Positions 1 to 55,781 of a stretch of 55,781 nucleotides of DNA are shown here, piece by piece. Both the position numbers and the translations under genes were made by a program. The notes below the pieces were generated by a model. It ran no database searches and was not told where the DNA came from. It was given only the letters and a program-made list of their open reading frames with translations. Location of the stretch: positions 1-55,781 of IMG/VR virus record IMGVR_UViG_3300037847_002600; one strand, 5' to 3'. The DNA comes from a virus. How positions within the stretch are numbered: the first letter of the stretch is position 1; each line of letters begins with the position of its first letter.

Positions 1-100
1 AAACTGGTACTAGAACTTCAGTGGGATTGAGGAGCTTGGCTTTTCGCCATGGCCTTGTAGAGTCATCCTCACCTTTGCGTGCCCACGTGCCGTAGACCTT
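1..100. repeat. Left copy of 100-bp terminal overlap
   Basis: Bases 1-100 match bases 55682-55781 at 96 of 100 positions, in direct orientation. The mismatches are at positions 32, 35, 37 and 77. The repeat lies inside the primase-polymerase gene, and joining the two copies restores one open frame. I read it as an assembly overlap of a circular or circularly permuted genome, not a functional terminal repeat, because it is short, imperfect and inside a coding region. Confidence 0.9.
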
Positions 101-694
101 CCAAATACGAGACGGATTGAATACTAGTTGGTCCACCTTGGCTCCGTCCTCGTTGCAGAGGAACGCCAGAGTGTCTAGGGCTTCGCGGATCATAGACGAC
201 GGGATGTCTTCACATCTGTACATGAGGTGGTAACCGTTGCCCGAATCGCCCATCAACGGCGCGGGCCACCCTCTTGTTGTCAAGACTTCTAGTACATTCT
301 GGCAGACACGCTCCGCTTCTGCCTTCTCCTCTGCCGTTGCGGACATACCGGCGGGGCGTTCGGGGTCAATGTCGATAAGTATCCACTTAACTTGTTGAAT
401 ATCGGCGTCATGCGCCTGTTCACCGCGTGAACATGGACCTACTTGGTTAAGACGGGCCGTTTTCGCGCTGTTCTTAATAGGATTGGGTGTAAAGTAGACT
501 CCCGACGCCCCTTTCTGCGATAATGCCCCGGCTGCTTGGGCAAATAGGTCCATATCGTCGTAATATCCGCTGAATGTGCGGTTAACGCCGTCGGCACAGG
601 GGACACGCAGGGCTCGAAGCTCTACGATCTGTCCATCTTCCACGATTGAGCGTAAGGCCGAAGCGATTTCGGCCAGATCTGTTGTATATGGCAA
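1..694 (-). CDS. Primase-polymerase / SF3 helicase, N-terminal part (continues at 55681)
   Basis: This is the N-terminal 231 residues of a replication protein of about 821 aa. The rest is at 53910-55681 across the contig junction. It carries an archaeo-eukaryotic primase (Prim-Pol) domain: metal-binding D108-x-D110 in LIDID, the SGNGYH nucleotide-binding motif at 151-156, and a later acidic residue at D188. The start is the TTG at 694, ten bases after the stop of the HTH gene and behind a strong GGGAGGGG Shine-Dalgarno; no in-frame ATG occurs before residue 48. The family synthesises primers and may extend them. It probably forms an operon with the HTH gene upstream. The domain call is strong. 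The TTG start is inferred from the ribosome site. Confidence 0.88.
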   Translation of the reverse strand, partial: MPYTTDLAEIASALRSIVEDGQIVELRALRVPCADGVNRTFSGYYDDMDLFAQAAGALSQKGASGVYFTPNPIKNSAKTARLNQVGPCSRGEQAHDADIQQVKWILIDIDPERPAGMSATAEEKAEAERVCQNVLEVLTTRGWPAPLMGDSGNGYHLMYRCEDIPSSMIREALDTLAFLCNEDGAKVDQLVFNPSRIWKVYGTWARKGEDDSTRPWRKAKLLNPTEVLVPV

Positions 695-704
695 GTTCCC
701 CTCC

Positions 705-935
705 CTAGAATAGGTTTAGCTGCTTGTGTGATTCGTCATATGGGTCGAACACCTCTTCGGGACGTAACATATGCTCGACTGCTAGGGGAGGGATACGTAG
801 TAAACCCCCCACACGGTAAGCCCTCAGCGTGCCGTTGCGTATCCAGCGTTGGATCGTGCGGATACTTACGTTCATATAAGTAGCTACTTCCCTTATACTG
901 AGCATCTGCTCGCCTAATCTGTCGTTGACTGGCAT
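705..935 (-). CDS. MerR/excisionase-type helix-turn-helix protein
   Basis: A 76-aa protein with a helix-turn-helix of the excisionase/HTH_17 type: the pattern LSIREVATYMNVS, then RTIQRWIRNGTL, then a basic RVGGLLRIP wing. Such proteins bind short DNA sites as regulators, excisionases or replication accessory factors. The ATG at 935 is chosen over one 24 bases upstream because GGGAGGT sits just before it. The gene lies next to the GCTACC repeat cluster (1010-1279) and ten bases before the primase gene, so I infer that it may bind those repeats and control replication or the leftward operon. With no integrase present, an excisionase role is unlikely. Confidence 0.85.
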   Translation of the reverse strand: MPVNDRLGEQMLSIREVATYMNVSIRTIQRWIRNGTLRAYRVGGLLRIPPLAVEHMLRPEEVFDPYDESHKQLNLF

Positions 936-1571
936 CGTACCTCCCTCAAGGTGCGACAAATGGTAACAAATGACGACACCCCCCGCAAGGAAAAGTCTGA
1001 TTTTGCCCTGCTACCGAACTGCTACCGAAGTTTGGTAGCACTACTATCTACTTAGAACCTAGCATATCCTCTGACTGCTACCTGCTACCGTTTTTTCCGG
1101 TATAGGCGCTGTATAAAAAGAGAAAAGTACGTTTACTATTTTCTATATTTAGTAGTTGTATATAGCTCTTATAAAGATGTTACCTGACTACCGGTAGCAT
1201 GGTAGCATGGTAGCATTACGTTTATATTATAGGTTTAACCTCGATACCTTACTGCTACCGAATGCTACCAAACGCTACCGAACTAGCCTCAGCACGGGCC
1301 TGTGAGTACGCGATCGCATAGTAACTACAAGATATACTCGTTTGGTTCCCCTGCGAAAACGTTTACGCACCCCCACATCTATTGGGATTAACTAAAAGTG
1401 AAAAATAGTACGTCATGTTGAGCGCACATATCCGGAACGGATCCCCCTCCCCCCAAAGCGGGGGTGCCTCGCCACGCGCACAAAAGCCCCGCGCACCGCG
1501 TGAGCGGCGCACGAGGCGAGCGGCAACGCGTGACCCGTGCGACGTGCGCCGCAACGGGTGCCGCCTTCGCG
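936..1571. other. Non-coding region upstream of HTH/primase operon
   Basis: No convincing gene is present in these 636 bases. Short open frames at 1363-1877 are Arg/Pro-rich, lack good ribosome sites and overlap one another on both strands. The region holds a direct pair of ACAAATG words ten bases apart (956-962 and 966-972) in the leader of the HTH gene, the GCTACC repeat cluster at 1010-1279, an AT-rich stretch at about 1090-1190, a small inverted repeat ATCCG-GAA-CGGAT at 1431-1443, and a C-run/G-run hairpin near 1448-1467 just past the end of the leftward gene at 1572. The last could be a weak terminator, but it has no T-run. Confidence 0.7.
1010..1279. repeat. GCTACC iteron cluster flanking an AT-rich core (candidate origin/operator)
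   Basis: There are eleven copies of GCTACC or its complement in 270 bases. Plus-strand copies start at 1010, 1021, 1077, 1084, 1254, 1264 and 1274; reverse copies (GGTAGC) start at 1034, 1193, 1201 and 1209. Many extend to GCTACCRAAC. The copies form phased groups: 11-bp spacing at the left, 8-bp spacing at 1193-1209, and 10-bp spacing at 1254-1274. A palindrome CTACCGGTAG is at 1188-1197. The groups flank an AT-rich stretch (about 1090-1190) with several TATA-like words. Iterons beside an AT-rich unwinding region are typical of replication origins, and the neighbouring HTH and primase genes fit that. An operator array is the main alternative. Confidence 0.7.
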
Positions 1572-2054
1572 CTACGAAGCGGTGGGCGGGTACACGCGCC
1601 AGTCCGGCTGCCGACGCGTACCGGCGACCAGCGCCCAGCCCTCCTCGACCGTGCAGCCGGTCGCCTTCGCGACACTACGCGCAGCAGCCACGAGCGTACG
1701 AACCTTGGCGGCCTCGACGGGGTCGAGCGGCTTGATATCCTCCCACGCGGGGAGTGCGTGCATCGGGGACGCGTAGGGCTGGTCAACGCACCCGTATGCG
1801 TTCAGGTCGAACCCTGCCTGCTCCACGTCCCATTCATGCTCTGCCGCCGCGATAAGCATCTCCCCCGCCGTGCGTAGCTGGCAGCGTGTGTGAATGCCCA
1901 CCACGAGCATAGGGCGCTTGATACCCTCTTTTACCCACGTTTGCGCCTCGTCGTCGTGCGCAATGTTCCAGTCGCGCTCCTGATACGCGAAGGTGACCTT
2001 TCGTAGCTTATCGTCTGTGTATACGTTGCTTTTTATTGTGACTTTCGTCTTCAT
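1572..2054 (-). CDS. Hypothetical phage protein (160 aa)
   Basis: I do not recognise a family. The start is the ATG at 2054 (protein begins MKTKVTIKSN) behind GGGAGAG. An upstream extension to 2282 reads through GC-rich, non-protein-like sequence and is rejected. The protein has a beta-rich N-terminus with a Tyr/Trp segment (FAYQERDWNIAHDDEAQTW) and an alpha-helical Ala-rich C-terminal half that includes an EAAKVRTLVAAARSVAKATG helix. It has no signal peptide or membrane segment. It is leftward, like the zinc-ribbon gene upstream, and is followed by the repeat-rich non-coding region. Confidence 0.65.
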   Translation of the reverse strand: MKTKVTIKSNVYTDDKLRKVTFAYQERDWNIAHDDEAQTWVKEGIKRPMLVVGIHTRCQLRTAGEMLIAAAEHEWDVEQAGFDLNAYGCVDQPYASPMHALPAWEDIKPLDPVEAAKVRTLVAAARSVAKATGCTVEEGWALVAGTRRQPDWRVYPPTAS

Positions 2055-2330
2055 TTTCTCTGCTCTCCCTGCACCCGTGCCGAGTGCGTGTGCCCCGTAT
2101 GCGCGGGGCAGCGCGTCCGACGGACGACCCGCCGGACGAAGACAGAATAGCCCGAACCCCGCCCCGTGGTAGTTTTCGTGACATTCCGTGACAACTTCGG
2201 CGATATTCGGCGTTTGCCCGTGGTCCAGCTTCGAATGTCCAGAATGTGTCAAGCTACGCGTGTGTGTACCTACGAAGCGCACGCGTCGTGTGTGCGCCTG
2301 CGCGTGCGCATGTGTGCGCGGGCGCGCCCG
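2055..2330. other. GC-rich leader with hairpins between two leftward genes
   Basis: This 276-bp gap lies between the zinc-ribbon gene and the 160-aa gene. It contains a perfect 7-bp inverted repeat TGCCCCG/CGGGGCA with a 6-base loop (2091-2110) and a second short one, GTCC-GAC-GGAC (2115-2125), close upstream of the next start codon. Alternating pyrimidine/purine GTGCGCG-type sequence fills 2275-2330. The hairpins could be a terminator/attenuator or a structured leader of the downstream gene. No T-run follows them. No gene is seen. Confidence 0.5.
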
Positions 2331-2558
2331 TTACGTATCGCATAGTCGCACGGTCTCGTGGTACGTCTCAAGCGTACGGAACCTGAACGTGCACGCGTCG
2401 CAGCTACGCGTGCGTACTACGAAGCCCGTGCCATCGGGTACGCGCTCGCACGCCCAGCGTTGCAGGTATCGCACGCCCGCGTTGCTCGCGTAATGTATTC
2501 CCGACTTCGCGGTCTCGTGCACGCGTGTGCGTAATGATTTGCATTCCGGACATTCCAT
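2331..2558 (-). CDS. NrdR-like zinc-ribbon protein
   Basis: A 75-aa protein with two Cys pairs: MECPEC at the N-terminus and SCDAC near residue 54, followed by FRTLET. The layout CxxC...CxxC plus (F/L)RT(L/I)E resembles the zinc ribbon of NrdR-type regulators. It lacks the ATP-cone domain of true NrdR, so it is ribbon only. A related protein is encoded on the opposite strand at 7598-7867. The start is taken at the ATG at 2558 (GGGGAG upstream); an ATG at 2579 with GGGGGT is also possible. A nucleic-acid-binding or regulatory role is likely, but the target is unknown. Confidence 0.75.
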   Translation of the reverse strand: MECPECKSLRTRVHETAKSGIHYASNAGVRYLQRWACERVPDGTGFVVRTRSCDACTFRFRTLETYHETVRLCDT

Positions 2559-2904
2559 GCGCGTGCGCTCCCCGTGCATACGTACCCCCGTATGGTGGGT
2601 CGGCTAGTTTGTCAAGAAAAGAGGCGAAAAAAACTTTTTTTGAATATTTTTTGGCCACCTAAACCCGCTGTTTATGCGGTTCTACAGCGATTCAACAAAA
2701 TATCCTGTTTGCAGCCACAAGCCAGCGGGGTATGTGGTCCCTGTCGGTCGTGCTTTGCGTCGCCACGGTGGCGGTGCGGGGCGCGGCTGACACGGGGCGC
2801 GTGCGCAATAGCGCGTATGCGAACCCCGTTTAATCCTTGCGCGTGTACGTTGTGTGCGTGCGCAAACCGTGGAGCGCACGAGACCCGTGCGCGTGGAGGT
2901 AGCG
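2559..2904. other. Divergent intergenic region between leftward and rightward units
   Basis: This region separates the leftward zinc-ribbon gene from the rightward early operon, so it should hold the promoters for both. It contains A- and T-tracts (about 2625-2655), an inverted repeat CGCTGT/ACAGCG (2666-2671 with 2684-2689), and a longer stem ACGGGG/CCCCGT (2792-2797 with 2824-2829) followed by TTTAAT. A weak rightward promoter-like pair is TTTGCA (2708-2713), 17 bases, TATGTG (2731-2736). No credible gene is present; the open frames here are GC-biased shadows without ribosome sites. Confidence 0.6.
2589..2655 (-). promoter_or_regulatory. Possible leftward promoter with A/T-tract upstream element
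   Basis: On the minus strand a perfect TTGACA (2610-2615) is preceded by A/T tracts (2625-2655) that could act as an UP element. A weak -10 candidate, CATACG, lies 15 bases downstream (2589-2594). It would drive the zinc-ribbon gene that starts at 2558. The -10 match is poor and the spacing short, so this is tentative. Confidence 0.35.
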
Positions 2905-3342
2905 ATGAGTCCGAAAGAGAAACTAGCGCATGCGAAACAGGCGCTCGCTTGCTTGGTCGAGGCCGACAAGCTTATGAAGATTGTTAACAAGCCCGTGGAC
3001 AAGGGCGGGCACGGGTGCAAGCACCTCACGCATGGCTGGGGTAAGGCCCCGCAGTGCACACGCCGTGTCACGTGGGCGCGACAGAACGCCGTCAAGTGGG
3101 TGGCGCAGTGCGAAGCGGATTTGGCCGCGCACCAAGAGCGCGTGGAGCGTGAGGAGCGTGAGCGCAAAGCCTTAGAGAATCGCGAGGCACAGAAACGTGT
3201 GGAGCGCGTGCAGTTCAGGCGCACACGTGACTGGAACGCCAAGCTCGGGCACATTCAGAGCGCAATCGCGGACCTTGAGCGTCAGCGCGAGTGTGTACTA
3301 AACAACATGCACGCATACGGTGTGGAGGTGCAGGGTGACTAA
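2905..3342 (+). CDS. Early coiled-coil protein, hypothetical
   Basis: First gene of the rightward early unit, 145 aa. The start is the ATG at 2905 (protein begins MSPKEKLAHAKQ) behind GGAGGT; a 17-residue extension lacks a ribosome site. The central part, about residues 70-110, is a charged heptad-like helix rich in Glu and Arg (AHQERVEREERERKALENRE), which suggests a coiled coil. It has two Cys in a KHLTHGWGKAPQCTRR segment. It overlaps the next small gene by eight bases. The family is unknown; its position suggests an immediate-early role. Confidence 0.75.
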   Translation: MSPKEKLAHAKQALACLVEADKLMKIVNKPVDKGGHGCKHLTHGWGKAPQCTRRVTWARQNAVKWVAQCEADLAAHQERVEREERERKALENREAQKRVERVQFRRTRDWNAKLGHIQSAIADLERQRECVLNNMHAYGVEVQGD

Positions 3343-3493
3343 CGCCGAGTTCGCCCGTACAAACGGGCAGTTCCGCGCAGCGTGTGAGCGTGCAGGCATC
3401 GAGCCTACACGCCGACAGGCTAGCAAGTTTCGAAACAAGACAGGCGCAGCGTGGGCTGCGCGTAAGGGAGGGTCGAATGTTGAATCCGAATGA
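3335..3493 (+). CDS. Small conserved-type early phage protein (52 aa)
   Basis: A short GTG-initiated gene overlapping the previous gene's stop; GGAGGTGCAG lies upstream. The peptide begins VTNAEFARTNGQFRAACE and continues through GIEPTRRQASKFRNKTG. This TN-x-EF-x-RTN ... ACE-x-AGIEPTxRQASK pattern resembles small proteins of unknown function I recall from other phages, which supports a real gene despite its length. It is basic and probably helical. The next gene starts inside its end at 3477. Confidence 0.65.
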   Translation: MTNAEFARTNGQFRAACERAGIEPTRRQASKFRNKTGAAWAARKGGSNVESE

Positions 3494-3692
3494 GTTGTGG
3501 TTGTGGCACACGCAGTCGCCTTCGGGCGAGCGTCTGCCTGTGTTCCGTGCGGCGACGCGTGACGATGCGGTCGAGTACTGCGAGCGCGTAGGTTGGACCG
3601 AGTTGCAGCACTTGCAGGGGTTCTGCCCTCGTGTGTACGAGGTTGACCGAGCGACGGGCGACGTTGTGCGTAGGGAGGTGTCCGATGCTTAG
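3477..3692 (+). CDS. Hypothetical early protein (71 aa)
   Basis: Starts at the ATG at 3477 (MLNPNELWLWHT) behind AAGGGAGGG. The longer frame from 3384 is rejected because its extension overlaps the upstream small gene and lacks a ribosome site. The protein looks like a compact alpha/beta domain: a beta strand (ELWLWHT), a helix (TRDDAVEYCERVGW) and a closing strand (PRVYEVD). This resembles small phage domains that begin with a sequence-entry strand followed by a D-A-x-x-Y helix. I do not assign a function. Confidence 0.7.
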   Translation: MLNPNELWLWHTQSPSGERLPVFRAATRDDAVEYCERVGWTELQHLQGFCPRVYEVDRATGDVVRREVSDA

Positions 3693-3942
3693 AGACCTCG
3701 TACGGAAACACGTGGACGAAGACCTCGTATGGGTGATCGTGATTACATGCGTGCCCATGCTGATAGGCTGTGTGGCTATCAAGCACGGAACACGCAGCGT
3801 CGCGCAACAACATGCGTACACGTGGGAGACATGCGCTCCCCTGTGCGTGATAGACGGACTGCAATACGAGCCTAGGCGGTTCGAGTCTGGTGAATGCTGG
3901 TGCGATATGCAGCGCGTTCGTATGGGGGTGACCGATGGGTGA
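3685..3942 (+). CDS. Small single-pass membrane protein with Cys-rich tail
   Basis: An 85-aa protein starting at the ATG at 3685 (MLRDLVRKHVDED), which overlaps the upstream stop and has AGGAGGT before it. Residues about 14-33 (LVWVIVITCVPMLIGCVAI) form one hydrophobic helix. The C-terminal part has five Cys (ETCAPLCVIDG ... GECWCDM), which may bind metal or form disulfides if exported. Its place in a train of small early genes suggests host interaction. Topology and function are unknown. Confidence 0.65.
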   Translation: MLRDLVRKHVDEDLVWVIVITCVPMLIGCVAIKHGTRSVAQQHAYTWETCAPLCVIDGLQYEPRRFESGECWCDMQRVRMGVTDG

Positions 3943-4033
3943 GCTACTGTTCACAGGTTGGGACCTGTTCTTTTACACGTGCGCCATGTTCGCGCTCTAC
4001 GTCGGGTTCATGCTCGCAGGGGGTGACGCATGA
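3935..4033 (+). CDS. Tiny membrane peptide (32 aa)
   Basis: An ATG at 3935 overlaps the previous gene's end and opens a 32-residue frame. It is mostly hydrophobic and aromatic (WDLFFYTCAMFALYVGFML), consistent with one transmembrane helix. Its stop overlaps the next start as ATGA at 4030-4033, the arrangement seen across this operon, which argues for translation. No family is recognised. Confidence 0.55.
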   Translation: MGELLFTGWDLFFYTCAMFALYVGFMLAGGDA

Positions 4034-4302
4034 GCGCACACGACGAAGCGTATATCGCTAAGTTCCAGCCCGAGCCTAACGCGTACGTCATACACGCGGA
4101 CGACACGGGTGAGATGAAGTACTTCCCCACGGACGCTAGCCTGCGACGCTACTGCATGGGCAAGCGTGCGTGGTGCGGGTTTCGCATGGTAGATGACCCC
4201 AAACACAGACACCACGGCATGTATATGCGTGTGTATCCACGAGACGACGAACGCGTAGTCGAGGGTAAACCTGTGATTGCGTGGGATGGAGGTGAGGAAT
4301 GA
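4030..4302 (+). CDS. Hypothetical early protein (90 aa)
   Basis: Starts in an ATGA overlap with the preceding peptide and ends in another with the next gene. It is soluble and mixed alpha/beta. A central segment TGEMKYFPTDASLRRYCMGKR resembles small substrate- or nucleic-acid-contacting domains, but I recognise no family. It has no membrane segment and no Cys pairs. Translation is probably coupled to its neighbours. Confidence 0.7.
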   Translation: MSAHDEAYIAKFQPEPNAYVIHADDTGEMKYFPTDASLRRYCMGKRAWCGFRMVDDPKHRHHGMYMRVYPRDDERVVEGKPVIAWDGGEE

Positions 4303-4514
4303 ATAGAGACACGGTAGCCACATACCGCATAGGCACCCATACCATAGAGGTAGACCTGTGCTGGGAGGGCGAGGAGGGGGCGTTGATCGTCGGCATTCTC
4401 GATACGCAGGGCGCATGCATTAGTCAAGGCGACCCGCACTATGGCGACGTGAGCAAGCTCCTCGAAACGCTGAAAGAAGTAGACCGGATAATCGGGGATG
4501 GAGGTGAGGAATGA
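4299..4514 (+). CDS. Hypothetical early protein (71 aa)
   Basis: Starts in an ATGA overlap (4299-4302), preceded by GGAGGTGAGGA. The N-terminal half is beta-rich (TVATYRIGTHTIEVDLCWEG) and the C-terminal half has one amphipathic helix (VSKLLETLKEVDRII). It is acidic. The bases before its stop repeat the GGAGGTGAGGAATGA junction found at the end of the previous gene, so the same ribosome-site cassette is used twice in a row. The family is unknown. Confidence 0.7.
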   Translation: MNRDTVATYRIGTHTIEVDLCWEGEEGALIVGILDTQGACISQGDPHYGDVSKLLETLKEVDRIIGDGGEE

Positions 4515-5602
4515 AGATGCAACGAATGCGAAAGATGACATGGGAGCGGTTGCGTGCGTACCACGCGGTGGACTCGTGGGACACGGACGTGCACTCACAG
4601 TTTCGGCCCCACTTGCCGATGCTGCCTGCGTTGCAGTTCGTGCGTCCGGAGGTTGACTGGCTGAACATCACGAACGAGCAGGCGCTAGCGGCTATGGCGC
4701 TCACGCCCTCGGGTGCTGTGCGCCCGTTGCTCACCACGAACACGAAGACACGCAAGAGTACAGGCGTGGGTATGTCCACGATGCTGCTGCACCTGTCGCC
4801 CTCGACCGAGTCCGGCTTCAACACGTGCGGACATGCGACGGGCGTCAAGCGTGGCGTCATCACAGCGGGCGTCGGGTGCGCAGGTAACTGCCTTGTGAAC
4901 GCAGGCCAGATGATACTTGACACGTCCAAGGTCTCGCGCATACTCAAGACCGCGCTATACGTGCACTTCGAGCGTATGTTCCTGTGGTTGCTTGACGACC
5001 AACTAACGCGCCATTCGCGCAGCGTTGCGCGGTTGAACATGCGCGAGGCACGACACGGTACGTCGTACATCACAGGCGTACGCTTGAACGGTACGTCCGA
5101 CATACAGTGGGTGCGTCATCACCGATGGCTCATCGAGAAGCATGCGGACATTGTGTTCTACGACTACACGAAGTACCCGTACCAGTTCGCGAGCGCCAAG
5201 CACGTGGACAAGTACAACGTACGCAACTACCACACGACGTACAGTCTACCATCCACGCGCCGGTCACACCTGCGACGTGCGCGTGAGTGGATGCGGCGTG
5301 GTCACAACGTCGCCATCGTGCTGCGCACACGTGCACAGGTGGAGGAGTTGCTAGCCCGTGGTGAGTTCATGGGGCGGTACGTCATCGACGGCGACGAGTC
5401 AGACGCACGCCCGCTCGACAAGCACGAGCGCATAGGCGGCTGGGTGTTGCTGTATGCGAAGGGACATAAGGCGTGCGGCATCAACCGCGAGGATGATTTC
5501 TTTCTGGACCTGCATCGTGCGGAGTTGCCCACGTGGGAGGAGCGTACGTGGGTGCCGCTTCCCGCACAATACGAGCGAGAGGTGACACATGAGTTGCAGT
5601 AG
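4511..5602 (+). CDS. Gp88-family phage protein (PF17338-like)
   Basis: A 363-aa protein resembling the mycobacteriophage Gene 88 family: LSPSTESGFNTCG (about 95-107), then GCAGNCLVNAG (122-132), then a basic segment beginning SRILKTALYVHFERMF. The conserved cysteines C106, C123 and C127 are in the expected places and suggest a metal or cofactor site, although the biochemical function of the family is not established to my knowledge. A C-terminal region with FYDYTKYPYQFA and HKACGIN completes the domain. It is translationally coupled to the preceding gene and is the largest early gene before the DUF932 gene. The family call is by pattern and fairly confident. Confidence 0.75.
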   Translation: MKMQRMRKMTWERLRAYHAVDSWDTDVHSQFRPHLPMLPALQFVRPEVDWLNITNEQALAAMALTPSGAVRPLLTTNTKTRKSTGVGMSTMLLHLSPSTESGFNTCGHATGVKRGVITAGVGCAGNCLVNAGQMILDTSKVSRILKTALYVHFERMFLWLLDDQLTRHSRSVARLNMREARHGTSYITGVRLNGTSDIQWVRHHRWLIEKHADIVFYDYTKYPYQFASAKHVDKYNVRNYHTTYSLPSTRRSHLRRAREWMRRGHNVAIVLRTRAQVEELLARGEFMGRYVIDGDESDARPLDKHERIGGWVLLYAKGHKACGINREDDFFLDLHRAELPTWEERTWVPLPAQYEREVTHELQ

Positions 5603-5876
5603 ATGTCGCGCAACGTGGGACGACCCGCGTTGCAACTGCGAAGAGGAAGAGCGCGAGCGTCAGTACGACCTCGCGTGCGAGGACTACGAGCGGGAGGTGC
5701 GCGAGTACCGTGCCCGCATCATCGAATACCTAAACGCGTGGATAGTGTACGAGTACCAACTTCACGCGAACGTAGGTGACATACGGGAACCGGTGCTAGC
5801 GCCCGCACCGATACACCCAGACGACATGGAGGAGTGGATAGAGGCGCACGAACCGAGTGAAGAGATTCCGTTTTAA
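5589..5876 (+). CDS. Small zinc-finger-like acidic protein
   Basis: A 95-aa protein with an N-terminal MSCSRCRATWDDPRCNC motif (CxxC...CxC), likely a small zinc knuckle, followed by a Glu/Tyr/Arg-rich helix (about 20-60) and an acidic tail. It overlaps the Gp88-like gene by 14 bases and has GAGAGGTGAC upstream. It is related in style to many phage early proteins. The function is unknown; nucleic-acid or protein binding is plausible. Confidence 0.7.
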   Translation: MSCSRCRATWDDPRCNCEEEERERQYDLACEDYEREVREYRARIIEYLNAWIVYEYQLHANVGDIREPVLAPAPIHPDDMEEWIEAHEPSEEIPF

Positions 5877-5914
5877 CAACACACGTGCGCGGCATGCGCA
5901 CACTGGAGCATAGT

Positions 5915-6199
5915 ATGGGTATATGTAAAGAGGTGTACGCAGGGTACATCGAGATTGACGTGGACTTTGAGGCCGACGAGCTTGTCGAGCACATGGCGGA
6001 TGCGGGCGTGAATATGGAGATGATTTGTAATCACATGCCCAACGACACCATCGTGCGTGGGTTGCGCGAGTACATGTGCGGGGACTGTGACGACCCCGTG
6101 GAGTACAGCATGCTCGAACAACTGGAGGAGCTGGTCAAGGATGCGCGTGCACAGCACGAGCGGGTGAGCGCAGCAGCGCAGGAGGTGAGCGATGGGTAA
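5915..6199 (+). CDS. Hypothetical early protein (94 aa)
   Basis: The start is placed at the ATG at 5915 (MGICKEVYAGYIEID) because CTGGAG precedes it; an upstream in-frame ATG at 5885 lacks a clear ribosome site. It is acidic and mostly helical, with a strand-helix opening (IEIDVDFEADELVEHM) and a Cys pair in YMCGDCDD. It ends inside the next gene's start. No family is recognised. Confidence 0.65.
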   Translation: MGICKEVYAGYIEIDVDFEADELVEHMADAGVNMEMICNHMPNDTIVRGLREYMCGDCDDPVEYSMLEQLEELVKDARAQHERVSAAAQEVSDG

Positions 6200-6431
6200 G
6201 GTAGAGAAGCTTGAGTCAGGAGCGATAGACGTGGGCGGTACGCACAGACCAGTGCACCTGTCCGTGTCGGGAGACGTGAGCGTGCAGGCGTTGGAACGTC
6301 TGTGCAAGACGATGCGTGAGTCGTGCGGAGACGCTGCCATAGCGTATGCGCACACGGATGCAGATGGGAACGAAACGATTCGACTATTCGGGTACGAGCC
6401 TAAGGCTACGGAGGTGAAGCATGGCGCATGA
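6192..6431 (+). CDS. Hypothetical early protein (79 aa)
   Basis: The ATG at 6192 follows GGAGGTGAGCG and overlaps the preceding stop. The protein is a small beta-alpha fold with strands around residues 8-30 and a helix with SVQALERLCKTMRES. Its end overlaps the DUF932 gene by 11 bases, so it is probably co-translated with it. It has no motif that I can name. Confidence 0.7.
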   Translation: MGKVEKLESGAIDVGGTHRPVHLSVSGDVSVQALERLCKTMRESCGDAAIAYAHTDADGNETIRLFGYEPKATEVKHGA

Positions 6432-7467
6432 ACTAGACATGAGCAACGGACGAGCGAACATGATGTATGCGGGTGCACGCCCGTGGCACGGACTAGGTAA
6501 GTACGTAGGCGACCAGCCCGTGACTGCGGAGGAGGCAATCGTCGCCGCAGGTATGGACTGGGACGTGAACCTGCGCGAGATGTACACGTACCCGACGGAC
6601 ACCAGCCTCGCAGTGCAGGTGCCCGACCGGTTCGCGGTTACGCGTAGCGACACGCACGACGTGCTCGGTACGGTAGGCAAGGTGTTCACACCCTTGCAGA
6701 ATCGCGAGGCGTTCAAGTTCATGGACGCGGTCGCAGGCCCCGAGCGTCTCGTGCGCTACCACACGGCGGGTTCGCTGTTCGGTGGCGAGCAGGTGTGGTT
6801 GCTTGCCGAGCTTACGAACCTCGTGGCGGACATCGTACCTAACGACCCGTTGCGCCCGTACATGTGCCTTATCAACGGACACACAGGCAAGATGAACTTG
6901 CAGGTGTTCCCCACGGCTGTGCGTGTTGTGTGCAACAACACGAAGACGATGGCGATAGGCAAGGCGAGAGAGGACAAGGACACGAGCCCGTACGTGAAGA
7001 TACGCCACTCGCGTAGGATTCACGACAAGGTCGAGGAGGCGCGACGTGCGCTAGGCTTTGCGGTCGAGCGCGTGGAGTTGTTCACGGGGTGCATGCGTCA
7101 CCTCGCACGCAAGCCCATCACGTCTGCCCAGTGGAGCGACGTACTGGACCAGCTTGTCCCCGTGCCTGAGTTGCCCGAGGGTAAGGACTCCTCACGTGGA
7201 CGCACGATGGCGATGAACAAGCACGCACGACTCACGGAGTTGTTCGAGGCAGGCATCGGTACAGACATCCCCGGTGTGCGTGGCACGGGTTGGGGTGCGT
7301 ACAATGCGATCACGCAGTACACGACACACGATTTCGCTGTGCGTGCAGGCAACAAGGACGCGTCCGACTACCAGCAACGCAAGAGCGAGCGGTTGCTCGA
7401 CTCCTCGTGGTTCGGCGCAGGTGCGGACATGAACAAGCGTGGCCTGAAGCTACTGCTTGATGCATGA
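6421..7467 (+). CDS. DUF932 / TIGR03299-like phage-plasmid protein
   Basis: A 348-aa protein resembling the DUF932 family (TIGR03299 type) common on phages and plasmids. The N-terminal PWHGLGKYV motif (about 20-28), the central MCLINGHTGKMNLQVFPTAV region, the VCNNT motif (about 162-166) and the C-terminal GTGWGAYNAITQY segment are characteristic. The molecular function of this family is unsettled. The ATG at 6421 follows GGAGGTGAAGC. It closes the early block and is followed by a tiny ATGA-coupled membrane peptide and a strong hairpin. Confidence 0.85.
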   Translation: MAHELDMSNGRANMMYAGARPWHGLGKYVGDQPVTAEEAIVAAGMDWDVNLREMYTYPTDTSLAVQVPDRFAVTRSDTHDVLGTVGKVFTPLQNREAFKFMDAVAGPERLVRYHTAGSLFGGEQVWLLAELTNLVADIVPNDPLRPYMCLINGHTGKMNLQVFPTAVRVVCNNTKTMAIGKAREDKDTSPYVKIRHSRRIHDKVEEARRALGFAVERVELFTGCMRHLARKPITSAQWSDVLDQLVPVPELPEGKDSSRGRTMAMNKHARLTELFEAGIGTDIPGVRGTGWGAYNAITQYTTHDFAVRAGNKDASDYQQRKSERLLDSSWFGAGADMNKRGLKLLLDA

Positions 7468-7550
7468 TAGACGTGTCCGCTAAGCTGCTCACCCTGTGCG
7501 TGTGTGTGCTCACAGGGTGGTGGCTCTTCAAACAGTATGACTACAAGTGA
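7464..7550 (+). CDS. Tiny membrane peptide (28 aa)
   Basis: An ATGA overlap with the DUF932 stop (7464-7467) opens a 28-residue frame beginning MIDVSAKLLTLCVC and ending with WWLFKQYDYK. It is a single hydrophobic helix with a charged C-terminus. It ends six bases before a perfect 9-bp hairpin. The overlap supports translation. The function is unknown. Confidence 0.5.
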   Translation: MIDVSAKLLTLCVCVLTGWWLFKQYDYK

Positions 7551-7555
7551 GCCTT

Positions 7556-7585
7556 GCGCACCGGTGCACATGCCGGTGCGCCTTT
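7556..7585 (+). terminator. Strong hairpin after DUF932 operon, terminator-like
   Basis: GCGCACCGG (7556-7564) and CCGGTGCGC (7573-7581) form a perfect 9-bp GC-rich stem with an 8-base loop, followed by CTTTGG. The stem is strong but the T-run is short, so termination may be partial. It sits between the early block and the next zinc-ribbon gene. Confidence 0.55.
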
Positions 7586-7597
7586 GGAGATACGTAG

Positions 7598-7867
7598 ATG
7601 ATTTGCAAACGATGTGGAGCAAACGCGTTGCGCGTGACGGACGTGACGCACAATAATGTGGAGTGCGCACCCAGTCGAGAGTACCTGCGACGCTGGGGTA
7701 AGCGCGTAGCCTTGGAGAAGTTCGCGTACCACGCACGTGTCCCGTGGACTGCGCGTCGCCTCGTGTGTGATGCGTGCGGTGCGCAGTTACGTACGATAGA
7801 GGTGACGGTGGACCACGTACCACGGAGGTGGACGCGGAAGGTGTCGGAAGGAGAGGAGGAGGAATAG
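7598..7867 (+). CDS. NrdR-like zinc-ribbon protein, paralog of 2331-2558
   Basis: An 89-aa protein with MICKRCG at the start and LVCDACGAQLRTIEV near residue 66, the same CxxC...CDAC...RT(L/I)E plan as the leftward gene at 2331-2558. A middle YLRRWGKRV segment matches YLQRWACERV of that protein. TTTGGAG precedes the ATG. It is ribbon only, without an ATP-cone. The two copies, one in each transcription unit, suggest duplicated regulators or nucleic-acid-binding proteins. Confidence 0.75.
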   Translation: MICKRCGANALRVTDVTHNNVECAPSREYLRRWGKRVALEKFAYHARVPWTARRLVCDACGAQLRTIEVTVDHVPRRWTRKVSEGEEEE

Positions 7868-7888
7868 ATAGTAGGTTATGCTACGTGT

Positions 7889-8086
7889 ATGCATACGAAG
7901 CACATCGACCTAGACCTAGGCGTGGCTCCTGACTTCGAGGAGCGCGTGATATATCAGGTCGTATCTGATATGTTCGAGGTCGAGGTGTCGTTCGAGGACA
8001 CATCCGTGTGCATACGCGGAGACGCCCGCAACCTTACAGCGTGGATAGCCTTTCACATACTGCCCATGGAGGTAGTGGAGGCGTAG
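7889..8086 (+). CDS. Hypothetical small acidic protein (65 aa)
   Basis: Starts at the ATG at 7889; the ribosome site is weak (AGGTT further upstream). The protein is acidic, with HIDLDLGVAPDFEERVIYQVVSDMF forming a strand-helix opening and a C-terminal hydrophobic helix (LTAWIAFHIL). It ends three bases before the FmdB-like gene, so it is likely part of the same operon. No family is recognised. Confidence 0.55.
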   Translation: MHTKHIDLDLGVAPDFEERVIYQVVSDMFEVEVSFEDTSVCIRGDARNLTAWIAFHILPMEVVEA

Positions 8087-8088
8087 AG

Positions 8089-8298
8089 ATGCCGATATAC
8101 GAGTACGAGTGCGACGCCTGCGGGCACCGGTTCGAGGTGCTGGTGCGCGATCGCACAGCAAAGAGCGCGTGCCCTGAGTGCGCCAGTGATAAACTAAACC
8201 GTTTGATAAGTACCTGCGCGTTCGCCCTCAAAGGCGGGGGCTGGTACGCAGATGGGTACAGCAGTGCCCAAGGAGGGGGAGATGAACCCGTGGGATAG
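8089..8298 (+). CDS. FmdB-type zinc-ribbon protein
   Basis: A 69-aa protein beginning MPIYEYECDACGHRFE and followed by SACPECASDKLNRLI, the classic FmdB-family ribbon (CxxC...CxxC). The upstream extension to 8008 is not part of the family and is dropped. These small proteins are widespread and usually of unknown role; a regulatory function has been suggested for the family. It overlaps the helicase gene by 17 bases. A second FmdB-like protein is encoded in the late region at 39712-40128. Confidence 0.85.
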   Translation: MPIYEYECDACGHRFEVLVRDRTAKSACPECASDKLNRLISTCAFALKGGGWYADGYSSAQGGGDEPVG

Positions 8299-9763
8299 AG
8301 CAGAGATACGCGAGCGCGTGAAGCCTTGGGTACTAGATGGATACTTAACAGAGTACCAGCGTGAGGCGTGGTCGTGGTCCGCTACGCGTGACGGGTCGTT
8401 CCTCTGGTGGGCATGCGGCGCAGGCAAGACACTCGGCGCACTGTTGTGGCTCGTGTCGCATAGTCGCAGGACACGCAAGGTGGTTGTTACGAAGGCTGCT
8501 ACTAAGCGTCAGTGGAAAGCGCAGGGCGCACAGTACACGGACATGCAGATGCTGGTGCTCGACGGGCAAGGTGGCATGGACATACCACAAGAAACAGAAT
8601 GCATAGTAATCTCGTGGGAGACGCTCATGCATTGGTACCCGTACATCCTGACGTGGAAGGGCATGCGTCCGCTCGTCATCGTGTGGGACGAGATACACAA
8701 GGGCAAAGCTTGGAAACGCAAGGAGAAGATACTCGACGAGGACGGCGACATCCAGTGGGTGTGGCTGGAGAACCGTGCAGCGTACGCTGCTAAGTTGAGT
8801 CGCATAGCAAGCGCACGCCTTGGGCTTACAGCTACACCGATACGTGACAGGCGACGTGACCTGTGGGCACAGCTCGACCTCATTCAGCCCGAGCAGCACG
8901 GGACAAACTGGAACTGGGTGCACCGCTTCTGCGCAGCAAAGCAGGGCGAGTACGGTGGAATCGACACCACGGGCGAGAGCAACTGCGCACAACTTAAACA
9001 TATACTTAGTCGCATAGTACACGCTGTGTCGTATGCGGAGATGGCTAGGAGCTTACCGCCCAAGCGGCGTCAGCTTGTGTACCTGTCACCGAGTGAGCAG
9101 ACGAAGCCCTCGGCGTTCCGAGACACACTGAAGCGTGCAGCCAAGATGGGCAAGCAGCATCTGTTCGAGGCGAACCTGTCGGTCGCAGCATCGACCAAGC
9201 GCAAGTGGATCGCAGACTCAGTGATGAGCTGCGTTGAAGCTGGACAAAAGGTAGCAGTGTTTACAGGTAGACGCAAGGACTGCGACGCCCTCGCCAAACT
9301 TATTAAGACACGCGTAAAGAAACTTGGTGCTCCTGTGTGGCATGGCCATGGTGGCGACTCTGTTAAGTATCGCATGGAGCAGGTCGCACAGTACGCAGCG
9401 GCCCAAGGGGCAGGCGTCTTTGTAGGTACGACCGACGCTTTCGGCGAAGCCATCGACGGGCTACAGCACACCGACGCAGTGTACTTTGCTATGTTGCCAT
9501 GGACACCGGGGCAGGTTACTCAGGCTGAGGGACGCTTCAGTAGGCACGGCTCAGACCGGCCAGTACTGTTGACCTACGTTGTATCTGAGGGTACTGTTGA
9601 CGAACATGTCGCAGATGTTTTGCTGGAGAAGTTGGAGGGTGTGTCGGGCGTGACAGGTGACGAGGATGCGACCGCACTGGCAGGGACACTTGCAGGTGAT
9701 GGTCATGAGGATGAGATAATGGATTCGATTTTAGATTTGGCCGCACTGGCCGGGAGTTTATGA
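8282..9763 (+). CDS. SF2 (SNF2-like) DNA helicase
   Basis: A 493-aa superfamily 2 helicase. Motifs: Walker A ACGAGKT (44-50), motif II DEIH (136-139), motif III LTATP (182-186), and motif VI QAEGRFSRHGS (about 414-424). ATP-dependent DNA translocation or unwinding is the known activity of such proteins. The start is the ATG at 8282 behind AGGAGGGGGAG, rather than the ATG at 8252. It opens the DNA-metabolism block and is coupled to the following gene by a stop/start overlap. The SNF2-like layout, with RFSRHGSDRP, resembles phage helicases that act in replication or recombination. Confidence 0.88.
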   Translation: MNPWDRAEIRERVKPWVLDGYLTEYQREAWSWSATRDGSFLWWACGAGKTLGALLWLVSHSRRTRKVVVTKAATKRQWKAQGAQYTDMQMLVLDGQGGMDIPQETECIVISWETLMHWYPYILTWKGMRPLVIVWDEIHKGKAWKRKEKILDEDGDIQWVWLENRAAYAAKLSRIASARLGLTATPIRDRRRDLWAQLDLIQPEQHGTNWNWVHRFCAAKQGEYGGIDTTGESNCAQLKHILSRIVHAVSYAEMARSLPPKRRQLVYLSPSEQTKPSAFRDTLKRAAKMGKQHLFEANLSVAASTKRKWIADSVMSCVEAGQKVAVFTGRRKDCDALAKLIKTRVKKLGAPVWHGHGGDSVKYRMEQVAQYAAAQGAGVFVGTTDAFGEAIDGLQHTDAVYFAMLPWTPGQVTQAEGRFSRHGSDRPVLLTYVVSEGTVDEHVADVLLEKLEGVSGVTGDEDATALAGTLAGDGHEDEIMDSILDLAALAGSL

Positions 9764-10041
9764 TGGCAACGAAGATGATGTTGACAGACGACATAGAGGA
9801 AATGCTAGACCAGATGGCAGACAAGCACGGTGCACGTACCGTCGTCTCCGCACTGGCGGAAGCAACAGGCGAAACCCTGCGTCACTTTGAAGAGAAGTTC
9901 GGGCTGGACGAAGTGGCCGACACTTTTGAAGAAGAGATGATGTACTGGTACATGGGACACGGGCATGCGGGTGCGCGTGCCGAGCGACTACAAGAAGCAA
10001 CTGATGTGTGGATGTGGGCACAGGCTGCGGCTGACGCATGA
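9760..10041 (+). CDS. Hypothetical protein in replication operon (93 aa)
   Basis: Starts at tandem ATG codons (9760 and 9763), overlapping the helicase stop. It is acidic and predicted helical: DDIEEMLDQMADKHGARTV, then HFEEKFGLDEVADTF, then a Met/Tyr-rich turn and a helix ending AQAAADA. It could be a small partner of the helicase or nuclease between which it sits. It has no recognised domain. Confidence 0.7.
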   Translation: MMATKMMLTDDIEEMLDQMADKHGARTVVSALAEATGETLRHFEEKFGLDEVADTFEEEMMYWYMGHGHAGARAERLQEATDVWMWAQAAADA

Positions 10042-10880
10042 AACATCTCATCGATCCGGGCCCGTCTCGCAAGGGATGGCACCGGTTACAGAAGGTACTC
10101 ACGTGCCCGCGTTTGTACGCGCTATCCTACCTGACCGACGCGCCGCCGGTCCGCAAGGGCGACCCGCCTGAGCCCCTCGTAAAAGGCTCGATGCTGCACG
10201 TCGCACTCGCACACCACTACGCCGACGGCATGGAAGAGTACGCAGACAAAGACCTGTACACTCCTACGGATGCGGTGCAGCAACTTGTCGAGCTACAGCC
10301 CAACGATGAGCGTGCCGCATGGCAGCGCCACGCCAAGCAGGTGTGCGCTACGTATGCAGACTACAACATGCACTGGGGCAAGGAACGCTGGAAGCCCATG
10401 GGTATTGAAACAGAACTGATGGTAAACATCTTCGACGAGAAGATGAACCGCACGTACCTGTACACGCAACGTGTTGACCTCGCATGGCGACACCCCATGA
10501 CGGGTAAGGTCTGGTTCGTAGACCACAAGACGACTGCACGCTGGACACCCCAGACACTTAGTAAGTACTCGATGAACGGACAGTTCCTTGGGTACCAGAT
10601 GATCGGGGAGAAGAAGTTCGGCGACGATTGGGGTGGCGTGCTGCTCAACGTCATCGAGTGGGGCAAGGGCGGAGGCTCGCCAACATTTAAGAGGATGCCG
10701 GTTGACCCAGCTCCGCACTCGGTTGAGCGGTTCCGCCAGTCCATTATTCGCGGGGAGCGTACGCTTCTGGAGTATGAAAACATGGAGCCCAAGGATTGGC
10801 CGGGGGCTCATCACGACGGTGCGTGCTGGCCGTATCGACAGTGCAAGTTCTATTCGACATGTCAGTGGGGAGGTAAATGA
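10038..10880 (+). CDS. PD-(D/E)XK nuclease, Cas4/RecB-like with Fe-S cysteines
   Basis: A 280-aa protein with the RecB/Cas4 nuclease plan: C23 in LTCPRLYALSYL, a G-x3-H motif at G50-H54, D147 in QRVDL, the D162-H-K164 catalytic signature, and C263, C269 and C275 near the C-terminus. The four cysteines match the iron-sulfur cluster of Cas4/AddB-type nucleases. The family acts as a DNA exonuclease. It lies directly before the Sak4-like recombinase and SSB, with ATGA overlaps on both sides, so I infer end processing for recombination-dependent replication. Confidence 0.88.
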   Translation: MKHLIDPGPSRKGWHRLQKVLTCPRLYALSYLTDAPPVRKGDPPEPLVKGSMLHVALAHHYADGMEEYADKDLYTPTDAVQQLVELQPNDERAAWQRHAKQVCATYADYNMHWGKERWKPMGIETELMVNIFDEKMNRTYLYTQRVDLAWRHPMTGKVWFVDHKTTARWTPQTLSKYSMNGQFLGYQMIGEKKFGDDWGGVLLNVIEWGKGGGSPTFKRMPVDPAPHSVERFRQSIIRGERTLLEYENMEPKDWPGAHHDGACWPYRQCKFYSTCQWGGK

Positions 10881-11782
10881 TGAGTGAGGAAGGTGTGTTT
10901 ATTATTGTGTACGGAGGCGCGAAGTCAGGCAAGACGCTGGCGACAGTCCGCGCATTCCCAGATGGGTTGTTCGTTACGCCGAAGGGCGGACTGACGTGCG
11001 CTCGGTGGATTGACTGGGAGCCCAAGGTTATCGAGACCGACGACAAGGGCTACGGCGTGCCGCAGATAACGGAGATGATCAAGCAGGCACAAGATAAGTA
11101 TCCTGCTATTATCATCGACGACTTCAGCATCATCCTCCAGCAGGAGCTACAGCGATGCAAGAAGAGTCACGCAGGGTGGACAGCGTTCGACGTGTTCAAC
11201 AACCGTGTGTATGCGTTGCGCGACGCTGCTCGCCTAGCCAAGTGCCACGTCGTACTGACGATGCACGAGCAGGCACCCAAGGAAGTTGGGCAGGAGAATG
11301 AGAAGCGATGGGTCCGAGGTTGTCCCATGGTACCGGGCTGGCAGTTGCCCGAGAAGTTACCTACACACGCAGACATTGTGGCACGTGTAATCTATGACGA
11401 GTCGGCGTTCGGTTGGCCGTACCTGCTACAGACAGGGCCCGACAACCAGTACGTCACGGGAGACAGGCTGGCGATCACACCCGAGAGGTTCCCGCTAAAC
11501 ATCCGTGAGGTGCTGTTGTTATCAGGACACACAGGTGTGAAGCGTCCTGACAAGTTGGCGTTCATGGACAAGTGGGTGTATGATATTTCGCAAGAGCTGG
11601 TAACTGAGCTTGACAGCAGACGACCCAAGGTTAAGGGGGTACTCGCCCCGTATGTTGAACGGTTGCAGAAGGAGGGAGTTAGGGACAGATGGATTCGGTG
11701 GATCTTCGCCGATGCCATAGATAGGGCGCAGATGACGCGCCATAATGATAGTTTGATTGATAACTTTTTAGTTTCATTGTGA
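10877..11782 (+). CDS. Sak4-like recombinase ATPase (AAA_24 type)
   Basis: A 301-aa P-loop protein with Walker A GGAKSGKT (13-20) and Walker B in PAIIIDDFSI. Its length and arrangement fit the phage Sak4 group, RecA/Rad51-core single-strand annealing proteins. Such proteins promote annealing with a cognate SSB, which here is probably the next gene. It starts at tandem ATGs 10877/10880 behind GGGGAGGTAA; the second may be used. The C-terminal part, about 200 onward, is an extra helical region. Confidence in the P-loop recombinase role is good; the exact clade needs a profile search. Confidence 0.82.
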   Translation: MMSEEGVFIIVYGGAKSGKTLATVRAFPDGLFVTPKGGLTCARWIDWEPKVIETDDKGYGVPQITEMIKQAQDKYPAIIIDDFSIILQQELQRCKKSHAGWTAFDVFNNRVYALRDAARLAKCHVVLTMHEQAPKEVGQENEKRWVRGCPMVPGWQLPEKLPTHADIVARVIYDESAFGWPYLLQTGPDNQYVTGDRLAITPERFPLNIREVLLLSGHTGVKRPDKLAFMDKWVYDISQELVTELDSRRPKVKGVLAPYVERLQKEGVRDRWIRWIFADAIDRAQMTRHNDSLIDNFLVSL

Positions 11783-11789
11783 GGATAAG

Positions 11790-12290
11790 ATGAGTATTGA
11801 CTTTGATTTTAGTGGAGTATCGCTGAACGAGAGCCCTGCCGAAGAGGGCATCTACCCAGTGGAGATCGAATACGTAGACGGCTACGTCACCAAGACAGGC
11901 AACAAGCGTGTCACCTTCAAGGCTAAGGTCTGCGAAGGCGAAGCCAAGGGCTGCGTCATCAAGGATGGCATCAACCTGCCGACCGTGAAGTCGCAAGGCG
12001 TCAAGAAGGTATGGCTTGGATTCTTCCGCTCGCTGGGCATGAGCCCCGCTGAGGTGGCTGACGTGTTCAGTGGTATGTCTGGCAAGGGCGACGAGAGCGC
12101 CGAGTTCTACGCCGAGTGCATCGGCAAGGTGGTCGTTGGTCTCAAGGGCTACTGCTACTACGCACCTGCGGTTGAGGAAGGCGGCTGGCCTACTCGCAAC
12201 TGGTTGACTCCGCAACAGGCACGAGCACAGGCGAAGACCCGTGCCAAGTCTGGAGGAGACGACGCGCTAGGTGATTTCATCAACGTCTAG
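11790..12290 (+). CDS. ssb: Single-strand DNA-binding protein, DUF669-like
   Basis: A 166-aa protein resembling DUF669/phage SSB proteins that commonly accompany Sak4-type recombinases. It opens with a short acidic stretch and a beta-rich core (IYPVEIEYVDGYVTKTGNKR) and ends with an acidic tip, DDALGDFINV, like the C-terminal peptide by which SSBs recruit partners. It follows the recombinase by seven bases. GAGGATAAG precedes the ATG. The operon stops after this gene at a strong terminator (12299-12347). Family identity is inferred from layout and context. Confidence 0.78.
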   Translation: MSIDFDFSGVSLNESPAEEGIYPVEIEYVDGYVTKTGNKRVTFKAKVCEGEAKGCVIKDGINLPTVKSQGVKKVWLGFFRSLGMSPAEVADVFSGMSGKGDESAEFYAECIGKVVVGLKGYCYYAPAVEEGGWPTRNWLTPQQARAQAKTRAKSGGDDALGDFINV

Positions 12291-12298
12291 TACGTTGT

Positions 12299-12347
12299 GG
12301 GTGCCTTGGACTAACACCAAAAATGCTTACACCAAGGCACCCTTTTT
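12299..12347 (+). terminator. Rho-independent terminator after ssb
   Basis: GGGTGCCTTGG (12299-12309) pairs perfectly with CCAAGGCACCC (12332-12342). The loop is 22 bases, and TTTTT (12343-12347) follows. This is a textbook intrinsic terminator. It would limit expression of the polymerase genes relative to ssb, with partial read-through. Confidence 0.85.
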
Positions 12348-12356
12348 GGAGACGAT

Positions 12357-12533
12357 ATGAACTGTTGGCACTGCAACACAGAACTTATCTGGGGTGGCGA
12401 CCACGAAGCCGAGGGTAGCACGGTGTACACGATGGTGACGAACCTGACCTGTCCAAACTGCGACTCGCTGGTGCTGGTCTACTCTGGTGTACAGACGGAG
12501 CCCCCGGCTCGGATTGTGTTTGATGAGGAGTGA
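12357..12533 (+). CDS. Small zinc-ribbon protein (58 aa)
   Basis: The ATG at 12357 lies ten bases after the ssb terminator's T-run, preceded by TTGGAG. The peptide has CWHC at the start and CPNC at residues 32-35, a zinc ribbon with 25 residues between pairs, and an acidic C-terminus. It resembles small phage proteins with CWHC/CPxC pairs. Its end overlaps the next start at 12523. The function is unknown. Confidence 0.7.
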   Translation: MNCWHCNTELIWGGDHEAEGSTVYTMVTNLTCPNCDSLVLVYSGVQTEPPARIVFDEE

Positions 12534-12798
12534 CCTCACCGTTCCTGAGATAGATGCGCTAGAGCGTCTCATGAAAGAGTGGGAGGTCAAGCGTGCGGAC
12601 TGCACGCCGATGGAGAAGCTTGGCTTCCATCGCCTCAAGAAGAAGGGTCACGTACGCATCAAGAAGGGTACGTACTTAATGCCCTGTGATCTCACAGATG
12701 AAGAGTTCGATGCTTGGTTCTTCTGGCTGGAGGACGTGCTCGAACTCGCACCAAGGGAGGGTCCATTGGAGGTAGGTTCCGGCCATCCAGATGGCTAA
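12523..12798 (+). CDS. Hypothetical protein before DNA polymerase (91 aa)
   Basis: Starts at the ATG at 12523, overlapping the preceding zinc-ribbon gene; the longer frame from 12487 is rejected. It has an N-terminal helix (SDLTVPEIDALERLMKEWEVK), a basic middle (HRLKKKGHVRIKKG) and an acidic helix with DEEFDAWFFWLEDVLEL. The helix/basic-loop/helix layout might be a small DNA-associated or winged domain, but I cannot name it. A gap of 108 bases with an inverted repeat follows. Confidence 0.6.
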   Translation: MRSDLTVPEIDALERLMKEWEVKRADCTPMEKLGFHRLKKKGHVRIKKGTYLMPCDLTDEEFDAWFFWLEDVLELAPREGPLEVGSGHPDG

Positions 12799-12812
12799 AG
12801 GAACACTGATTG

Positions 12813-12832
12813 CTACATACGATAGTATGTAG
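12813..12832 (+). promoter_or_regulatory. Perfect inverted repeat upstream of DNA polymerase gene
   Basis: CTACATAC (12813-12820), loop GATA, GTATGTAG (12825-12832): an 8-bp perfect dyad in the 108-bp gap before the polymerase gene. No T-run follows, so it is more likely an operator or mRNA stem-loop than a terminator. A TATAAC word lies further downstream near 12880, but no good -35 pairs with it. Confidence 0.5.
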
Positions 12833-12906
12833 ATTGTGACTAATAGGGCACCGAGTTCTCTGTTATCCATTCTCATAACTATAACTTAGTCTCTAGGGAG
12901 GGACAC

Positions 12907-15381
12907 ATGACGACTAATCAAGTACGTCCACAAGATTGCGCCGACTGCGAGAACTGTCCGCTGAGGGTTCACTGGATGCGCGAAGGGTGCTGGCAACCCG
13001 TACCAATCCAGCATGCTACTGACCCCGACAACAGCATCGTGTTCGTGGGTGACGGTCCGACGAAGACCGCGTTCGCTGAAGGGCGAGCGTTCAGCGGCCA
13101 AGAAGGTATCTACTTACTTAACGAGGTCAAAGAGCTAGGCCACCAACGCAAAGACTTCGGCTGGGCGTACACCGTAGCGTGCCGCTGGCCCAACGATGAC
13201 CCGAGCGCGTACCTAGCCAAGCTACGGGCGAGCAACCGCAAGCGCGTACGCCAAGGCCAAGACCCTATTCAGTCGCCGGTCACCGCCTGCGCACCGTACC
13301 GCAAGTGGGCGCTCGAAGACTACCCTACAGTCGTCCCTATGGGCTCGCTGTCTACCAAGGTAGCCTTGGGTACCAACCCGTCACTAGAAGCTGTCAGAGG
13401 CGGTCCTACACGCGTTGGTGATGTCAACGTACTACCTACTTACTCTCCGTCTATGATGGGCAACAAGAAGGGCCACCTCAAGGAGGTGCTCACCTCGGAC
13501 ATCAGCAAGGCTATACGTCACCATGAGGACAAGCTGAGATGGACAGACCCCAAAGTTATCTATGTTCCTACAAGAGAGCAGGCGCTAGACTTCTTCTCAC
13601 GACACAAGGTACTGGCATACGACGTTGAGACCGATGGCGTGGACTGCCTCACAGCAGGGCTGAGGTGCGTAGGTATCGGAGCCGAGGACGAAGTACTAAT
13701 CATACCGTTTGATCTCATCGGTGGCGGCTCGTACATGAGCCCTGAAGATCGAGCGTGGTTCACAGAGCTACTGGCCAAGGTGTTTACAGACAAGACCATT
13801 ACAAAGGTGGGACACAACGCAGGGTACTTCGACCGCCTTGTCGTCGAGCAGCACTTCGGCGTGACGCCTGAGCCCTTGGTGGACACGTTGCTTCTACACA
13901 AGCTGGCTGCGTCTGAGCACAGGCATAGGCTAGGCTTCATCGGTTCGGTGATGACTGACGTGCCCGCATGGAAAGCTGACCACACAGGTGTACTCGCAAG
14001 GACAGACCAAGAGCTGTATGAGTACTGCGCTACGGACGTTGCGGTGACCGCACGTATCCGACGACCTCTGGAGATAACGGCTGAGGACCGAGAGCAGGAC
14101 CACCTGTACAAGACCGACGCCAAACTACAAGACATCTGCGCAGGTATGCGACGCATGGGTATCCGCATCGACGAGGGCAGACGACTTGCACATCACGCCA
14201 AGCAGACCGATGAGGTGCACAGGTGGCGCAGCGTCATCGAGGGCTTCAGCCCCGGTATGAACCCTAACTCGAATGCACAGGTACGTGACTTGCTGTTCGG
14301 TAGGTGGAAGCTACCTGTCCTAGAGTTCACCGACACAGGTGACGAGAGCATCAACGCTATGGTTCTGCGCTCTCTCGTTGGACACCCGTTGGTAGAGGAC
14401 AAGCACCGTAAGTTTATCAACGCACTTAGGTTCTATCGCAGAGCGCACAAGCTACTGTCTACCTATCTAAACAAGCTAGCCCCCGGAGCTGGGTTTGTCC
14501 GTGACGGCTATGTCTATCCTGATTATAACTCGCACGGCACAGTGACCGGACGATTGTCATCTAGCAATCCTAACTTTCAGAACATCCCGTTTGACTTGCG
14601 GGACATGTTCATCCCACCACCGGGCTGTGTGTTCGTTGGGGCGGACTACGATCAACTGGAGCTTCGCTTCGCCGCTGCCTTGGCAGGCGAGCAGCACTAC
14701 CTAGATGCGTTCGAGAAGAAGGAGATAGACCCGCACAACCTTACGGGTGACCTGATGTTTGGGGAGAAGTTCTGGGCAGCGCAAGGGGCCCCGGACACCA
14801 AGATGGGTAAGGGTAAAGGCGCGTTCAAACAACTACGCAACCTAGCTAAGACCATCTGTTTCGCCTCGCTGTACGGGGCGTCGGCCCCTAAGGTGTACGA
14901 GATCATCACTCGTGCCGAGGACGAGCAGGGCAACATGCTGTACGCAAACTACAGCCTCAAACAAATCAGGTTGCTACATAAGAAATGGCTGGCGAACGCA
15001 CCCGAGTTTAAGAACTGGTGGAAGAGAACACTGGACAGTTGCAGGGCCACTGGATATATCGAGGAGGTCGTCTTAGGGAGGCGGCGCTACTTCGCTGACG
15101 AGGACTACAACGCCATCCTCAACTTCGGCGTACAGGCAGGCGGCTTCGCTGTCGTTGGCCTGTCGATGATTGAGTTGGTAGAGCGGCACCTGCCGTTCGA
15201 CTTCGACAGGAAGCATGGCTTGGTAAATCAGTTACATGATGCGGTGCTGTTCGCAGTGCCGGAGGACAAAGCAGAGGAGACGAGAGACGTGGTAACAGAA
15301 GTAATGACAAGAAGTGTGCCGGGGTTACCGGTGACGTTTAGTGCAGAGGCAGAGATTGGAACAAGTTGGAGGGAAGTATGA
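12907..15381 (+). CDS. UDG-like / 3'-5' exonuclease / family A DNA polymerase fusion
   Basis: An 824-aa replicative polymerase. Residues about 10-195 resemble the family 4 uracil-DNA glycosylase fold: a Cys cluster at C11, C14, C17 and C28, VGDGPTKTAFAEGRAFSG, TACAPYR and PTYSPS. The exonuclease follows: D239-x-E241, N304 with D309, and Y373-x3-D377. The polymerase has motif A GADYDQLELR (catalytic D580), the O-helix R644-x3-K648-x3-F652-x3-YG, and motif C QLHDAV (D778). Two oddities: the glycosylase motif B has Ser where His is usual, and motif C reads HDA rather than HDE. The ATG follows AGGGAGGGACAC and the stop overlaps the next start (ATGA). The polymerase call is certain; glycosylase activity is doubtful. 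Confidence 0.95.
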   Translation: MTTNQVRPQDCADCENCPLRVHWMREGCWQPVPIQHATDPDNSIVFVGDGPTKTAFAEGRAFSGQEGIYLLNEVKELGHQRKDFGWAYTVACRWPNDDPSAYLAKLRASNRKRVRQGQDPIQSPVTACAPYRKWALEDYPTVVPMGSLSTKVALGTNPSLEAVRGGPTRVGDVNVLPTYSPSMMGNKKGHLKEVLTSDISKAIRHHEDKLRWTDPKVIYVPTREQALDFFSRHKVLAYDVETDGVDCLTAGLRCVGIGAEDEVLIIPFDLIGGGSYMSPEDRAWFTELLAKVFTDKTITKVGHNAGYFDRLVVEQHFGVTPEPLVDTLLLHKLAASEHRHRLGFIGSVMTDVPAWKADHTGVLARTDQELYEYCATDVAVTARIRRPLEITAEDREQDHLYKTDAKLQDICAGMRRMGIRIDEGRRLAHHAKQTDEVHRWRSVIEGFSPGMNPNSNAQVRDLLFGRWKLPVLEFTDTGDESINAMVLRSLVGHPLVEDKHRKFINALRFYRRAHKLLSTYLNKLAPGAGFVRDGYVYPDYNSHGTVTGRLSSSNPNFQNIPFDLRDMFIPPPGCVFVGADYDQLELRFAAALAGEQHYLDAFEKKEIDPHNLTGDLMFGEKFWAAQGAPDTKMGKGKGAFKQLRNLAKTICFASLYGASAPKVYEIITRAEDEQGNMLYANYSLKQIRLLHKKWLANAPEFKNWWKRTLDSCRATGYIEEVVLGRRRYFADEDYNAILNFGVQAGGFAVVGLSMIELVERHLPFDFDRKHGLVNQLHDAVLFAVPEDKAEETRDVVTEVMTRSVPGLPVTFSAEAEIGTSWREV

Positions 15382-16370
15382 TTAAGACACTGATTACGAA
15401 TGTGAAGGAAGAAGGCGGAGAGGATAGGCTGTATAGGTTCAAGAGTCCGTACGTGCTAGTGTACGGAAGGAACGGAGCGGGCAAGTCTTCGATCATGCAC
15501 GGACTGGAGCTAGCCTGCTTTGGTAAGGTGTGTGATGTCGTAGGTAAGGACATCAAGCTTAAACGATACATCGAGTACCTGTCGGCGGAGGGCTCGACAG
15601 TACACGCTCGGATTCACACATCGGATAACGGACGGCTGTCGTACCCCAAGCATGCAGGCGACACGGGTGAGGAATACCTGAACGCGGTGCAGCTTGCACT
15701 GGACGCCATCAAAGGAAGCAACGTCGCGTTCGCTAAGTTCTTACTTAAGTACTTAGAAAACGATGTAGAGTTGGACGTGCCTATCCACGGATGGGATGCA
15801 GTGGTTACGTCGTCGAAGAACCACAGGGAGGCCCTGTTGCGCGTCGAAGAGTCTACGGCGAAGCGACTACGCTCGCACCGTGCGAAGCTCAAGGAGCTGG
15901 ACATCGTAGCCAAGTACGCCGGTAGCGGTGTCACAGCAGCAGAACGGATGGACGTTGAGGAGGACGTGGACAAAGCGAAGCGTCACCTCAAGGCGATTCA
16001 TCGGGAGATGTTTAGGTTCGTCACAGAAGCTTGGGGTCCACTGATGGAGTACATGCGTAGGTTCCTGCCGGATGATATGCCTGATGCTGAGTTGATAGCC
16101 TCGGACTCTGACTTCACGTTGGGCTTCGAGAACCGGCCATACCCTTCGGGCGCGGAGACCGTGGCCCTAGCTGTGGCCCTCGCTGCTGCGGTGCTACCAG
16201 CGGAGCGGTCGATATACATCTTTCCTGATAGAGCGTACGATGAATACACGTTAGGTAGGCTTATGAGCGCAGTGCGCATTGTGCCTGCTGCGGGCGTGTT
16301 CGTTCAGAGCACGGTAATGCCAAGCTGTTACGAAGCGGAGAAGTTAGGATGGCAGACGCTCGGAGTTTGA
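15378..16370 (+). CDS. Small RecF/SbcC-like P-loop ATPase
   Basis: A 330-aa protein starting at the ATG at 15378, coupled to the polymerase stop as ATGA with GGAGGG upstream. Walker A is GRNGAGKS (30-37); the ABC-type signature is represented by PSGAETVALA (from about 256); the Walker B-like segment is IYIFPDR (about 279-285). Between them is only a short charged helical region (about 140-210), far smaller than the arms of Rad50 or SbcC. The family binds DNA ends and drives nuclease partners. No catalytic Glu directly follows the Walker B Asp (PDR), so ATP turnover may be unusual. The metallophosphoesterase at 17822-18982 is a possible, unproven partner. Confidence 0.82.
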   Translation: MIKTLITNVKEEGGEDRLYRFKSPYVLVYGRNGAGKSSIMHGLELACFGKVCDVVGKDIKLKRYIEYLSAEGSTVHARIHTSDNGRLSYPKHAGDTGEEYLNAVQLALDAIKGSNVAFAKFLLKYLENDVELDVPIHGWDAVVTSSKNHREALLRVEESTAKRLRSHRAKLKELDIVAKYAGSGVTAAERMDVEEDVDKAKRHLKAIHREMFRFVTEAWGPLMEYMRRFLPDDMPDAELIASDSDFTLGFENRPYPSGAETVALAVALAAAVLPAERSIYIFPDRAYDEYTLGRLMSAVRIVPAAGVFVQSTVMPSCYEAEKLGWQTLGV

Positions 16371-16897
16371 CCCAACGTATCCTTCACGCCCTGCCATCAT
16401 GGGAGGGCTACAGCTACGGACACAAGGTGGACTTCCCATCTTGTGTCCGTGGCGCTCCCACGTCGCTGGTCGAGTCAGGTACTAAGCAGATAGACTGTTC
16501 GACGTTCACGTGGGGGCTGCTGTGTCAGGTGTACCCTGATGCGGACTGGAGCTTCGACAGGTACAAGAAGTGGCAGATGTGGGACCGTGACGACAAGTGG
16601 GGTCCGATCAGCCAAGCCCTGTCGATGGAGATCACGTCTAAGGATGACGGCGACGGTTGGTATCTATACCAAGTGTGGAAGGGTGAGTGGCGTGGCGGAC
16701 ACTCGTTCCTCGCATGCAAGGCAGGCGACGACCTGCTTGTGCTTGAAGCCACGAACGCTGCGAGACCAGTACCCGGTGTCGTCTGGCGGTACGTAGGCGA
16801 AGCTAGCACGAACGCGCTGCCACCTTGGCCCGTGTACACCGAGGAGGACGCAACCAAGGGCTACGTCTACTCCAAGGTTAAACTAGACGGGAGCTGA
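16349..16897 (+). CDS. NlpC/P60-like peptidase, probable endolysin
   Basis: A 182-aa protein with the NlpC/P60 layout: DCSTF (nucleophile C50) and GGHSF (H118), followed by a polar residue in LEATN. NlpC/P60 enzymes cleave peptide bonds in peptidoglycan. It has no signal peptide, so as a lysin it would need a holin; the membrane protein at 20740-21042 is a candidate. It overlaps the upstream ATPase gene by 22 bases and ends the rightward unit, overlapping the opposing gene at 16883 by 15 bases. Catalytic residues are clear. The lysis role is inferred. Confidence 0.78.
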   Translation: MADARSLTQRILHALPSWEGYSYGHKVDFPSCVRGAPTSLVESGTKQIDCSTFTWGLLCQVYPDADWSFDRYKKWQMWDRDDKWGPISQALSMEITSKDDGDGWYLYQVWKGEWRGGHSFLACKAGDDLLVLEATNAARPVPGVVWRYVGEASTNALPPWPVYTEEDATKGYVYSKVKLDGS

Positions 16898-17260
16898 CCC
16901 ATACAGCAAAGCGATGTCAACTGGATTCGCTGTTGCAGATGGTGTCCCTGTATTTACTTGGGTGGTTGTGACGATGTACGAGAAGTACCCAATCTCGGTT
17001 CCCGCAGGCATGATGATGTGCTGCTTCGTAGACCCCTCGACCTTCCAGATTTGAAAAGGTGCGTTACTAGCATGCGCAGGCGAAGCCGCGTTGTAGATCT
17101 TAAGAAACGTCACCGCCGAGTTAGCTGTGTTGTCTATCTCTAGCTGGTACAACGTGACCTTGGTGTCTGCCAAAGGGTTGTTGACTGCGGTAGCGTTCGA
17201 GACCGTAGCTGTGTAAACGAAGCCGCCGATGGGACCTAAGAGGGGTTGAATCTGCGCCAT
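16883..17260 (-). CDS. Putative virion/fibre-associated beta protein (125 aa)
   Basis: The last gene of the leftward late unit. It is a beta-rich protein with an LKIYN segment (about 53-57) and a PAGTEIGYF turn (about 85), typical of small phage structural or fibre-tip domains. It is similar in plan to the next gene upstream (17269-17646), which has LKLYD and a PNGLTFNNGLAF turn in matching places. It ends in a convergent overlap with the lysin gene. There is no direct evidence for its location in the virion; the call rests on neighbours and beta-rich composition. Confidence 0.6.
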   Translation of the reverse strand: MAQIQPLLGPIGGFVYTATVSNATAVNNPLADTKVTLYQLEIDNTANSAVTFLKIYNAASPAHASNAPFQIWKVEGSTKQHIIMPAGTEIGYFSYIVTTTQVNTGTPSATANPVDIALLYGSAPV

Positions 17261-17268
17261 AGTTTACC

Positions 17269-17646
17269 TCACTTAAAGACCATCTGGATGTCCAGATCGG
17301 CGGATGGACTACCGCCCGCCGCTGTACCGCCAGCGTTGCTTGCGTTGAAGGCTAGTCCGTTGTTGAACGTCAGTCCGTTGGGGAAGTGATAGATCTCCTT
17401 AGAGCCTGACTCTGCGGAAAAGATGTAGTCTGGAGCATCCGTACCTACAGTTACTTCTGCCTTAGTGTCGTACAGCTTCAGGTAGTCGAACACGCTTGTA
17501 CCTGACCCGTCATGGCCGATGTACAAGAAGTATAGCTTGCCGCTTTTACCGAAGACATCGTTGCGAGCCGTTGTGTCGCTCACGTTGTCTTCTTTCATCT
17601 GACTGTAGTCTATGCGAGTAGACTGTTTATTAACTGTTGTCGCCAT
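17269..17646 (-). CDS. Putative virion/fibre-associated beta protein (125 aa), paralog of 16883-17260
   Basis: Same length as its downstream neighbour, with matching elements: a beta strand KLYFLYIG, LKLYD, a short acidic insert, and a PNGLTFNNGLAFNASN turn ending in GGTAAGGSPSADLDIQ. The C-terminal part is Gly/Ala/Asn-rich, as in fibre or decoration proteins. It lies directly downstream of the 59-aa gene. The relationship to 16883-17260 is judged by pattern, not by alignment score. Confidence 0.6.
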   Translation of the reverse strand: MATTVNKQSTRIDYSQMKEDNVSDTTARNDVFGKSGKLYFLYIGHDGSGTSVFDYLKLYDTKAEVTVGTDAPDYIFSAESGSKEIYHFPNGLTFNNGLAFNASNAGGTAAGGSPSADLDIQMVFK

Positions 17647-17649
17647 CTA

Positions 17650-17829
17650 TCACCCCATCACTTCGTCGAGGTACGCGCTGACCTCGGACAGTAAGAGGGC
17701 GATGATCTCGTCTCGCTCGTCGGGTGTGATCTTCTGATCGTCCGACAGGGCCAACGTAATCTGACGGCCCACACGCAAGATGCGAGCGACAAGTGCGAAG
17801 ATGTTGAACTTCTTTTGTTTCTTAGGCAT
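17650..17829 (-). CDS. Small amphipathic protein (59 aa)
   Basis: Starts at the ATG at 17829, overlapping the phosphoesterase stop by eight bases, with GGAG upstream; a longer frame from 17991 overlaps the phosphoesterase extensively and is rejected. The peptide has a basic start (MPKKQKKFN), an amphipathic helix (IFALVARILRVGRQITLAL) and an acidic helical end (TPDERDEIIALLLSEVSAYLDEV). It could associate with a membrane or with protein partners. The function is unknown. Confidence 0.6.
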   Translation of the reverse strand: MPKKQKKFNIFALVARILRVGRQITLALSDDQKITPDERDEIIALLLSEVSAYLDEVMG

Positions 17830-18982
17830 CTTTGTCTCCAATGAACTGTTTCCAGCCCGTCTCGAATGCGATGTGCTCTGCGGGGTCTTCGCCCTCAAAG
17901 ATTTGATTGTTGTAAACAAGCCGCCCGTTAGTGATCGGGAGTACTTGCATATGAACATCTTGACTGTTCTCATCAAGTATAGCAAGTCCAAGTCCTTGTT
18001 GCCAATCTGGAGTTAAAGAAACACCGGGCGTCGGACCCGGCACACGCACCAAGCATCCCGGCGATAAAGCTGTGATTTGCTGCGGTCCGTAGGGTCCGTG
18101 GAATGTCTTTTGTACTAACTCAACTTTATGTATGTGACCATATACTTCTGACCATCGTGAGGTCTTGGCGATCGCCGTGGCCGTAGAGCCTGCACCGGCA
18201 CGTACTTTGGTGCCGTGGTTGACACGGATGGGGGAGTTGGACTCTGGCCACAGCCACCAGTCGGCCCCGTACGGTCCGACGTAGTCAATGTCTAGCTTAT
18301 CAAGGTGCAAGAGATGCTGGAGACTGAGTACCGAGTTCTCCTCCAGCGCAGGGCTAACGTCCTGTGCTTCGGGTAGAAGCTCCACAACCGCACGGTTGAT
18401 GCGGTCCTCGTGGTTGCCAGCCATGTAAACTATCTTGCTAGAAGGGGAGGCGCTGCGGATCTCAGCTAGCCACCAGTGAAGCTCGTCGATCGCAGGCTGC
18501 GTGGTCTGCCTAAACTCTGGCTTCCTAGGAAAACGCGTAGACCATGGCGCGAGGTCGAGCATATCACCTAGCAAGACTATTATCTCTGGACGCACAGCAC
18601 GGACGAACCGAACCACAGTATCCATAGCTGTGCGATCGTGCATAGGATCTAAGTACGTATATCGTTTAGTCCACGCGTAACCGAGCTGGGTGTCAGGTAT
18701 GAAGCAGGCAGTCCGGAGCCCGTGATTGCGGGGCATACCTTCTACTCTAGGTATAAACTTGGGGGGATACGCAGGCTGGCGGTCGGGCTCAATCTTACGC
18801 TCTAGGTGTGCCTTGACCTGATAGAGCGTGATGGTAGCTTCGCCACCTTTAACACTCTGCTCCCATGAGTTGCACTTCCAAGAGGAGACACGCCACCGCT
18901 TCTTGTCTACGTTGGCATGACGTAGTAACTGCGCAAGCGTCCTGACGCGTGTACCTTGAGCACTTACAGTTAGTTCTTCCAT
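17822..18982 (-). CDS. Calcineurin-like metallophosphoesterase with N-terminal DNA-binding-type domain
   Basis: A 386-aa enzyme. The catalytic motifs are PDTQ (D97-T-Q99, replacing the usual DxH), GDMLD (139-143), GNHED (189-193), NHG (255-257) and GHIH (282-285). Residues 1-62 form a separate domain (LAQLLRHANVDKKRW, then WKCNSWEQ, then LYQVKAHL) that recurs in phage phosphoesterases and looks like a small helical DNA-binding module. The fold includes SbcD/Mre11-type nucleases and protein phosphatases. It sits among structural genes in the promoter-boosted block. The Q in motif I may change metal use. The enzyme class is clear; the substrate is not. Confidence 0.85.
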   Translation of the reverse strand: MEELTVSAQGTRVRTLAQLLRHANVDKKRWRVSSWKCNSWEQSVKGGEATITLYQVKAHLERKIEPDRQPAYPPKFIPRVEGMPRNHGLRTACFIPDTQLGYAWTKRYTYLDPMHDRTAMDTVVRFVRAVRPEIIVLLGDMLDLAPWSTRFPRKPEFRQTTQPAIDELHWWLAEIRSASPSSKIVYMAGNHEDRINRAVVELLPEAQDVSPALEENSVLSLQHLLHLDKLDIDYVGPYGADWWLWPESNSPIRVNHGTKVRAGAGSTATAIAKTSRWSEVYGHIHKVELVQKTFHGPYGPQQITALSPGCLVRVPGPTPGVSLTPDWQQGLGLAILDENSQDVHMQVLPITNGRLVYNNQIFEGEDPAEHIAFETGWKQFIGDKDA

Positions 18983-19587
18983 TATCGGGGTTCAATCTCA
19001 AGCCGGAACTGCGCCGAGTGGTAATCATCTGACCAGTTTCTGGCCGCAGATACCCATGTAAAGTACATCGTTACGTTATCGCCGGATGGTCCAAGTTCGG
19101 TACTTAAATCGTAGTACAGCCCTGTAGGTCCACTGCCTTGGTTAGCTCGGGTTGTACCGGAGCCGATGGGCATCTGCGGGCTGAAGTCCAAGGTATACAT
19201 CGTACAGTACAGCGATAAGGGATACTCGTAGACGAGCCGCAACTTCCCGCCTTGTTCCGCACCGTACATACCGTTCATGATCGAGTGACCAAAGATGCTG
19301 TTTATTTGCGTGCTGCTCAAGGGGTTTGTCCCTGTACTTCCATCGGCAGGTCCGTCCGACAAGAGAAAGATGCACCCATCATCCTCATTCTTATTAAAGT
19401 CTGGGCCCCACGTCGTGTGGATAATGCGCATCTGCGCTCGAACGATGAAGCCCCGTGGTGGTACAGTCATTGTCCAAGTAAAGGAATCGCCTGCCGCGCC
19501 TCCGTCGCTTGCATTGCCGTTAGGAAACTTAGACGAATCTAAGTCTCGCTTAACGATGATGCGAGTGTCTTTGATGGAGCGAGGCAT
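18982..19587 (-). CDS. Putative virion protein, paralog of 19597-20220 (201 aa)
   Basis: A beta-rich protein whose C-terminus (TGLYYDLS ... NVTMYFTWVS ... FRLEIEPR) closely matches that of the next gene upstream (TGFYYDVS ... GELYFTWVS ... CRLEIEPCF). N-terminal halves also share an R-x-I-x-x ... FPNG or LPNG ... G-x-x-TW layout. A tandem duplication is the simplest reading. It is probably a virion surface or spike component given its location, but this is not shown by sequence. It ends by overlapping the phosphoesterase start. Confidence 0.65.
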   Translation of the reverse strand: MPRSIKDTRIIVKRDLDSSKFPNGNASDGGAAGDSFTWTMTVPPRGFIVRAQMRIIHTTWGPDFNKNEDDGCIFLLSDGPADGSTGTNPLSSTQINSIFGHSIMNGMYGAEQGGKLRLVYEYPLSLYCTMYTLDFSPQMPIGSGTTRANQGSGPTGLYYDLSTELGPSGDNVTMYFTWVSAARNWSDDYHSAQFRLEIEPR

Positions 19588-19596
19588 CTCGGCTCC

Positions 19597-20220
19597 CTAG
19601 AAGCAGGGCTCGATCTCAAGCCGACAGGTGATCTGGTCAACAGCCGTACGGTAGTTCGTGGCGTCCGATACCCAAGTAAAGTACAACTCACCTGTGTTAT
19701 CGTTAGGTCCTTTGACCGTGCCCGACACGTCATAGTAGAAGCCCGTCTCGGCACCTACGTTGTAGCCTTGGTTCACGGCAACCGTGTCGTTACCCGCTGC
19801 GTTTGTAGACGTAAACGGAGCCGCAACGGTACCGATCGCAGTCATCGTCATCGGGCTAGCCAACCGCAGTGTCGGCATGTACACCGAGGCCGCACCCGAG
19901 TCGAACTGTTCGTGTGCGCCCGTGAGGAGGATACTGTTTAGGTCTAAACAGTACTGGGCTTCGACAGTACGCGCAAACTCGATGGTACCCGCGTTTACGC
20001 CCTCTGTGCCGCTAGTGTGTACCCAGATCGCATCATACTCATCGTGTTGCGTAATCGGAGAGGTATACACCATACGTAGGCTACAACGGTGGACGATACC
20101 TCGTACAGGTAGGCCGGTGGCTTTCCATGTAAGGGTGGCACCCGACCCGTTGGGTAGCAGTTGGTTGTTTAGGGTGACCTCGGAGATCACCCGTGATGGT
20201 CTGATGCGCGTGGCACCCAT
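19597..20220 (-). CDS. Putative virion protein, paralog of 18982-19587 (207 aa)
   Basis: A beta-rich 207-aa protein sharing the TG(L/F)YYD, (M/L)YFTWVS and RLEIEP segments with its downstream neighbour. It is rich in Thr, Gly, Ala and Asn. It is the second gene downstream of the promoter at 20728-20756. The copies have diverged in their middle region (SVYMPTLRLASPMTMTAIG here), so they may have different surface contacts. It is likely a structural protein; no catalytic motif is seen. Confidence 0.65.
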   Translation of the reverse strand: MGATRIRPSRVISEVTLNNQLLPNGSGATLTWKATGLPVRGIVHRCSLRMVYTSPITQHDEYDAIWVHTSGTEGVNAGTIEFARTVEAQYCLDLNSILLTGAHEQFDSGAASVYMPTLRLASPMTMTAIGTVAAPFTSTNAAGNDTVAVNQGYNVGAETGFYYDVSGTVKGPNDNTGELYFTWVSDATNYRTAVDQITCRLEIEPCF

Positions 20221-20230
20221 CTAAGCCCCC

Positions 20231-20689
20231 TTATGGGATTACAGCAAGGTTCTGAACGCCTTCACCACTGAAATGAACTTTGCCTGCTGTGGCTCCGCCG
20301 ACTACAACAACGGTTCCGACCTCTCGGATTACGTCGCCACTTGCCGAAGGTACAGTCAGGGTCAGCTCGCCAGCGGTGAGGGAGACATACACGGGGTCAC
20401 CTACTGCACCGGCAGAAGTGTCCATAGTCACGATCTTCCAAGGCAACGCCACTCCGTATCCGCCAGCGGGGATCTCGTGTTTCGCCACCAGCAACCGGCC
20501 TCGCGTAGTTGCAAGAGCGTCCGCATCTGTCTTCCCTACTTTTAGGAACGGACCAGAGGCACCCACACCGCAGAGGATAGTCTCTGCGGGCAACGCGTTT
20601 GCCGTGTCGTTGTTGAGGACCTTGACGCCCTCTGCGTAGTTAAAATCGCGACCTGCTTTGATTAGGCGCTGCTTAAGATTGCCAGCCAT
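20231..20689 (-). CDS. Putative capsid decoration-type protein (152 aa)
   Basis: First gene after the strong leftward promoter. The sequence is Gly/Val-rich and beta-barrel-like, with an IPAGGYGVALPWKIVTM segment and a following DPVYVSLTAGELTL. The same order (AN-G-SYG ... ARGYCPV ... AASPGAADQI) appears in the 165-aa protein next to the major capsid gene at 36846-37343, which supports a decoration or stabilising role. The start at 20689 is preceded by AGGAGACACGAA. The function is inferred from composition and the possible paralog. Confidence 0.6.
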   Translation of the reverse strand: MAGNLKQRLIKAGRDFNYAEGVKVLNNDTANALPAETILCGVGASGPFLKVGKTDADALATTRGRLLVAKHEIPAGGYGVALPWKIVTMDTSAGAVGDPVYVSLTAGELTLTVPSASGDVIREVGTVVVVGGATAGKVHFSGEGVQNLAVIP

Positions 20690-20727
20690 TTCGTGTCTCC
20701 TATAGACTATCCAAAGATGATGTTAGT

Positions 20728-20756
20728 TGTATAAAGTACTTAGGGTACTATGTCAA
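20728..20756 (-). promoter_or_regulatory. Sigma70-type leftward promoter before late decoration block
   Basis: On the minus strand a perfect TTGACA (complement at 20751-20756) is separated by exactly 17 bases from TATACA (20728-20733). The spacer contains the dyad AGTAC-CCTAA-GTACT. The -35 lies within the last codons and stop of the 100-aa gene. The predicted start site is near 20721, about 30 bases ahead of the ATG at 20689, which has its own AGGAG. It would give extra host-polymerase transcription of the genes from 20689 down to 16883. The dyad could be a repressor site. Confidence 0.7.
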
Positions 20757-21042
20757 GGGTTGGACCTGCTAAAGCAGGGTTCATTGCAGTGTTCGCGAGC
20801 ATCATCGTATCGTGACCGAGTAGGCCTCCGACGAGTATGAGCCCGAGAACAATGGTTTGAGGGTTCTTAAGCGCGGTTCCCCAGTCAATCTGGTTACGCT
20901 TGTTAAGCTCGTGGAGCGAAGCTTCGATGCGGTCGAGTGTTTTAACAGAGTGCTTCTGTTCGTTCTGCACCATCGCAAGCGTCTCGCGGATGCCGCCGAC
21001 TTGATCTTCCAAGTTTGTTACTCGTTGATCGAGGGTTGACAT
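20740..21042 (-). CDS. Coiled-coil/transmembrane protein, holin candidate
   Basis: A 100-aa protein: an N-terminal heptad region (LDQRVTNLEDQVGGIRETL and on to about residue 55) and one hydrophobic helix (TIVLGLILVGGLLG, about 68-81), then a Met/Ala-rich tail. It lies just after the giant 2065-aa gene, the same relative place as the T7 gp17.5 lysis gene behind its internal core genes. A holin or virion membrane-anchoring role is possible. AAAGGATTAGCA precedes the ATG. No decisive motif. Confidence 0.6.
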   Translation of the reverse strand: MSTLDQRVTNLEDQVGGIRETLAMVQNEQKHSVKTLDRIEASLHELNKRNQIDWGTALKNPQTIVLGLILVGGLLGHDTMMLANTAMNPALAGPTLDIVP

Positions 21043-21044
21043 TG

Positions 21045-24000
21045 CTAATCCTTTATCAAGGGCGCGGACGCTTGACGTTCCATCTTCTTAAGTTCTAGTT
21101 TAACTGCTTCCTTAGCTGTCTTCATATCATTTATTTGGTTATTCTCACCGTTGTAGAAGACAGTTCGTCCGATGTTGATGGTGTTACCTATATTATACAG
21201 CCGCATCTTTCTTGGGTCATCGTCAGCGAGCGCCTTGATTTCTGGACTGGTCAGCTCAGGAAACGCAATAGCCAGTGCTGTGCGGCTCCGGAGAAGCTCT
21301 GTTCGTAGGATAGAGAACAGCAGCTCGTTCATAATAGGCGGACCGGACAGATTAAGGCGTTTGACCCTTGGATCTTTCGAGTCTGGGTTGACTTCTACGA
21401 GGAAGTCTAGCCCCATGCTGCGAAGTGTCTGGATGGCGGCGAGGTCGCCGGGACGCAGCACGCGACCGTAAGGTGACTTGGGTCGCCGAGCATCGAAGAA
21501 GATAGCTTTGGCCATCTCACCATAGATGGGGTTGGCAATCGAATCGGCTAGCTCCTCGATCAGCCCTGTGGTGGCTGCTTTAGTGTTCACCGAGTACACG
21601 CTGTCCATACCCGGCATACCTGCCATCAAGATCGCACTGGTGTATGCGGCTATGTTTGCAGTAGAATGTGCGAACTCGACCGTTGTAGCCTTCGGCATAC
21701 CAAACGCGACGTGTTGTTTCCCGAAGCCTGCGGTCTCGATCATCCGACGATACTGGCGTGGGGTGACGGTCATCGAGCTTATCAACGGGTAATCAGCAAA
21801 GAAGCTCGATAGGTTACGTTCACCCACGGTGTCGCGCTGTTGTTGGGGGGTCAGATCTTCGTACGGGTCTACATACCCCGCGTACGGCGACTGGAACCTA
21901 CTAATCATCTGCATACGTTGGACTTTGGTCTGGCCCCGAGCGTACTTAGCAAGGTAGGCTTTAAGAGATTCGTCGGACGAGGCTTCAAACAACATGCGAT
22001 ATTGCTGGGCGAACCCGTTCTTTACAAGTGTATAGAAGAACGCGAAGTCTCCAAGCATCGCACGTTCCAGCCTTCCGACAGAGAAGGACCAGTCATACAT
22101 CGAGTCTAGAAGCATACGCCTCGCCACATCACGAGGCAGCTCTCGGTTGATGCGCAGGTGTGCGTATAGTAACAATCGTTGCCGTCGTGTAACTTCCCTT
22201 ATCTTTAGTTCAAGGATACGCTGATACCCACCGACGGTATCATAGACGTTGAAGAACGCATTTGGGTTGTTACGAATCTGCCGACGGGCCTCAGCTTCCA
22301 GAATCTCGCCGAAGTCGGCCCCACGCAGGAACTCGCCTACGCCGTCTTCCATGGCTTCAGCATAGAACTGCCGACCTGTGACGATCTGTTTGTCCTTACC
22401 GACGTACAGTGTTTCGTCCGACATACGCAGGATTCGATCGATCGCGCCGTTGAACGTCGCAGCGGTAGCCGTAGGCAGACCAATCTTACCCGGAGGTAGT
22501 TGCCGGGACATGGCATAGTAGCTGTTCTGTAACGACTTGCCCGCAAATGGGAACGAACCCAGAGCCCCTTGCATCGAGAGCGGTAGCGCCTCTAGGGGAC
22601 CAACCGCGTCTGCCATCTGTGCGTACTCGCCGAAGTGCATGTTTGAGAAGTAGGCGACACGTGGGTTCAGCAAGCCGTACAGGATGTGGCGTTTGAAGAA
22701 GCTAATGAATCCGTTAAAGACACGTATCGCCGTGGCTCCGACCTTGTACAGCGCAGGGTTCAGCATGGCTTCACTCATCTGCTCGCCGAACTCCTTAGAC
22801 AGTTTGTCCAAAGAGTTGTGAAAGCTGACCATGCTACCACGTGGAGTCATGAGTACGTTGCCTGCTTCGTCTACGCTGGAGATCACCATACGCTGATACA
22901 TGTCACGTACGACACCGAAGAGAGGCCGCATCTTCTCCCGGCCCATGGTGGTCATCATACGAGAACCGAGCAACGAGAACCCGTCAAGTGCGTCGAGCAT
23001 AGAGACACGAGTGTCCCGCAAGAACACATCTTCGAGCTTCACCGGGGGCTCGTCCGTGTTGAAGTGTGCCATGCCGTCTTCGATCTTGTTGATCCTGCGC
23101 GAGGGGCGACCAAGCACACCACTAAGCTTGTCCTCAACGAGAACAGACCGCACTTGCTCCCGCTTTTTCCCGGTGCGGAGCCCCGTGCGGCTCGCCTTTG
23201 CAGACTTGCGGACCAGCGCGTTCCAAGCGTCCATCTCCTGTCGGAGGATCACGTAGGAACCTACAGTCGGGGTCACGGGGATGTAGTCCGTAGATGCCTC
23301 GGTGCCGCGTCCCTGCATGCGGTTCATCGACCGACCAACAGTTTCGTTAAACCTTGCGCCAAAGATGCTGTTCCACTTCGCTGCGTACCTTGTCTGCAAA
23401 GCACCTAGGACAATAGCTTTTGAGAACTTAACGTTTGCAAACGCGGTCTCGTCTATCTTGATGTCTTCGACCTTCCGAAGAGCGGTAACGATAGCATTAC
23501 GAAGCGCCGCCATAGCGGTCTCGCCATCAGCTTGCAACAACGTATCTGCGTTCTTTAGTAAGATGCTGTCCACCAAACTTTGAATACGGGGATACAAATC
23601 ACTGTAGAAGTCTGCTGCTCCAACGATCGAGTCGTCCCGGATGAGGGCCGTAATCGCAGGACCTAGCGAATCGTCAGGCTTGAACAACGCACGGTCCGCC
23701 CCTTTTGCCGCCTTGCGCATCCGGGCGTCGTAGATAAGACCCTCGACCATGGTAGACGCTAGCGACTTGTCGAAGCCCGCGAGTGCGGTCATGGTGATTT
23801 TGGCTTTCGGGGTAAGAGGGAAGTTGTACTGGTACGGTAGATCTTCAAGCCTACCCACTGACGTTAGGATTAGGTTGATCGCTTCTTGCTTTGCCTCAAC
23901 ACCTCGGACGTTGTTTACCGCTAGGTTCATAGTATCTATGACATCCTGCGCCACACGGGCCATACCTTTGGCGGCTTCGTCTGCGTCCCGGCGGATCTGA

Positions 24001-27000
24001 ATATCGAGATAACGTACGTTGGTACGAAACACTGGGAAGCTTTCGAGTATATTATCTAGTTGGATTGTGCTTCGTATCGCCCACGCCAAGGGCTTCTGCC
24101 ACAGCAGCGCCTGCTGTTTGTGTGTCAGATTCACGTAACCTAAGGGTTCGCGGAACAGATTGACTAGGCCTTTGGCGGTCAGCACCGTATCGACGAACTC
24201 CTCATCGGTCATGTCGGCGATGCGAGGTGCCTCGTCGGCTATCGCTCGCATGGAGGCTACACGTACAGGCTCTGCCAGTAGGTCTTTGCGCATGCGCGGT
24301 CCGACCTGCTCGAACAGCTCTTCGTACTTAGAAGGTGGCAGTGTCAGTAGGTCTGTGCTGCCCTTGGTGAGGTCGCGAAGATTGTTAATGTACGAGATGT
24401 ACACGTTACGCGCCAAGGTATCGTCGCTCAGTTGTTCGCCGATTACGCGTTCGGTCTCTGCCTTATCGTACTTCTTTTTAAGTGCGTCTAGCTTCTTATC
24501 CAGTTCGGACGCAGCCTTTTGAACTTGAGCTTCGACACGAGCCAATCCGACAGCAGTCTCTCCGGGCCTGATCTTAGCCTTCTTGCCTAGGCCCCGGACG
24601 CCGATCATCTCTTTGTTGATGCGACGTACGAGGTTGGTTTGCAGCAAGCCAAGTTCGTCTTGAATCTGCTGCCTAGCGAGGCGTAGCCCTTGGACCTTCT
24701 TAACTTGCAGCTTCAACGCGTCCGCGATGGGCGACGACTTGGGCATGCTCGCCTTGATCAGTCCGTCGAGGCGACGCATAGTCAAAGATTTTGCAGTAAC
24801 GCCGCCGACTTTACCCGTCTTGTCCATGTTGCGTAGAGCGAAAGTCTTGATGTCCGTAAGGCCGGTTTTGACCCGGAGGGCGTCGAAGATCTGCGTAGGC
24901 GTCAGAGGTGCATCGTCCGACAGCTTCATGCCGCTGACCATCTTACGCATACCACTGAGTTCGCGGGTGCCTTGTTTCAGTAGACCGCGCTGTGTTTTCA
25001 GCAGTGCTTCTAGGGCGTCGGCCTCTTGCCGTGCTCCGGTTAAGATCTGCTGCAACGCCGTCAATCGCTGACGTTGTGCGTTTTGTTTGTTGCCCGCTTT
25101 GTTAATCTTGTCTAGCTTCTTCTGTGCAGAAACAAACTGTTCACGAGCTTTGGTCGCTAGGTCTTTGTAAAAGCGCAGCGCCTCTTCAACACCGGCACCG
25201 GAGGTCAAAGGGACGTTCAGTGAACTATCGGACGTAGCTTTGAACTGGGCCAAGTAGTCATATGCGTGCACGCCGCCCGTCTTGCTCTTCTTAAACTCAG
25301 CACGCAAGACCTTATTGAACTCGATCATTTGATCGGTATCAAGATCCTCTACGTTACCTACTTTCTCGGTGGCTAGCTCGATCGCCCGGTTCAGCAACGG
25401 CACGTCACTTGCGGTCATCTGTTGATACTCGGCACCTAGTGCCCGCTTCGCTCCGCGTACGGCAGGGCGTGCGCCCCTAGCAGCAACACCTATACCCATC
25501 AGAGCGTCAGGTGACAGCGTATACGCAATCAGCCCGCCGATCATACCGGCTGCGCGTCCGAGCGCCGGGTTGTTCTTACCGTACTCACCTAAAAGCGGGT
25601 TGATGAATACGTCACCAACCTCGTTCATAAAACGGGCTCCTAGCTTATCGCCTACTGCGATGCGGCGAATGGCCCGATCGGAGTCCATTAGCTCAAGGAA
25701 GTTACGAGCTACACCACCGGGCCTACCATAAAAGCTCCCGCCGGATTCGGCATAGTCGTCGTTTGCTAGTGTAAAGGTTGCAGCAATAGGCTCGAATGTA
25801 CTCAGACGGACCAGCGCATCGAGGAAGGTAGTCGGAGCATACTCACCCAGCAAAGGAGCAAAGAAGTCGCCTTCTCTGACGTAGCCCCGGTTGAAATCTT
25901 CCGACATCAAGATGCCTGCTGACGACCGAGGCAACGTAACCGCACCAGCAAGCTTGATATAGTCACTGATGAAGTCGTCAAACAACAACTTATCTGCGCC
26001 CAAAGTCACTACGTTGGCTGCAATCTGGAGCGCCTTAACGACATTGGCGCGGAAACCAACACCTTCGGTATAGTCTTTGGCTGCGCCGTACGGGTCTCGA
26101 AACGCGACCAGCGTGTTTCGCGACTTCAAAGGGGCAACAAGCTGACGGGCCTCGGCCTTGGCTTCGGCGGACAGCTTCTCTACTACTTCTCGTGGAGGAA
26201 TAGTGCCCTCGTACCCGGCGTCCCGTTTCTTCTTACGATACGCAGCGACGCGAATCCCGTTCTCGTACACAGCCATGTCCGCATAAAACCGACCAAACCT
26301 GTCTTGGTTCATCGGCACGTACAGCTCACTAGGCTTTCTGTCCTTCATTGAGTAGAACAGATTGGTCTTGTGCCTCGCTACATCTAGCGGGTCACCGAGG
26401 GCCTCTTGAATATCTGTCGTAGGAATGTCTGTGGCGTAGCCCTGTTGGACGCGCTGCATGACTGAGGGTGGTAAGTCGAAGTTGTAGATGAAACGCTCCA
26501 GAGCGTTACCAGAGGCGTCAGCAACTTGCTTGTTGGTTTGCTTATCGAACCGAGGCGCGGCGTCGAGGACTTGGGCCCCGGCTTCGGTGTCGAAGAAGAC
26601 AGGACGAATAGTGTCTCGGACCTTCTGGTCTTGCGCTCGCTGGGCAAACAGTTCCATGGCACGCTTGCGAAGCTCGGTCTGATGCTTGATGTCAGCACCG
26701 ATGTTCTTGACCATCTGCTCTGGAGACTCGTACTTCTTGTGTAGGTTCAGCATGGCCCATGTCTGCAACGCAGTCGCCGCATCCTCATCGACACGGTTGA
26801 TCTTCATCTGGTCGTACAAGAAGTTATCCGGCGTATAACCTGTAGTTTCACTGGCGCTCTCGACTAGCCCCTGCATGAGGGCCGCTCGGGCCTCTTCGGT
26901 ATCCTCGCGGTTACGGCGCTGAAGCAAGCGGCTGAGTGCGGCCTGTTGGTCATCCACCATACTGTACATGGGCAGGCCTTGGCCCCGGAAAGTGTCGAAC

Positions 27001-27242
27001 AAGGTTCGCTTGGCGTTAGCCTCTTTGCGTAGATCTTTCTGTGTCTGGACCGACGGAATCTCTTCGGCGATCTTCTTGATCTGCTCATCCAGCTCGGGCA
27101 TCGACTGGGGCGCGGTCTCCAACGGGTCCATACTGGACGCTAGGGGGTTGCCCTTGCGAAGCTCCTCACGTACGAGACTAGCCGCCTTGTAGGCGTCCTC
27201 GTAGATCTTCATGAAGTCCGCGTTGTTACTGGGCTGCGCCAT
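21045..27242 (-). CDS. Giant internal virion protein (2065 aa), gp16-like position
   Basis: One of two giant genes. It follows the lysozyme-domain gene and a Gly-rich gp14-like gene, the order of T7 internal core proteins, so I infer a DNA-ejection or internal core protein. It is largely helical, with a coiled-coil-rich middle (about residues 690-960) and hydrophobic segments near residues 560-590 (AAGMIGGLIAYTLS). About 1500-1560 contains KRHILYGLLNPRVAYFSNMHF, reminiscent of large polyvalent phage proteins. No polymerase motif was found. It starts at the ATG at 27242, overlapping the upstream gene by 17 bases, with GAGGG upstream. Size and context are clear; domain assignments are not. Confidence 0.75.
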   Translation of the reverse strand: MAQPSNNADFMKIYEDAYKAASLVREELRKGNPLASSMDPLETAPQSMPELDEQIKKIAEEIPSVQTQKDLRKEANAKRTLFDTFRGQGLPMYSMVDDQQAALSRLLQRRNREDTEEARAALMQGLVESASETTGYTPDNFLYDQMKINRVDEDAATALQTWAMLNLHKKYESPEQMVKNIGADIKHQTELRKRAMELFAQRAQDQKVRDTIRPVFFDTEAGAQVLDAAPRFDKQTNKQVADASGNALERFIYNFDLPPSVMQRVQQGYATDIPTTDIQEALGDPLDVARHKTNLFYSMKDRKPSELYVPMNQDRFGRFYADMAVYENGIRVAAYRKKKRDAGYEGTIPPREVVEKLSAEAKAEARQLVAPLKSRNTLVAFRDPYGAAKDYTEGVGFRANVVKALQIAANVVTLGADKLLFDDFISDYIKLAGAVTLPRSSAGILMSEDFNRGYVREGDFFAPLLGEYAPTTFLDALVRLSTFEPIAATFTLANDDYAESGGSFYGRPGGVARNFLELMDSDRAIRRIAVGDKLGARFMNEVGDVFINPLLGEYGKNNPALGRAAGMIGGLIAYTLSPDALMGIGVAARGARPAVRGAKRALGAEYQQMTASDVPLLNRAIELATEKVGNVEDLDTDQMIEFNKVLRAEFKKSKTGGVHAYDYLAQFKATSDSSLNVPLTSGAGVEEALRFYKDLATKAREQFVSAQKKLDKINKAGNKQNAQRQRLTALQQILTGARQEADALEALLKTQRGLLKQGTRELSGMRKMVSGMKLSDDAPLTPTQIFDALRVKTGLTDIKTFALRNMDKTGKVGGVTAKSLTMRRLDGLIKASMPKSSPIADALKLQVKKVQGLRLARQQIQDELGLLQTNLVRRINKEMIGVRGLGKKAKIRPGETAVGLARVEAQVQKAASELDKKLDALKKKYDKAETERVIGEQLSDDTLARNVYISYINNLRDLTKGSTDLLTLPPSKYEELFEQVGPRMRKDLLAEPVRVASMRAIADEAPRIADMTDEEFVDTVLTAKGLVNLFREPLGYVNLTHKQQALLWQKPLAWAIRSTIQLDNILESFPVFRTNVRYLDIQIRRDADEAAKGMARVAQDVIDTMNLAVNNVRGVEAKQEAINLILTSVGRLEDLPYQYNFPLTPKAKITMTALAGFDKSLASTMVEGLIYDARMRKAAKGADRALFKPDDSLGPAITALIRDDSIVGAADFYSDLYPRIQSLVDSILLKNADTLLQADGETAMAALRNAIVTALRKVEDIKIDETAFANVKFSKAIVLGALQTRYAAKWNSIFGARFNETVGRSMNRMQGRGTEASTDYIPVTPTVGSYVILRQEMDAWNALVRKSAKASRTGLRTGKKREQVRSVLVEDKLSGVLGRPSRRINKIEDGMAHFNTDEPPVKLEDVFLRDTRVSMLDALDGFSLLGSRMMTTMGREKMRPLFGVVRDMYQRMVISSVDEAGNVLMTPRGSMVSFHNSLDKLSKEFGEQMSEAMLNPALYKVGATAIRVFNGFISFFKRHILYGLLNPRVAYFSNMHFGEYAQMADAVGPLEALPLSMQGALGSFPFAGKSLQNSYYAMSRQLPPGKIGLPTATAATFNGAIDRILRMSDETLYVGKDKQIVTGRQFYAEAMEDGVGEFLRGADFGEILEAEARRQIRNNPNAFFNVYDTVGGYQRILELKIREVTRRQRLLLYAHLRINRELPRDVARRMLLDSMYDWSFSVGRLERAMLGDFAFFYTLVKNGFAQQYRMLFEASSDESLKAYLAKYARGQTKVQRMQMISRFQSPYAGYVDPYEDLTPQQQRDTVGERNLSSFFADYPLISSMTVTPRQYRRMIETAGFGKQHVAFGMPKATTVEFAHSTANIAAYTSAILMAGMPGMDSVYSVNTKAATTGLIEELADSIANPIYGEMAKAIFFDARRPKSPYGRVLRPGDLAAIQTLRSMGLDFLVEVNPDSKDPRVKRLNLSGPPIMNELLFSILRTELLRSRTALAIAFPELTSPEIKALADDDPRKMRLYNIGNTINIGRTVFYNGENNQINDMKTAKEAVKLELKKMERQASAPLIKD

Positions 27243-29508
27243 CCTGTTTGCCCTCGTTTAGCTGCTTCAACATATCACGTCTGAGTATGTCTTGTAGAGA
27301 TACATCTTGTAGAGATACAGCTCCACTATCTATGGCGCTGGCCGATTTACGTGTGGATGCAAGGGCCTTGTCTCGCTCGGTCAACGGGGCTCGTGGTTTG
27401 TAGGCGTCGGGCCGGGGGATGTCTACACCACGGGCGGCAGGTATGGGACCTTCGATGACCTCTTTGGCCTCTTGCTCCGCTTGATCTGCCGGTACGTCGA
27501 TGGCTCGCATGTTTTCAAGGTTGGCCTTAACCACGTCTTCCATACCTGTGTCTGGGAGTAGATCGACTTCCGCATCGGACAACACGGGGCCACCCTGAAC
27601 ACCGCCGCCTGCACGTCGTACGGTCAGATCACCCATGCGCGACTCTAGTTCCGCACGGTCCGCTTCATCTTGCGTGATCGCCCCCACTTTGACAAGGTGT
27701 TCCAAGGCACCGGGCAACATAGGCTGTGCACTACCGACTTGCCGGATTTCCTTAAGGGCTTGGCGTCCTTGTTTGCGTTGATCTCGTAACGCACGGCGAC
27801 CTAGAATCGCAGCCGCCTTCAGCTTCTGAGCAGGCGTACCGGGCATGTTGATGAAGTGAGGGCTCGACAGGATTTGTTGTTGTAGGTCCGCGAACTCTGG
27901 AGCATCAGGCCGACTAGACATGGCGTTTATCAACGCGAGCTTTCGTAACTCCAAATGATTAAGATACTCAGCCTCGGACGCTACTTTCTCTTCGGTAATA
28001 CCGTACATCATCTGTGCCATTTCCATGGCGGTACCTAGGTCCCTTGCCGCTAGGCCTGAGGCCAAGCCCCCGTACAGGGAGATCAACTTGCTAGCTGTTT
28101 CTTTATCGACACCCGCACGACGCTCAAACGCTTCTGCGAGTTGCTCCGACTGCATCAGCGCTTGTCCGGGGTTTGCCATCATAATCTGTTGAAACGCCGC
28201 ACCTACGTTATTGGTTACGCCGGGAAGCTGTCCGTAGATGCCCCGAACGTACTCGTAAATAACGTTCTCAGGGTAGCCACCTTCAAGGGTCTCACCTTCT
28301 ACTGCGGCAATACCGTCAAGGACCTCGCCTGCCACTTCAAGCACCCTAGGGTTAGCTTCTTGTGCCTGTTTCACAACAGAGACAACAGAGTCCATGTCAT
28401 ACTTTACGGCTAGCTCTCGAATAATAGTCTGCGGGTTCTCACCGGCTTCGTGAGCTTTGAGCACGTCATCTATAGCGCCGCGAGCTTCGCTTTGATCCAT
28501 ACGCTTAAGACCACCGCCACCGCCACCTACGAGGGCCTCGAAGAACGCAAGGTACTTGTCGTTGGCTTCGCGTCCCTTCTGCCGTTCGGCTGCGGCTAGC
28601 TCGCCGAAGATCTTACGCATCGTCAAACCAACTTCGGTACGGCGGTCCGACTGCTGTGTCCGCATGCGTTCGATGCTATCGTTGATCAACTTGATTTGGT
28701 TCTGGTAGCGTTGATTCTCTATTTGCTCAAGCTTAAGGTCTCGCATCGCATCGGCTTGTTGTTGCTGCGCAACCAGCCCGCCTGACAGGAAGTTGGAGAC
28801 AGCTTCGTTGACCTTGCGTTTTCTCGTTTGGAAGAACTGCTTGGCAAGCTCTGTCGGAGGCACAACAGTGACTGTACGCTCGCCGGTTTCGGGGTCAATG
28901 CCGCGCTCAACAAACTGATTTGGGTTCATCGGTTCCGGCATACTGATGCTGGGGTCTGCGGCACCTGCCGAAGCGACGTTAGCGGTAACACCCACAGGGG
29001 CCGCAAGCGAATCCACCGCGTCGCGGAATGTATCCACATCAACAGTAACCTTGTTGCCTCCGACACTGCCTAGAGGGTTGTTACCTTCTGCGTCAGGCAC
29101 TGCGGCGAACACGTTGCTCAAAGCTTTCATCAGAGGCGCAGGGTCGCCACCTTCGCTGATAAACGTCTTAAAAGCGTCTAGCTCGCTGATAAAGCTAACC
29201 GCCAACTCGTCCTGTAGTTCCTGACTGAAGGGCTGGCTCGTGTCGATGTTGTAGGTTTCGACCAAGCGACCGAGGGTCTCTGGGATAAACTGATACGCAC
29301 CTACCGCATACGCGTCGCCCTTCTGCTGGTCCATCACCTCTTGGACAGTCATCTCCGTAAGAGGCTTACCAAGCATAGCTTCGGAACCGCCGGGTGTATC
29401 GCCAGCGGTGCCTTGGTTGATCGCGTTGTAGCCGTCTGGACCGGACTCACCCTGTCGGATAATCGCCAGCAAGTCTTCAAAGTTTACCTTGGGGACTTCG
29501 ACTGCCAT
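27226..29508 (-). CDS. Internal virion protein with N-terminal lysozyme/transglycosylase domain
   Basis: A 760-aa protein. Residues about 8-120 resemble a virion-associated lysozyme: a catalytic Glu in IIRQGESG (E21), GYNAINQG, and AVGAYQF (68-74). The rest is helical with Gln/Ala-rich coiled-coil stretches. The known role of such proteins is local cell-wall digestion during DNA entry. It sits between a Gly-rich 212-aa protein and the 2065-aa giant, like T7 gp14-15-16. GGAGGTAAC precedes the ATG. The exact enzyme class is uncertain. Confidence 0.78.
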   Translation of the reverse strand: MAVEVPKVNFEDLLAIIRQGESGPDGYNAINQGTAGDTPGGSEAMLGKPLTEMTVQEVMDQQKGDAYAVGAYQFIPETLGRLVETYNIDTSQPFSQELQDELAVSFISELDAFKTFISEGGDPAPLMKALSNVFAAVPDAEGNNPLGSVGGNKVTVDVDTFRDAVDSLAAPVGVTANVASAGAADPSISMPEPMNPNQFVERGIDPETGERTVTVVPPTELAKQFFQTRKRKVNEAVSNFLSGGLVAQQQQADAMRDLKLEQIENQRYQNQIKLINDSIERMRTQQSDRRTEVGLTMRKIFGELAAAERQKGREANDKYLAFFEALVGGGGGGLKRMDQSEARGAIDDVLKAHEAGENPQTIIRELAVKYDMDSVVSVVKQAQEANPRVLEVAGEVLDGIAAVEGETLEGGYPENVIYEYVRGIYGQLPGVTNNVGAAFQQIMMANPGQALMQSEQLAEAFERRAGVDKETASKLISLYGGLASGLAARDLGTAMEMAQMMYGITEEKVASEAEYLNHLELRKLALINAMSSRPDAPEFADLQQQILSSPHFINMPGTPAQKLKAAAILGRRALRDQRKQGRQALKEIRQVGSAQPMLPGALEHLVKVGAITQDEADRAELESRMGDLTVRRAGGGVQGGPVLSDAEVDLLPDTGMEDVVKANLENMRAIDVPADQAEQEAKEVIEGPIPAARGVDIPRPDAYKPRAPLTERDKALASTRKSASAIDSGAVSLQDVSLQDILRRDMLKQLNEGKQDGAAQ

Positions 29509-29516
29509 GTTACCTC

Positions 29517-30155
29517 CTAGCCGGTGGTGGGCACGCCACCAAAGTTAAAGATACTCATCATGTCGTCTTGGAAATCAAAAGCTTGGGCCGCTGTCTGTTG
29601 GTTCATCTGATTAGCTTGGGCGTTGTACGCACGAGCCTGTGCCTCTACCGCTTTCTGCTGGGCCTCAGCACGCTCTGTATCCGCCGCATAGTTGAGTAGG
29701 TTCAGTACTTGATCTCGTTGTGCCTGTTGTGCCTTCGCAACCATCTGCGCCTGCTGGCCGACTGCGGCTTGTCCTGCCTGCTGAATGCTTGCCTGCATCT
29801 GACGCGCCATCTCTGGGTTCTGAGCCGCAGCAGCGTAGTCGTTAGGGTCTAGTGCTTGCGTCATCGCCGCGACGTTCTTAGCTTGCGTCTCTGGACTAAA
29901 ACCAGCGACCTCAGTAGGATTAGCTTGAATGCGTTCCGCTTCTTTACGGGCGAAGTAAGCTGCTCTATCTGCGTCAGTAACCTTGCCCCCGGAGATACCA
30001 CCTGAGATGCCCCCGATGAGGCCTCCGACAATCGCGCCCGGAGCGCCAAGCACAGAGCCGTACTGGGCCCCTTGCATAGCGCCTTGCCCAATGCCACTCA
30101 TAATGTCGTCGCCTTTCTGGTAACCCTCTGGACCCTTGCTTACTTTGTCTGCCAT
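29517..30155 (-). CDS. Internal virion protein, gp14-like
   Basis: A 212-aa protein. The N-terminal third has a Gly-rich hydrophobic stretch (GSVLGAPGAIVGGLIGGISGGISGG, about 32-56, split here for description) like membrane-inserting ejection proteins. The remainder is Ala/Gln-rich helix with repeated QAxxAxAQ patterns (about 100-190). Order and composition match internal core protein gp14 of T7-like phages. It directly precedes the lysozyme-domain gene. The start overlaps the stop of the 252-aa gene. Confidence 0.65.
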   Translation of the reverse strand: MADKVSKGPEGYQKGDDIMSGIGQGAMQGAQYGSVLGAPGAIVGGLIGGISGGISGGKVTDADRAAYFARKEAERIQANPTEVAGFSPETQAKNVAAMTQALDPNDYAAAAQNPEMARQMQASIQQAGQAAVGQQAQMVAKAQQAQRDQVLNLLNYAADTERAEAQQKAVEAQARAYNAQANQMNQQTAAQAFDFQDDMMSIFNFGGVPTTG

Positions 30156-30913
30156 TATGAATCTCCATACTTAAAGTATATATATTGCATCGACCGCGCC
30201 CTGACACGGGACTGTTTTATATCTTGGTGCTGACAGATGCGGAGTCCCGCTGAGTGGTACCCCGCAGACAGGGCAGGGATGCTACGTCCGTCGATCCAAC
30301 AATGTCCGGACCAGACACGTGATTTGTATCTGTCTTGTAGGTCATATTCAGTCTCACCTAAGTACACATCCCCTACGTACCTAGTAAAAGGGGTCGTGTT
30401 GAGATTATCTGATAGGTGATATGTAGTAGAGTCATCTATAAACAAAGCGACATCTGTCACTGCGTTCTGCACACCAAGTTGTGGGTCGATACCGGTAGAT
30501 AGCCCTGCGTTGTCGTTGGTCCACGTAATCGACCAAGTAAGCAGCACATACGCGTCAAACGGCAAGTAGAACTCTACGTTTGCTCCGGGAATAGGTAGGT
30601 ACCGCTTTGAGTTTAGAGGCGGGTAACCAACACCGGGGAAGTGCCCCCCACCACGCGACATGTAGTTAGGGTTGCCCGAGAAGTAGTCTAGGTTAGCTGT
30701 GCCTGCGGTGCCACCGCCACCGCTCAAAGCTCCGGGCTGGACGAAGTTATAGCCGGGAGGCTTGCCGCCAAAAGAGGATACCATATTCGTCGGGCCTAGC
30801 CGCCCGTTGATGACCTCTAAGCTATCCCCATTTACCTCGTAGAAGGTACGGTATAGGTCATCGGAGACCTCCATCGCGCCCGGTGGGAATGTAGGTGGGA
30901 AGACTTTTGGCAT
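30155..30913 (-). CDS. Putative tail/virion structural protein (252 aa)
   Basis: A beta-rich, Gly/Tyr-rich protein. The N-terminus carries FPPTFPPGAM, then YEVNGDSLEVINGRLG. The 257-aa protein at 31724-32497 has a matching YPPNPIAA ... VVDEANGYLNEHN start, so both may share an attachment motif (PP-x-P ... V-x-E-x-NG-x-LN). A Trp-rich core with TWSITWTNDN follows. I infer a tail fibre, collar or head-fibre component. No enzyme motif. AAGGTGTGAT precedes the ATG. Confidence 0.6.
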   Translation of the reverse strand: MPKVFPPTFPPGAMEVSDDLYRTFYEVNGDSLEVINGRLGPTNMVSSFGGKPPGYNFVQPGALSGGGGTAGTANLDYFSGNPNYMSRGGGHFPGVGYPPLNSKRYLPIPGANVEFYLPFDAYVLLTWSITWTNDNAGLSTGIDPQLGVQNAVTDVALFIDDSTTYHLSDNLNTTPFTRYVGDVYLGETEYDLQDRYKSRVWSGHCWIDGRSIPALSAGYHSAGLRICQHQDIKQSRVRARSMQYIYFKYGDS

Positions 30914-30914
30914 A

Positions 30915-31724
30915 TCACACCTTGCATTGAATAGGGATGGCGCTCAAGGTTGCTTTACCTATAACGATGAAGCCGCCGTCGGACAAGAAGAAGCCGGGGT
31001 CGAGCGCGGCAGGGAAAAACTTTACCGAGCTGACTTGAAGCTTAATCTTGTTGATAGGAGCGTCATACTGCAAGTCTTCTCGTCGTATAACGGTTCGGAT
31101 AGCTACGTCTTTGAAGGAATCGTCGTCCGTATCAAACGTACAGACGTGGGACACTGCCCCGGCGAAGTTGAAAGTGGTGTTCTCTAGTTCGGAGATCGCC
31201 AAGCCGGGGGAGATGGTTCGGTTAGACTTTTCAATGTTATCATCAGTTATGCCAGAACCGACAGGCTCTACTGTAATCGAAAAGGTAACTTGGATAGCAT
31301 CTTCGATGGCGAAGTGCCCGAGTGTTGAAGGGGGCACGGTAAGTTTCTCCCCCTCTGAGTTCAGGAACCGTATTACCTGAATGTTGGCGAGTACCAAAAT
31401 CGCATTGACGCCTTGATCGGGGTCCGAGAAGTCTATCGGGGTAACAAAGTCGATAACTGGCTGCGGTAACAGTCCGCCTGCTGTTGTATGTGTTGCTGGA
31501 GGCACCCGCGCATCAGTACTCAAGCTACGGGTCAAAATCTCAGCCGCTGGACCGGCTCCCGCAGCACCGATTGGCGTGGGCACGTGCTCCGTTCGCAACG
31601 CTCCGAGGGCGAACTCCTCACGAGTCAACGCGTTGAGGGTGTCCGTAACAACAGTCGTACGTTGGTTCAAGACCGAAGCTACATACGGGGTACCGTCTTC
31701 GAGGTATTCAAACTTGATACTCAT
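30915..31724 (-). CDS. Putative tail/virion structural protein (269 aa)
   Basis: A beta-rich protein of the late cluster, placed between two related proteins. It starts with MSIKFEYLEDGTPYVASV and has a helix TDTLNALTREEFALGAL (about 28-44) followed by extended strands with many Thr, Val and Ile. It has no Cys pairs and no hydrolase motif. The start overlaps the upstream stop by one base. It is likely a tail appendage or connector protein, judged only by location and composition. Confidence 0.6.
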   Translation of the reverse strand: MSIKFEYLEDGTPYVASVLNQRTTVVTDTLNALTREEFALGALRTEHVPTPIGAAGAGPAAEILTRSLSTDARVPPATHTTAGGLLPQPVIDFVTPIDFSDPDQGVNAILVLANIQVIRFLNSEGEKLTVPPSTLGHFAIEDAIQVTFSITVEPVGSGITDDNIEKSNRTISPGLAISELENTTFNFAGAVSHVCTFDTDDDSFKDVAIRTVIRREDLQYDAPINKIKLQVSSVKFFPAALDPGFFLSDGGFIVIGKATLSAIPIQCKV

Positions 31725-32497
31725 TATCTAGTCAACTCCAACGCAAAAAGTTCACGCGACGAAATGGCTGCTACGTTTTTACCTATTCCGTTAGAGGACA
31801 GGATGTTCTGTACGGCTACGTTTACGGTGTGTTGGCCCGGTTCGAGATCGACCACTGTGTCTAAGACGATTGCGTTGACTGCACCCTGCACACCGCCGCC
31901 TCCCTTAGGATAAATCTTTATGCCAGCAGCGGTAGTGTCGCTAACATTACTCTCGTCGTTGTAGAAGTCATTGGTCGGGTCTCCGCTGCCAACCAGCGAC
32001 TCACTTAGTACCGAGCCGTCCAGTTGCAGCGCAAGGTTGAAGCCGAAGCCCTTGCGGTCCCTGTAGTGGTCTAAGATACCTCCCGCTGGAAACGGAGGAC
32101 TGTCCCGGTCAGCACCTACAGGGTGGTTGTGCAGAGTAAACGACGCACATAACCACGTAGGTCCTCCACGCGAGGTAAACGTCAGGGTTAGTCCGTCGGC
32201 GGAGAATGTCTGGTACGACGGGGTCGCCCGAATACGTACCCAGTTTGTAGGTAGTGACGCCCCCAGCTCAACGGTGTTGGTGCCGCTGTTTACGTCCTTG
32301 AAGCTGTAATATAAGCGCAAGGCGTAGCCGGGGGCGAGAGACGGACGTTCAACGATAAACCCGTCGCGGGCCGAGAAGTTGTGTTCATTTAGGTAACCAT
32401 TGGCCTCGTCTACCACGCTTAGGTAGTTCTCATTGACTGCGATGTTATCAACCACGTACTCTGCGGCGATAGGGTTTGGTGGGTATTTCCATGCCAT
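31724..32497 (-). CDS. Putative tail/virion structural protein (257 aa)
   Basis: Starts at the ATG at 32497 (MAWKYPPNPIAAEYVVDN) behind AGGAGGTACG; the frame upstream to 32575 overlaps the tail gene and is rejected. The N-terminal NENYLSVVDEANGYLNEHN motif is of a kind I recall from podovirus-type structural proteins. The rest is beta-rich with ENTVEL-like strands and a GGGGVQGAVNAIVLDTVVDLE region. I infer a tail or head appendage protein. The neighbours on both sides are of similar size and composition. Confidence 0.65.
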   Translation of the reverse strand: MAWKYPPNPIAAEYVVDNIAVNENYLSVVDEANGYLNEHNFSARDGFIVERPSLAPGYALRLYYSFKDVNSGTNTVELGASLPTNWVRIRATPSYQTFSADGLTLTFTSRGGPTWLCASFTLHNHPVGADRDSPPFPAGGILDHYRDRKGFGFNLALQLDGSVLSESLVGSGDPTNDFYNDESNVSDTTAAGIKIYPKGGGGVQGAVNAIVLDTVVDLEPGQHTVNVAVQNILSSNGIGKNVAAISSRELFALELTR

Positions 32498-32505
32498 CGT
32501 ACCTC

Positions 32506-34830
32506 CTAAGGCGGTGTCATCGCGCCGCCGCGATCTCGTGGGGCCACCACAAACTCTAGCCCGACGAACTCCCACAGACCTTCGCCGCTGATACGAAGCT
32601 TAAAGGTCTCGTTAGACGGTACGTAGATCTGCGCACGCGTCCAGTATGGACGACGATCAACAAACAACGCGTCGGGTGTGTCAAGAGGTGTCTTATCAAA
32701 GAACGTAGGCACGTCTTCGCTAGAGTAACGACGCGCTGTGGTAGTCTCGACAGTAGGGCTGCGCCAGTCTCGGAGTACCTCGATCTTCAGATTGGACGTG
32801 GTCGTCTCACGCAACCACAGGTTCACGACGTGCGCTGTCGTACGTATCTTAGACACCTGCCCCTGAATCCAGTTCGTCTCGATGACCGCTGTTCTGCGGT
32901 CTGCGAACTTCGTCAGTACGCCATCCTGACGGTTGCCACTGTGGTCAAGGACAAACACGCCGTTATGAAACTCATCATCCGTAACTTTGCCTGCGACGAC
33001 CATGTAGTTTCGGTGATCTCGCGTCGTACATACCGCCTGAGCTTCAACATCTGTACGTGTACGCCACCCTGTACCATCAAAGATGTAGCAGAGGTTGTTT
33101 GTTACCGAACCGTCTACGGACACCCAGCAGCGGTACTCTCGGGTCCGAACATCGTAAGCTGCAACTGCTTGTTGTCTACGTCCGGAGGTTAGTCGTCGGA
33201 GCTGCTTACGGATGCTTTCGGATAGGTACCGTACTTGGGAACCGTCATAGCTGTAGAAGCCGTCGTCGTTGAGCCACACAACAGTACCGTCTGCTAACGC
33301 CTTGATGGAACTAGGAGCGGAACAGCCGATTTCGGAAGACACGGGTGCGGACTGAAAGCTCTTACCGTCTTCAGAAGGAACGATGATAAACATACTCTTC
33401 CGTGTAAAGGCAAGGAGGCCCCGGTTGACGGCTTTGAGCCCTGTGATCTCGCCGCCAGCAGGATCAGGTGCGAAGTCCTCGCCCGCTGCGAACGTGCCCC
33501 ACCGGCCCACCAAAGAGGGCCTGAGCATGCTTGGGTCGTTCCTAAAGTTGCCGACCCACAGGCGTCCCATGGCGACTTCGCATATACGAAACGCAGGTAC
33601 TGGGTCGATCTCGCGTGCTTTAGCTGACAGGTACACGTCTGAGATGTTGTCGGGGTAGAACGAGGTCACGTTATCCGGTAGCGTTGCGAAAGCCGAAGCT
33701 ACGCCGGTGGCGTCTTGGGGAAGCGAGAAGTAGTCCGCCGAACCAGAGTTAAGTAGGTCTTTTGTACGGTACAGGATGCGGCCTCGGGTATGCTTCGGAC
33801 CCGATGGGATGTTAGTCCAACCGATTTGTTTGTGCATACGCGTAGCGGATACTAGGTCTACCTTGCCGTTATCGTTGTTTTTCGGGATGGCCGAGGGCTG
33901 AAAGTCAAACGTCACCGATGCCGAGGGTTCAGAGATAGCGGACAGGTTACCGAAGTGATCGACAAACTGGACACGGCAGCGATACTCACCGGGGTTGAGC
34001 CAACCTGTGTCGGCGGACTCGTTTTTAAGGTCTTCATCACCGTCGGTGTCTAGCTCAAACGCGGTAGCGTCAAACGTCAAAGGAGTAACCGTGCCCACGT
34101 GGCACTGACCGAAGCCTGCGGTCATACCAGAGCGGTAGTAGTTGCGTCCCGGATCGAAGTTGTTGTACCCGTACTTGGTACCGTCATGGGAGTAGGCCCT
34201 GTCGTTGATACCGCCACCATCAGACTCTAGCTTGTCCTGAGAGCTAGCGGGCCCCATACCTTGCGGTGCACCGGGCTTTTGTCGGAAGCCCAGAGGGCAG
34301 ATCTGTTTGCCGTCGTAGAAGTAACTACGGTAGTCTTGTGCGACGATAACAACCCCGTTGCCTGTCGCCACAAACTGCGTCGGAAACTGAGGTTGCGTCG
34401 TGTCCTTAAGGTCGCCACGTATGCCGATGCCTTCGGCGGGAGCAGAAATCAACTTACGCCAGTTGCGATCCCAGCCCGTGAACTCCCACAGCTCGTTGCC
34501 AGTGTGCAACAGTAGGATGTCACGGGCCCCGTTCTCGACAGTACAGTGGAAAATACCATGCATGTTCGCTTGATAGAGGATCGAAACACCAACACCACCT
34601 GCTGGTCGGTCGTCCGACGGAGGCCTACCATACGTGTCTAGGGTCAATCCATCAGAACCAGTCTTGTCGGCGTCAACCAGTGCCGCAGGGCCCACGACGG
34701 AACGCAGAGTACCTTCTTCCATAGGAACAAGGTTCTCGATCTTCTGGGCAACCTCGTTAGGCAAGATCAAGTTGCCCGCTTGGGCGCGTAGTATGTATGG
34801 CCCTAGGGTTTTCGATCCTGCCTTATTCAT
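32506..34830 (-). CDS. Tail tubular protein B / nozzle-like
   Basis: A 774-aa protein with beta-propeller-like repeats: YQANMHGIFHC, DILLLHTGNELWEF, LLAFTRKSMFIIV, VWLNDDGFYSYDG and YMVVAGKV, separated by about 40-60 residues. This is the usual look of podovirus tail nozzle proteins (T7 gp12, P22 gp10 type). It lies downstream of the tail-tube A-like gene, in the conventional order. It forms the tail extension in the assembled virion. The stop is followed within ten bases by the next start. The assignment is by plan and synteny. Confidence 0.78.
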   Translation of the reverse strand: MNKAGSKTLGPYILRAQAGNLILPNEVAQKIENLVPMEEGTLRSVVGPAALVDADKTGSDGLTLDTYGRPPSDDRPAGGVGVSILYQANMHGIFHCTVENGARDILLLHTGNELWEFTGWDRNWRKLISAPAEGIGIRGDLKDTTQPQFPTQFVATGNGVVIVAQDYRSYFYDGKQICPLGFRQKPGAPQGMGPASSQDKLESDGGGINDRAYSHDGTKYGYNNFDPGRNYYRSGMTAGFGQCHVGTVTPLTFDATAFELDTDGDEDLKNESADTGWLNPGEYRCRVQFVDHFGNLSAISEPSASVTFDFQPSAIPKNNDNGKVDLVSATRMHKQIGWTNIPSGPKHTRGRILYRTKDLLNSGSADYFSLPQDATGVASAFATLPDNVTSFYPDNISDVYLSAKAREIDPVPAFRICEVAMGRLWVGNFRNDPSMLRPSLVGRWGTFAAGEDFAPDPAGGEITGLKAVNRGLLAFTRKSMFIIVPSEDGKSFQSAPVSSEIGCSAPSSIKALADGTVVWLNDDGFYSYDGSQVRYLSESIRKQLRRLTSGRRQQAVAAYDVRTREYRCWVSVDGSVTNNLCYIFDGTGWRTRTDVEAQAVCTTRDHRNYMVVAGKVTDDEFHNGVFVLDHSGNRQDGVLTKFADRRTAVIETNWIQGQVSKIRTTAHVVNLWLRETTTSNLKIEVLRDWRSPTVETTTARRYSSEDVPTFFDKTPLDTPDALFVDRRPYWTRAQIYVPSNETFKLRISGEGLWEFVGLEFVVAPRDRGGAMTPP

Positions 34831-34832
34831 GG

Positions 34833-35075
34833 TTACGCCTTCTTCTTAGGACGCCCCACGTTAGGAGAGGCGGGACGCCCGATCAACTTAAACTGTGCCC
34901 ACCGGTCGGTGTCTGCAAGGACATGTTCCTCGGCAACTCCGCAAAAGCGAATAACGCCACGCTTCGTGCCGTTTAGTATAGTAACCGCTAACAGCACACC
35001 TTGCAGCGTGCGTCCTGCACTATCCTGAGTCTCGTATACACCACCACAGATCATAGGTGTGTTCTCTCTTGCCAT
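34833..35075 (-). CDS. Hypothetical small protein between tail genes (80 aa)
   Basis: An 80-aa protein with a beta-barrel-like core (GRTLQGVLLAVTILNGTKRGVIRF) and a basic Pro/Lys tail ending GRPKKKA. GGGAGACG precedes the ATG. It sits between the two tail-tube genes, where small assembly or accessory proteins are common. I cannot name a family. Confidence 0.65.
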   Translation of the reverse strand: MARENTPMICGGVYETQDSAGRTLQGVLLAVTILNGTKRGVIRFCGVAEEHVLADTDRWAQFKLIGRPASPNVGRPKKKA

Positions 35076-35084
35076 AACGTCTCC

Positions 35085-36842
35085 CTAGTTTGACGAGTTT
35101 GTGTACCATTTACGGTAGCTGTTACGCCGACGAACTGTACTCGTCGCCCGTGTCATACGACGTAACACAGGAACAGCGGGAGGTCGAAGGTCACCGTATC
35201 TTTTTGATAAGGTGAGAAGAGCTTCTCTGTACTTCTGAGTACACATTATGCTTTGCTGGGATTGACCTAGGTTTTCGTAAAACAGCGCCATCGCTTTCTC
35301 AAGCAAAACATTCATGGCTTCGGCGTGGAGTACCGGATTATCTGCGTCATCTACAAGAGGTTGCGGACGTGTCACGCAACGGATGTCCGTATGATACGCC
35401 TTGTCGGGCTTGGGGTAGAACTGTGCTGTCTGGTACCCGTTAATGGTATGCAGCCGCCGACTGTAGTCAGGCAGAAACGTGCCATTATCATAGAAGATAC
35501 CGTCGTTTAACGTATCGACTCTCATCTCTGCAAGGAGGTAAAACGCACTGTCTGTATCTAGCTGTGACTTATCCAGCCCCGTTGCAAGGTTAGGTGTATT
35601 ACCATACTCTTCCCACTTCGTAGCGATACGTCGGCGGTAGATACGGACATAGATACCACTTTGGTTGGCAGAGTGTCGAGTATACGTGGTTCCGCCTCGG
35701 GTAATCTTCATCATGTACCCAAGAGCGTACGTGATGTTAGGGAGCGAGACACGTATCGCTCCGTAGGGGGCAGCTCCGGTAGCACTTTGTTCCGCCGAGT
35801 ACGTCGTTGAAGCCGAGGCAGAGGCAGGAGACGGTGGCGACTCAAACCTAGGCTCCCTGTATCTGTTACGTGAGGCGTTGGCCCCTACCGTAGTTGAAGG
35901 CGGTGTAGAGGGGAATGTCTCTGTCGAGGTGTTCAAGAACTCGTTCGCAGTACCATCCCATTGTCCTAGCCCCGGTGCTTGCAAAGAGAGGTCCCGCTTA
36001 CCCCAAGTATATGTCACCTTGTACTCAAAGGTGCCCGGAGGTTCGGGGCCTTCCCAAGCAGCAACCCAACCTTCGTTCCCCGCAGCAGGGTGTGCCGTAG
36101 CTACTGGGGCGACACTAGGGCCTCGGAGGCTGACATGTTGTCGTCGGAACAGACACCTAGGTTGGCCTGATGCTACTTGGCTATCAGGTCCATCCAATAG
36201 AAGCTCTTCAGCTTCTTGCTGACCGTAGATGTCTAGAGGGAAGCTGCTTGCCTCGTCTCGCAGACGCACAGATCGGACCTGTACGATATTGTCAGGGAGA
36301 GCATACGCTTCGGTAAAGATGCGGTACTTGAACTTAGCGCCACCAGAGAACTTGGCGTCAGTCGCAGGCGTAGGCCGCACTACTGTGAAGTAAAAATAAC
36401 CATTAGGGGCGTCTAACCAAACAGATCTGATTTGATGCCTGTGAATCGTCCCATCATCCTCGATGATGTCGATCATACGACCGTCCCATCCGCGTGAATA
36501 GTCCCACAAGGTGAACTTGTCGGGGAGGGCTTGCTGTACTGCAAGAGAGTACGTCGTTCGCCACGTCCATGCATCCGCAGATACACCAGCAGGCAAGGTG
36601 TGATTACCTACCAACTGCACCTTATCAAAGACGCCGTTGTCAGGGTCACCTGCCTTGCTTTTAACGTCTGGTTCAGTGACTAGCTGAACCTTAGACTCAA
36701 AGAAGAGAAACGGGGCCTCCAAGGCCAACGTGTTGTAGGCCCGGTTGATGAAGCCGTTGACGCGGGTGATCGCTTCAGGCGAACTATTCGGTGAATAGTC
36801 CGCCTGAGCGAACATCGCATCCCGAATCTCTTTGAGATTCAT
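35085..36842 (-). CDS. Tail tubular protein A / adaptor-like (extended)
   Basis: A 585-aa protein whose N-terminus (MNLKEIRDAMFAQADYSP, then VNGFINRAYNTLALEAPFLFFE) is typical of podovirus head-tail adaptor or tail tubular A proteins. The C-terminal part returns to this fold (LEKAMALFYENLGQ, about 510-525). The middle holds an insertion of fibronectin-like or Ser/Thr-rich sequence (about 265-345, SASASTTYSAEQS), making it much longer than T7 gp11. It connects portal and nozzle in the virion. The position after the capsid genes is standard. Confidence 0.75.
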   Translation of the reverse strand: MNLKEIRDAMFAQADYSPNSSPEAITRVNGFINRAYNTLALEAPFLFFESKVQLVTEPDVKSKAGDPDNGVFDKVQLVGNHTLPAGVSADAWTWRTTYSLAVQQALPDKFTLWDYSRGWDGRMIDIIEDDGTIHRHQIRSVWLDAPNGYFYFTVVRPTPATDAKFSGGAKFKYRIFTEAYALPDNIVQVRSVRLRDEASSFPLDIYGQQEAEELLLDGPDSQVASGQPRCLFRRQHVSLRGPSVAPVATAHPAAGNEGWVAAWEGPEPPGTFEYKVTYTWGKRDLSLQAPGLGQWDGTANEFLNTSTETFPSTPPSTTVGANASRNRYREPRFESPPSPASASASTTYSAEQSATGAAPYGAIRVSLPNITYALGYMMKITRGGTTYTRHSANQSGIYVRIYRRRIATKWEEYGNTPNLATGLDKSQLDTDSAFYLLAEMRVDTLNDGIFYDNGTFLPDYSRRLHTINGYQTAQFYPKPDKAYHTDIRCVTRPQPLVDDADNPVLHAEAMNVLLEKAMALFYENLGQSQQSIMCTQKYREALLTLSKRYGDLRPPAVPVLRRMTRATSTVRRRNSYRKWYTNSSN

Positions 36843-36845
36843 CTA

Positions 36846-37343
36846 TTAGCTACCAGTACCGCAAAGCACCATGCCGGTTCCGTAGAACGGGCCTGCGCCG
36901 CCGATCTGTGCAGGAGCTGTGAGCATGTAGCCCAAGTTGCCTGCGACATCAGCCTCGTTAGCGAGGTTATTGATAATCGCCACGCCGTTAGCTGCGGTCT
37001 TGATTTGGTCAGCCGCACCGGGGCTAGCCGCGCTGGTGCTCAAGATCACCGGGCAGTAACCACGAGCGATCACGAACCCGTACGACCCGTTAGCAATATC
37101 GCTTTGCGCTACGCCGTAGACCTTCACGGCCTCCAAGTTAGCTCCAGCTTCGTCTACCACATAGGGGGCGGTAGTAGCTTGTGCCACCAACGCTCCTTTA
37201 GAGATAGCACCGTTTGCTTTGACATAGACCCATGTCTGAAGACCGTTGTCTCCGTCAGGTACGGTGAGGCGGAAGCCCAAGGGGGCTTGCTGCGTAGTAG
37301 TAACGGTATCTTTAGTGATACCTGCTGCTGTAAATCCAGACAT
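36846..37343 (-). CDS. Putative capsid decoration protein (165 aa)
   Basis: A beta-rich, Gly/Ala-rich protein immediately downstream of the major capsid gene, the usual site of decoration or stabilising proteins. Segments such as ISKGALVAQATT and NGSYGFVIARGYCPVIL, followed by SAASPGAADQI, match the plan of the 152-aa protein at 20231-20689. It has no catalytic motif. GGAGG is present upstream of the start. Confidence 0.65.
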   Translation of the reverse strand: MSGFTAAGITKDTVTTTQQAPLGFRLTVPDGDNGLQTWVYVKANGAISKGALVAQATTAPYVVDEAGANLEAVKVYGVAQSDIANGSYGFVIARGYCPVILSTSAASPGAADQIKTAANGVAIINNLANEADVAGNLGYMLTAPAQIGGAGPFYGTGMVLCGTGS

Positions 37344-37353
37344 GATCCCTCCT

Positions 37354-38481
37354 TTAAGGTGTGCCTGCGCCGGTGACGACGAAGTTAGAACGAAGTTGCG
37401 TACAGTGCATGCCCATCATGAGCACCAACTCGTAGCGGTAAATGTCCTGATCCGGAATACGGAACGGACCGCGAACTGCGAAGTCGCCCTTGGTCTCACG
37501 GCTTGCGTCGTGTCCGAGGGTGAAGAGGTGCCATGTCGGGGTCTTGAACCCGTAGATGATACCGTCAGCGCCATTGCCCTGTGCAGTGTTGCCTGTGGTG
37601 TTACCACCAACAGTGTACGCAGCAGACGCAATGTCAATCGCATCGTCGAGGAAGAAGTCGGCTTCCAAGAACTTGACGCCTTGACGAACCAGAGGCGGTG
37701 CCTTGTCGCCTTCAACCTTGACCACGCGGACTTGATCGTCCAAGTCGTCGATGTAGTTGAGGTACGAGGACTCATCACCGATCATCAAGTCAACAGGACC
37801 GGAGGTCTTGCCCTGACGTGAAGCAGCGAAGTAAGCCTTACGCATTTGGCTACGACCGTTGACAGCAAACGAAGAGATGTCCTCGTACTGGTTACCCCAG
37901 CCTGTGATAGCAGCAGCACCGCCACCGTTACAGAGCAGGTTGTGAACCGTGTTGTCTTGATCGGCGAGTGCCAAAGCGGACAGGAAGCCGTCACGGGTAG
38001 TACCGTCGGGCGAGAAGGAACGGTTACCGTTCAGGGTGCAGAATGCCTCGACACCGTCGCCGGTGATTGCCGAGTCGCCTGTACCAAGCTGACGGGAGAT
38101 CCGCTCGTGGAAGTCGGACAGAGCCAACTCTGGGTAGTGCTGAAGGATACGAGCGAGGTCCATCTCGCCGTTTGCTTCTGCAAGGTCTTTGCCGGGAACG
38201 TCAAACGCGTAGATGAGGCGAGGTGCTACGACCTTACCACGGTGTGCGTTTTGTGAACGACCGCCTGCGATGATCTCGGTGCCCGTCTGGACGTGGGTAA
38301 TCGTACCCGGTCCGTCTGTAACAACCGCGAACTCGCGCTCAGGCCCTTTGAGGCTTGCGCTGTCAAGGTTACCGTTAATCAAGATCTTTTCCATAAGAGG
38401 ATGGAACTTGACGAACAACTCACTGTACGACGGCATCAACTCATTGAGTGCAGTCGCCAGAACGTCTGGTGAAATGGCCAT
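37354..38481 (-). CDS. Major capsid protein
   Basis: A 375-aa protein following the scaffold gene with a one-base stop/start overlap. The order is an N-terminal arm, a beta-rich P-domain region around residues 60-110, and a C-terminal region with LVRQGVKFLEADFF and FRIPDQDIYRYELVLMMGM, fitting an HK97-like fold. Size, position between scaffold and decoration genes, and GGAGG upstream support the call. It forms the icosahedral shell. No protease domain is fused. Confidence 0.8.
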   Translation of the reverse strand: MAISPDVLATALNELMPSYSELFVKFHPLMEKILINGNLDSASLKGPEREFAVVTDGPGTITHVQTGTEIIAGGRSQNAHRGKVVAPRLIYAFDVPGKDLAEANGEMDLARILQHYPELALSDFHERISRQLGTGDSAITGDGVEAFCTLNGNRSFSPDGTTRDGFLSALALADQDNTVHNLLCNGGGAAAITGWGNQYEDISSFAVNGRSQMRKAYFAASRQGKTSGPVDLMIGDESSYLNYIDDLDDQVRVVKVEGDKAPPLVRQGVKFLEADFFLDDAIDIASAAYTVGGNTTGNTAQGNGADGIIYGFKTPTWHLFTLGHDASRETKGDFAVRGPFRIPDQDIYRYELVLMMGMHCTQLRSNFVVTGAGTP

Positions 38482-39350
38482 TAGGCCCTCCTAGTTTTCT
38501 TAGGTGTTAGTGCTCTACGCGCTGCTAAAGTACGAAAATCACGCAGCGACATTGCTCCCGTATCCGGAGCAAGCGGAGCCTGCTCTGGTGGACGAGCTGG
38601 GGTCGTCGCCCCTGCCGTAATCTGCGCCCCCGGACGAGGCTTTGCGGGTCGGCTCTTCGCCCCCTCAGCAAGACGAAGCGCGTAGGTTTCTGGAACCCCG
38701 TTTGACTTCGCCTCACGTGCTACTGCGAGAGCCGACTTAGGCAGGCGCGAGGCTACCGCTGCCGACTCCACAGACCAACCGTCTTCAAGCAACGCCGTAA
38801 AACGCTCTTTGAGTTCCCCATCCTCAAAGAGTTGAGGGTTGGCTTCCCTGAACGCGTTAGCGTACTGGTTGGCTTCATCCTCGATTGCTTGATTTACTAT
38901 CTTCTGATAATCTTTGTACTCGGTTTGCAGGGCGTTGAACTCCTGCTCACGAGTATTGTACTTGGTTTCCCAGTCAGCTATCTCTGTCTGGTACTTAGCC
39001 AAGCGGGGGTCTTCTTTGCCCCCCATGAGAGCTTCGTAGATCTCTTTGTTACGGTCGAGATCGTTGTTTAGCTCTTCCATCTTCTTACTGTAAAACGAGC
39101 CGATACGCTCGCCCCATGGCTGAAGTTGATCCGGAAACGACTCGTGTTTACCGTCCCATGTGTCCCAGCCGAACTCATCCGCAGAGGGAAAAGAGACGGG
39201 GGCCTCGGCTTCTGGCTGAGGATCTGGTTCGGCAGTTAGGGAGGACTCCACCTCGACAGACGCATCCGCTGCGGGCGCGGCCTCTACAGGCGCGGCTTCC
39301 ACAGTTTCAACGGTCTCAGGGGCCCCCGCCTCAAGAGCTTCTTCACTCAT
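38481..39350 (-). CDS. Capsid scaffolding protein
   Basis: A 289-aa acidic protein starting at the ATG at 39350 (MSEEALEAGAP) with GGGAGAG before it. It has a Glu/Pro/Ala-rich N-terminus, a long coiled-coil middle (about 85-170: FYSKKMEELNNDLDRN, then EFNALQTEYKDYQKIV) and a basic C-terminal tail rich in Pro, Arg and Lys. This is the usual scaffold plan, in which the basic end binds coat protein. It lies directly upstream of the major capsid gene. Confidence 0.78.
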   Translation of the reverse strand: MSEEALEAGAPETVETVEAAPVEAAPAADASVEVESSLTAEPDPQPEAEAPVSFPSADEFGWDTWDGKHESFPDQLQPWGERIGSFYSKKMEELNNDLDRNKEIYEALMGGKEDPRLAKYQTEIADWETKYNTREQEFNALQTEYKDYQKIVNQAIEDEANQYANAFREANPQLFEDGELKERFTALLEDGWSVESAAVASRLPKSALAVAREAKSNGVPETYALRLAEGAKSRPAKPRPGAQITAGATTPARPPEQAPLAPDTGAMSLRDFRTLAARRALTPKKTRRA

Positions 39351-39690
39351 CTTCACTCTCCCTTTTCTTTTTGTCATCGGCCAAGGCGAACTTTGCTACC
39401 TTGATCCGCATCTTGCCCCGTCCTTTAGGGCTCAAATCGTTGCCTTCGGTCATAGGGGGCGGCAACATCCCCATAAGCTCGTCCATCTCGCCCATCGCTT
39501 CGGTGGCTTCAGCCTCGTCCATCTCTTCGACCGCACCGTCCACAGGTCCCATGTCTTCTGGAGCTTCGTCCATCATAGGCTCTTTCATCACAAGGTCATA
39601 CCCTGTAGTGTCGAGGATGGCACGTAACTCCATCTCGGTCTGAGGTGGGTTGTCTTGCAGTTGAGTCAATAGGTCATTCATGGCAGGCAT
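39343..39690 (-). CDS. Acidic Met-rich head-associated protein (115 aa)
   Basis: A protein with an extremely acidic, Met-rich middle (AVEEMDEAEATEAMGEMDELMGML) and a basic C-terminal KRES tail. AAGGAGGCCC precedes the ATG. It overlaps the scaffold start by eight bases, so it is probably co-translated. It may be an assembly or scaffold-like accessory. Homology is not recognised. Confidence 0.65.
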   Translation of the reverse strand: MPAMNDLLTQLQDNPPQTEMELRAILDTTGYDLVMKEPMMDEAPEDMGPVDGAVEEMDEAEATEAMGEMDELMGMLPPPMTEGNDLSPKGRGKMRIKVAKFALADDKKKRESEDE

Positions 39691-39711
39691 AAGGGCCTCC
39701 TTACAAGCTGA

Positions 39712-40128
39712 TTAGTAAACATAAATATTCTTGTCAAGTTTACCAGACTGTTTAGCTTTCTCTTTCTTACGCCGTTTCTTCTTATCTTCGAGGTCACGGT
39801 AGCCCATGCGGCGCGCTGTGGCCTCGGCCTTCTCGGCAGCGGCGTCCCTATGCTTCCTCCAAGCTGCGGAATCAGCCGATAGGATTTCGCAGTCTGGATT
39901 CTTGCGTTGGTACTCACGCCAGTCGGACCCGTTTTCAAATGTCTTGCCGACTTGCTTAACGACTAGAGGTTTTGAAGGCATGGGCCCGATGAGGGCGACC
40001 TCGCTGATGACCGTTTCCAGCTTCGCATTACACTCCGGGCACGTTGTCTTGCCGTGCTGTGCGAGCGGTACAAAGATGTCATTGAAGTACCCGCATCCGG
40101 CGGGGCACCTGAAATCATACATAGGCAT
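39712..40128 (-). CDS. FmdB-like zinc-ribbon protein with basic tail (138 aa)
   Basis: Residues 1-50 form an FmdB-type ribbon: MPMYDFRCPAGC, then TTCPECNAKLETVI. The remainder is a charged helical extension (about 85-138) ending in a Lys-rich stretch (KKKRRKKEKAKQSGKL). The ribbon is related to the early protein at 8089-8298, but here it is fused to a long basic tail and placed among head genes. A DNA-binding or assembly role is possible. The start overlaps the stop of the 44-aa gene. Confidence 0.75.
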   Translation of the reverse strand: MPMYDFRCPAGCGYFNDIFVPLAQHGKTTCPECNAKLETVISEVALIGPMPSKPLVVKQVGKTFENGSDWREYQRKNPDCEILSADSAAWRKHRDAAAEKAEATARRMGYRDLEDKKKRRKKEKAKQSGKLDKNIYVY

Positions 40129-40262
40129 CAGTACTTTCCCTTTTTCTTGCGCTTCGTCATGTTGATCCCTTGAGCAACAGCTTGCTTGCGCGGTTTGCCC
40201 TCCTTAAGGAGCTTCTTGATCTTGTCGCTAACACGTTCGTCTGATGACTTGTACTTAGCCAT
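40128..40262 (-). CDS. Small basic protein (44 aa)
   Basis: A short gene bounded by overlaps: its ATG overlaps the preceding TAA (TAATG) and its stop overlaps the FmdB start. The peptide is basic and helical, with DKIKKLLKEGKPRKQAVAQG reminiscent of the (K)G-x-(P)-x-KQAVA-type small DUF6496-like proteins, and ends MTKRKKKGKY. The overlaps support translation. Nucleic-acid binding is plausible, but the function is unknown. Confidence 0.6.
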   Translation of the reverse strand: MAKYKSSDERVSDKIKKLLKEGKPRKQAVAQGINMTKRKKKGKY

Positions 40263-40357
40263 TACTTCTCCTTACCCTTCTTCTTGCGGACCAAGGGGAC
40301 CACAAGACGAAGGACAGAGCCTACAATATCAAGAATCTTCTTAACAGGAACACGCAT
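40262..40357 (-). CDS. Possible tiny cationic amphipathic peptide (31 aa)
   Basis: An ATG at 40357, four bases after the stop of the 164-aa gene, opens a 31-residue frame: a basic start (MRVPVKKI), a hydrophobic helix (LDIVGSVLRLVVPLV) and a lysine tail. Its TAA overlaps the next ATG as TAATG. The ribosome site is weak (AAGAAG). It could be membrane-active, or a non-functional frame; the tight overlap favours real. Confidence 0.45.
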   Translation of the reverse strand: MRVPVKKILDIVGSVLRLVVPLVRKKKGKEK

Positions 40358-40361
40358 CTTC

Positions 40362-40856
40362 TTAGCGGCCACCTTTGCCTTCGCCTCCGCCGCCGCCTGT
40401 TCCGACGGGCGTTTTTGGATCTCGGTCAGTTCCACCACCGCGTGGGCCACGAGCCTGCTTGAACTTCGGGTCTGTGTCCTGACCGCCAGCGAAAGGAGGT
40501 GCTCCTTCTCCCTTCTTAGAGCGAAACTCCTTCTTAGTGTCTGCCGTACCTTTAGATGGGGCCTTCCCGGACCGCTCAGAACCCTCTGCTGTACCACCGG
40601 CTGCGGGGCGTTGGCTCTTGGGCGCAGGTTGATCTGTACCAAAGGCCCTGTCTTCCGCTCTGGCCTTAAGCACGGCGGCCTTCTCGGCTCCGACCCTTTG
40701 TTCGATGCGACGAATAAGCGCCTTTGTCTTAGGGTGTTCAATACCATGCTCTTCAAGACTCAAGACAAGAGCTTTTACGTCTTCTTCGTCCATTGTATCG
40801 GATGCTACGTTGTTGACGTTAGGCATCTCAGTAGCACGTTCTATCATTCCGTTCAT
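40362..40856 (-). CDS. Gly/Lys-rich disordered head-region protein (164 aa)
   Basis: Starts at the ATG at 40856 (MNGMIERATEMP) behind AGGAGTCGATT. Residues about 20-70 form a helix-rich domain (MDEEDVKALVLSLEEHGIEHPK); the rest is low-complexity Gly, Lys, Pro and Arg. An overlapping frame at 40262-40756 is a shadow. It lies just downstream of the portal gene, a place where small assembly or accessory proteins are common. No family. Confidence 0.65.
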   Translation of the reverse strand: MNGMIERATEMPNVNNVASDTMDEEDVKALVLSLEEHGIEHPKTKALIRRIEQRVGAEKAAVLKARAEDRAFGTDQPAPKSQRPAAGGTAEGSERSGKAPSKGTADTKKEFRSKKGEGAPPFAGGQDTDPKFKQARGPRGGGTDRDPKTPVGTGGGGGEGKGGR

Positions 40857-40865
40857 AATCGACTC

Positions 40866-42680
40866 CTAAATAAATGGGTTGCCCGGTCCGCCCATGGGCG
40901 TGGGGACAGGTGATGGTTCTGTACCTGCGGGCAATGCGCCCGAGTTGAGTGTATCAAGGTTAGCGTTAGGGGGCAAAGGTCCCCCCATTCCGGGCATAGG
41001 CGGCATACCGGGCATACCGGGCATACCGGGCATACCCGGTTGAGGCGGCATGGCCGGTGGTGCCGTCGGTCCTTTCTGAACGGCAAGGACTTCGCGCATC
41101 TGTAGCAGGTCAAGCAGCTTCGTCAGTAGCTTCTCTTGGTCTACAACGGGAGATTGTAGGAGCAACGGCATATACTGCTGAAGTTTCTGGAGCTGCACAA
41201 GGCGATGGTTCTCCGTAGGTGAGTACGGAATAGCCTCGTAGTCATACTCAAGGGCTCGGTCTTCAGGGTCGCGCTCGCTAACGAACTGAAGCGAATCACG
41301 TGTCGCCGTCAGAACTTTTTGGCTGTCGGTCAGACGGATGGGCAAAAGAGAGTCCTCTGCAAGGAACTCTTCGTACAGAGATACGACCTTATCGGCCATG
41401 TCCCGTAGCATATCTTCAACCTGCTTTATTCGTCGTCCGTTTCTTGTTCGGGTCGCAGTGTCGGCAAGCGCGACCTCCGTAGCAACGTCCGCCACACCCA
41501 CAACCCCCCGACTATACTGAGGGATGCCGAGGATAAACTCAATGACCTGATTACATCTTGCGCGCATCTCCTTAAAAGATGGCGTGATGGATGGGATGGG
41601 TGTCTGTCCAATGATGTCTCCGAGAGGCGCGTTGGCCTTACCCTGAATCGCCACCATGGAGCCCGGTTGGTTCGCATCTGCGAGGGAGGTCATGATGTCT
41701 TCGGGGTTATCAACCAACGCTGTGTTGACAAGCATGACAGGCGTCGAAGTGTGTGCGTGCCATAGCTCAAGGGTATCAATCTCGTTCAGACGCTCTTGCA
41801 GGGACTGGATAAGCTTAATGTCCGACAGGCCCGCTAGGTTTGCCATGTTCTCGTTGAACGACAACAACGTAAACGGGTTTTTGGCGTAGCGGTATGGAAG
41901 CTCGCCAGCAAACAGGGGCTCCTCTACGTCCTCAAGGAAGTGGTAGTAGCGGCCCTTGCCCTGAAAGTCATACACCTCGTAGACCGTGACCCACTTGTAC
42001 ACGCTGCGCGAGGCCTCGTTAAGCATCGTCGAGTTCTTAGCGTTGTCCTTCAGCCATGTCGGAAAGCCTGTAAAGGTGGCCTTCTCAGCGACCTTTTCGT
42101 TGTACATCGTACCCCGACCTTGCTTCTTGGCTCGGCGTGTTTTGAACTCTGCCTCGGTCAGGACCGTCACCTCTACAAGGTAGCGAATGTCGTCCCACTT
42201 GGCAGCGGACATATCGAAGAACACGTAACGAGGGTCTACCTCGAAGATCTCAGCCGAACCCTTACGGAAGTTCCACACTGTCTTCGTGAAGGCTCTGCCG
42301 CAGATGGACGTGTTGATCGCGGTCTTCCACAGCTTTGCATGTAGCTTGTTACGGCGGAACACGTCGTTGATCAAAGCTTCGCGGAACTGTGCAGCAGGCC
42401 GCATCTTCTCTTGACGTGCAAGCACTGTCATCTGAGGGTTCTGCGGACAGATGTTGGCGATCATCGTGTCGATGAAAGCGTAGGGGTAGTTGGTCTCGAA
42501 GTTGATGTCCGCAGTAGGGTCATCCGCAATCGGGGTCGAACCTGACGGTTGGTCGGGCTGTGCTCCCCAGTACTCGGACACGTACCACGCACGCCACCGG
42601 TCCCAGTCACGTCTCTCTTGCTTAGACTTCGACTTGTGGGTTCTGATGATCCCCTGTATCTGTTTGCCTGTAAGTGCCAC
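40866..42680 (-). CDS. Portal (head-tail connector) protein
   Basis: A 604-aa protein with the layout of podovirus portals: a helical N-terminus with RRDWDRWRAWYVSEYWG (about 23-39), a domain with NFETNYPYAFIDTMIANI (about 60-77), a middle with VDPRYVFFD, and a long helical C-terminal part (EDMLRDMADKVVSLYEEF). The last residues carry a repeated PGM tripeptide encoded by 9-bp DNA repeats near 40996-41035. It forms the dodecameric gateway for DNA packaging. It is located between the 547-aa gene and capsid genes. Confidence 0.82.
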   Translation of the reverse strand: MALTGKQIQGIIRTHKSKSKQERRDWDRWRAWYVSEYWGAQPDQPSGSTPIADDPTADINFETNYPYAFIDTMIANICPQNPQMTVLARQEKMRPAAQFREALINDVFRRNKLHAKLWKTAINTSICGRAFTKTVWNFRKGSAEIFEVDPRYVFFDMSAAKWDDIRYLVEVTVLTEAEFKTRRAKKQGRGTMYNEKVAEKATFTGFPTWLKDNAKNSTMLNEASRSVYKWVTVYEVYDFQGKGRYYHFLEDVEEPLFAGELPYRYAKNPFTLLSFNENMANLAGLSDIKLIQSLQERLNEIDTLELWHAHTSTPVMLVNTALVDNPEDIMTSLADANQPGSMVAIQGKANAPLGDIIGQTPIPSITPSFKEMRARCNQVIEFILGIPQYSRGVVGVADVATEVALADTATRTRNGRRIKQVEDMLRDMADKVVSLYEEFLAEDSLLPIRLTDSQKVLTATRDSLQFVSERDPEDRALEYDYEAIPYSPTENHRLVQLQKLQQYMPLLLQSPVVDQEKLLTKLLDLLQMREVLAVQKGPTAPPAMPPQPGMPGMPGMPGMPPMPGMGGPLPPNANLDTLNSGALPAGTEPSPVPTPMGGPGNPFI

Positions 42681-42688
42681 GCGTCCTC

Positions 42689-44332
42689 CTAGTTAGCCCC
42701 GGCTTTTTTCTTTACTGCGTCTTGTACAAGTAGCACGTCCGCCAAGATCTGCATCGCTAGATCAGGCGTCAAGATCTGCGTACCCTCAATACCTGTCGGT
42801 ATGATACGTGCCAGTCCGATGGGACCTCCTTCCTCTTCGCCGAGCATGGCGACGATAAGAGGTTCAACGTCACGCGTGTAGTCTTTCTTGGCAAGGTCCA
42901 TGATAATAGCACGGTACAGGTCCGTCGGATTCACGTAGCCAGTGGCGGTTTCCTCACCTAGAGGGCTGCGCTCGGGCTGGGCAACGTAGTCAGGTCGTCT
43001 CTCTACAGGGGTAAACAACAACGGATCATTCGCGTCTAGCGGGCGGCGAGCCGTGCGGGCCATGTTAGGGAGCTGCTCTAGTGGGGTACCAAATAGTTGT
43101 CGTAACATCTGTCGAATGGCTACATTTGAGGCCTCAGTCGTAGCAAGAAGCGTTTCGGCGGGTGGCGACACAGCAGCCATGTTAAATACGCCCTGCCTAA
43201 TAGCTGCAAGCTTGGCCGCACGGGGCAACGCATAGAACGATTTGACTCCTGCCTCTACAGCGCCGGGAACCGATGCGATGCCAGAGGCTAGGGCCGAGCC
43301 GCCTCGAACCACAGCACCCGGCGCACCAAACAGCGCGTTCTTTAGTGTTGATGGAGCGTTACGAATCATCTCTTTAGCGCGACGAATAGCGGAAGCGGTC
43401 ACACTGTAGTTCAGGTCGTCTAGCGCAAACACCGGGCTGAGAGGGTCAACGCCCTCGTTAAGCGCCTTACGTGCAATAACACGAGCTATAACCGTACGCT
43501 CTACAGGTGCCAGCGTTTCGTCCACCGATTGGATCATAGCCTCAAGCGCCCGTACGCGATCGGCATCGTCCGAGGACAAATCAAACAGTAACATACTGCC
43601 CTTACTGCCGGGTTGCAGCCGTGGACCTGTCTCTGGAGGAAAGTCTTTTAGTCGTGCCTGCGCATTCTCTTTGGCTTGCGCTAGAATACGGGCCTCTTCG
43701 TTAAGGTCGTCCATCGTTAGAGTGTTAACGAGTTCAGCAAACTGATGCTGTTGACGGGTACGTGGCGCGGGGCCTTCGAGCAACTTCTGCCCTTGAGCGT
43801 TGACCTGAGCGTCGGGCAGGTCCATGTTGACGCGAGGACCGTCTATCTGGCTAGCCGCTCGGACACTCGGCACACGCTTCAGGGCCTCCTGCGCGATCAT
43901 CGTCTTGGTGCCGGGGCCTTCAGGTGTTGTGGCGTCAGTCCCGACGCGAGGCGGACGCTCTTCACCGGCCTTGGCGGCGTCCGCAGCAGCGTCAGCGGTA
44001 CCCTCTTGAGAGCGATCTGCTTGTTGTCTGCGGAGTTGTTCTTGCTCAGACAGATCAGCAGGGCCACCGATAACTGCGCCTCGTGGGGTCGCTGTGGTCG
44101 TCAGATAGTCATACAGGATGTTGCGTGGGATGTCGCCCTCGGGGACGCGTGCAGTCAGCCGTGTCGGCGCACGTTCGCGGCGAGGTTTCCCTACGTCCGC
44201 GCCAAGAGCTTCTAGGTACGAGCTAATGTCCTCGTAAGGGTAATCCACCCCTTCGACTTCAATCGGAGCAGCCTCCGGGCGTCGCTGTTGCTGGAGCATA
44301 TTGATACGGTCGGCTAGGCGTGTACGTCTCAC
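42689..44332 (-). CDS. Hypothetical late protein (547 aa)
   Basis: Starts with GTG at 44332, overlapping the TGA of the 50-aa gene (GTGA). It is Ala/Pro/Arg-rich with long helical regions, including LNEEARILAQAKENAQARL (about 215-233) and a Gly-rich segment GAPGAVVRGGSALASGIASV (about 340-360), which might insert in a membrane or form a flexible linker. It lies between terminase and portal. I recognise no domain. An internal head or ejection protein is possible. Confidence 0.65.
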   Translation of the reverse strand: MRRTRLADRINMLQQQRRPEAAPIEVEGVDYPYEDISSYLEALGADVGKPRRERAPTRLTARVPEGDIPRNILYDYLTTTATPRGAVIGGPADLSEQEQLRRQQADRSQEGTADAAADAAKAGEERPPRVGTDATTPEGPGTKTMIAQEALKRVPSVRAASQIDGPRVNMDLPDAQVNAQGQKLLEGPAPRTRQQHQFAELVNTLTMDDLNEEARILAQAKENAQARLKDFPPETGPRLQPGSKGSMLLFDLSSDDADRVRALEAMIQSVDETLAPVERTVIARVIARKALNEGVDPLSPVFALDDLNYSVTASAIRRAKEMIRNAPSTLKNALFGAPGAVVRGGSALASGIASVPGAVEAGVKSFYALPRAAKLAAIRQGVFNMAAVSPPAETLLATTEASNVAIRQMLRQLFGTPLEQLPNMARTARRPLDANDPLLFTPVERRPDYVAQPERSPLGEETATGYVNPTDLYRAIIMDLAKKDYTRDVEPLIVAMLGEEEGGPIGLARIIPTGIEGTQILTPDLAMQILADVLLVQDAVKKKAGAN

Positions 44333-44481
44333 TGGCCCTCCTCGGTCGTCTTCTTGAACTCAACAACATCGTCGTCAGGCTTCTCAAACGACGCATCGTA
44401 TTCGCTATCAAGCCGTTCTTTAAGTTCGCGTAAGACACGATGGACGTTGGACATAGGATTATATTTGGGGTCTTCTGCCAT
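44329..44481 (-). CDS. Small acidic protein after terminase (50 aa)
   Basis: A short frame starting at the ATG at 44481, overlapping the terminase stop, with GGAGGCGATA upstream. The peptide is helical and acidic (VHRVLRELKERLDSEYDAS, then a DDDVVEF segment). Its TGA overlaps the GTG of the next gene. The overlaps on both ends support translation. The function is unknown. Confidence 0.65.
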   Translation of the reverse strand: MAEDPKYNPMSNVHRVLRELKERLDSEYDASFEKPDDDVVEFKKTTEEGQ

Positions 44482-46187
44482 TATCGCCTCCTGTAACGGC
44501 TCCTACGCCATGATGCACGCTTACGATTCTTACCCTTGGTAGAGTCTTTTCGGTACTTCTCAACTTGATTGTATGTCATGTCCTTAAACAATAACACATT
44601 CTCAAGACCTTCGGGGGGTCCTGTGGTCTTGTAACGCCTCGGAGCGTACCTCGCCCCTAAACATGCAAGCTGAAGTGCGGATATTTTATCCCAGTGGTGT
44701 CGATCTCGTCGTTTACCGGGCTTGCCTGAGTGTAATATCTCAGACGCTGCGCTGCGTTCTGTCTGCTTGTCCTCTCGGTAGGAGCCCAGTTGGTCTACAG
44801 TGTCCTCGTCTCGGAGGATAAGCTCGTCGCGTAAGGCGTCTTGTAGATATGAAAGCATGATTGAGATGGACTTAGCGGTGGCTGCGACACCGGGCTTGTA
44901 GGCTTTTTCGTAGTAGAGATTTGGGTAGCCAGCATCTTCAAGCAAAGCCAGAGTAGCCACACCGACGCCGTTACTCTCAACGACCACCATTGCGTTGTTG
45001 TATTTAGATCCGACCTCGAAGATCTTACGCGCAAAGACAACCGGGTCCGTGGTGTCTCCAAAGGCCGCAACTTGGGTCCATTCTCCATCGTACACCTTCA
45101 ACACTTGGAATGACGCGTGGTCTCTCGCAGCATAACCCGCAGGGTCAACGCCCATCACATACGTCGCCCCGGCTTCGGGCTCCTCGTACTCCATGTACGG
45201 AGCCTTCCATGGGACAAGCACGCTGTTCTGATGCTTACGTAGTAGGTCGGCGTGGAACACAGAGCCCACAGATGAGATCCAACAACTCACATCATCAAAC
45301 GGATAGTACACCTTGAAAAGGTCGGGGTTACGCCGGATCTCAGCATCTGTCTCTAGCATGAGCCTGCGGAATGCGAGGTTCTCTTTCGTTAGCCCCTTGG
45401 GTCCGTAGCGGTTAAGGAGATCTATCTCCTCATTCTCTAGCGCCAACCCCTTCGGCCACTGACGTTTGTTGAGCTGACCATCCCAGAAAGGAAAAAACGC
45501 GTAGACCCAGCGACCAAGTCCCATCTTGGCATCGCGACACTGGTCACGCCACCATTCGGCGGAAGGCTCACTCATGGGCGAAGGCGTAGACTCTAGCAAC
45601 ACAAGTGATCGATCGCGGTTGATCATTGAGGGGTAGATCATAGAGAACTGATGACCTGCGTTACGCCAGTAAGGGAGTTCTGAGCCATGGAAGCTGTCCG
45701 GTGATTGACCAATACCTACTGCACCAGATTCTCCAGACAGCACGCGCATCTTCCCGCCGTGCTGAAAAGTCAACTGCCTTACCTCGCGGTTCGGTACCGT
45801 CGGTGCCCGGACAGGTTCTGGCCACCTGCTATGCGTTAAGTGGATACGACGGTGGAGGTATTCTGCCCGATCTCGATTATCAGCAATACAAACATGGTCG
45901 TGTCCGGGTGTGTATGCAGAACGGACATACCCACACAGTTCAGCGGTTAGGCTCTTCCCGCCCTGTCGATAACCAAGGACAGTCAACCACTTGGTCTGTC
46001 CAAACGGAGTTTCTGGTGGTTCGGAGTAGTACGAAACCACCGTCTCCTGAAGACGCTTCGTGATGGCAAACGGGTCGTAGGTGTGTTCCCGCCCTGTCTT
46101 CTGGTCGATAATACTGGCGTATGCCCTGAGGCTAATCGCAGGGTCTCCGAGCGCAGCCAACGCCTCTTCGTCGAGCGATGCGGTCAT
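44481..46187 (-). CDS. terL: Terminase large subunit
   Basis: The packaging motor ATPase/nuclease, 568 aa from the ATG at 46187, which overlaps the previous stop as TAATG; an alternative start lies at 46220. ATPase side: P-loop GYRQGGKS (about 72-79), GSELPYW as the Walker B region, and LLESTPS as the coupling motif. Nuclease side: MGVDPAG, VVVESNG and RDRHHWDKI supply the RNase H-type acidic residues. It has a basic C-terminal tail. It cleaves concatemers and drives DNA into the head. A small subunit is not obvious; candidates lie at 52732-53917. Confidence 0.88.
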   Translation of the reverse strand: MTASLDEEALAALGDPAISLRAYASIIDQKTGREHTYDPFAITKRLQETVVSYYSEPPETPFGQTKWLTVLGYRQGGKSLTAELCGYVRSAYTPGHDHVCIADNRDRAEYLHRRIHLTHSRWPEPVRAPTVPNREVRQLTFQHGGKMRVLSGESGAVGIGQSPDSFHGSELPYWRNAGHQFSMIYPSMINRDRSLVLLESTPSPMSEPSAEWWRDQCRDAKMGLGRWVYAFFPFWDGQLNKRQWPKGLALENEEIDLLNRYGPKGLTKENLAFRRLMLETDAEIRRNPDLFKVYYPFDDVSCWISSVGSVFHADLLRKHQNSVLVPWKAPYMEYEEPEAGATYVMGVDPAGYAARDHASFQVLKVYDGEWTQVAAFGDTTDPVVFARKIFEVGSKYNNAMVVVESNGVGVATLALLEDAGYPNLYYEKAYKPGVAATAKSISIMLSYLQDALRDELILRDEDTVDQLGSYREDKQTERSAASEILHSGKPGKRRDRHHWDKISALQLACLGARYAPRRYKTTGPPEGLENVLLFKDMTYNQVEKYRKDSTKGKNRKRASWRRSRYRRR

Positions 46188-46480
46188 TACTTCATACTCT
46201 TCTTGCCCTTGCACTTCCAACGCTTGCGCGACAGGTTGTTGGGCGTGTTAGGGTCATTCTGTTTCTCTTTCGAAAGGCGGCTCTTGATACCTGCCGAGCG
46301 AGCGCAGTAGGAGTCGCCCTTAGACGTACCGGGCCTGACACGAGGTCCGCCACCTTTCGCCTGCCCTGCTTGGCCGTAAGACACCTTCTTACCAGACGCG
46401 GTGCGCTTGACACGTGCCTTGCCCTTACGGGGCTTAAGTGCGTTACGTGCGGCCTTACGTCGTTTATCTTTAAGGGACAT
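46187..46480 (-). CDS. Small basic phage protein with GDSYCARSAG motif (97 aa)
   Basis: A highly basic protein (KDKRRKAARNALKPRKGKAR at the start) with the motif GDSYCARSAGIKSRL, then NTPNNLSRKRWKCKG. This Cys/Arg motif resembles small phage-associated domains of the DUF6321 type. It is encoded between the 1950-aa giant and the terminase. Nucleic-acid binding is likely from its charge; a packaging or internal role is inferred. Confidence 0.7.
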   Translation of the reverse strand: MSLKDKRRKAARNALKPRKGKARVKRTASGKKVSYGQAGQAKGGGPRVRPGTSKGDSYCARSAGIKSRLSKEKQNDPNTPNNLSRKRWKCKGKKSMK

Positions 46481-49400
46481 CAGTTCTCCCTCGGAGGCTC
46501 TTCCTCTTTGTTCATAGCACGGCGAGCGGCTTCGCCTGCCATCATCGCAAACGGCAAGGCGTAGAGAGCAGATGGACCACCTCGGCCTGACAGGCTACCG
46601 TCAAAAGACTCAGCGTTAGGCGTTTCCTCTACAATGCCAGCGGTCAGGGCGGAACCTTCGGCGTTCATTTTAACACGTATCATGTCTTTAATCTCTTTCG
46701 TTAAGGGGATAATCTTAATATGACCGTCTTTGAGAGGCTCCCCCTGTACAGTAGCTTGTACGACAGGGAAGTCTGATACCTCTGCGTTTAAGATTTTCGC
46801 AAAGATGCTAGGGAGGAAGGTATCATACGAGGCCCTCACGCCCTTTGAGTTACCAAACTGGATGCCTATAGACGTTAAGATCGTTTCAGCGTTTGGCAGC
46901 GCGATAAAATCGAGGTCCGCAAGATACGCCTGACGTAACATATCATTTGCAATAAGACGTAACCGCTGGTTGACTGAAGTCATAACTGGAATCTGCGAAA
47001 CTTGATCTACGTGCGCATCGGTATTTTCAAACCATGAAAGGAACGCCCTAGGTGACGAGAGCGTACTCACACTCTTCTTCCCAGTCTGTGGATCTACAGG
47101 CACCGAGCCAGTATCATACTTAAAGAAATGCTTAAAGGTAGGAGGAAGTCGGTCGCTACTGACGTACTCACTGCTGGGCGTGAGTCCGTCGTAAAGAACA
47201 GAAAACTGTTCGGGTGGCCGACGAGCGGCCAGTTCATCGACTATACGCGTAACAATCTTCTCGGCCACTGTAGGTGATCGTGCGTCGAGCCTGTCGGCAG
47301 TACCGTAGATTATACTGGCTCCTAGCTCCTTAATCATTGCCTCCTGCTGCTTGTAATCTCTGAAGTTTTCCCTGATCGGTGCCGTTAGCTTTGCAAGCTC
47401 GTGGACTAGGTTAAGCGTCCGTTTAGAGATCCCCAGTCTTTCTAATCCTTCTAGTCGCCAGCTAATCTGCTCAAGATTAGGCTTTTTCCTAGCATACTCG
47501 GCTGCTAATGAGTAAGCATAGTTGGTCAACTTCTGCGTAGCATCTCTGCGCCTGAAGTCGGTCATCTCCGGGTTGGTGAATATATCATACGCTAGACTCT
47601 CTCGAAGCTCCGTGGCCAGAGGGTTAAGTTTTGTCTCTACATCCGCAAAGCGACGCAACGCCCTGTACAGCTTCGTGTCCGTCGTGGGTCCTCCTATCGC
47701 TCCCAAGTCGGCTACTCGCTGATTTATGTCAAACTGTTGTTCGATTAAAACTATGCCCTTGCCTTCAACTGGTGAGTTTTCGATCGGTCCGATGGTAAAC
47801 CTAGCGTGACCGAGGAAGTCATTAGCGGCAAAACCACCGGGTTTAGGGATATAACTCTCGCGACCAAAATGCGAGCTTGAAAAGTCACCCCACGGTGATT
47901 GTCCGCCGAGGCCTGACGGTCCTGACGTAAACGCATAAAACACCTCGCTGGCCTTGTCCAGCATGTCTTGCATCGGTTTGATCGCTTCAGGTGTAGAGTA
48001 ATCATCAAGCGTAGTGTTCACGATGTGCCGTATCTCTTCCTTACTATAAGGAAATACCAAATCTTCGATGCCGGTAGCGCGGGTAACAGGACGTCCTTTG
48101 ACTTTGTAGTTATTCAGACCAACAACCAGATCGTTCGTCATCTTGTGATGTATAGTATGAAGACTACTAAGATTCTCCACAATCGCATCTACCGCCTCTT
48201 TCGATGCGTAGGGTCTATCCAGCCTAGTATTTGTGGCCTCTCTGAAGAGGTCCGATATTTCCTTACCGACGTAGTTTCTTACTGCTTGCTGAGATCTTAA
48301 ACCTCGATGTGTTACTTGGGGTGTTTTCCAGAAATCTTGCATACTCTGCCAAGCATTTCGGGCCAACGCTAGTCGATCTGTTGTCGGTATGTAGTATAGG
48401 CGGGTACCTGTTGCGTCTTGGTTATTAAGCTGATCTACTTCAGGAACATACTTGTTGTAGCTGTGACTGTCGCCATGCACGTTGTCCAACGCGAACTTAG
48501 CACCTTTGTACTCTCCAGCTCCGATGAGCTGCCGCGTTTTATTACTTTGCATATGGTCATTCGTAGTGCCCGGTCCGTAGTAATCGAGAAGCGTCGTGGT
48601 CGCTATTACATTGTTATCTACGACTTGGTCTCCAATAACAGAAGGTAGGTACCCAGAGGACTGTTGTAGAGCACTCAGAACGTTTCGGGCTCTGAAACCG
48701 TCAGGATGCAGGCGCTCGACGTACTGAAGCGCAGGTTCTAATCGGGTACGTATTTCATCTTCGCTGACAAGGACACCTTTACCTTTGCTAGACAATGGTA
48801 GGAACTTTTGCTGGTCTTTATCAAACGCGAACCCCAGAGCTTTGAGGAACTGGTATCTCGCAGACGTACCGGGCTTCACCAAAGGCACAACTTCACCGTC
48901 AATCACACGTGTGCGCTGTTCACCTGTCTTCCTGTCGATCACAGGCATGTCTTCGGTCGTCGCAAATACACGCTCTGGATGTTTAGTGTTCAGCACATTC
49001 AGGGCCCTTTGGAGACGTGAGTACGTAGGAGGCTCGTCTACGTCCGATACGTTTAGGGCACGGGACGCCCCTTCAAGAAGTGCTCGTTCGGCAGCGTCGT
49101 ACCCTTGCACGACCACGGGAGGGCGCGGAGCAAGCGTCTCCACCTTGCTGCCCCAGTTTATAAGGTCGCTCACGGAAGGCTTGTCAGCGTCACTCAGCTT
49201 AAGGTTGTGCGTACGGTAATAATGGATAAGACCTGTTAGGAGATCACGCGAACGCTTCATCCTCGCTGCGTCGTCGGACGCGTTGAGGCCTGCGAAGATA
49301 GCTGGACCGAAGTTTTCAGGGTCGAACACAAACTTAGACATGTCCGGTAGCGAACGCGTCAATGAGTCGATAACGGTCTTCTTCTGGGCTGTATTGTGCA

Positions 49401-52332
49401 GGGGAAGCTGTACGTATTTAGAGTGCCAAGGTGTGTCTTCACCCGCCCCAAAGGGCGTCCAGTTCAGGTAATGCATTTTCGCGAGGTAGGGCTGGCCTGT
49501 TTTACTCGGTATGTCTAACACTTCCATAATCTCAGCGACCCGTGCGTCCGAAAAAACAGCAGCAGGATCATCGTGAGAAGCACGGCTGCTGATAGGAAGC
49601 GCGTAACTCGGCGTGCCTGCGTGGGTTAGGTCCGACTTCCCTTCCACGTTAAACGCGGCGCGACGCGTGTCTGCTTGACTCTGCTTAACAGCATACTTAA
49701 AGTAGCCCTGTAGTTCGGCTATGTCCGCAGGGGCACCGTTTTTGTCTGTCGTATAGCCGTTTGAGAGCCGCTTGAGACCTTCCAAAAATGACGCCGGAAC
49801 TTCTGCCGTATTCGTTGCGGTAAGCATAGGATCGCGGTCGATGATAGGATTAGAGCTGGTTGATGTTAGTCGTTTGCGGACTGATTCATTAGCGACCCGA
49901 CCTAAGCGAGTGTCAGAACCAAACAAAAGTTGTCCTGCATTCCTGCCGAGTTCATCACGGGTCATAGGTGCCGAGCCCGAGTTGTAGTTCAAGGCATATT
50001 TAAGTTCTTGAAAATCGAGGTTTCCTTGGTTCAGTGACTTGGGCAGGCGGTACAAAGGAAAACCCGTGAACTTCTCAAACGACTGGATAGCGTCTGTAAC
50101 GTCCCAAGCAGCGTCTTTACCAGCGGTTCGTGTTGTCTCAAAAACACGATCAAATAGTCTAGCTGCCCTGTTGCGGTATGCCGCGAAAGGCTCCTTTAGA
50201 ATGTCCTCTTGTACAAGTGGAGCCGCGAGAGGGGCATCTGGGTTCACAATCCTTGTATTTGTTGGGCCACCCGAGCCTAAAAACCGTTTGAGTATAGTGA
50301 GCTTCTCGCGGAGGGGTGCGGGAGACTCATGTAAAGCGGACATTACAGCAGCAGGAGCAAAGTCTTCTGCTCCACGGAGAACTTCATCTATCGCCTGTGC
50401 CACTATAGGTTGGTTTACGGCTGCTACCGTATCTTCCGTTGTGCCTCCTTCACTGGTAAAACGCGCCCGTATACCCGCATCTATGCCTAGGTCATCTAAC
50501 ATAGGGGCACTTAAAAAATGCAGCATGTCTGCGTTATGACTAAAAACAGGTTCGCCTGTTTGGTAATGATTAGCTACACGGATCATGGCAGACCCAAGGG
50601 CCCTCTGGTAGTCTGTGACAGCCGAAGTACTATCTTGAGTCTCTGTCAGGCCCGACAGTCGTTGAAAAGTGTTTATCGCGTCTTGCGGTGCAGACGTGCC
50701 GTCCGGGCCGGTGGATGCAGCTAGAAACGCTTCACGTTCCGCATCTGAGTACTCAAGTCTGCCACTCATCATAGGACGAATGGGTTCAACGACCTCTTCG
50801 ACCCCGTCATCTGCGAGAACCTCTTCTAGTCTAGTACCGGCAGGAGACGCATCGGGATCAACCGCATCCTCGTCTAAAGCAGCGTTTATCCGCTGTGTAA
50901 GTTCCTCTGAAAACGCGTCAATGACAGCGGCTTCGCCTATATCTCCAGAGAGTGTGTCAGGGTCAACTGAACTCTCAACCTCGGGACGAACTTCGCTAGG
51001 TGGGAGGCCGGTTTGAACCTCTGTGCGTTGCTCGGGGGTGAGTGAGTCAAGCCACGCTATCACAGTCGGATCGTTTGCGTGCTGTGCCAGTAAGTCGTCA
51101 GCCATGCTGTTAATAAACTGATTAGGGACCTCAGGTCGCTCTTGTGGATCAGGCGTCCGAGTCAGAGGCTGCGTGACCTCATCGTACATGTCCGTGGGCT
51201 CATCGGCTTCGGGCTCTGCACTAGCAGGACGTATACCACGATTAATAGCACGACTGACATCAAGCGTCCGCCGTGTCGCTGCGCTCGGCAGTCGGGACGG
51301 TGTAGTAAGCGTAGTAGGCGTAGTAGGCGTAGTAGACGTATCGGGGGGCGCTGTCGGAGCGTCCGGTGCAGGCTGGGGGGTTACGTCGGCCATGTCGCCG
51401 TAAGGCATACGACGACGCGGCGTGGTGCCCTCCATGAGGATCTCAGTACCATCATCTGTAAAACGATCAGGATGTAGCCGACGATAAACAGCGTCATCGA
51501 ATCTACGAGTAGCGTCCCCTACACGCTCTAGACCTGTGCGTACTCCCGAACTAAAACGCTGGCCTTGATCGCTACGAGCAAAGCGCCCTAGGCCCCGGAT
51601 GGCGGCTTTGGATGCGACTTCGCCTACGCCTTGTCCGATCGCCTCTGCTGCCGCAAAGGCCATAGGGTTCATCGTGTCGAGTGCCGTCTTCAGCTCATCT
51701 CTGTCTAGCTCGCCCCGTTGTGCTTGCCGTGCGAGTCCCTGCATCATAGCTGCTTGTTGCTCGGTCATCAGCCCTGATGCGAACGCCTGTCCTAGAACAC
51801 GTTGTGCTGTCTCTTGATTAGCAAGCATCTCGCCGAACTCGTCAACAGACATCGACCTTTCGCCGTACATCTCGCCGGGTCGAGCTTCTCGAACTGATGG
51901 TCCGTCGGGCATAGGCGGTAGGGGTTCTGCTGGTTGCTGTGCCAGCTTGGCCATGTACTCCGCCGCCGCATCTTCCGGTGTCGTTTGATACTGCGACATG
52001 TCCGGTTGCGTAATGCGGTCAGCGGCCCGCTGCGTCTCAGCTTGGAGTGCTTGGTGTCGGTCACTACCGGAGTACTTGGCTCTGCCCAACATCTTGATAG
52101 GATCGTAGTCCCCACGCACGGCACGCCGCATGGCGTCACCGAAGAACGTATTCTTGATCCCGTCGCCCGGTTCGTAGTCTCCCGACCGCTCTCGCTTGGC
52201 AAGCTCATCGAGTATCCGACGTTGTGGTGTACCGTACAGGTACGACTCCCACGCGTCACTCGCTTTGTTAGCGGCTGCGTCAAGAGGGCGGTTAAGTGCG
52301 GATAAGACGCTTTTGGGGTCCTTCGGATCCAT
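46480..52332 (-). CDS. Giant polyvalent-type protein (1950 aa)
   Basis: The second giant gene, placed between small genes and the terminase, not in the internal core cluster. The N-terminal 350 residues are Pro/Ala-rich and disordered, with Thr/Pro repeats (near 51300). About 1490-1540 carries a HARFTIGPIENSP ... GIVLIEQQFDIN stretch like the HxRF ... EExQSD motif of large polyvalent protein-associated domains, and about 1800-1840 has FIALPNAETILTS ... YDTFLPSIFAKIL, the matching downstream element. The function of these domains is unclear; such proteins are thought to travel in the virion or act early. No polymerase or nuclease motif was seen. Confidence 0.75.
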   Translation of the reverse strand: MDPKDPKSVLSALNRPLDAAANKASDAWESYLYGTPQRRILDELAKRERSGDYEPGDGIKNTFFGDAMRRAVRGDYDPIKMLGRAKYSGSDRHQALQAETQRAADRITQPDMSQYQTTPEDAAAEYMAKLAQQPAEPLPPMPDGPSVREARPGEMYGERSMSVDEFGEMLANQETAQRVLGQAFASGLMTEQQAAMMQGLARQAQRGELDRDELKTALDTMNPMAFAAAEAIGQGVGEVASKAAIRGLGRFARSDQGQRFSSGVRTGLERVGDATRRFDDAVYRRLHPDRFTDDGTEILMEGTTPRRRMPYGDMADVTPQPAPDAPTAPPDTSTTPTTPTTLTTPSRLPSAATRRTLDVSRAINRGIRPASAEPEADEPTDMYDEVTQPLTRTPDPQERPEVPNQFINSMADDLLAQHANDPTVIAWLDSLTPEQRTEVQTGLPPSEVRPEVESSVDPDTLSGDIGEAAVIDAFSEELTQRINAALDEDAVDPDASPAGTRLEEVLADDGVEEVVEPIRPMMSGRLEYSDAEREAFLAASTGPDGTSAPQDAINTFQRLSGLTETQDSTSAVTDYQRALGSAMIRVANHYQTGEPVFSHNADMLHFLSAPMLDDLGIDAGIRARFTSEGGTTEDTVAAVNQPIVAQAIDEVLRGAEDFAPAAVMSALHESPAPLREKLTILKRFLGSGGPTNTRIVNPDAPLAAPLVQEDILKEPFAAYRNRAARLFDRVFETTRTAGKDAAWDVTDAIQSFEKFTGFPLYRLPKSLNQGNLDFQELKYALNYNSGSAPMTRDELGRNAGQLLFGSDTRLGRVANESVRKRLTSTSSNPIIDRDPMLTATNTAEVPASFLEGLKRLSNGYTTDKNGAPADIAELQGYFKYAVKQSQADTRRAAFNVEGKSDLTHAGTPSYALPISSRASHDDPAAVFSDARVAEIMEVLDIPSKTGQPYLAKMHYLNWTPFGAGEDTPWHSKYVQLPLHNTAQKKTVIDSLTRSLPDMSKFVFDPENFGPAIFAGLNASDDAARMKRSRDLLTGLIHYYRTHNLKLSDADKPSVSDLINWGSKVETLAPRPPVVVQGYDAAERALLEGASRALNVSDVDEPPTYSRLQRALNVLNTKHPERVFATTEDMPVIDRKTGEQRTRVIDGEVVPLVKPGTSARYQFLKALGFAFDKDQQKFLPLSSKGKGVLVSEDEIRTRLEPALQYVERLHPDGFRARNVLSALQQSSGYLPSVIGDQVVDNNVIATTTLLDYYGPGTTNDHMQSNKTRQLIGAGEYKGAKFALDNVHGDSHSYNKYVPEVDQLNNQDATGTRLYYIPTTDRLALARNAWQSMQDFWKTPQVTHRGLRSQQAVRNYVGKEISDLFREATNTRLDRPYASKEAVDAIVENLSSLHTIHHKMTNDLVVGLNNYKVKGRPVTRATGIEDLVFPYSKEEIRHIVNTTLDDYSTPEAIKPMQDMLDKASEVFYAFTSGPSGLGGQSPWGDFSSSHFGRESYIPKPGGFAANDFLGHARFTIGPIENSPVEGKGIVLIEQQFDINQRVADLGAIGGPTTDTKLYRALRRFADVETKLNPLATELRESLAYDIFTNPEMTDFRRRDATQKLTNYAYSLAAEYARKKPNLEQISWRLEGLERLGISKRTLNLVHELAKLTAPIRENFRDYKQQEAMIKELGASIIYGTADRLDARSPTVAEKIVTRIVDELAARRPPEQFSVLYDGLTPSSEYVSSDRLPPTFKHFFKYDTGSVPVDPQTGKKSVSTLSSPRAFLSWFENTDAHVDQVSQIPVMTSVNQRLRLIANDMLRQAYLADLDFIALPNAETILTSIGIQFGNSKGVRASYDTFLPSIFAKILNAEVSDFPVVQATVQGEPLKDGHIKIIPLTKEIKDMIRVKMNAEGSALTAGIVEETPNAESFDGSLSGRGGPSALYALPFAMMAGEAARRAMNKEEEPPREN

Positions 52333-52334
52333 GA

Positions 52335-52739
52335 CTACCCCCCGTAAGGATTATCAATAGACTTCTTATTTTTCCTAGAGGGAGGCGGTTGGTCGGGTGT
52401 GACTAGCGAACCGTCGGGCATGACAGGATCAGGGAACTCGTAAGGTTCGTCGGGCGGTACGTCTAAGATCTGAGGCTGCGTTGCTTGGTACTCCATCTCT
52501 GCGCGACGCCGGTCTGCTTGATATGCTTCTTCCTCTTCCGGGGAACGCATATCCATGTACTCTTGAGGAGCAGTAGGTGCGGGCATACCCTCAAGGAGCC
52601 CGTCGGCAATGTCCCCGCCAGCAGCACGCAAGGCTTCAATAGCGCGGCGGGCCGCATCACGTAAAGCTTGAAGGTTCTGTGGGCCACGGCTTGTGTCACG
52701 GTTATCGGCGAGGGTATCAAATGCTCTTTCGTCAGCCAT
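52335..52739 (-). CDS. Hypothetical Pro/Glu-rich protein (134 aa)
   Basis: An acidic, Pro-rich protein with an N-terminal helix (NLQALRDAARRAIEALRAAGG, about 22-42) and a disordered tail (PPDEPYEFPDPVMP). It overlaps the previous gene's end by eight bases and ends two bases before the giant gene's start. It may be a partner or chaperone of the giant protein. No family is recognised. Confidence 0.65.
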   Translation of the reverse strand: MADERAFDTLADNRDTSRGPQNLQALRDAARRAIEALRAAGGDIADGLLEGMPAPTAPQEYMDMRSPEEEEAYQADRRRAEMEYQATQPQILDVPPDEPYEFPDPVMPDGSLVTPDQPPPSRKNKKSIDNPYGG

Positions 52740-53154
52740 TCTTGGCCTCCAGTACTACAGGTTCGGACTGCTCAATCTCTTCGGCGGTGAAGTAGTCACC
52801 ACGGAGCTGTTTGGTCTCTCGTTTCACTTGAACAAGTGCGGTAACTATATCCGTATATGCATCTTGCGGACTTCCTTCAACCGAGTTCTTAGTTGCTAGG
52901 ATAGTAAAGTTGAGTTCATGCCATGCCCGTAGCTCCTGTGCGATAACAGGTGTGATGCGCCCCTCGACCAGTGCGGCCATGATTTTACTGCTGAAACCTA
53001 CCAGATCGTCATACGTATCAATCTGAGCTTGGGCTACAAAGTCTGCGACCTCCTTACGTTTGTCCTTCGGGACCAACATCAACCAAGATGCGTAGTCCCC
53101 ACCAGCACTTGCGGGAGGTCTACGTGCGGGACTTGAGTTCTTCTTCTTTGACAT
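52732..53154 (-). CDS. Hypothetical protein, terminase small subunit candidate (140 aa)
   Basis: A helical protein with LVPKDKRKEVADFVAQAQIDTYDDL (about 27-51, split here) and ITPVIAQELRAWHELNF. Its length, helical content and place upstream of the terminase genes fit a small terminase or DNA-recognition subunit, but the giant gene intervenes and no clear HTH is visible, so this is only a candidate. It overlaps the preceding gene by 35 bases; GAGG precedes the start. Confidence 0.55.
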   Translation of the reverse strand: MSKKKNSSPARRPPASAGGDYASWLMLVPKDKRKEVADFVAQAQIDTYDDLVGFSSKIMAALVEGRITPVIAQELRAWHELNFTILATKNSVEGSPQDAYTDIVTALVQVKRETKQLRGDYFTAEEIEQSEPVVLEAKNG

Positions 53155-53917
53155 CTACAGCCTCTTTGGTTCGATGGACACGACAGCCCGGTGATATGCG
53201 GAGCTTCTTAGGTGTGCCTTTGATTAGATAAGGTAGGTACGCAGGATGTTCTAGCATCTGTTTGCAATATAACGTGTCTGCCAGAAAAGGATTAGACATA
53301 AGCGCCGCAAGGAACTTGCCGCGAGGACGTGTCGGCATCTTCCGTATGAATGGCGGTAGCATCGCTTTACGGAAGTCCGTAGCCGTCGCCCATAAGACGT
53401 ACTGTGGTATCTTCTGCCACTCGGACACAGCGAACGCCATGGCACGATACACTTCGTCCTCGGTGAGGTCGGTGCCCTTGGCTATCTGGATAGGCGTTAG
53501 CCCCATGCCGTAGAGCAGGACGACTAGGTGTGCCATGAACAACCTGTGAGGTGTCGTGTACTTATAGCACATGTTGACGTTGGTTATCTGAAACGGACTA
53601 GGTATCAGTCGATGACGGAACGCAGGTAGTACTTCGTCGGGCCAACGTGTGGGGGACACGAGGCACTTGTCAGACAGCACCCACTCATGCAGCACAGGAG
53701 TCGCTCTGATCCACCTACGGACGTTTTGATTGGACCGGGCGGTAACCTGTGGGTCCCAGTCGAGTGCACGGCCCCTGATGGCTTTCAGGCTCGCTACAAA
53801 CACACCCCATCGCTGACGCTGCATACGCCGCTCCGTCAAGATGGTACGGAGCGCGAGCATATGTGGGTCATGCCTACGGTGCTTGGCGTTTACTTGGAAC
53901 CTGCGGATCTCAGGCAT
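53120..53917 (-). CDS. Helix-turn-helix-containing protein (265 aa)
   Basis: A basic protein with an HTH-like segment LTPIQIAKGTDLTEDEVYRAM (about 139-159), preceded by an aromatic-rich domain and an N-terminal basic region (KHRRHDPHMLAL ... ERRMQRQRW). Its start overlaps the stop of the primase gene by eight bases, so it is the link between replication and late genes. It could be a late regulator or a terminase small subunit. The HTH is judged by pattern only. Confidence 0.6.
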   Translation of the reverse strand: MPEIRRFQVNAKHRRHDPHMLALRTILTERRMQRQRWGVFVASLKAIRGRALDWDPQVTARSNQNVRRWIRATPVLHEWVLSDKCLVSPTRWPDEVLPAFRHRLIPSPFQITNVNMCYKYTTPHRLFMAHLVVLLYGMGLTPIQIAKGTDLTEDEVYRAMAFAVSEWQKIPQYVLWATATDFRKAMLPPFIRKMPTRPRGKFLAALMSNPFLADTLYCKQMLEHPAYLPYLIKGTPKKLRISPGCRVHRTKEAVDVKEEELKSRT

Positions 53918-55781
53918 CTGCGATCCGCATGCTGATAAACGAGGGAGCAGCTACCTTATTGTCTTGGAGGCTGATGCCGTCCCAGCACTTACTGTTCTTA
54001 CCGTTGACACGAAGCACACGAACCTTGTAGTTGCGCTCCTTCATCTGCCGGTTGAACAAGCGGTAGTTCTGCGGACGTTGGTTCAGCTCGTCGCACCACG
54101 CAGCGTAAGCAAGGTACAGGTCCTTCAACGTCACACGCTGTCCCGTACCGATGATGCACTGCTCGTCCATGAACTCAGCGAGCACATCCATCTCCTCACG
54201 GTACTCGTCGGTAGCCAACGTGACGCGTGCCGGTGGACGGAGACCATCTTTCTGCCATGCCAGACATCCCTCGACGAGCTTGGCCAAGATGCCGGGGGCC
54301 TCATTACGTAGCTTCTCTAGGAGGAATGGGTCTTTCTTGTCTGACGAAATCTTTCTTGTCCAAGGGATACGGATGACTCGCCGCCAGATACCTTCGTCGT
54401 TGCCCTTGATGATTGGTCTGTGGTTGGCTGCGATACACAGCTTGTGTGTTGGCATGAACTGATAGAAGTCCTGACGCATCTTGCGAGCGCGGATAGGGTC
54501 GCTACCCGTCAACTGCTTGATGAGCGCCTCCGCAAACGGCTTACCTTTCTCCACCTCTGCGTTAGCTACGAAGCGTGCAGCCTCCAAGTCGGCAACCTCT
54601 GTCGGGTGAGATTCGCCTTTCTTCGCTAGCAATAGTCCGGGGGCACCTTGGATAGCATAGTCACCAAGGACATGCATCAGGGCAAGAAGCGCAGTCGTCT
54701 TCCCGTTGCCGCCTGTCCCTTCCATGAAGAGAAGGACCTGCTCAGTGACGAGTCCTGTAAGACAGTACCCAAAGAACCGATGCAGGAAGTCGATGACCTC
54801 TTGGTCTTCTTCCATCGAGTACGCGAGGAACTCGTCCCACACGGGACACTTGGCGTTCGGGTCGTAGACAACCGGGCTCGTCTTCGTGATAAAATCCATT
54901 CTGTCATGGTCTTGCAGCTTCCCGTTCTTTAGGTTTAAGGTGCCATTTGCTACGTTGAACAACCATGGGTCAGCGTCCAAACGAGAAGCTTCAACAGCGA
55001 TGTCGATTTCTGTGGACGCTAGTGTGACCATCGCGTTAAGAGCGCGAGAGCTTTCACTACGAAGCGCGTGGCGGTAGATGTCCGCCTGTTTGTTGGGGTC
55101 CGTTTCGGCCTCGGCCTCTGTAAAGATAGTGCCAACGGTAGCCTTGGCCATACGATGGACGCCGCCGTCCATATCGCGCTTCCATCGACAGTCATCAAAC
55201 AGATACCACATCCCATGCGTTGGGCAGTGTAGGAGATTCCCATGGAACATACGTACCATCCGCTTTGCATTTCCGAGATCAGTCAAGTTCGGGTTGTCAA
55301 CCGTAGACGGGGTCGTGCTCGACGGAGCACGGGCCTTCTTGGATTTGAATGGCACACCCACCAGTTCTTGCAGGCGCTTCCAGCCGAGATGCTTACCAGC
55401 CTTATTTGTCTCATGGCCCTTACAGTTGGCGTGCAGGCAACCGGCTGCAATCGCCCCGTTATTGAACTGGACGATGTAGGCGCTCCGATCGGTGTGCGAG
55501 GAATCCCATGGGCAAACGTCGAAGACCCAGCGGCGACCCTTCCCCTGCCATGACTTAGCTTCGCCAAGCTGTGGCAGGTTTTGCTTGATCCAGTTATCGA
55601 GGTCAGCGGTTGTGCCTGAACCACTGCGCCCACCTGTAGGCGTAGGTGAGCAGACGAGGAGTCCTTCTAGCTGCTGCTTTGAAACTGGTACTAGAACTTC
55701 AGTGGGATTGAGTAGTTCGGCTTTTCGCCATGGCCTTGTAGAGTCATCCTCACCTTTACGTGCCCACGTGCCGTAGACCTT
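53910..55781 (-). CDS. Primase-polymerase / SF3 helicase, C-terminal part (continues from 1-694)
   Basis: This runs from the right end into the gene started at 694; the frame is continuous when 55682-55781 is overlaid on 1-100, giving about 821 aa. After the primase domain it has a zinc-type motif (C288, H294, C313, H315, C318) and then a D5/SF3 helicase: Walker A EGTGGNGKTT (about 552-561), an ANAEVEKG segment, AANHRP (sensor, about 649-654) and an arginine pair in IWRR (about 665-666). It primes and unwinds DNA at the fork. The apparent start at 55361 (GTG) is not real. The stop overlaps the next leftward gene. Confidence 0.92.
   Translation of the reverse strand, partial: KVYGTWARKGEDDSTRPWRKAELLNPTEVLVPVSKQQLEGLLVCSPTPTGGRSGSGTTADLDNWIKQNLPQLGEAKSWQGKGRRWVFDVCPWDSSHTDRSAYIVQFNNGAIAAGCLHANCKGHETNKAGKHLGWKRLQELVGVPFKSKKARAPSSTTPSTVDNPNLTDLGNAKRMVRMFHGNLLHCPTHGMWYLFDDCRWKRDMDGGVHRMAKATVGTIFTEAEAETDPNKQADIYRHALRSESSRALNAMVTLASTEIDIAVEASRLDADPWLFNVANGTLNLKNGKLQDHDRMDFITKTSPVVYDPNAKCPVWDEFLAYSMEEDQEVIDFLHRFFGYCLTGLVTEQVLLFMEGTGGNGKTTALLALMHVLGDYAIQGAPGLLLAKKGESHPTEVADLEAARFVANAEVEKGKPFAEALIKQLTGSDPIRARKMRQDFYQFMPTHKLCIAANHRPIIKGNDEGIWRRVIRIPWTRKISSDKKDPFLLEKLRNEAPGILAKLVEGCLAWQKDGLRPPARVTLATDEYREEMDVLAEFMDEQCIIGTGQRVTLKDLYLAYAAWCDELNQRPQNYRLFNRQMKERNYKVRVLRVNGKNSKCWDGISLQDNKVAAPSFISMRIADA
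55682..55781. repeat. Right copy of 100-bp terminal overlap
   Basis: The direct copy of bases 1-100, with four substitutions. Read as coding strand codons, it has GCC GAA CTA where the left copy has GCC AAG CTC (one Glu/Lys change and one silent), and CGT versus CGC (silent). The frame is intact in both copies. This fits two related genomes in the sample rather than random error. Confidence 0.9.

Follow-up and report, generated by a model that had tools for sequence, protein, structure and literature searches.

Does the window, a whole virus record of 55,781 nt, end where the DNA of the virus ends, or is it one turn of a circular map that was cut within a replication gene? The left end copy (1..100) and the right one (55682..55781) lie on the same strand and are identical at 96 of 100 positions without gaps, and the earlier note was right on both identity and orientation. 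The probability of at least 96 matches in 100 by chance is about 6e-52, and the runner-up match to the first 100 bases, searched across the whole window, has 46/100. The copies differ at positions 32, 35, 37 and 77, and the longest exact run inside the overlap is 39 bases. When the map is closed, the right copy becomes redundant as the same locus as the left one. Dropping one copy leaves 55,681 bases, and since the overlap is ungapped this is the genome length, in agreement with the earlier estimate.

On the linear record the right end carries an apparent gene of 483 aa (53910-55361, reverse strand) with a GTG start at 55361. This start is an artefact of the linear record: the frame is open to the record end (53910..55781, 623 aa). 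The left end holds the N-terminal part, 231 aa on the reverse strand (2..694), with a TTG start at 694 preceded by GGGAGGGGAAC, which reads as a good ribosome site. Joined, the two pieces form a reverse-strand frame of 828 codons from stop to stop, or 821 aa from the TTG, whichever overlap copy is kept. The four end differences fall into three codons of this one open frame. Two of the codon differences are synonymous (CGC/CGT and CTC/CTA), and the third (AAG/GAA) replaces K with E.

The joined frame is predicted to be a single 821-aa P4-family primase-helicase. PHROG_2478 is collinear over both sides of the join, with positions 41-191 in the left piece and 398-844 in the right piece. The earlier claim that the joined protein has every expected domain stands for D5_N, DUF5906 and Pox_D5, matched by Pfam in the C-terminal part; it does not extend to the N-terminal (Prim-Pol) part, which no Pfam model covers. 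In that part D-x-D, SGNGxH and D residues are conserved in the alignment of relatives and, together with the PHROG collinearity, suggest a primase domain of the AEP type. The join itself falls on residues (NPSRIWKVYGT..RKG) that rank with the best conserved of this part. The C-terminal half of the relatives matches TIGR01613 (P4-family primase) near 1e-91; the first relative scores 305 bits against a curated cut-off of 108.7, and the match recurs in 12/12 relatives, whose proteins were the ones scanned. The proteins of solved structure related to it by sequence, viral C962R primases and one other DNA primase, align over the helicase part. The gene 3' of the primase (53120..53917, reverse strand) has a start overlapping the primase stop by 8 bases.

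The primase is carried across the join site as one gene in 32 other IMG/VR contigs, some of which are near-duplicates of each other, and 30 of the 32 have no stop in the aligned stretch. The primase is followed by the 53120 gene or the 52732-53154 gene in 31 of the 32. The closest comparison is provided by contig L003 from another metagenome, which runs unbroken through the join and is 95-98% identical to the window: its bases 2-283 match window positions 282-1 with 98.2% identity, and its bases 184-4580 match positions 55781-51373 with 95.1% identity. At site 77 L003 agrees with the right end of the window, and at sites 32, 35 and 37 with the left end. As it mixes both alleles, the end mismatches are natural strain variation, and both end haplotypes are made of natural alleles of one locus. 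By this comparison, the 96% end identity is population variation and not error. We regard the comparative contig evidence as decisive for closure, beyond the end overlap alone; together they bear out the proposed join, the splitting of one gene in two and the dismissal of the GTG start.

Seven large records, the window included, have the same gene order and several different cut points. The window is cut inside the primase, G025 and G011 between the DUF932 and HTH genes, G023 inside the SNF2 helicase, G027 in the structural stretch matching window 21-32 kb, G026 between genes 17822 and 20231, and G006 between the portal gene and 52732. Within the structural block a few genes have changed places, such as the homologue of 30155 in G026, G011 and G027; despite this the cyclic order is kept overall. 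The end overlaps are exact over 98 bases in G025, G023 and G011 and over 126 bases in G027, and each of these four is then followed by a divergent base. Such lengths would fit a de Bruijn assembler with k = 99 or 127 meeting a strain fork on a circle. End repeats of k-mer length have been noted in CheckV (PMC8116208) and contig ends of k length in COBRA (PMC10914622). The window is a more diverged overlap case than these four relatives: strain variants at the cut may have let the contig ends overrun each other on different haplotypes, and an exact end-repeat search would miss an overlap of this kind.

One could suppose that the molecule is truly linear, with an imperfect direct repeat of 100 bp at its physical ends and no real join. 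A repeat is indeed present at the ends, and terminal repeats are found in many phages. However, this repeat lies inside a conserved gene that is uncut in 32 other contigs, including L003 at 95-98% identity, and the cuts in relatives fall at other points of the shared cyclic order. We consider this extremely improbable; physical ends at the repeat are ruled out by the relatives and L003 running through them. The four mismatches per 100 bases, and the left arm being nearer to L003 (98.2%) than the right arm (95.1%), could instead suggest ends from different viruses, brought together by chance overlap or chimeric assembly. Against this, one contig has both allele sets mixed, and neither the frame nor the gene order is interrupted, just as in relatives; an origin from different viruses is very improbable, and the mixed alleles rule out a chimera.

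We conclude from sequence comparison that the map is circular, of about 55,681 bp, and that the record end is an assembly artefact. The record very probably represents a full turn of a tailed-phage map, cut in the primase-helicase, and closure restores a replication module. The word circle, used in the earlier note, applies to the map but not to the virion DNA, which is probably linear, as expected from the terminase- and portal-like proteins. The finding is correct in essence and of a familiar sort: a circular map cut by assembly. Inexact end overlaps also occur in four near-complete relatives; where strains vary, a complete phage genome can escape exact-repeat tests and have its genes split.

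A field of short iterons (TGCTACC/GGTAGCA, 1009..1280) lies about 320-590 nt 5' of the restored gene. It contains ten exact copies, and about 12 with one mismatch allowed, spaced by 8-11 bp and arranged in two sets on either side of an AT-rich gap of about 90 bp (1090..1192), a candidate melting site. The inner 88 bp of the gap are 72% AT, compared to 45% in the primase gene. There are ten exact copies in 1009-1280 and nine across the rest of the window, and no 7-mer exceeded four copies in dinucleotide shuffles of the 1-kb region. The field is probably a replication origin, a putative assignment made from its layout in sequence. GC skew was rejected as proof of the origin: its minima lie at distances of 1.3-7 kb from the field and appear to reflect the coding-strand change.

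An iteron field occupies the corresponding position in the relatives, and in most of them it exceeds the shuffles. Most contain 10-14 copies in two sets (one mismatch allowed), and the gap is mostly 60-115 bp with 56-74% AT, compared to 36-51% AT in the primase gene. Only 4-7 copies are found in L117, L118, L139 and L141, and the exact 7-mer counts of L141, L139/L015 and G025 are not above the shuffle range. No HTH gene or repeat field was found with more distant primases (25-36% identical). Additional repeats were observed nearby. In L007, and in the same place in L120, a second array of ten CTTGACA copies is found farther out than the iteron field (CGTAGTA), at 711-960 nt upstream of the primase, and a CTTGACA cluster occurs near the end of G014. 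The word CCTTAAG occurs 39 times in G025 (L083-L084, about 50.8-52.8 kb of the record), and is locally clustered within the hypervariable region.

Between the iteron field and the primase-helicase, directly upstream of the latter, is a gene encoding an HTH_17/excisionase-like protein (705..959, reverse strand; Pfam HTH_17 1.8e-12, PHROG excisionase/regulator). It precedes the primase in nearly all contigs reaching that far. Both the HTH gene and the repeat field are carried by 18 lineages, defined as having primases less than 90% identical to each other. The block layout recurs in most lineages while the iteron word differs: GGTAGCA in the window, and GTAGACA, GGTTACA, TGTTACA, CGTAGAA, CGTAGTA, GTAGTAA, GTAGTCA, TGTAGACGA, ACCACAAA and ACTACAAA elsewhere. 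The words ACCACAAA and ACTACAAA belong to relatives with 82% identical primases; differences among GTAGACA, GGTTACA, TGTTACA, GGTAGCA and others are between lineages further apart.

Word differences were compared with protein differences. The Spearman correlation is 0.15 (p 0.14) for the HTH protein, with a partial rank correlation of 0.02 (p 0.43), and 0.10 (p 0.23) for its recognition part. For the Zn/linker region of the primase it is 0.38, with a partial correlation of 0.35 (p 0.004), although this is a small, exploratory result and one of six comparisons. The distance correlation does not support the HTH protein as the specificity factor. Tentatively, and with clearly less than even confidence, we suggest that this phage clade has a PICI-like bipartite iteron origin in which the layout is kept, the word is rewritten in concert at about ten sites, and the switch follows the primase-helicase more closely than the HTH protein. 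If so, the specificity switch could bar co-infecting relatives or satellites from each other's initiator. The word differences offer a natural set of variants with which to ask what protein determines origin specificity, and how some ten sites and their initiator change together.

The iteron field might instead be a regulatory array or operator on which the HTH protein acts, in which case it would not be a replication origin. Proteins of the HTH_17 type resemble MerR, and one of this kind, BldC, assembles into head-to-tail oligomers on direct repeats about 9 bp long (PMC5859096), a length close to the 8-11 bp spacing observed here; the field is just upstream of the HTH gene and near the coding-strand change. 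On the other hand, two iteron sets around an AT-rich gap are the layout of PICI origins (PMC6092414), and the word differences track the Zn/linker region of the primase, not the HTH protein. An operator is unlikely, and a replication origin is the preferred reading.

For such an origin, the closed map would represent a module of two iteron sets with an AT-rich gap, the HTH_17 protein and the 821-aa primase-helicase, followed by structural genes. Once the linear virion DNA has circularised after entry, the iterons could be bound by the primase-helicase, possibly assisted by the HTH protein. It would open the AT-rich gap, load helicase hexamers and prime, and then hand over to the family A polymerase of the phage, which is encoded in the window. 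Two sets of sites around the gap would suit melting and the loading of two helicase rings for bidirectional replication.

Several other regions of the window deserve mention. The 824-aa protein encoded at 12907-15381 (forward strand) has a uracil-DNA-glycosylase-type domain fused before the 3'-5' exonuclease and family A polymerase. Adjoining exonuclease-like and Sak4-like ssDNA-annealing genes (10038-11782, forward strand) are likely a recombination module next to the polymerase. The region 1450-6400, from the iteron field to the DUF932 gene, has a GC content of about 0.60 in its first part; relatives hold several kb here, mostly without homology to the window, and it looks like a hypervariable early region. 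Rfam gave no structured-RNA match in the window, this region included. Most of the 1950-aa gene at 46480-51373 (reverse strand) is replaced in L003 by unrelated or strongly diverged sequence; since the flanks are 95% identical, this large protein seems to vary in modules. The 2065-aa protein at 21045-27242 (reverse strand) has no convincing family match and only partial similarity in relatives. Among named phages, no DNA match to the primase region and no match to the head-protein candidate (37354-38481) were observed, and the terminase has at most 27% identity among the matches listed. No close relative was found to be carried in bacterial genomes, where the best matches to the primase have 36-47% identity in its C-terminal part.

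The record resembles DTR contigs of CheckV and self_circular contigs of COBRA in being one turn of a circular map with an end repeated by assembly and an arbitrary cut place. However, its overlap is inexact (four mismatches), and the exact-repeat test would miss it. The restored protein is similar to the P4 family (TIGR01613) in its C-terminal half and in the overall order of primase then helicase, but its N-terminal part is unrecognised by Pfam, and its gene belongs to a full-size tailed phage that encodes a family A polymerase of its own. The origins of lambdoid phages have iterons that differ between relatives, as in this clade; in lambda, however, the iterons are inside the initiator gene, and the host helicase is loaded by a separate protein. 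The closest analogy is with the origins of PICIs, including SaPIs, which contain two iteron sets around an AT-rich region, an organisation common to no known bacterial replicon except PICIs (PMC6092414). As in the window clade, the word is specific to each element, and an excisionase-like gene resembling the HTH gene precedes the primase-initiator (PMC6092414). Unlike the field considered here, which is about 300-600 nt 5' of the primase gene, the PICI origin is immediately 3'; and the window represents a phage of 55 kb whose proteins include terminase, portal and adaptor matches, and in which no Phage_integrase domain or tyrosine integrase was found. The origin matters more than the closure, as this phage clade appears to share a layout described for no other known bacterial replicon than PICIs (PMC6092414): the closure reunites a replication module that would combine a layout otherwise reported for PICIs with an unusual turnover of the recognition word.

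What the first reader, a model, noticed from the sequence alone, without database searches (positions are those of the whole stretch)
1010..1279. Eleven GCTACC repeats around an AT-rich core: candidate new replication origin
Chance would place a given 6-mer (both strands) roughly once per 2 kb; here it occurs eleven times in 270 bases. The copies are phased in groups (11, 8 and 10 bp), in both orientations, flanking about 100 bp of AT-rich sequence, and carry the longer consensus GCTACCRAAC. The cluster sits directly upstream of an HTH protein and a primase-helicase, as iteron origins usually do. It is not explained by any gene.
Basis: partly seen in the sequence, partly recalled or inferred. 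Interest (0 to 1): 0.85.

Follow-up and report, generated by a model that had tools for sequence, protein, structure and literature searches.

The report
Phage replication origin with short repeats
A cluster of eleven copies of a six-letter DNA word around an AT-rich stretch is very probably the place where this uncultivated phage starts copying its DNA; all seventeen relatives that could be checked keep the same layout but mostly spell the word differently, which lets one ask how an origin and the enzyme that reads it change together.

Summary
In detail: 11 exact GCTACC words lie at 1010-1279, against about 0.15 expected there, and no shuffled genome exceeded 8 copies of any word. The window is a complete, circularly overlapping phage genome. 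The array lies upstream of a two-gene operon: a 76-aa HTH protein and an archaeo-eukaryotic-type primase fused to a D5/SF3 helicase. All 17 non-redundant relatives whose upstream DNA is held carry the same kind of array: about 6 words, an AT-rich core usually of 80-105 bp, about 6 words. The words differ (GTAGACA, GTAGTT, TGTGGT, GGTTACA and others) while GT and the spacing persist. More distant D5 primase-helicases carry arrays of other words just downstream of the gene (20 of 35 loci against 2 of 350 control blocks), including phage A2, at its annotated rep_origin, and NrS-1. In NrS-1 the published primase start sequence TTTGGTTA occurs once in the genome, inside that array. Best reading: an iteron origin read by the helicase's C-terminal RFX-like winged helix, whose exposed strands then serve the fused primase; SaPI and SCCmec origins are closest. 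The HTH as reader is the main rival. Nothing was shown by experiment. New variant of a known kind.

The parts
1010..1039 (.). outer group of words next to the operon: GCTACC at 1010 and 1021 (+) and 1034 (-)
1077..1089 (.). inner tandem pair of words (1077, 1084), pitch 7
   Evidence: the same pair with pitch 8-9 in all 17 relatives compared
1090..1104 (-). conserved element TATACCGGAAAAAAC next to the inner pair (TTATAATAGGGAAAAAA in many relatives); candidate promoter -10 or duplex-melting element
1090..1192 (.). AT-rich core, 69% AT, candidate unwinding element
   Evidence: relatives' cores mostly 81-107 bp
1193..1214 (.). inner triplet of words at 1193, 1201, 1209 (-), pitch 8
1254..1279 (.). 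distal outer group of words at 1254, 1264, 1274 (+), pitch 10
705..935 (-). 76-aa HTH_17 / excisionase-BldC-like winged-HTH protein, first gene of the operon
1..694 (-). N-terminal archaeo-eukaryotic primase (PrimPol) domain of the primase-helicase (motifs IDID, SGNGYH, RIWKVYGT)
   Evidence: fold of the orthologue L026
53910..55781 (-). rest of the same gene across the contig ends: D5_N, SF3/AAA+ helicase (TIGR01613), C-terminal winged helix
53970..54212 (-). C-terminal RFX/Pox_D5-like winged helix (residues 722-802 of 821; wing 783-802 at 53970-54029), proposed reader of the words

Best explanation
The array is the phage's replication origin. Proposed working: the primase-helicase assembles as hexamers on the two half-arrays (about six words on each side), holding the duplex words with its C-terminal RFX-like winged helix; the hexamers melt the AT-rich core between them and load on the two strands; the fused primase then starts DNA synthesis on the exposed strands, possibly using the word-bearing strand (GTTYGGTAGC) as its preferred start template, and the phage family-A polymerase elongates. 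The HTH protein encoded first in the operon would be an accessory or autoregulator acting at the same region. Shown here: the array, its position, its conserved layout, the drift of its word, the domain make-up of the enzyme, and equivalent arrays beside distant homologues. Inferred: binding, hexamer loading, melting, priming and the role of the HTH.
For: Array far above chance. All 17 non-redundant relatives with upstream DNA have an array in the same place; inner pair pitch 8-9, core usually 81-107 bp, about 40-43 bp from the inner pair to an inverted single word in most. Distant D5 primase-helicases without this HTH have arrays just downstream of the gene in 20 of 35 loci against 2 of 350 control blocks. 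Phage A2's annotated rep_origin has the same build, ACGGGAG words around an AT-rich core. NrS-1 has GGTTACACTTT words downstream of its polymerase gene, and the only TTTGGTTA in its deposited genome, the start sequence of NrS-1 PrimPol (PMC8718748), is there. The enzyme belongs to the phage/plasmid P4-primase helicase family, the family of SaPI5 Rep (7ola; that 7ola is SaPI5 Rep is from memory). Its orthologue's C-terminal domain matches RFX winged helices at Z 10.2-10.8; RFX puts its wing in the major groove (PMC2533330), and the wing is the segment whose divergence best follows the word (partial Mantel 0.42, p about 0.001). For SCCmec Cch2 the isolated C-terminal domain was shown to bind the iterons (PMC7581432). 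No second comparable array in the window.
Against: No replication or binding data. The covariation is correlative, from 18 related sequences, and the HTH is also significant if the two loci with divergent HTHs are dropped. The array is upstream, not downstream as in SaPI and SCCmec. Recognition helix 3 of the winged helix is nearly invariant across several words. The helicase core of the predicted model has low confidence, so hexamer formation rests on homology. About 40% of the distant loci show no array by this simple count. L228 carries the same word downstream of an unrelated DnaG/VapE-type protein, so the word alone does not identify its reader.
Confidence: 0.68

Rival explanations
1. Still an origin, but the words are bound by the 76-aa HTH protein, which polymerises head-to-tail on the direct repeats, bends the DNA and recruits or loads the primase-helicase.
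For: The HTH gene is adjacent; its predicted fold is closest to mycobacteriophage Xis and to BldC; BldC binds 9-bp direct repeats head-to-tail (PMC5859096); word pitch is 7-11 bp; HTH divergence tracks the word if L057 and L058 are left out. L006 and L020, both GGTTACA, share the helix start VSERT.
Against: L057-L059 have differently built HTHs yet the same kind of array and the GTAG core; over all 18 loci the HTH shows no significant tracking (partial r 0.18, p 0.09), nor in the thinned set; distant homologues have arrays without this HTH nearby.
Confidence: 0.22
2. The array is an operator region: words bind a regulator of the leftward replication operon (and perhaps of the rightward early genes), with no origin function.
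For: It lies directly upstream of the operon; a TATA-like element flanks the inner pair in most relatives.
Against: About twelve sites spread over 270-380 bp in two half-arrays around a long AT-rich core is unusual for an operator; distant homologues have the array downstream of the gene; phage A2's annotated rep_origin has the same build.
Confidence: 0.07
3. The words are excisionase (Xis) sites of a prophage attachment region.
For: The HTH belongs to TIGR01764 'excise' and its fold is closest to Pukovnik Xis.
Against: No integrase was found among the window proteins scanned (not every ORF was scanned); such arrays accompany primase-helicases, and the layout is two-sided around an AT-rich core.
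Confidence: 0.02
4. Chance clustering of a six-letter word.
For: None found.
Against: and conservation of the layout in relatives.
Confidence: 0.002

Closest known systems
SaPI origins with Rep, especially SaPI5 Rep (primase plus D5-type helicase)
   Same: Several short iterons; a self-loading helicase of the same family (D5_N / Primase_Cterm) whose C-terminal domain recognises them (as summarised in PMC7581432); AT-rich region between sets of repeats (memory).
   Different: The SaPI origin lies directly downstream of rep; no HTH gene in between; words differ; a satellite, not a phage.
SCCmec Cch2 origin (AAGTG iterons), PMC7581432
   Same: D5/Primase_Cterm helicase; isolated C-terminal domain binds the iterons; the partner primase can start at the iterons.
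   Different: Three iterons, downstream of the helicase; the primase is a separate A-family-polymerase-based pair, not a fused archaeo-eukaryotic primase.
Phage NrS-1 PrimPol-helicase and the region 17061-17378 of AB746912
   Same: Primase fused to a ring helicase; adjacent array of GGTTACACTTT, containing the same GGTTACA as the window's relatives L006 and L020; the enzyme's start sequence TTTGGTTA spans two tandem words.
   Different: Array downstream; word GGTTACA rather than GGTAGCA; by sequence profile the window clade's primase domain does not match NrS-1's.
Lactobacillus phage A2 replication module
   Same: Primase-helicase gene followed by an annotated rep_origin with 7-8 short words around an AT-rich core.
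   Different: Array downstream, word ACGGGAG.
pRN1 orf56/orf904 (PMC4234260, abstract)
   Same: Gene of a small DNA-binding repressor followed by a PrimPol-helicase gene; a short upstream region is required for replication.
   Different: No iteron array of this kind in the abstract; the repressor is of another fold (memory).

Membership tests
SaPI/SCCmec-type iteron origin with D5-family initiator helicase | Initiator has D5_N / phage-plasmid primase (P4) helicase domains | tested here: met
   PF08706 2.9e-32; TIGR01613 296 bits, cut-off 109
SaPI/SCCmec-type iteron origin with D5-family initiator helicase | C-terminal winged helix able to bind double-stranded DNA | tested here: met
   Fold only, by prediction of orthologue L026, residues 723-804: RFX5 Z 10.8 over 80 residues, rmsd 2.5; Pox_D5 match in the window protein. 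Binding itself was not testable
SaPI/SCCmec-type iteron origin with D5-family initiator helicase | Several short iterons in sets on both sides of an AT-rich region | tested here: met
SaPI/SCCmec-type iteron origin with D5-family initiator helicase | Array directly downstream of the helicase gene (usual, perhaps not defining) | tested here: not met
   Array is upstream of the HTH-primase operon; the next ORF (53120-53917) overlaps the 3' end of the helicase gene
SaPI/SCCmec-type iteron origin with D5-family initiator helicase | C-terminal domain determines iteron specificity | tested here: inconclusive
   Wing-word correlation partial r 0.42, p about 0.001, n=18; correlative only
SaPI/SCCmec-type iteron origin with D5-family initiator helicase | Array needed for replication | not testable with these tools
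   needs an experiment
NrS-1-type PrimPol with sequence-specific start site | Archaeo-eukaryotic primase catalytic fold and motifs | tested here: met
   Motifs IDID, SGNGYH; fold Z about 14 to PrimPols and archaeal primases over residues 1-246 of L026
NrS-1-type PrimPol with sequence-specific start site | Primase domain homologous to NrS-1 PrimPol in particular | tested here: inconclusive
   Profile A5 has no match to it; the weak match came with phi105 in the profile
NrS-1-type PrimPol with sequence-specific start site | Start sequence TTTGGTTA in the array | tested here: not met
   The window's two TTTGGTTA lie elsewhere (21134, 36414); the array has TTYGGTAG six times, with one more at 14296
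BldC/Xis head-to-tail direct-repeat binder (the 76-aa HTH) | BldC/Xis-like winged-HTH fold | tested here: met
   4j2n TM(target) 0.85, 6amk 0.80, E about 0.002-0.005; TIGR01764
BldC/Xis head-to-tail direct-repeat binder (the 76-aa HTH) | Binding sites as direct repeats of constant 9-bp pitch | tested here: inconclusive
   Pitch 7, 8, 10 and 11, with inversions
Classical RepA/pi-type plasmid iteron origin | WH1-WH2 Rep initiator | not tested
   None of the operon proteins matched such a family, but no dedicated search was made

The most novel reading that the evidence does not exclude
One word has two readers in one protein: as duplex it is the binding site of the hexameric helicase, and as single strand it is the start template of the fused primase. 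Origin choice and primer choice would then be locked together, and the word can drift across the whole array (mixed arrays as in L007 and L009 being intermediates) only as the wing and the primase follow. The published NrS-1 start sequence TTTGGTTA would then be the junction of two adjoining helicase sites.
Probability: 0.25. Interest if true: 0.72.

Novelty: new variant of a known kind. Interest (0 to 1): 0.5.

Why it matters
It gives an origin layout for a clade of uncultivated phages that has no near relative in the phage collection, and a natural series in which the layout stays fixed while the repeated word changes. That makes it directly testable how an initiator and its many binding sites change specificity together. 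It also offers an explanation for an open point about the NrS-1 polymerase: why it starts at one 8-base sequence, and where in the genome.

Tried and rejected
Nucleotide search of 1-4000 in named phages: no match. Rfam and tRNA scans: nothing. Promoter/terminator scan: one terminator-like hairpin (1486-1517), no convincing promoter at the array. GC skew: minimum near 2 kb, but confounded by divergent transcription. Single-strand DNA folding of the array is stronger than shuffles (z -5.3); this follows from inverted words and was not taken as evidence of a structure. The 15-mer ATAATAGGGAAAAAA is not specific to these arrays (119 contigs; 8 with both array and primase among those examined). Word search GGTAGCAN...: two other contigs, one an array beside a DnaG/VapE-type protein (L228), one a hairpin (L229). 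A Mantel test with fixed word orientation gave a similar order with weaker values; dropping L057 and L058 makes the HTH about as good as the wing, so the choice of reader stays open. Zhu 2017 (NrS-1) could not be read. Chen 2020 (PMC7102993) counts two copies of the 8-mer in NrS-1; the deposited record read here has one; unexplained.

Full report
What is there. The contig's ends overlap by 100 bases at 96% identity, so this is a complete genome cut inside one gene. Read across the junction, that gene encodes an 821-residue protein: an archaeo-eukaryotic primase domain, a middle region with Cys/His motifs, D5_N, an SF3/AAA+ helicase of the phage/plasmid P4-primase family and a C-terminal winged helix. 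It is preceded, with a gap of about ten bases, by a 76-residue HTH protein; the array lies directly upstream of that gene. Leftward and rightward transcription diverge in this region, so the skew minimum near 2 kb says little by itself.

Relatives. Searches with the enzyme brought in close relatives, about 58-67% identical over the whole protein. Every one whose upstream DNA is present has an array in the same place, mostly with its own word: GTAGACA (many), GTAGAA (L013), CGTAGTA (L012), TTGTAGT (L026), TTGTGGT (L027), GGTTACA (L006, L020), TGTTACA (L018), TGTAGACGA mixed with GTAACTG (L007, L009), GTAGTAA (L057), GTAGTCA (L058, L059). Aligned, all share GT. The layout hardly changes: usually 5-8 words, a core of about 81-107 bp in most, then usually 4-7 words; an inner pair of pitch 7-9 beside the core; then in most cases 40-43 bp to an inverted word followed by words of pitch 9-12. 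Fixed geometry with a drifting word is what one expects of binding sites for an oligomer. The total of about 12 would fit two hexamers, but the count varies (8-14) and this is only suggestive.

More distant enzymes. Homologues at 30-40% identity have no such HTH nearby by BLAST, and many have a dense array of other words just downstream of the helicase gene. Scored uniformly, 20 of 35 loci have six or more copies of a 7-mer in the stretch after the gene, against 2 of 350 control blocks from the same loci. Three named phages tie this to function. Lactobacillus phage A2 carries a deposited rep_origin feature at precisely that place, with ACGGGAG words around an AT-rich core. Bacillus phage phi105 has AGTAACA words around an AT-rich core. 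In NrS-1, GGTTACACTTT occurs eleven times (seven exact, four with one mismatch) in 318 bp after the polymerase gene. NrS-1 polymerase starts synthesis without a primer at 5'-TTTGGTTA-3' (PMC8718748), and the only TTTGGTTA in the deposited genome lies where two of these words adjoin. Published work suggested that the site might be the origin (PMC7102993); the passages that could be read here do not mention the array.

Which protein reads the word? [quoted passage not shown] A structure prediction of the orthologue L026 gives a confident primase domain (Z about 14 to primases and PrimPols) and a C-terminal winged helix that matches RFX transcription factors (Z 10.2-10.8 over 74-80 residues); the helicase core is poorly predicted. 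RFX domains put the wing, not helix 3, in the major groove (PMC2533330). In this clade helix 3 is nearly constant across several words while the wing varies, and wing divergence follows word divergence best (partial Mantel 0.42, p about 0.001, over all 18 loci; 0.37 in a thinned set). The HTH does not follow it significantly in those two sets, but does when the two loci with divergent HTHs are removed. The HTH has the fold of Xis and BldC, and BldC binds direct repeats (PMC5859096), so it stays the main rival or a plausible partner. From memory, the RFX half-site (GTTACC) resembles some of these words; this was not tested.

Verdict. An iteron-type replication origin, very likely; read by the helicase's winged helix, probably; used as a primer-start template, possibly. 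It works like SaPI and SCCmec origins and belongs to the same broad kind, but differs in lying upstream, behind an added HTH gene, with a long two-sided layout and a drifting word. No binding or replication was shown.

Noticed in passing
L230:8131-8532 (AB746912 17055-17456): NrS-1's annotated hypothetical gene NRS1_29 overlaps the GGTTACACTTT array and may not be a real gene.
   Followed up: partly
L007:3790-4190 and L009:100-400: Arrays mixing two words (GTAGACGA and GTAACTG), possibly caught while the word is changing.
   Followed up: partly
L012:550-860: A second array of about ten CTTGACA words lies upstream of the GCGTAGTA array.
   Followed up: no
L228:5310-5496: Seven GGTAGC words (AAGGTAGCAA in most) in a two-sided layout directly downstream of an 803-aa protein that looks like a DnaG-type primase fused to a VapE-like helicase (judged by eye), with no tblastn match to the window enzyme: same word, different initiator.
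   Followed up: partly
window 12907-15378 (+): Family-A DNA polymerase with an N-terminal uracil-DNA-glycosylase-superfamily domain and a 3'-5' exonuclease.
   Followed up: no
window 21045-27242 (-) and 46480-52332 (-): Two giant ORFs (2065 and 1950 aa) with no convincing PHROG match.
   Followed up: no
window 1486-1517 (-): Strong terminator-like hairpin (14 pairs, 11 GC) between the array and the next gene.
   Followed up: no
window 2200-2600: Alternating purine-pyrimidine DNA rich in GCACGC/GTGCG (7 copies in 300 bp), near the divergent region.
   Followed up: no
L229:720-790: Three tandem GGTAGCAT words inside a long inverted repeat between two genes; not an origin-like layout.
   Followed up: no
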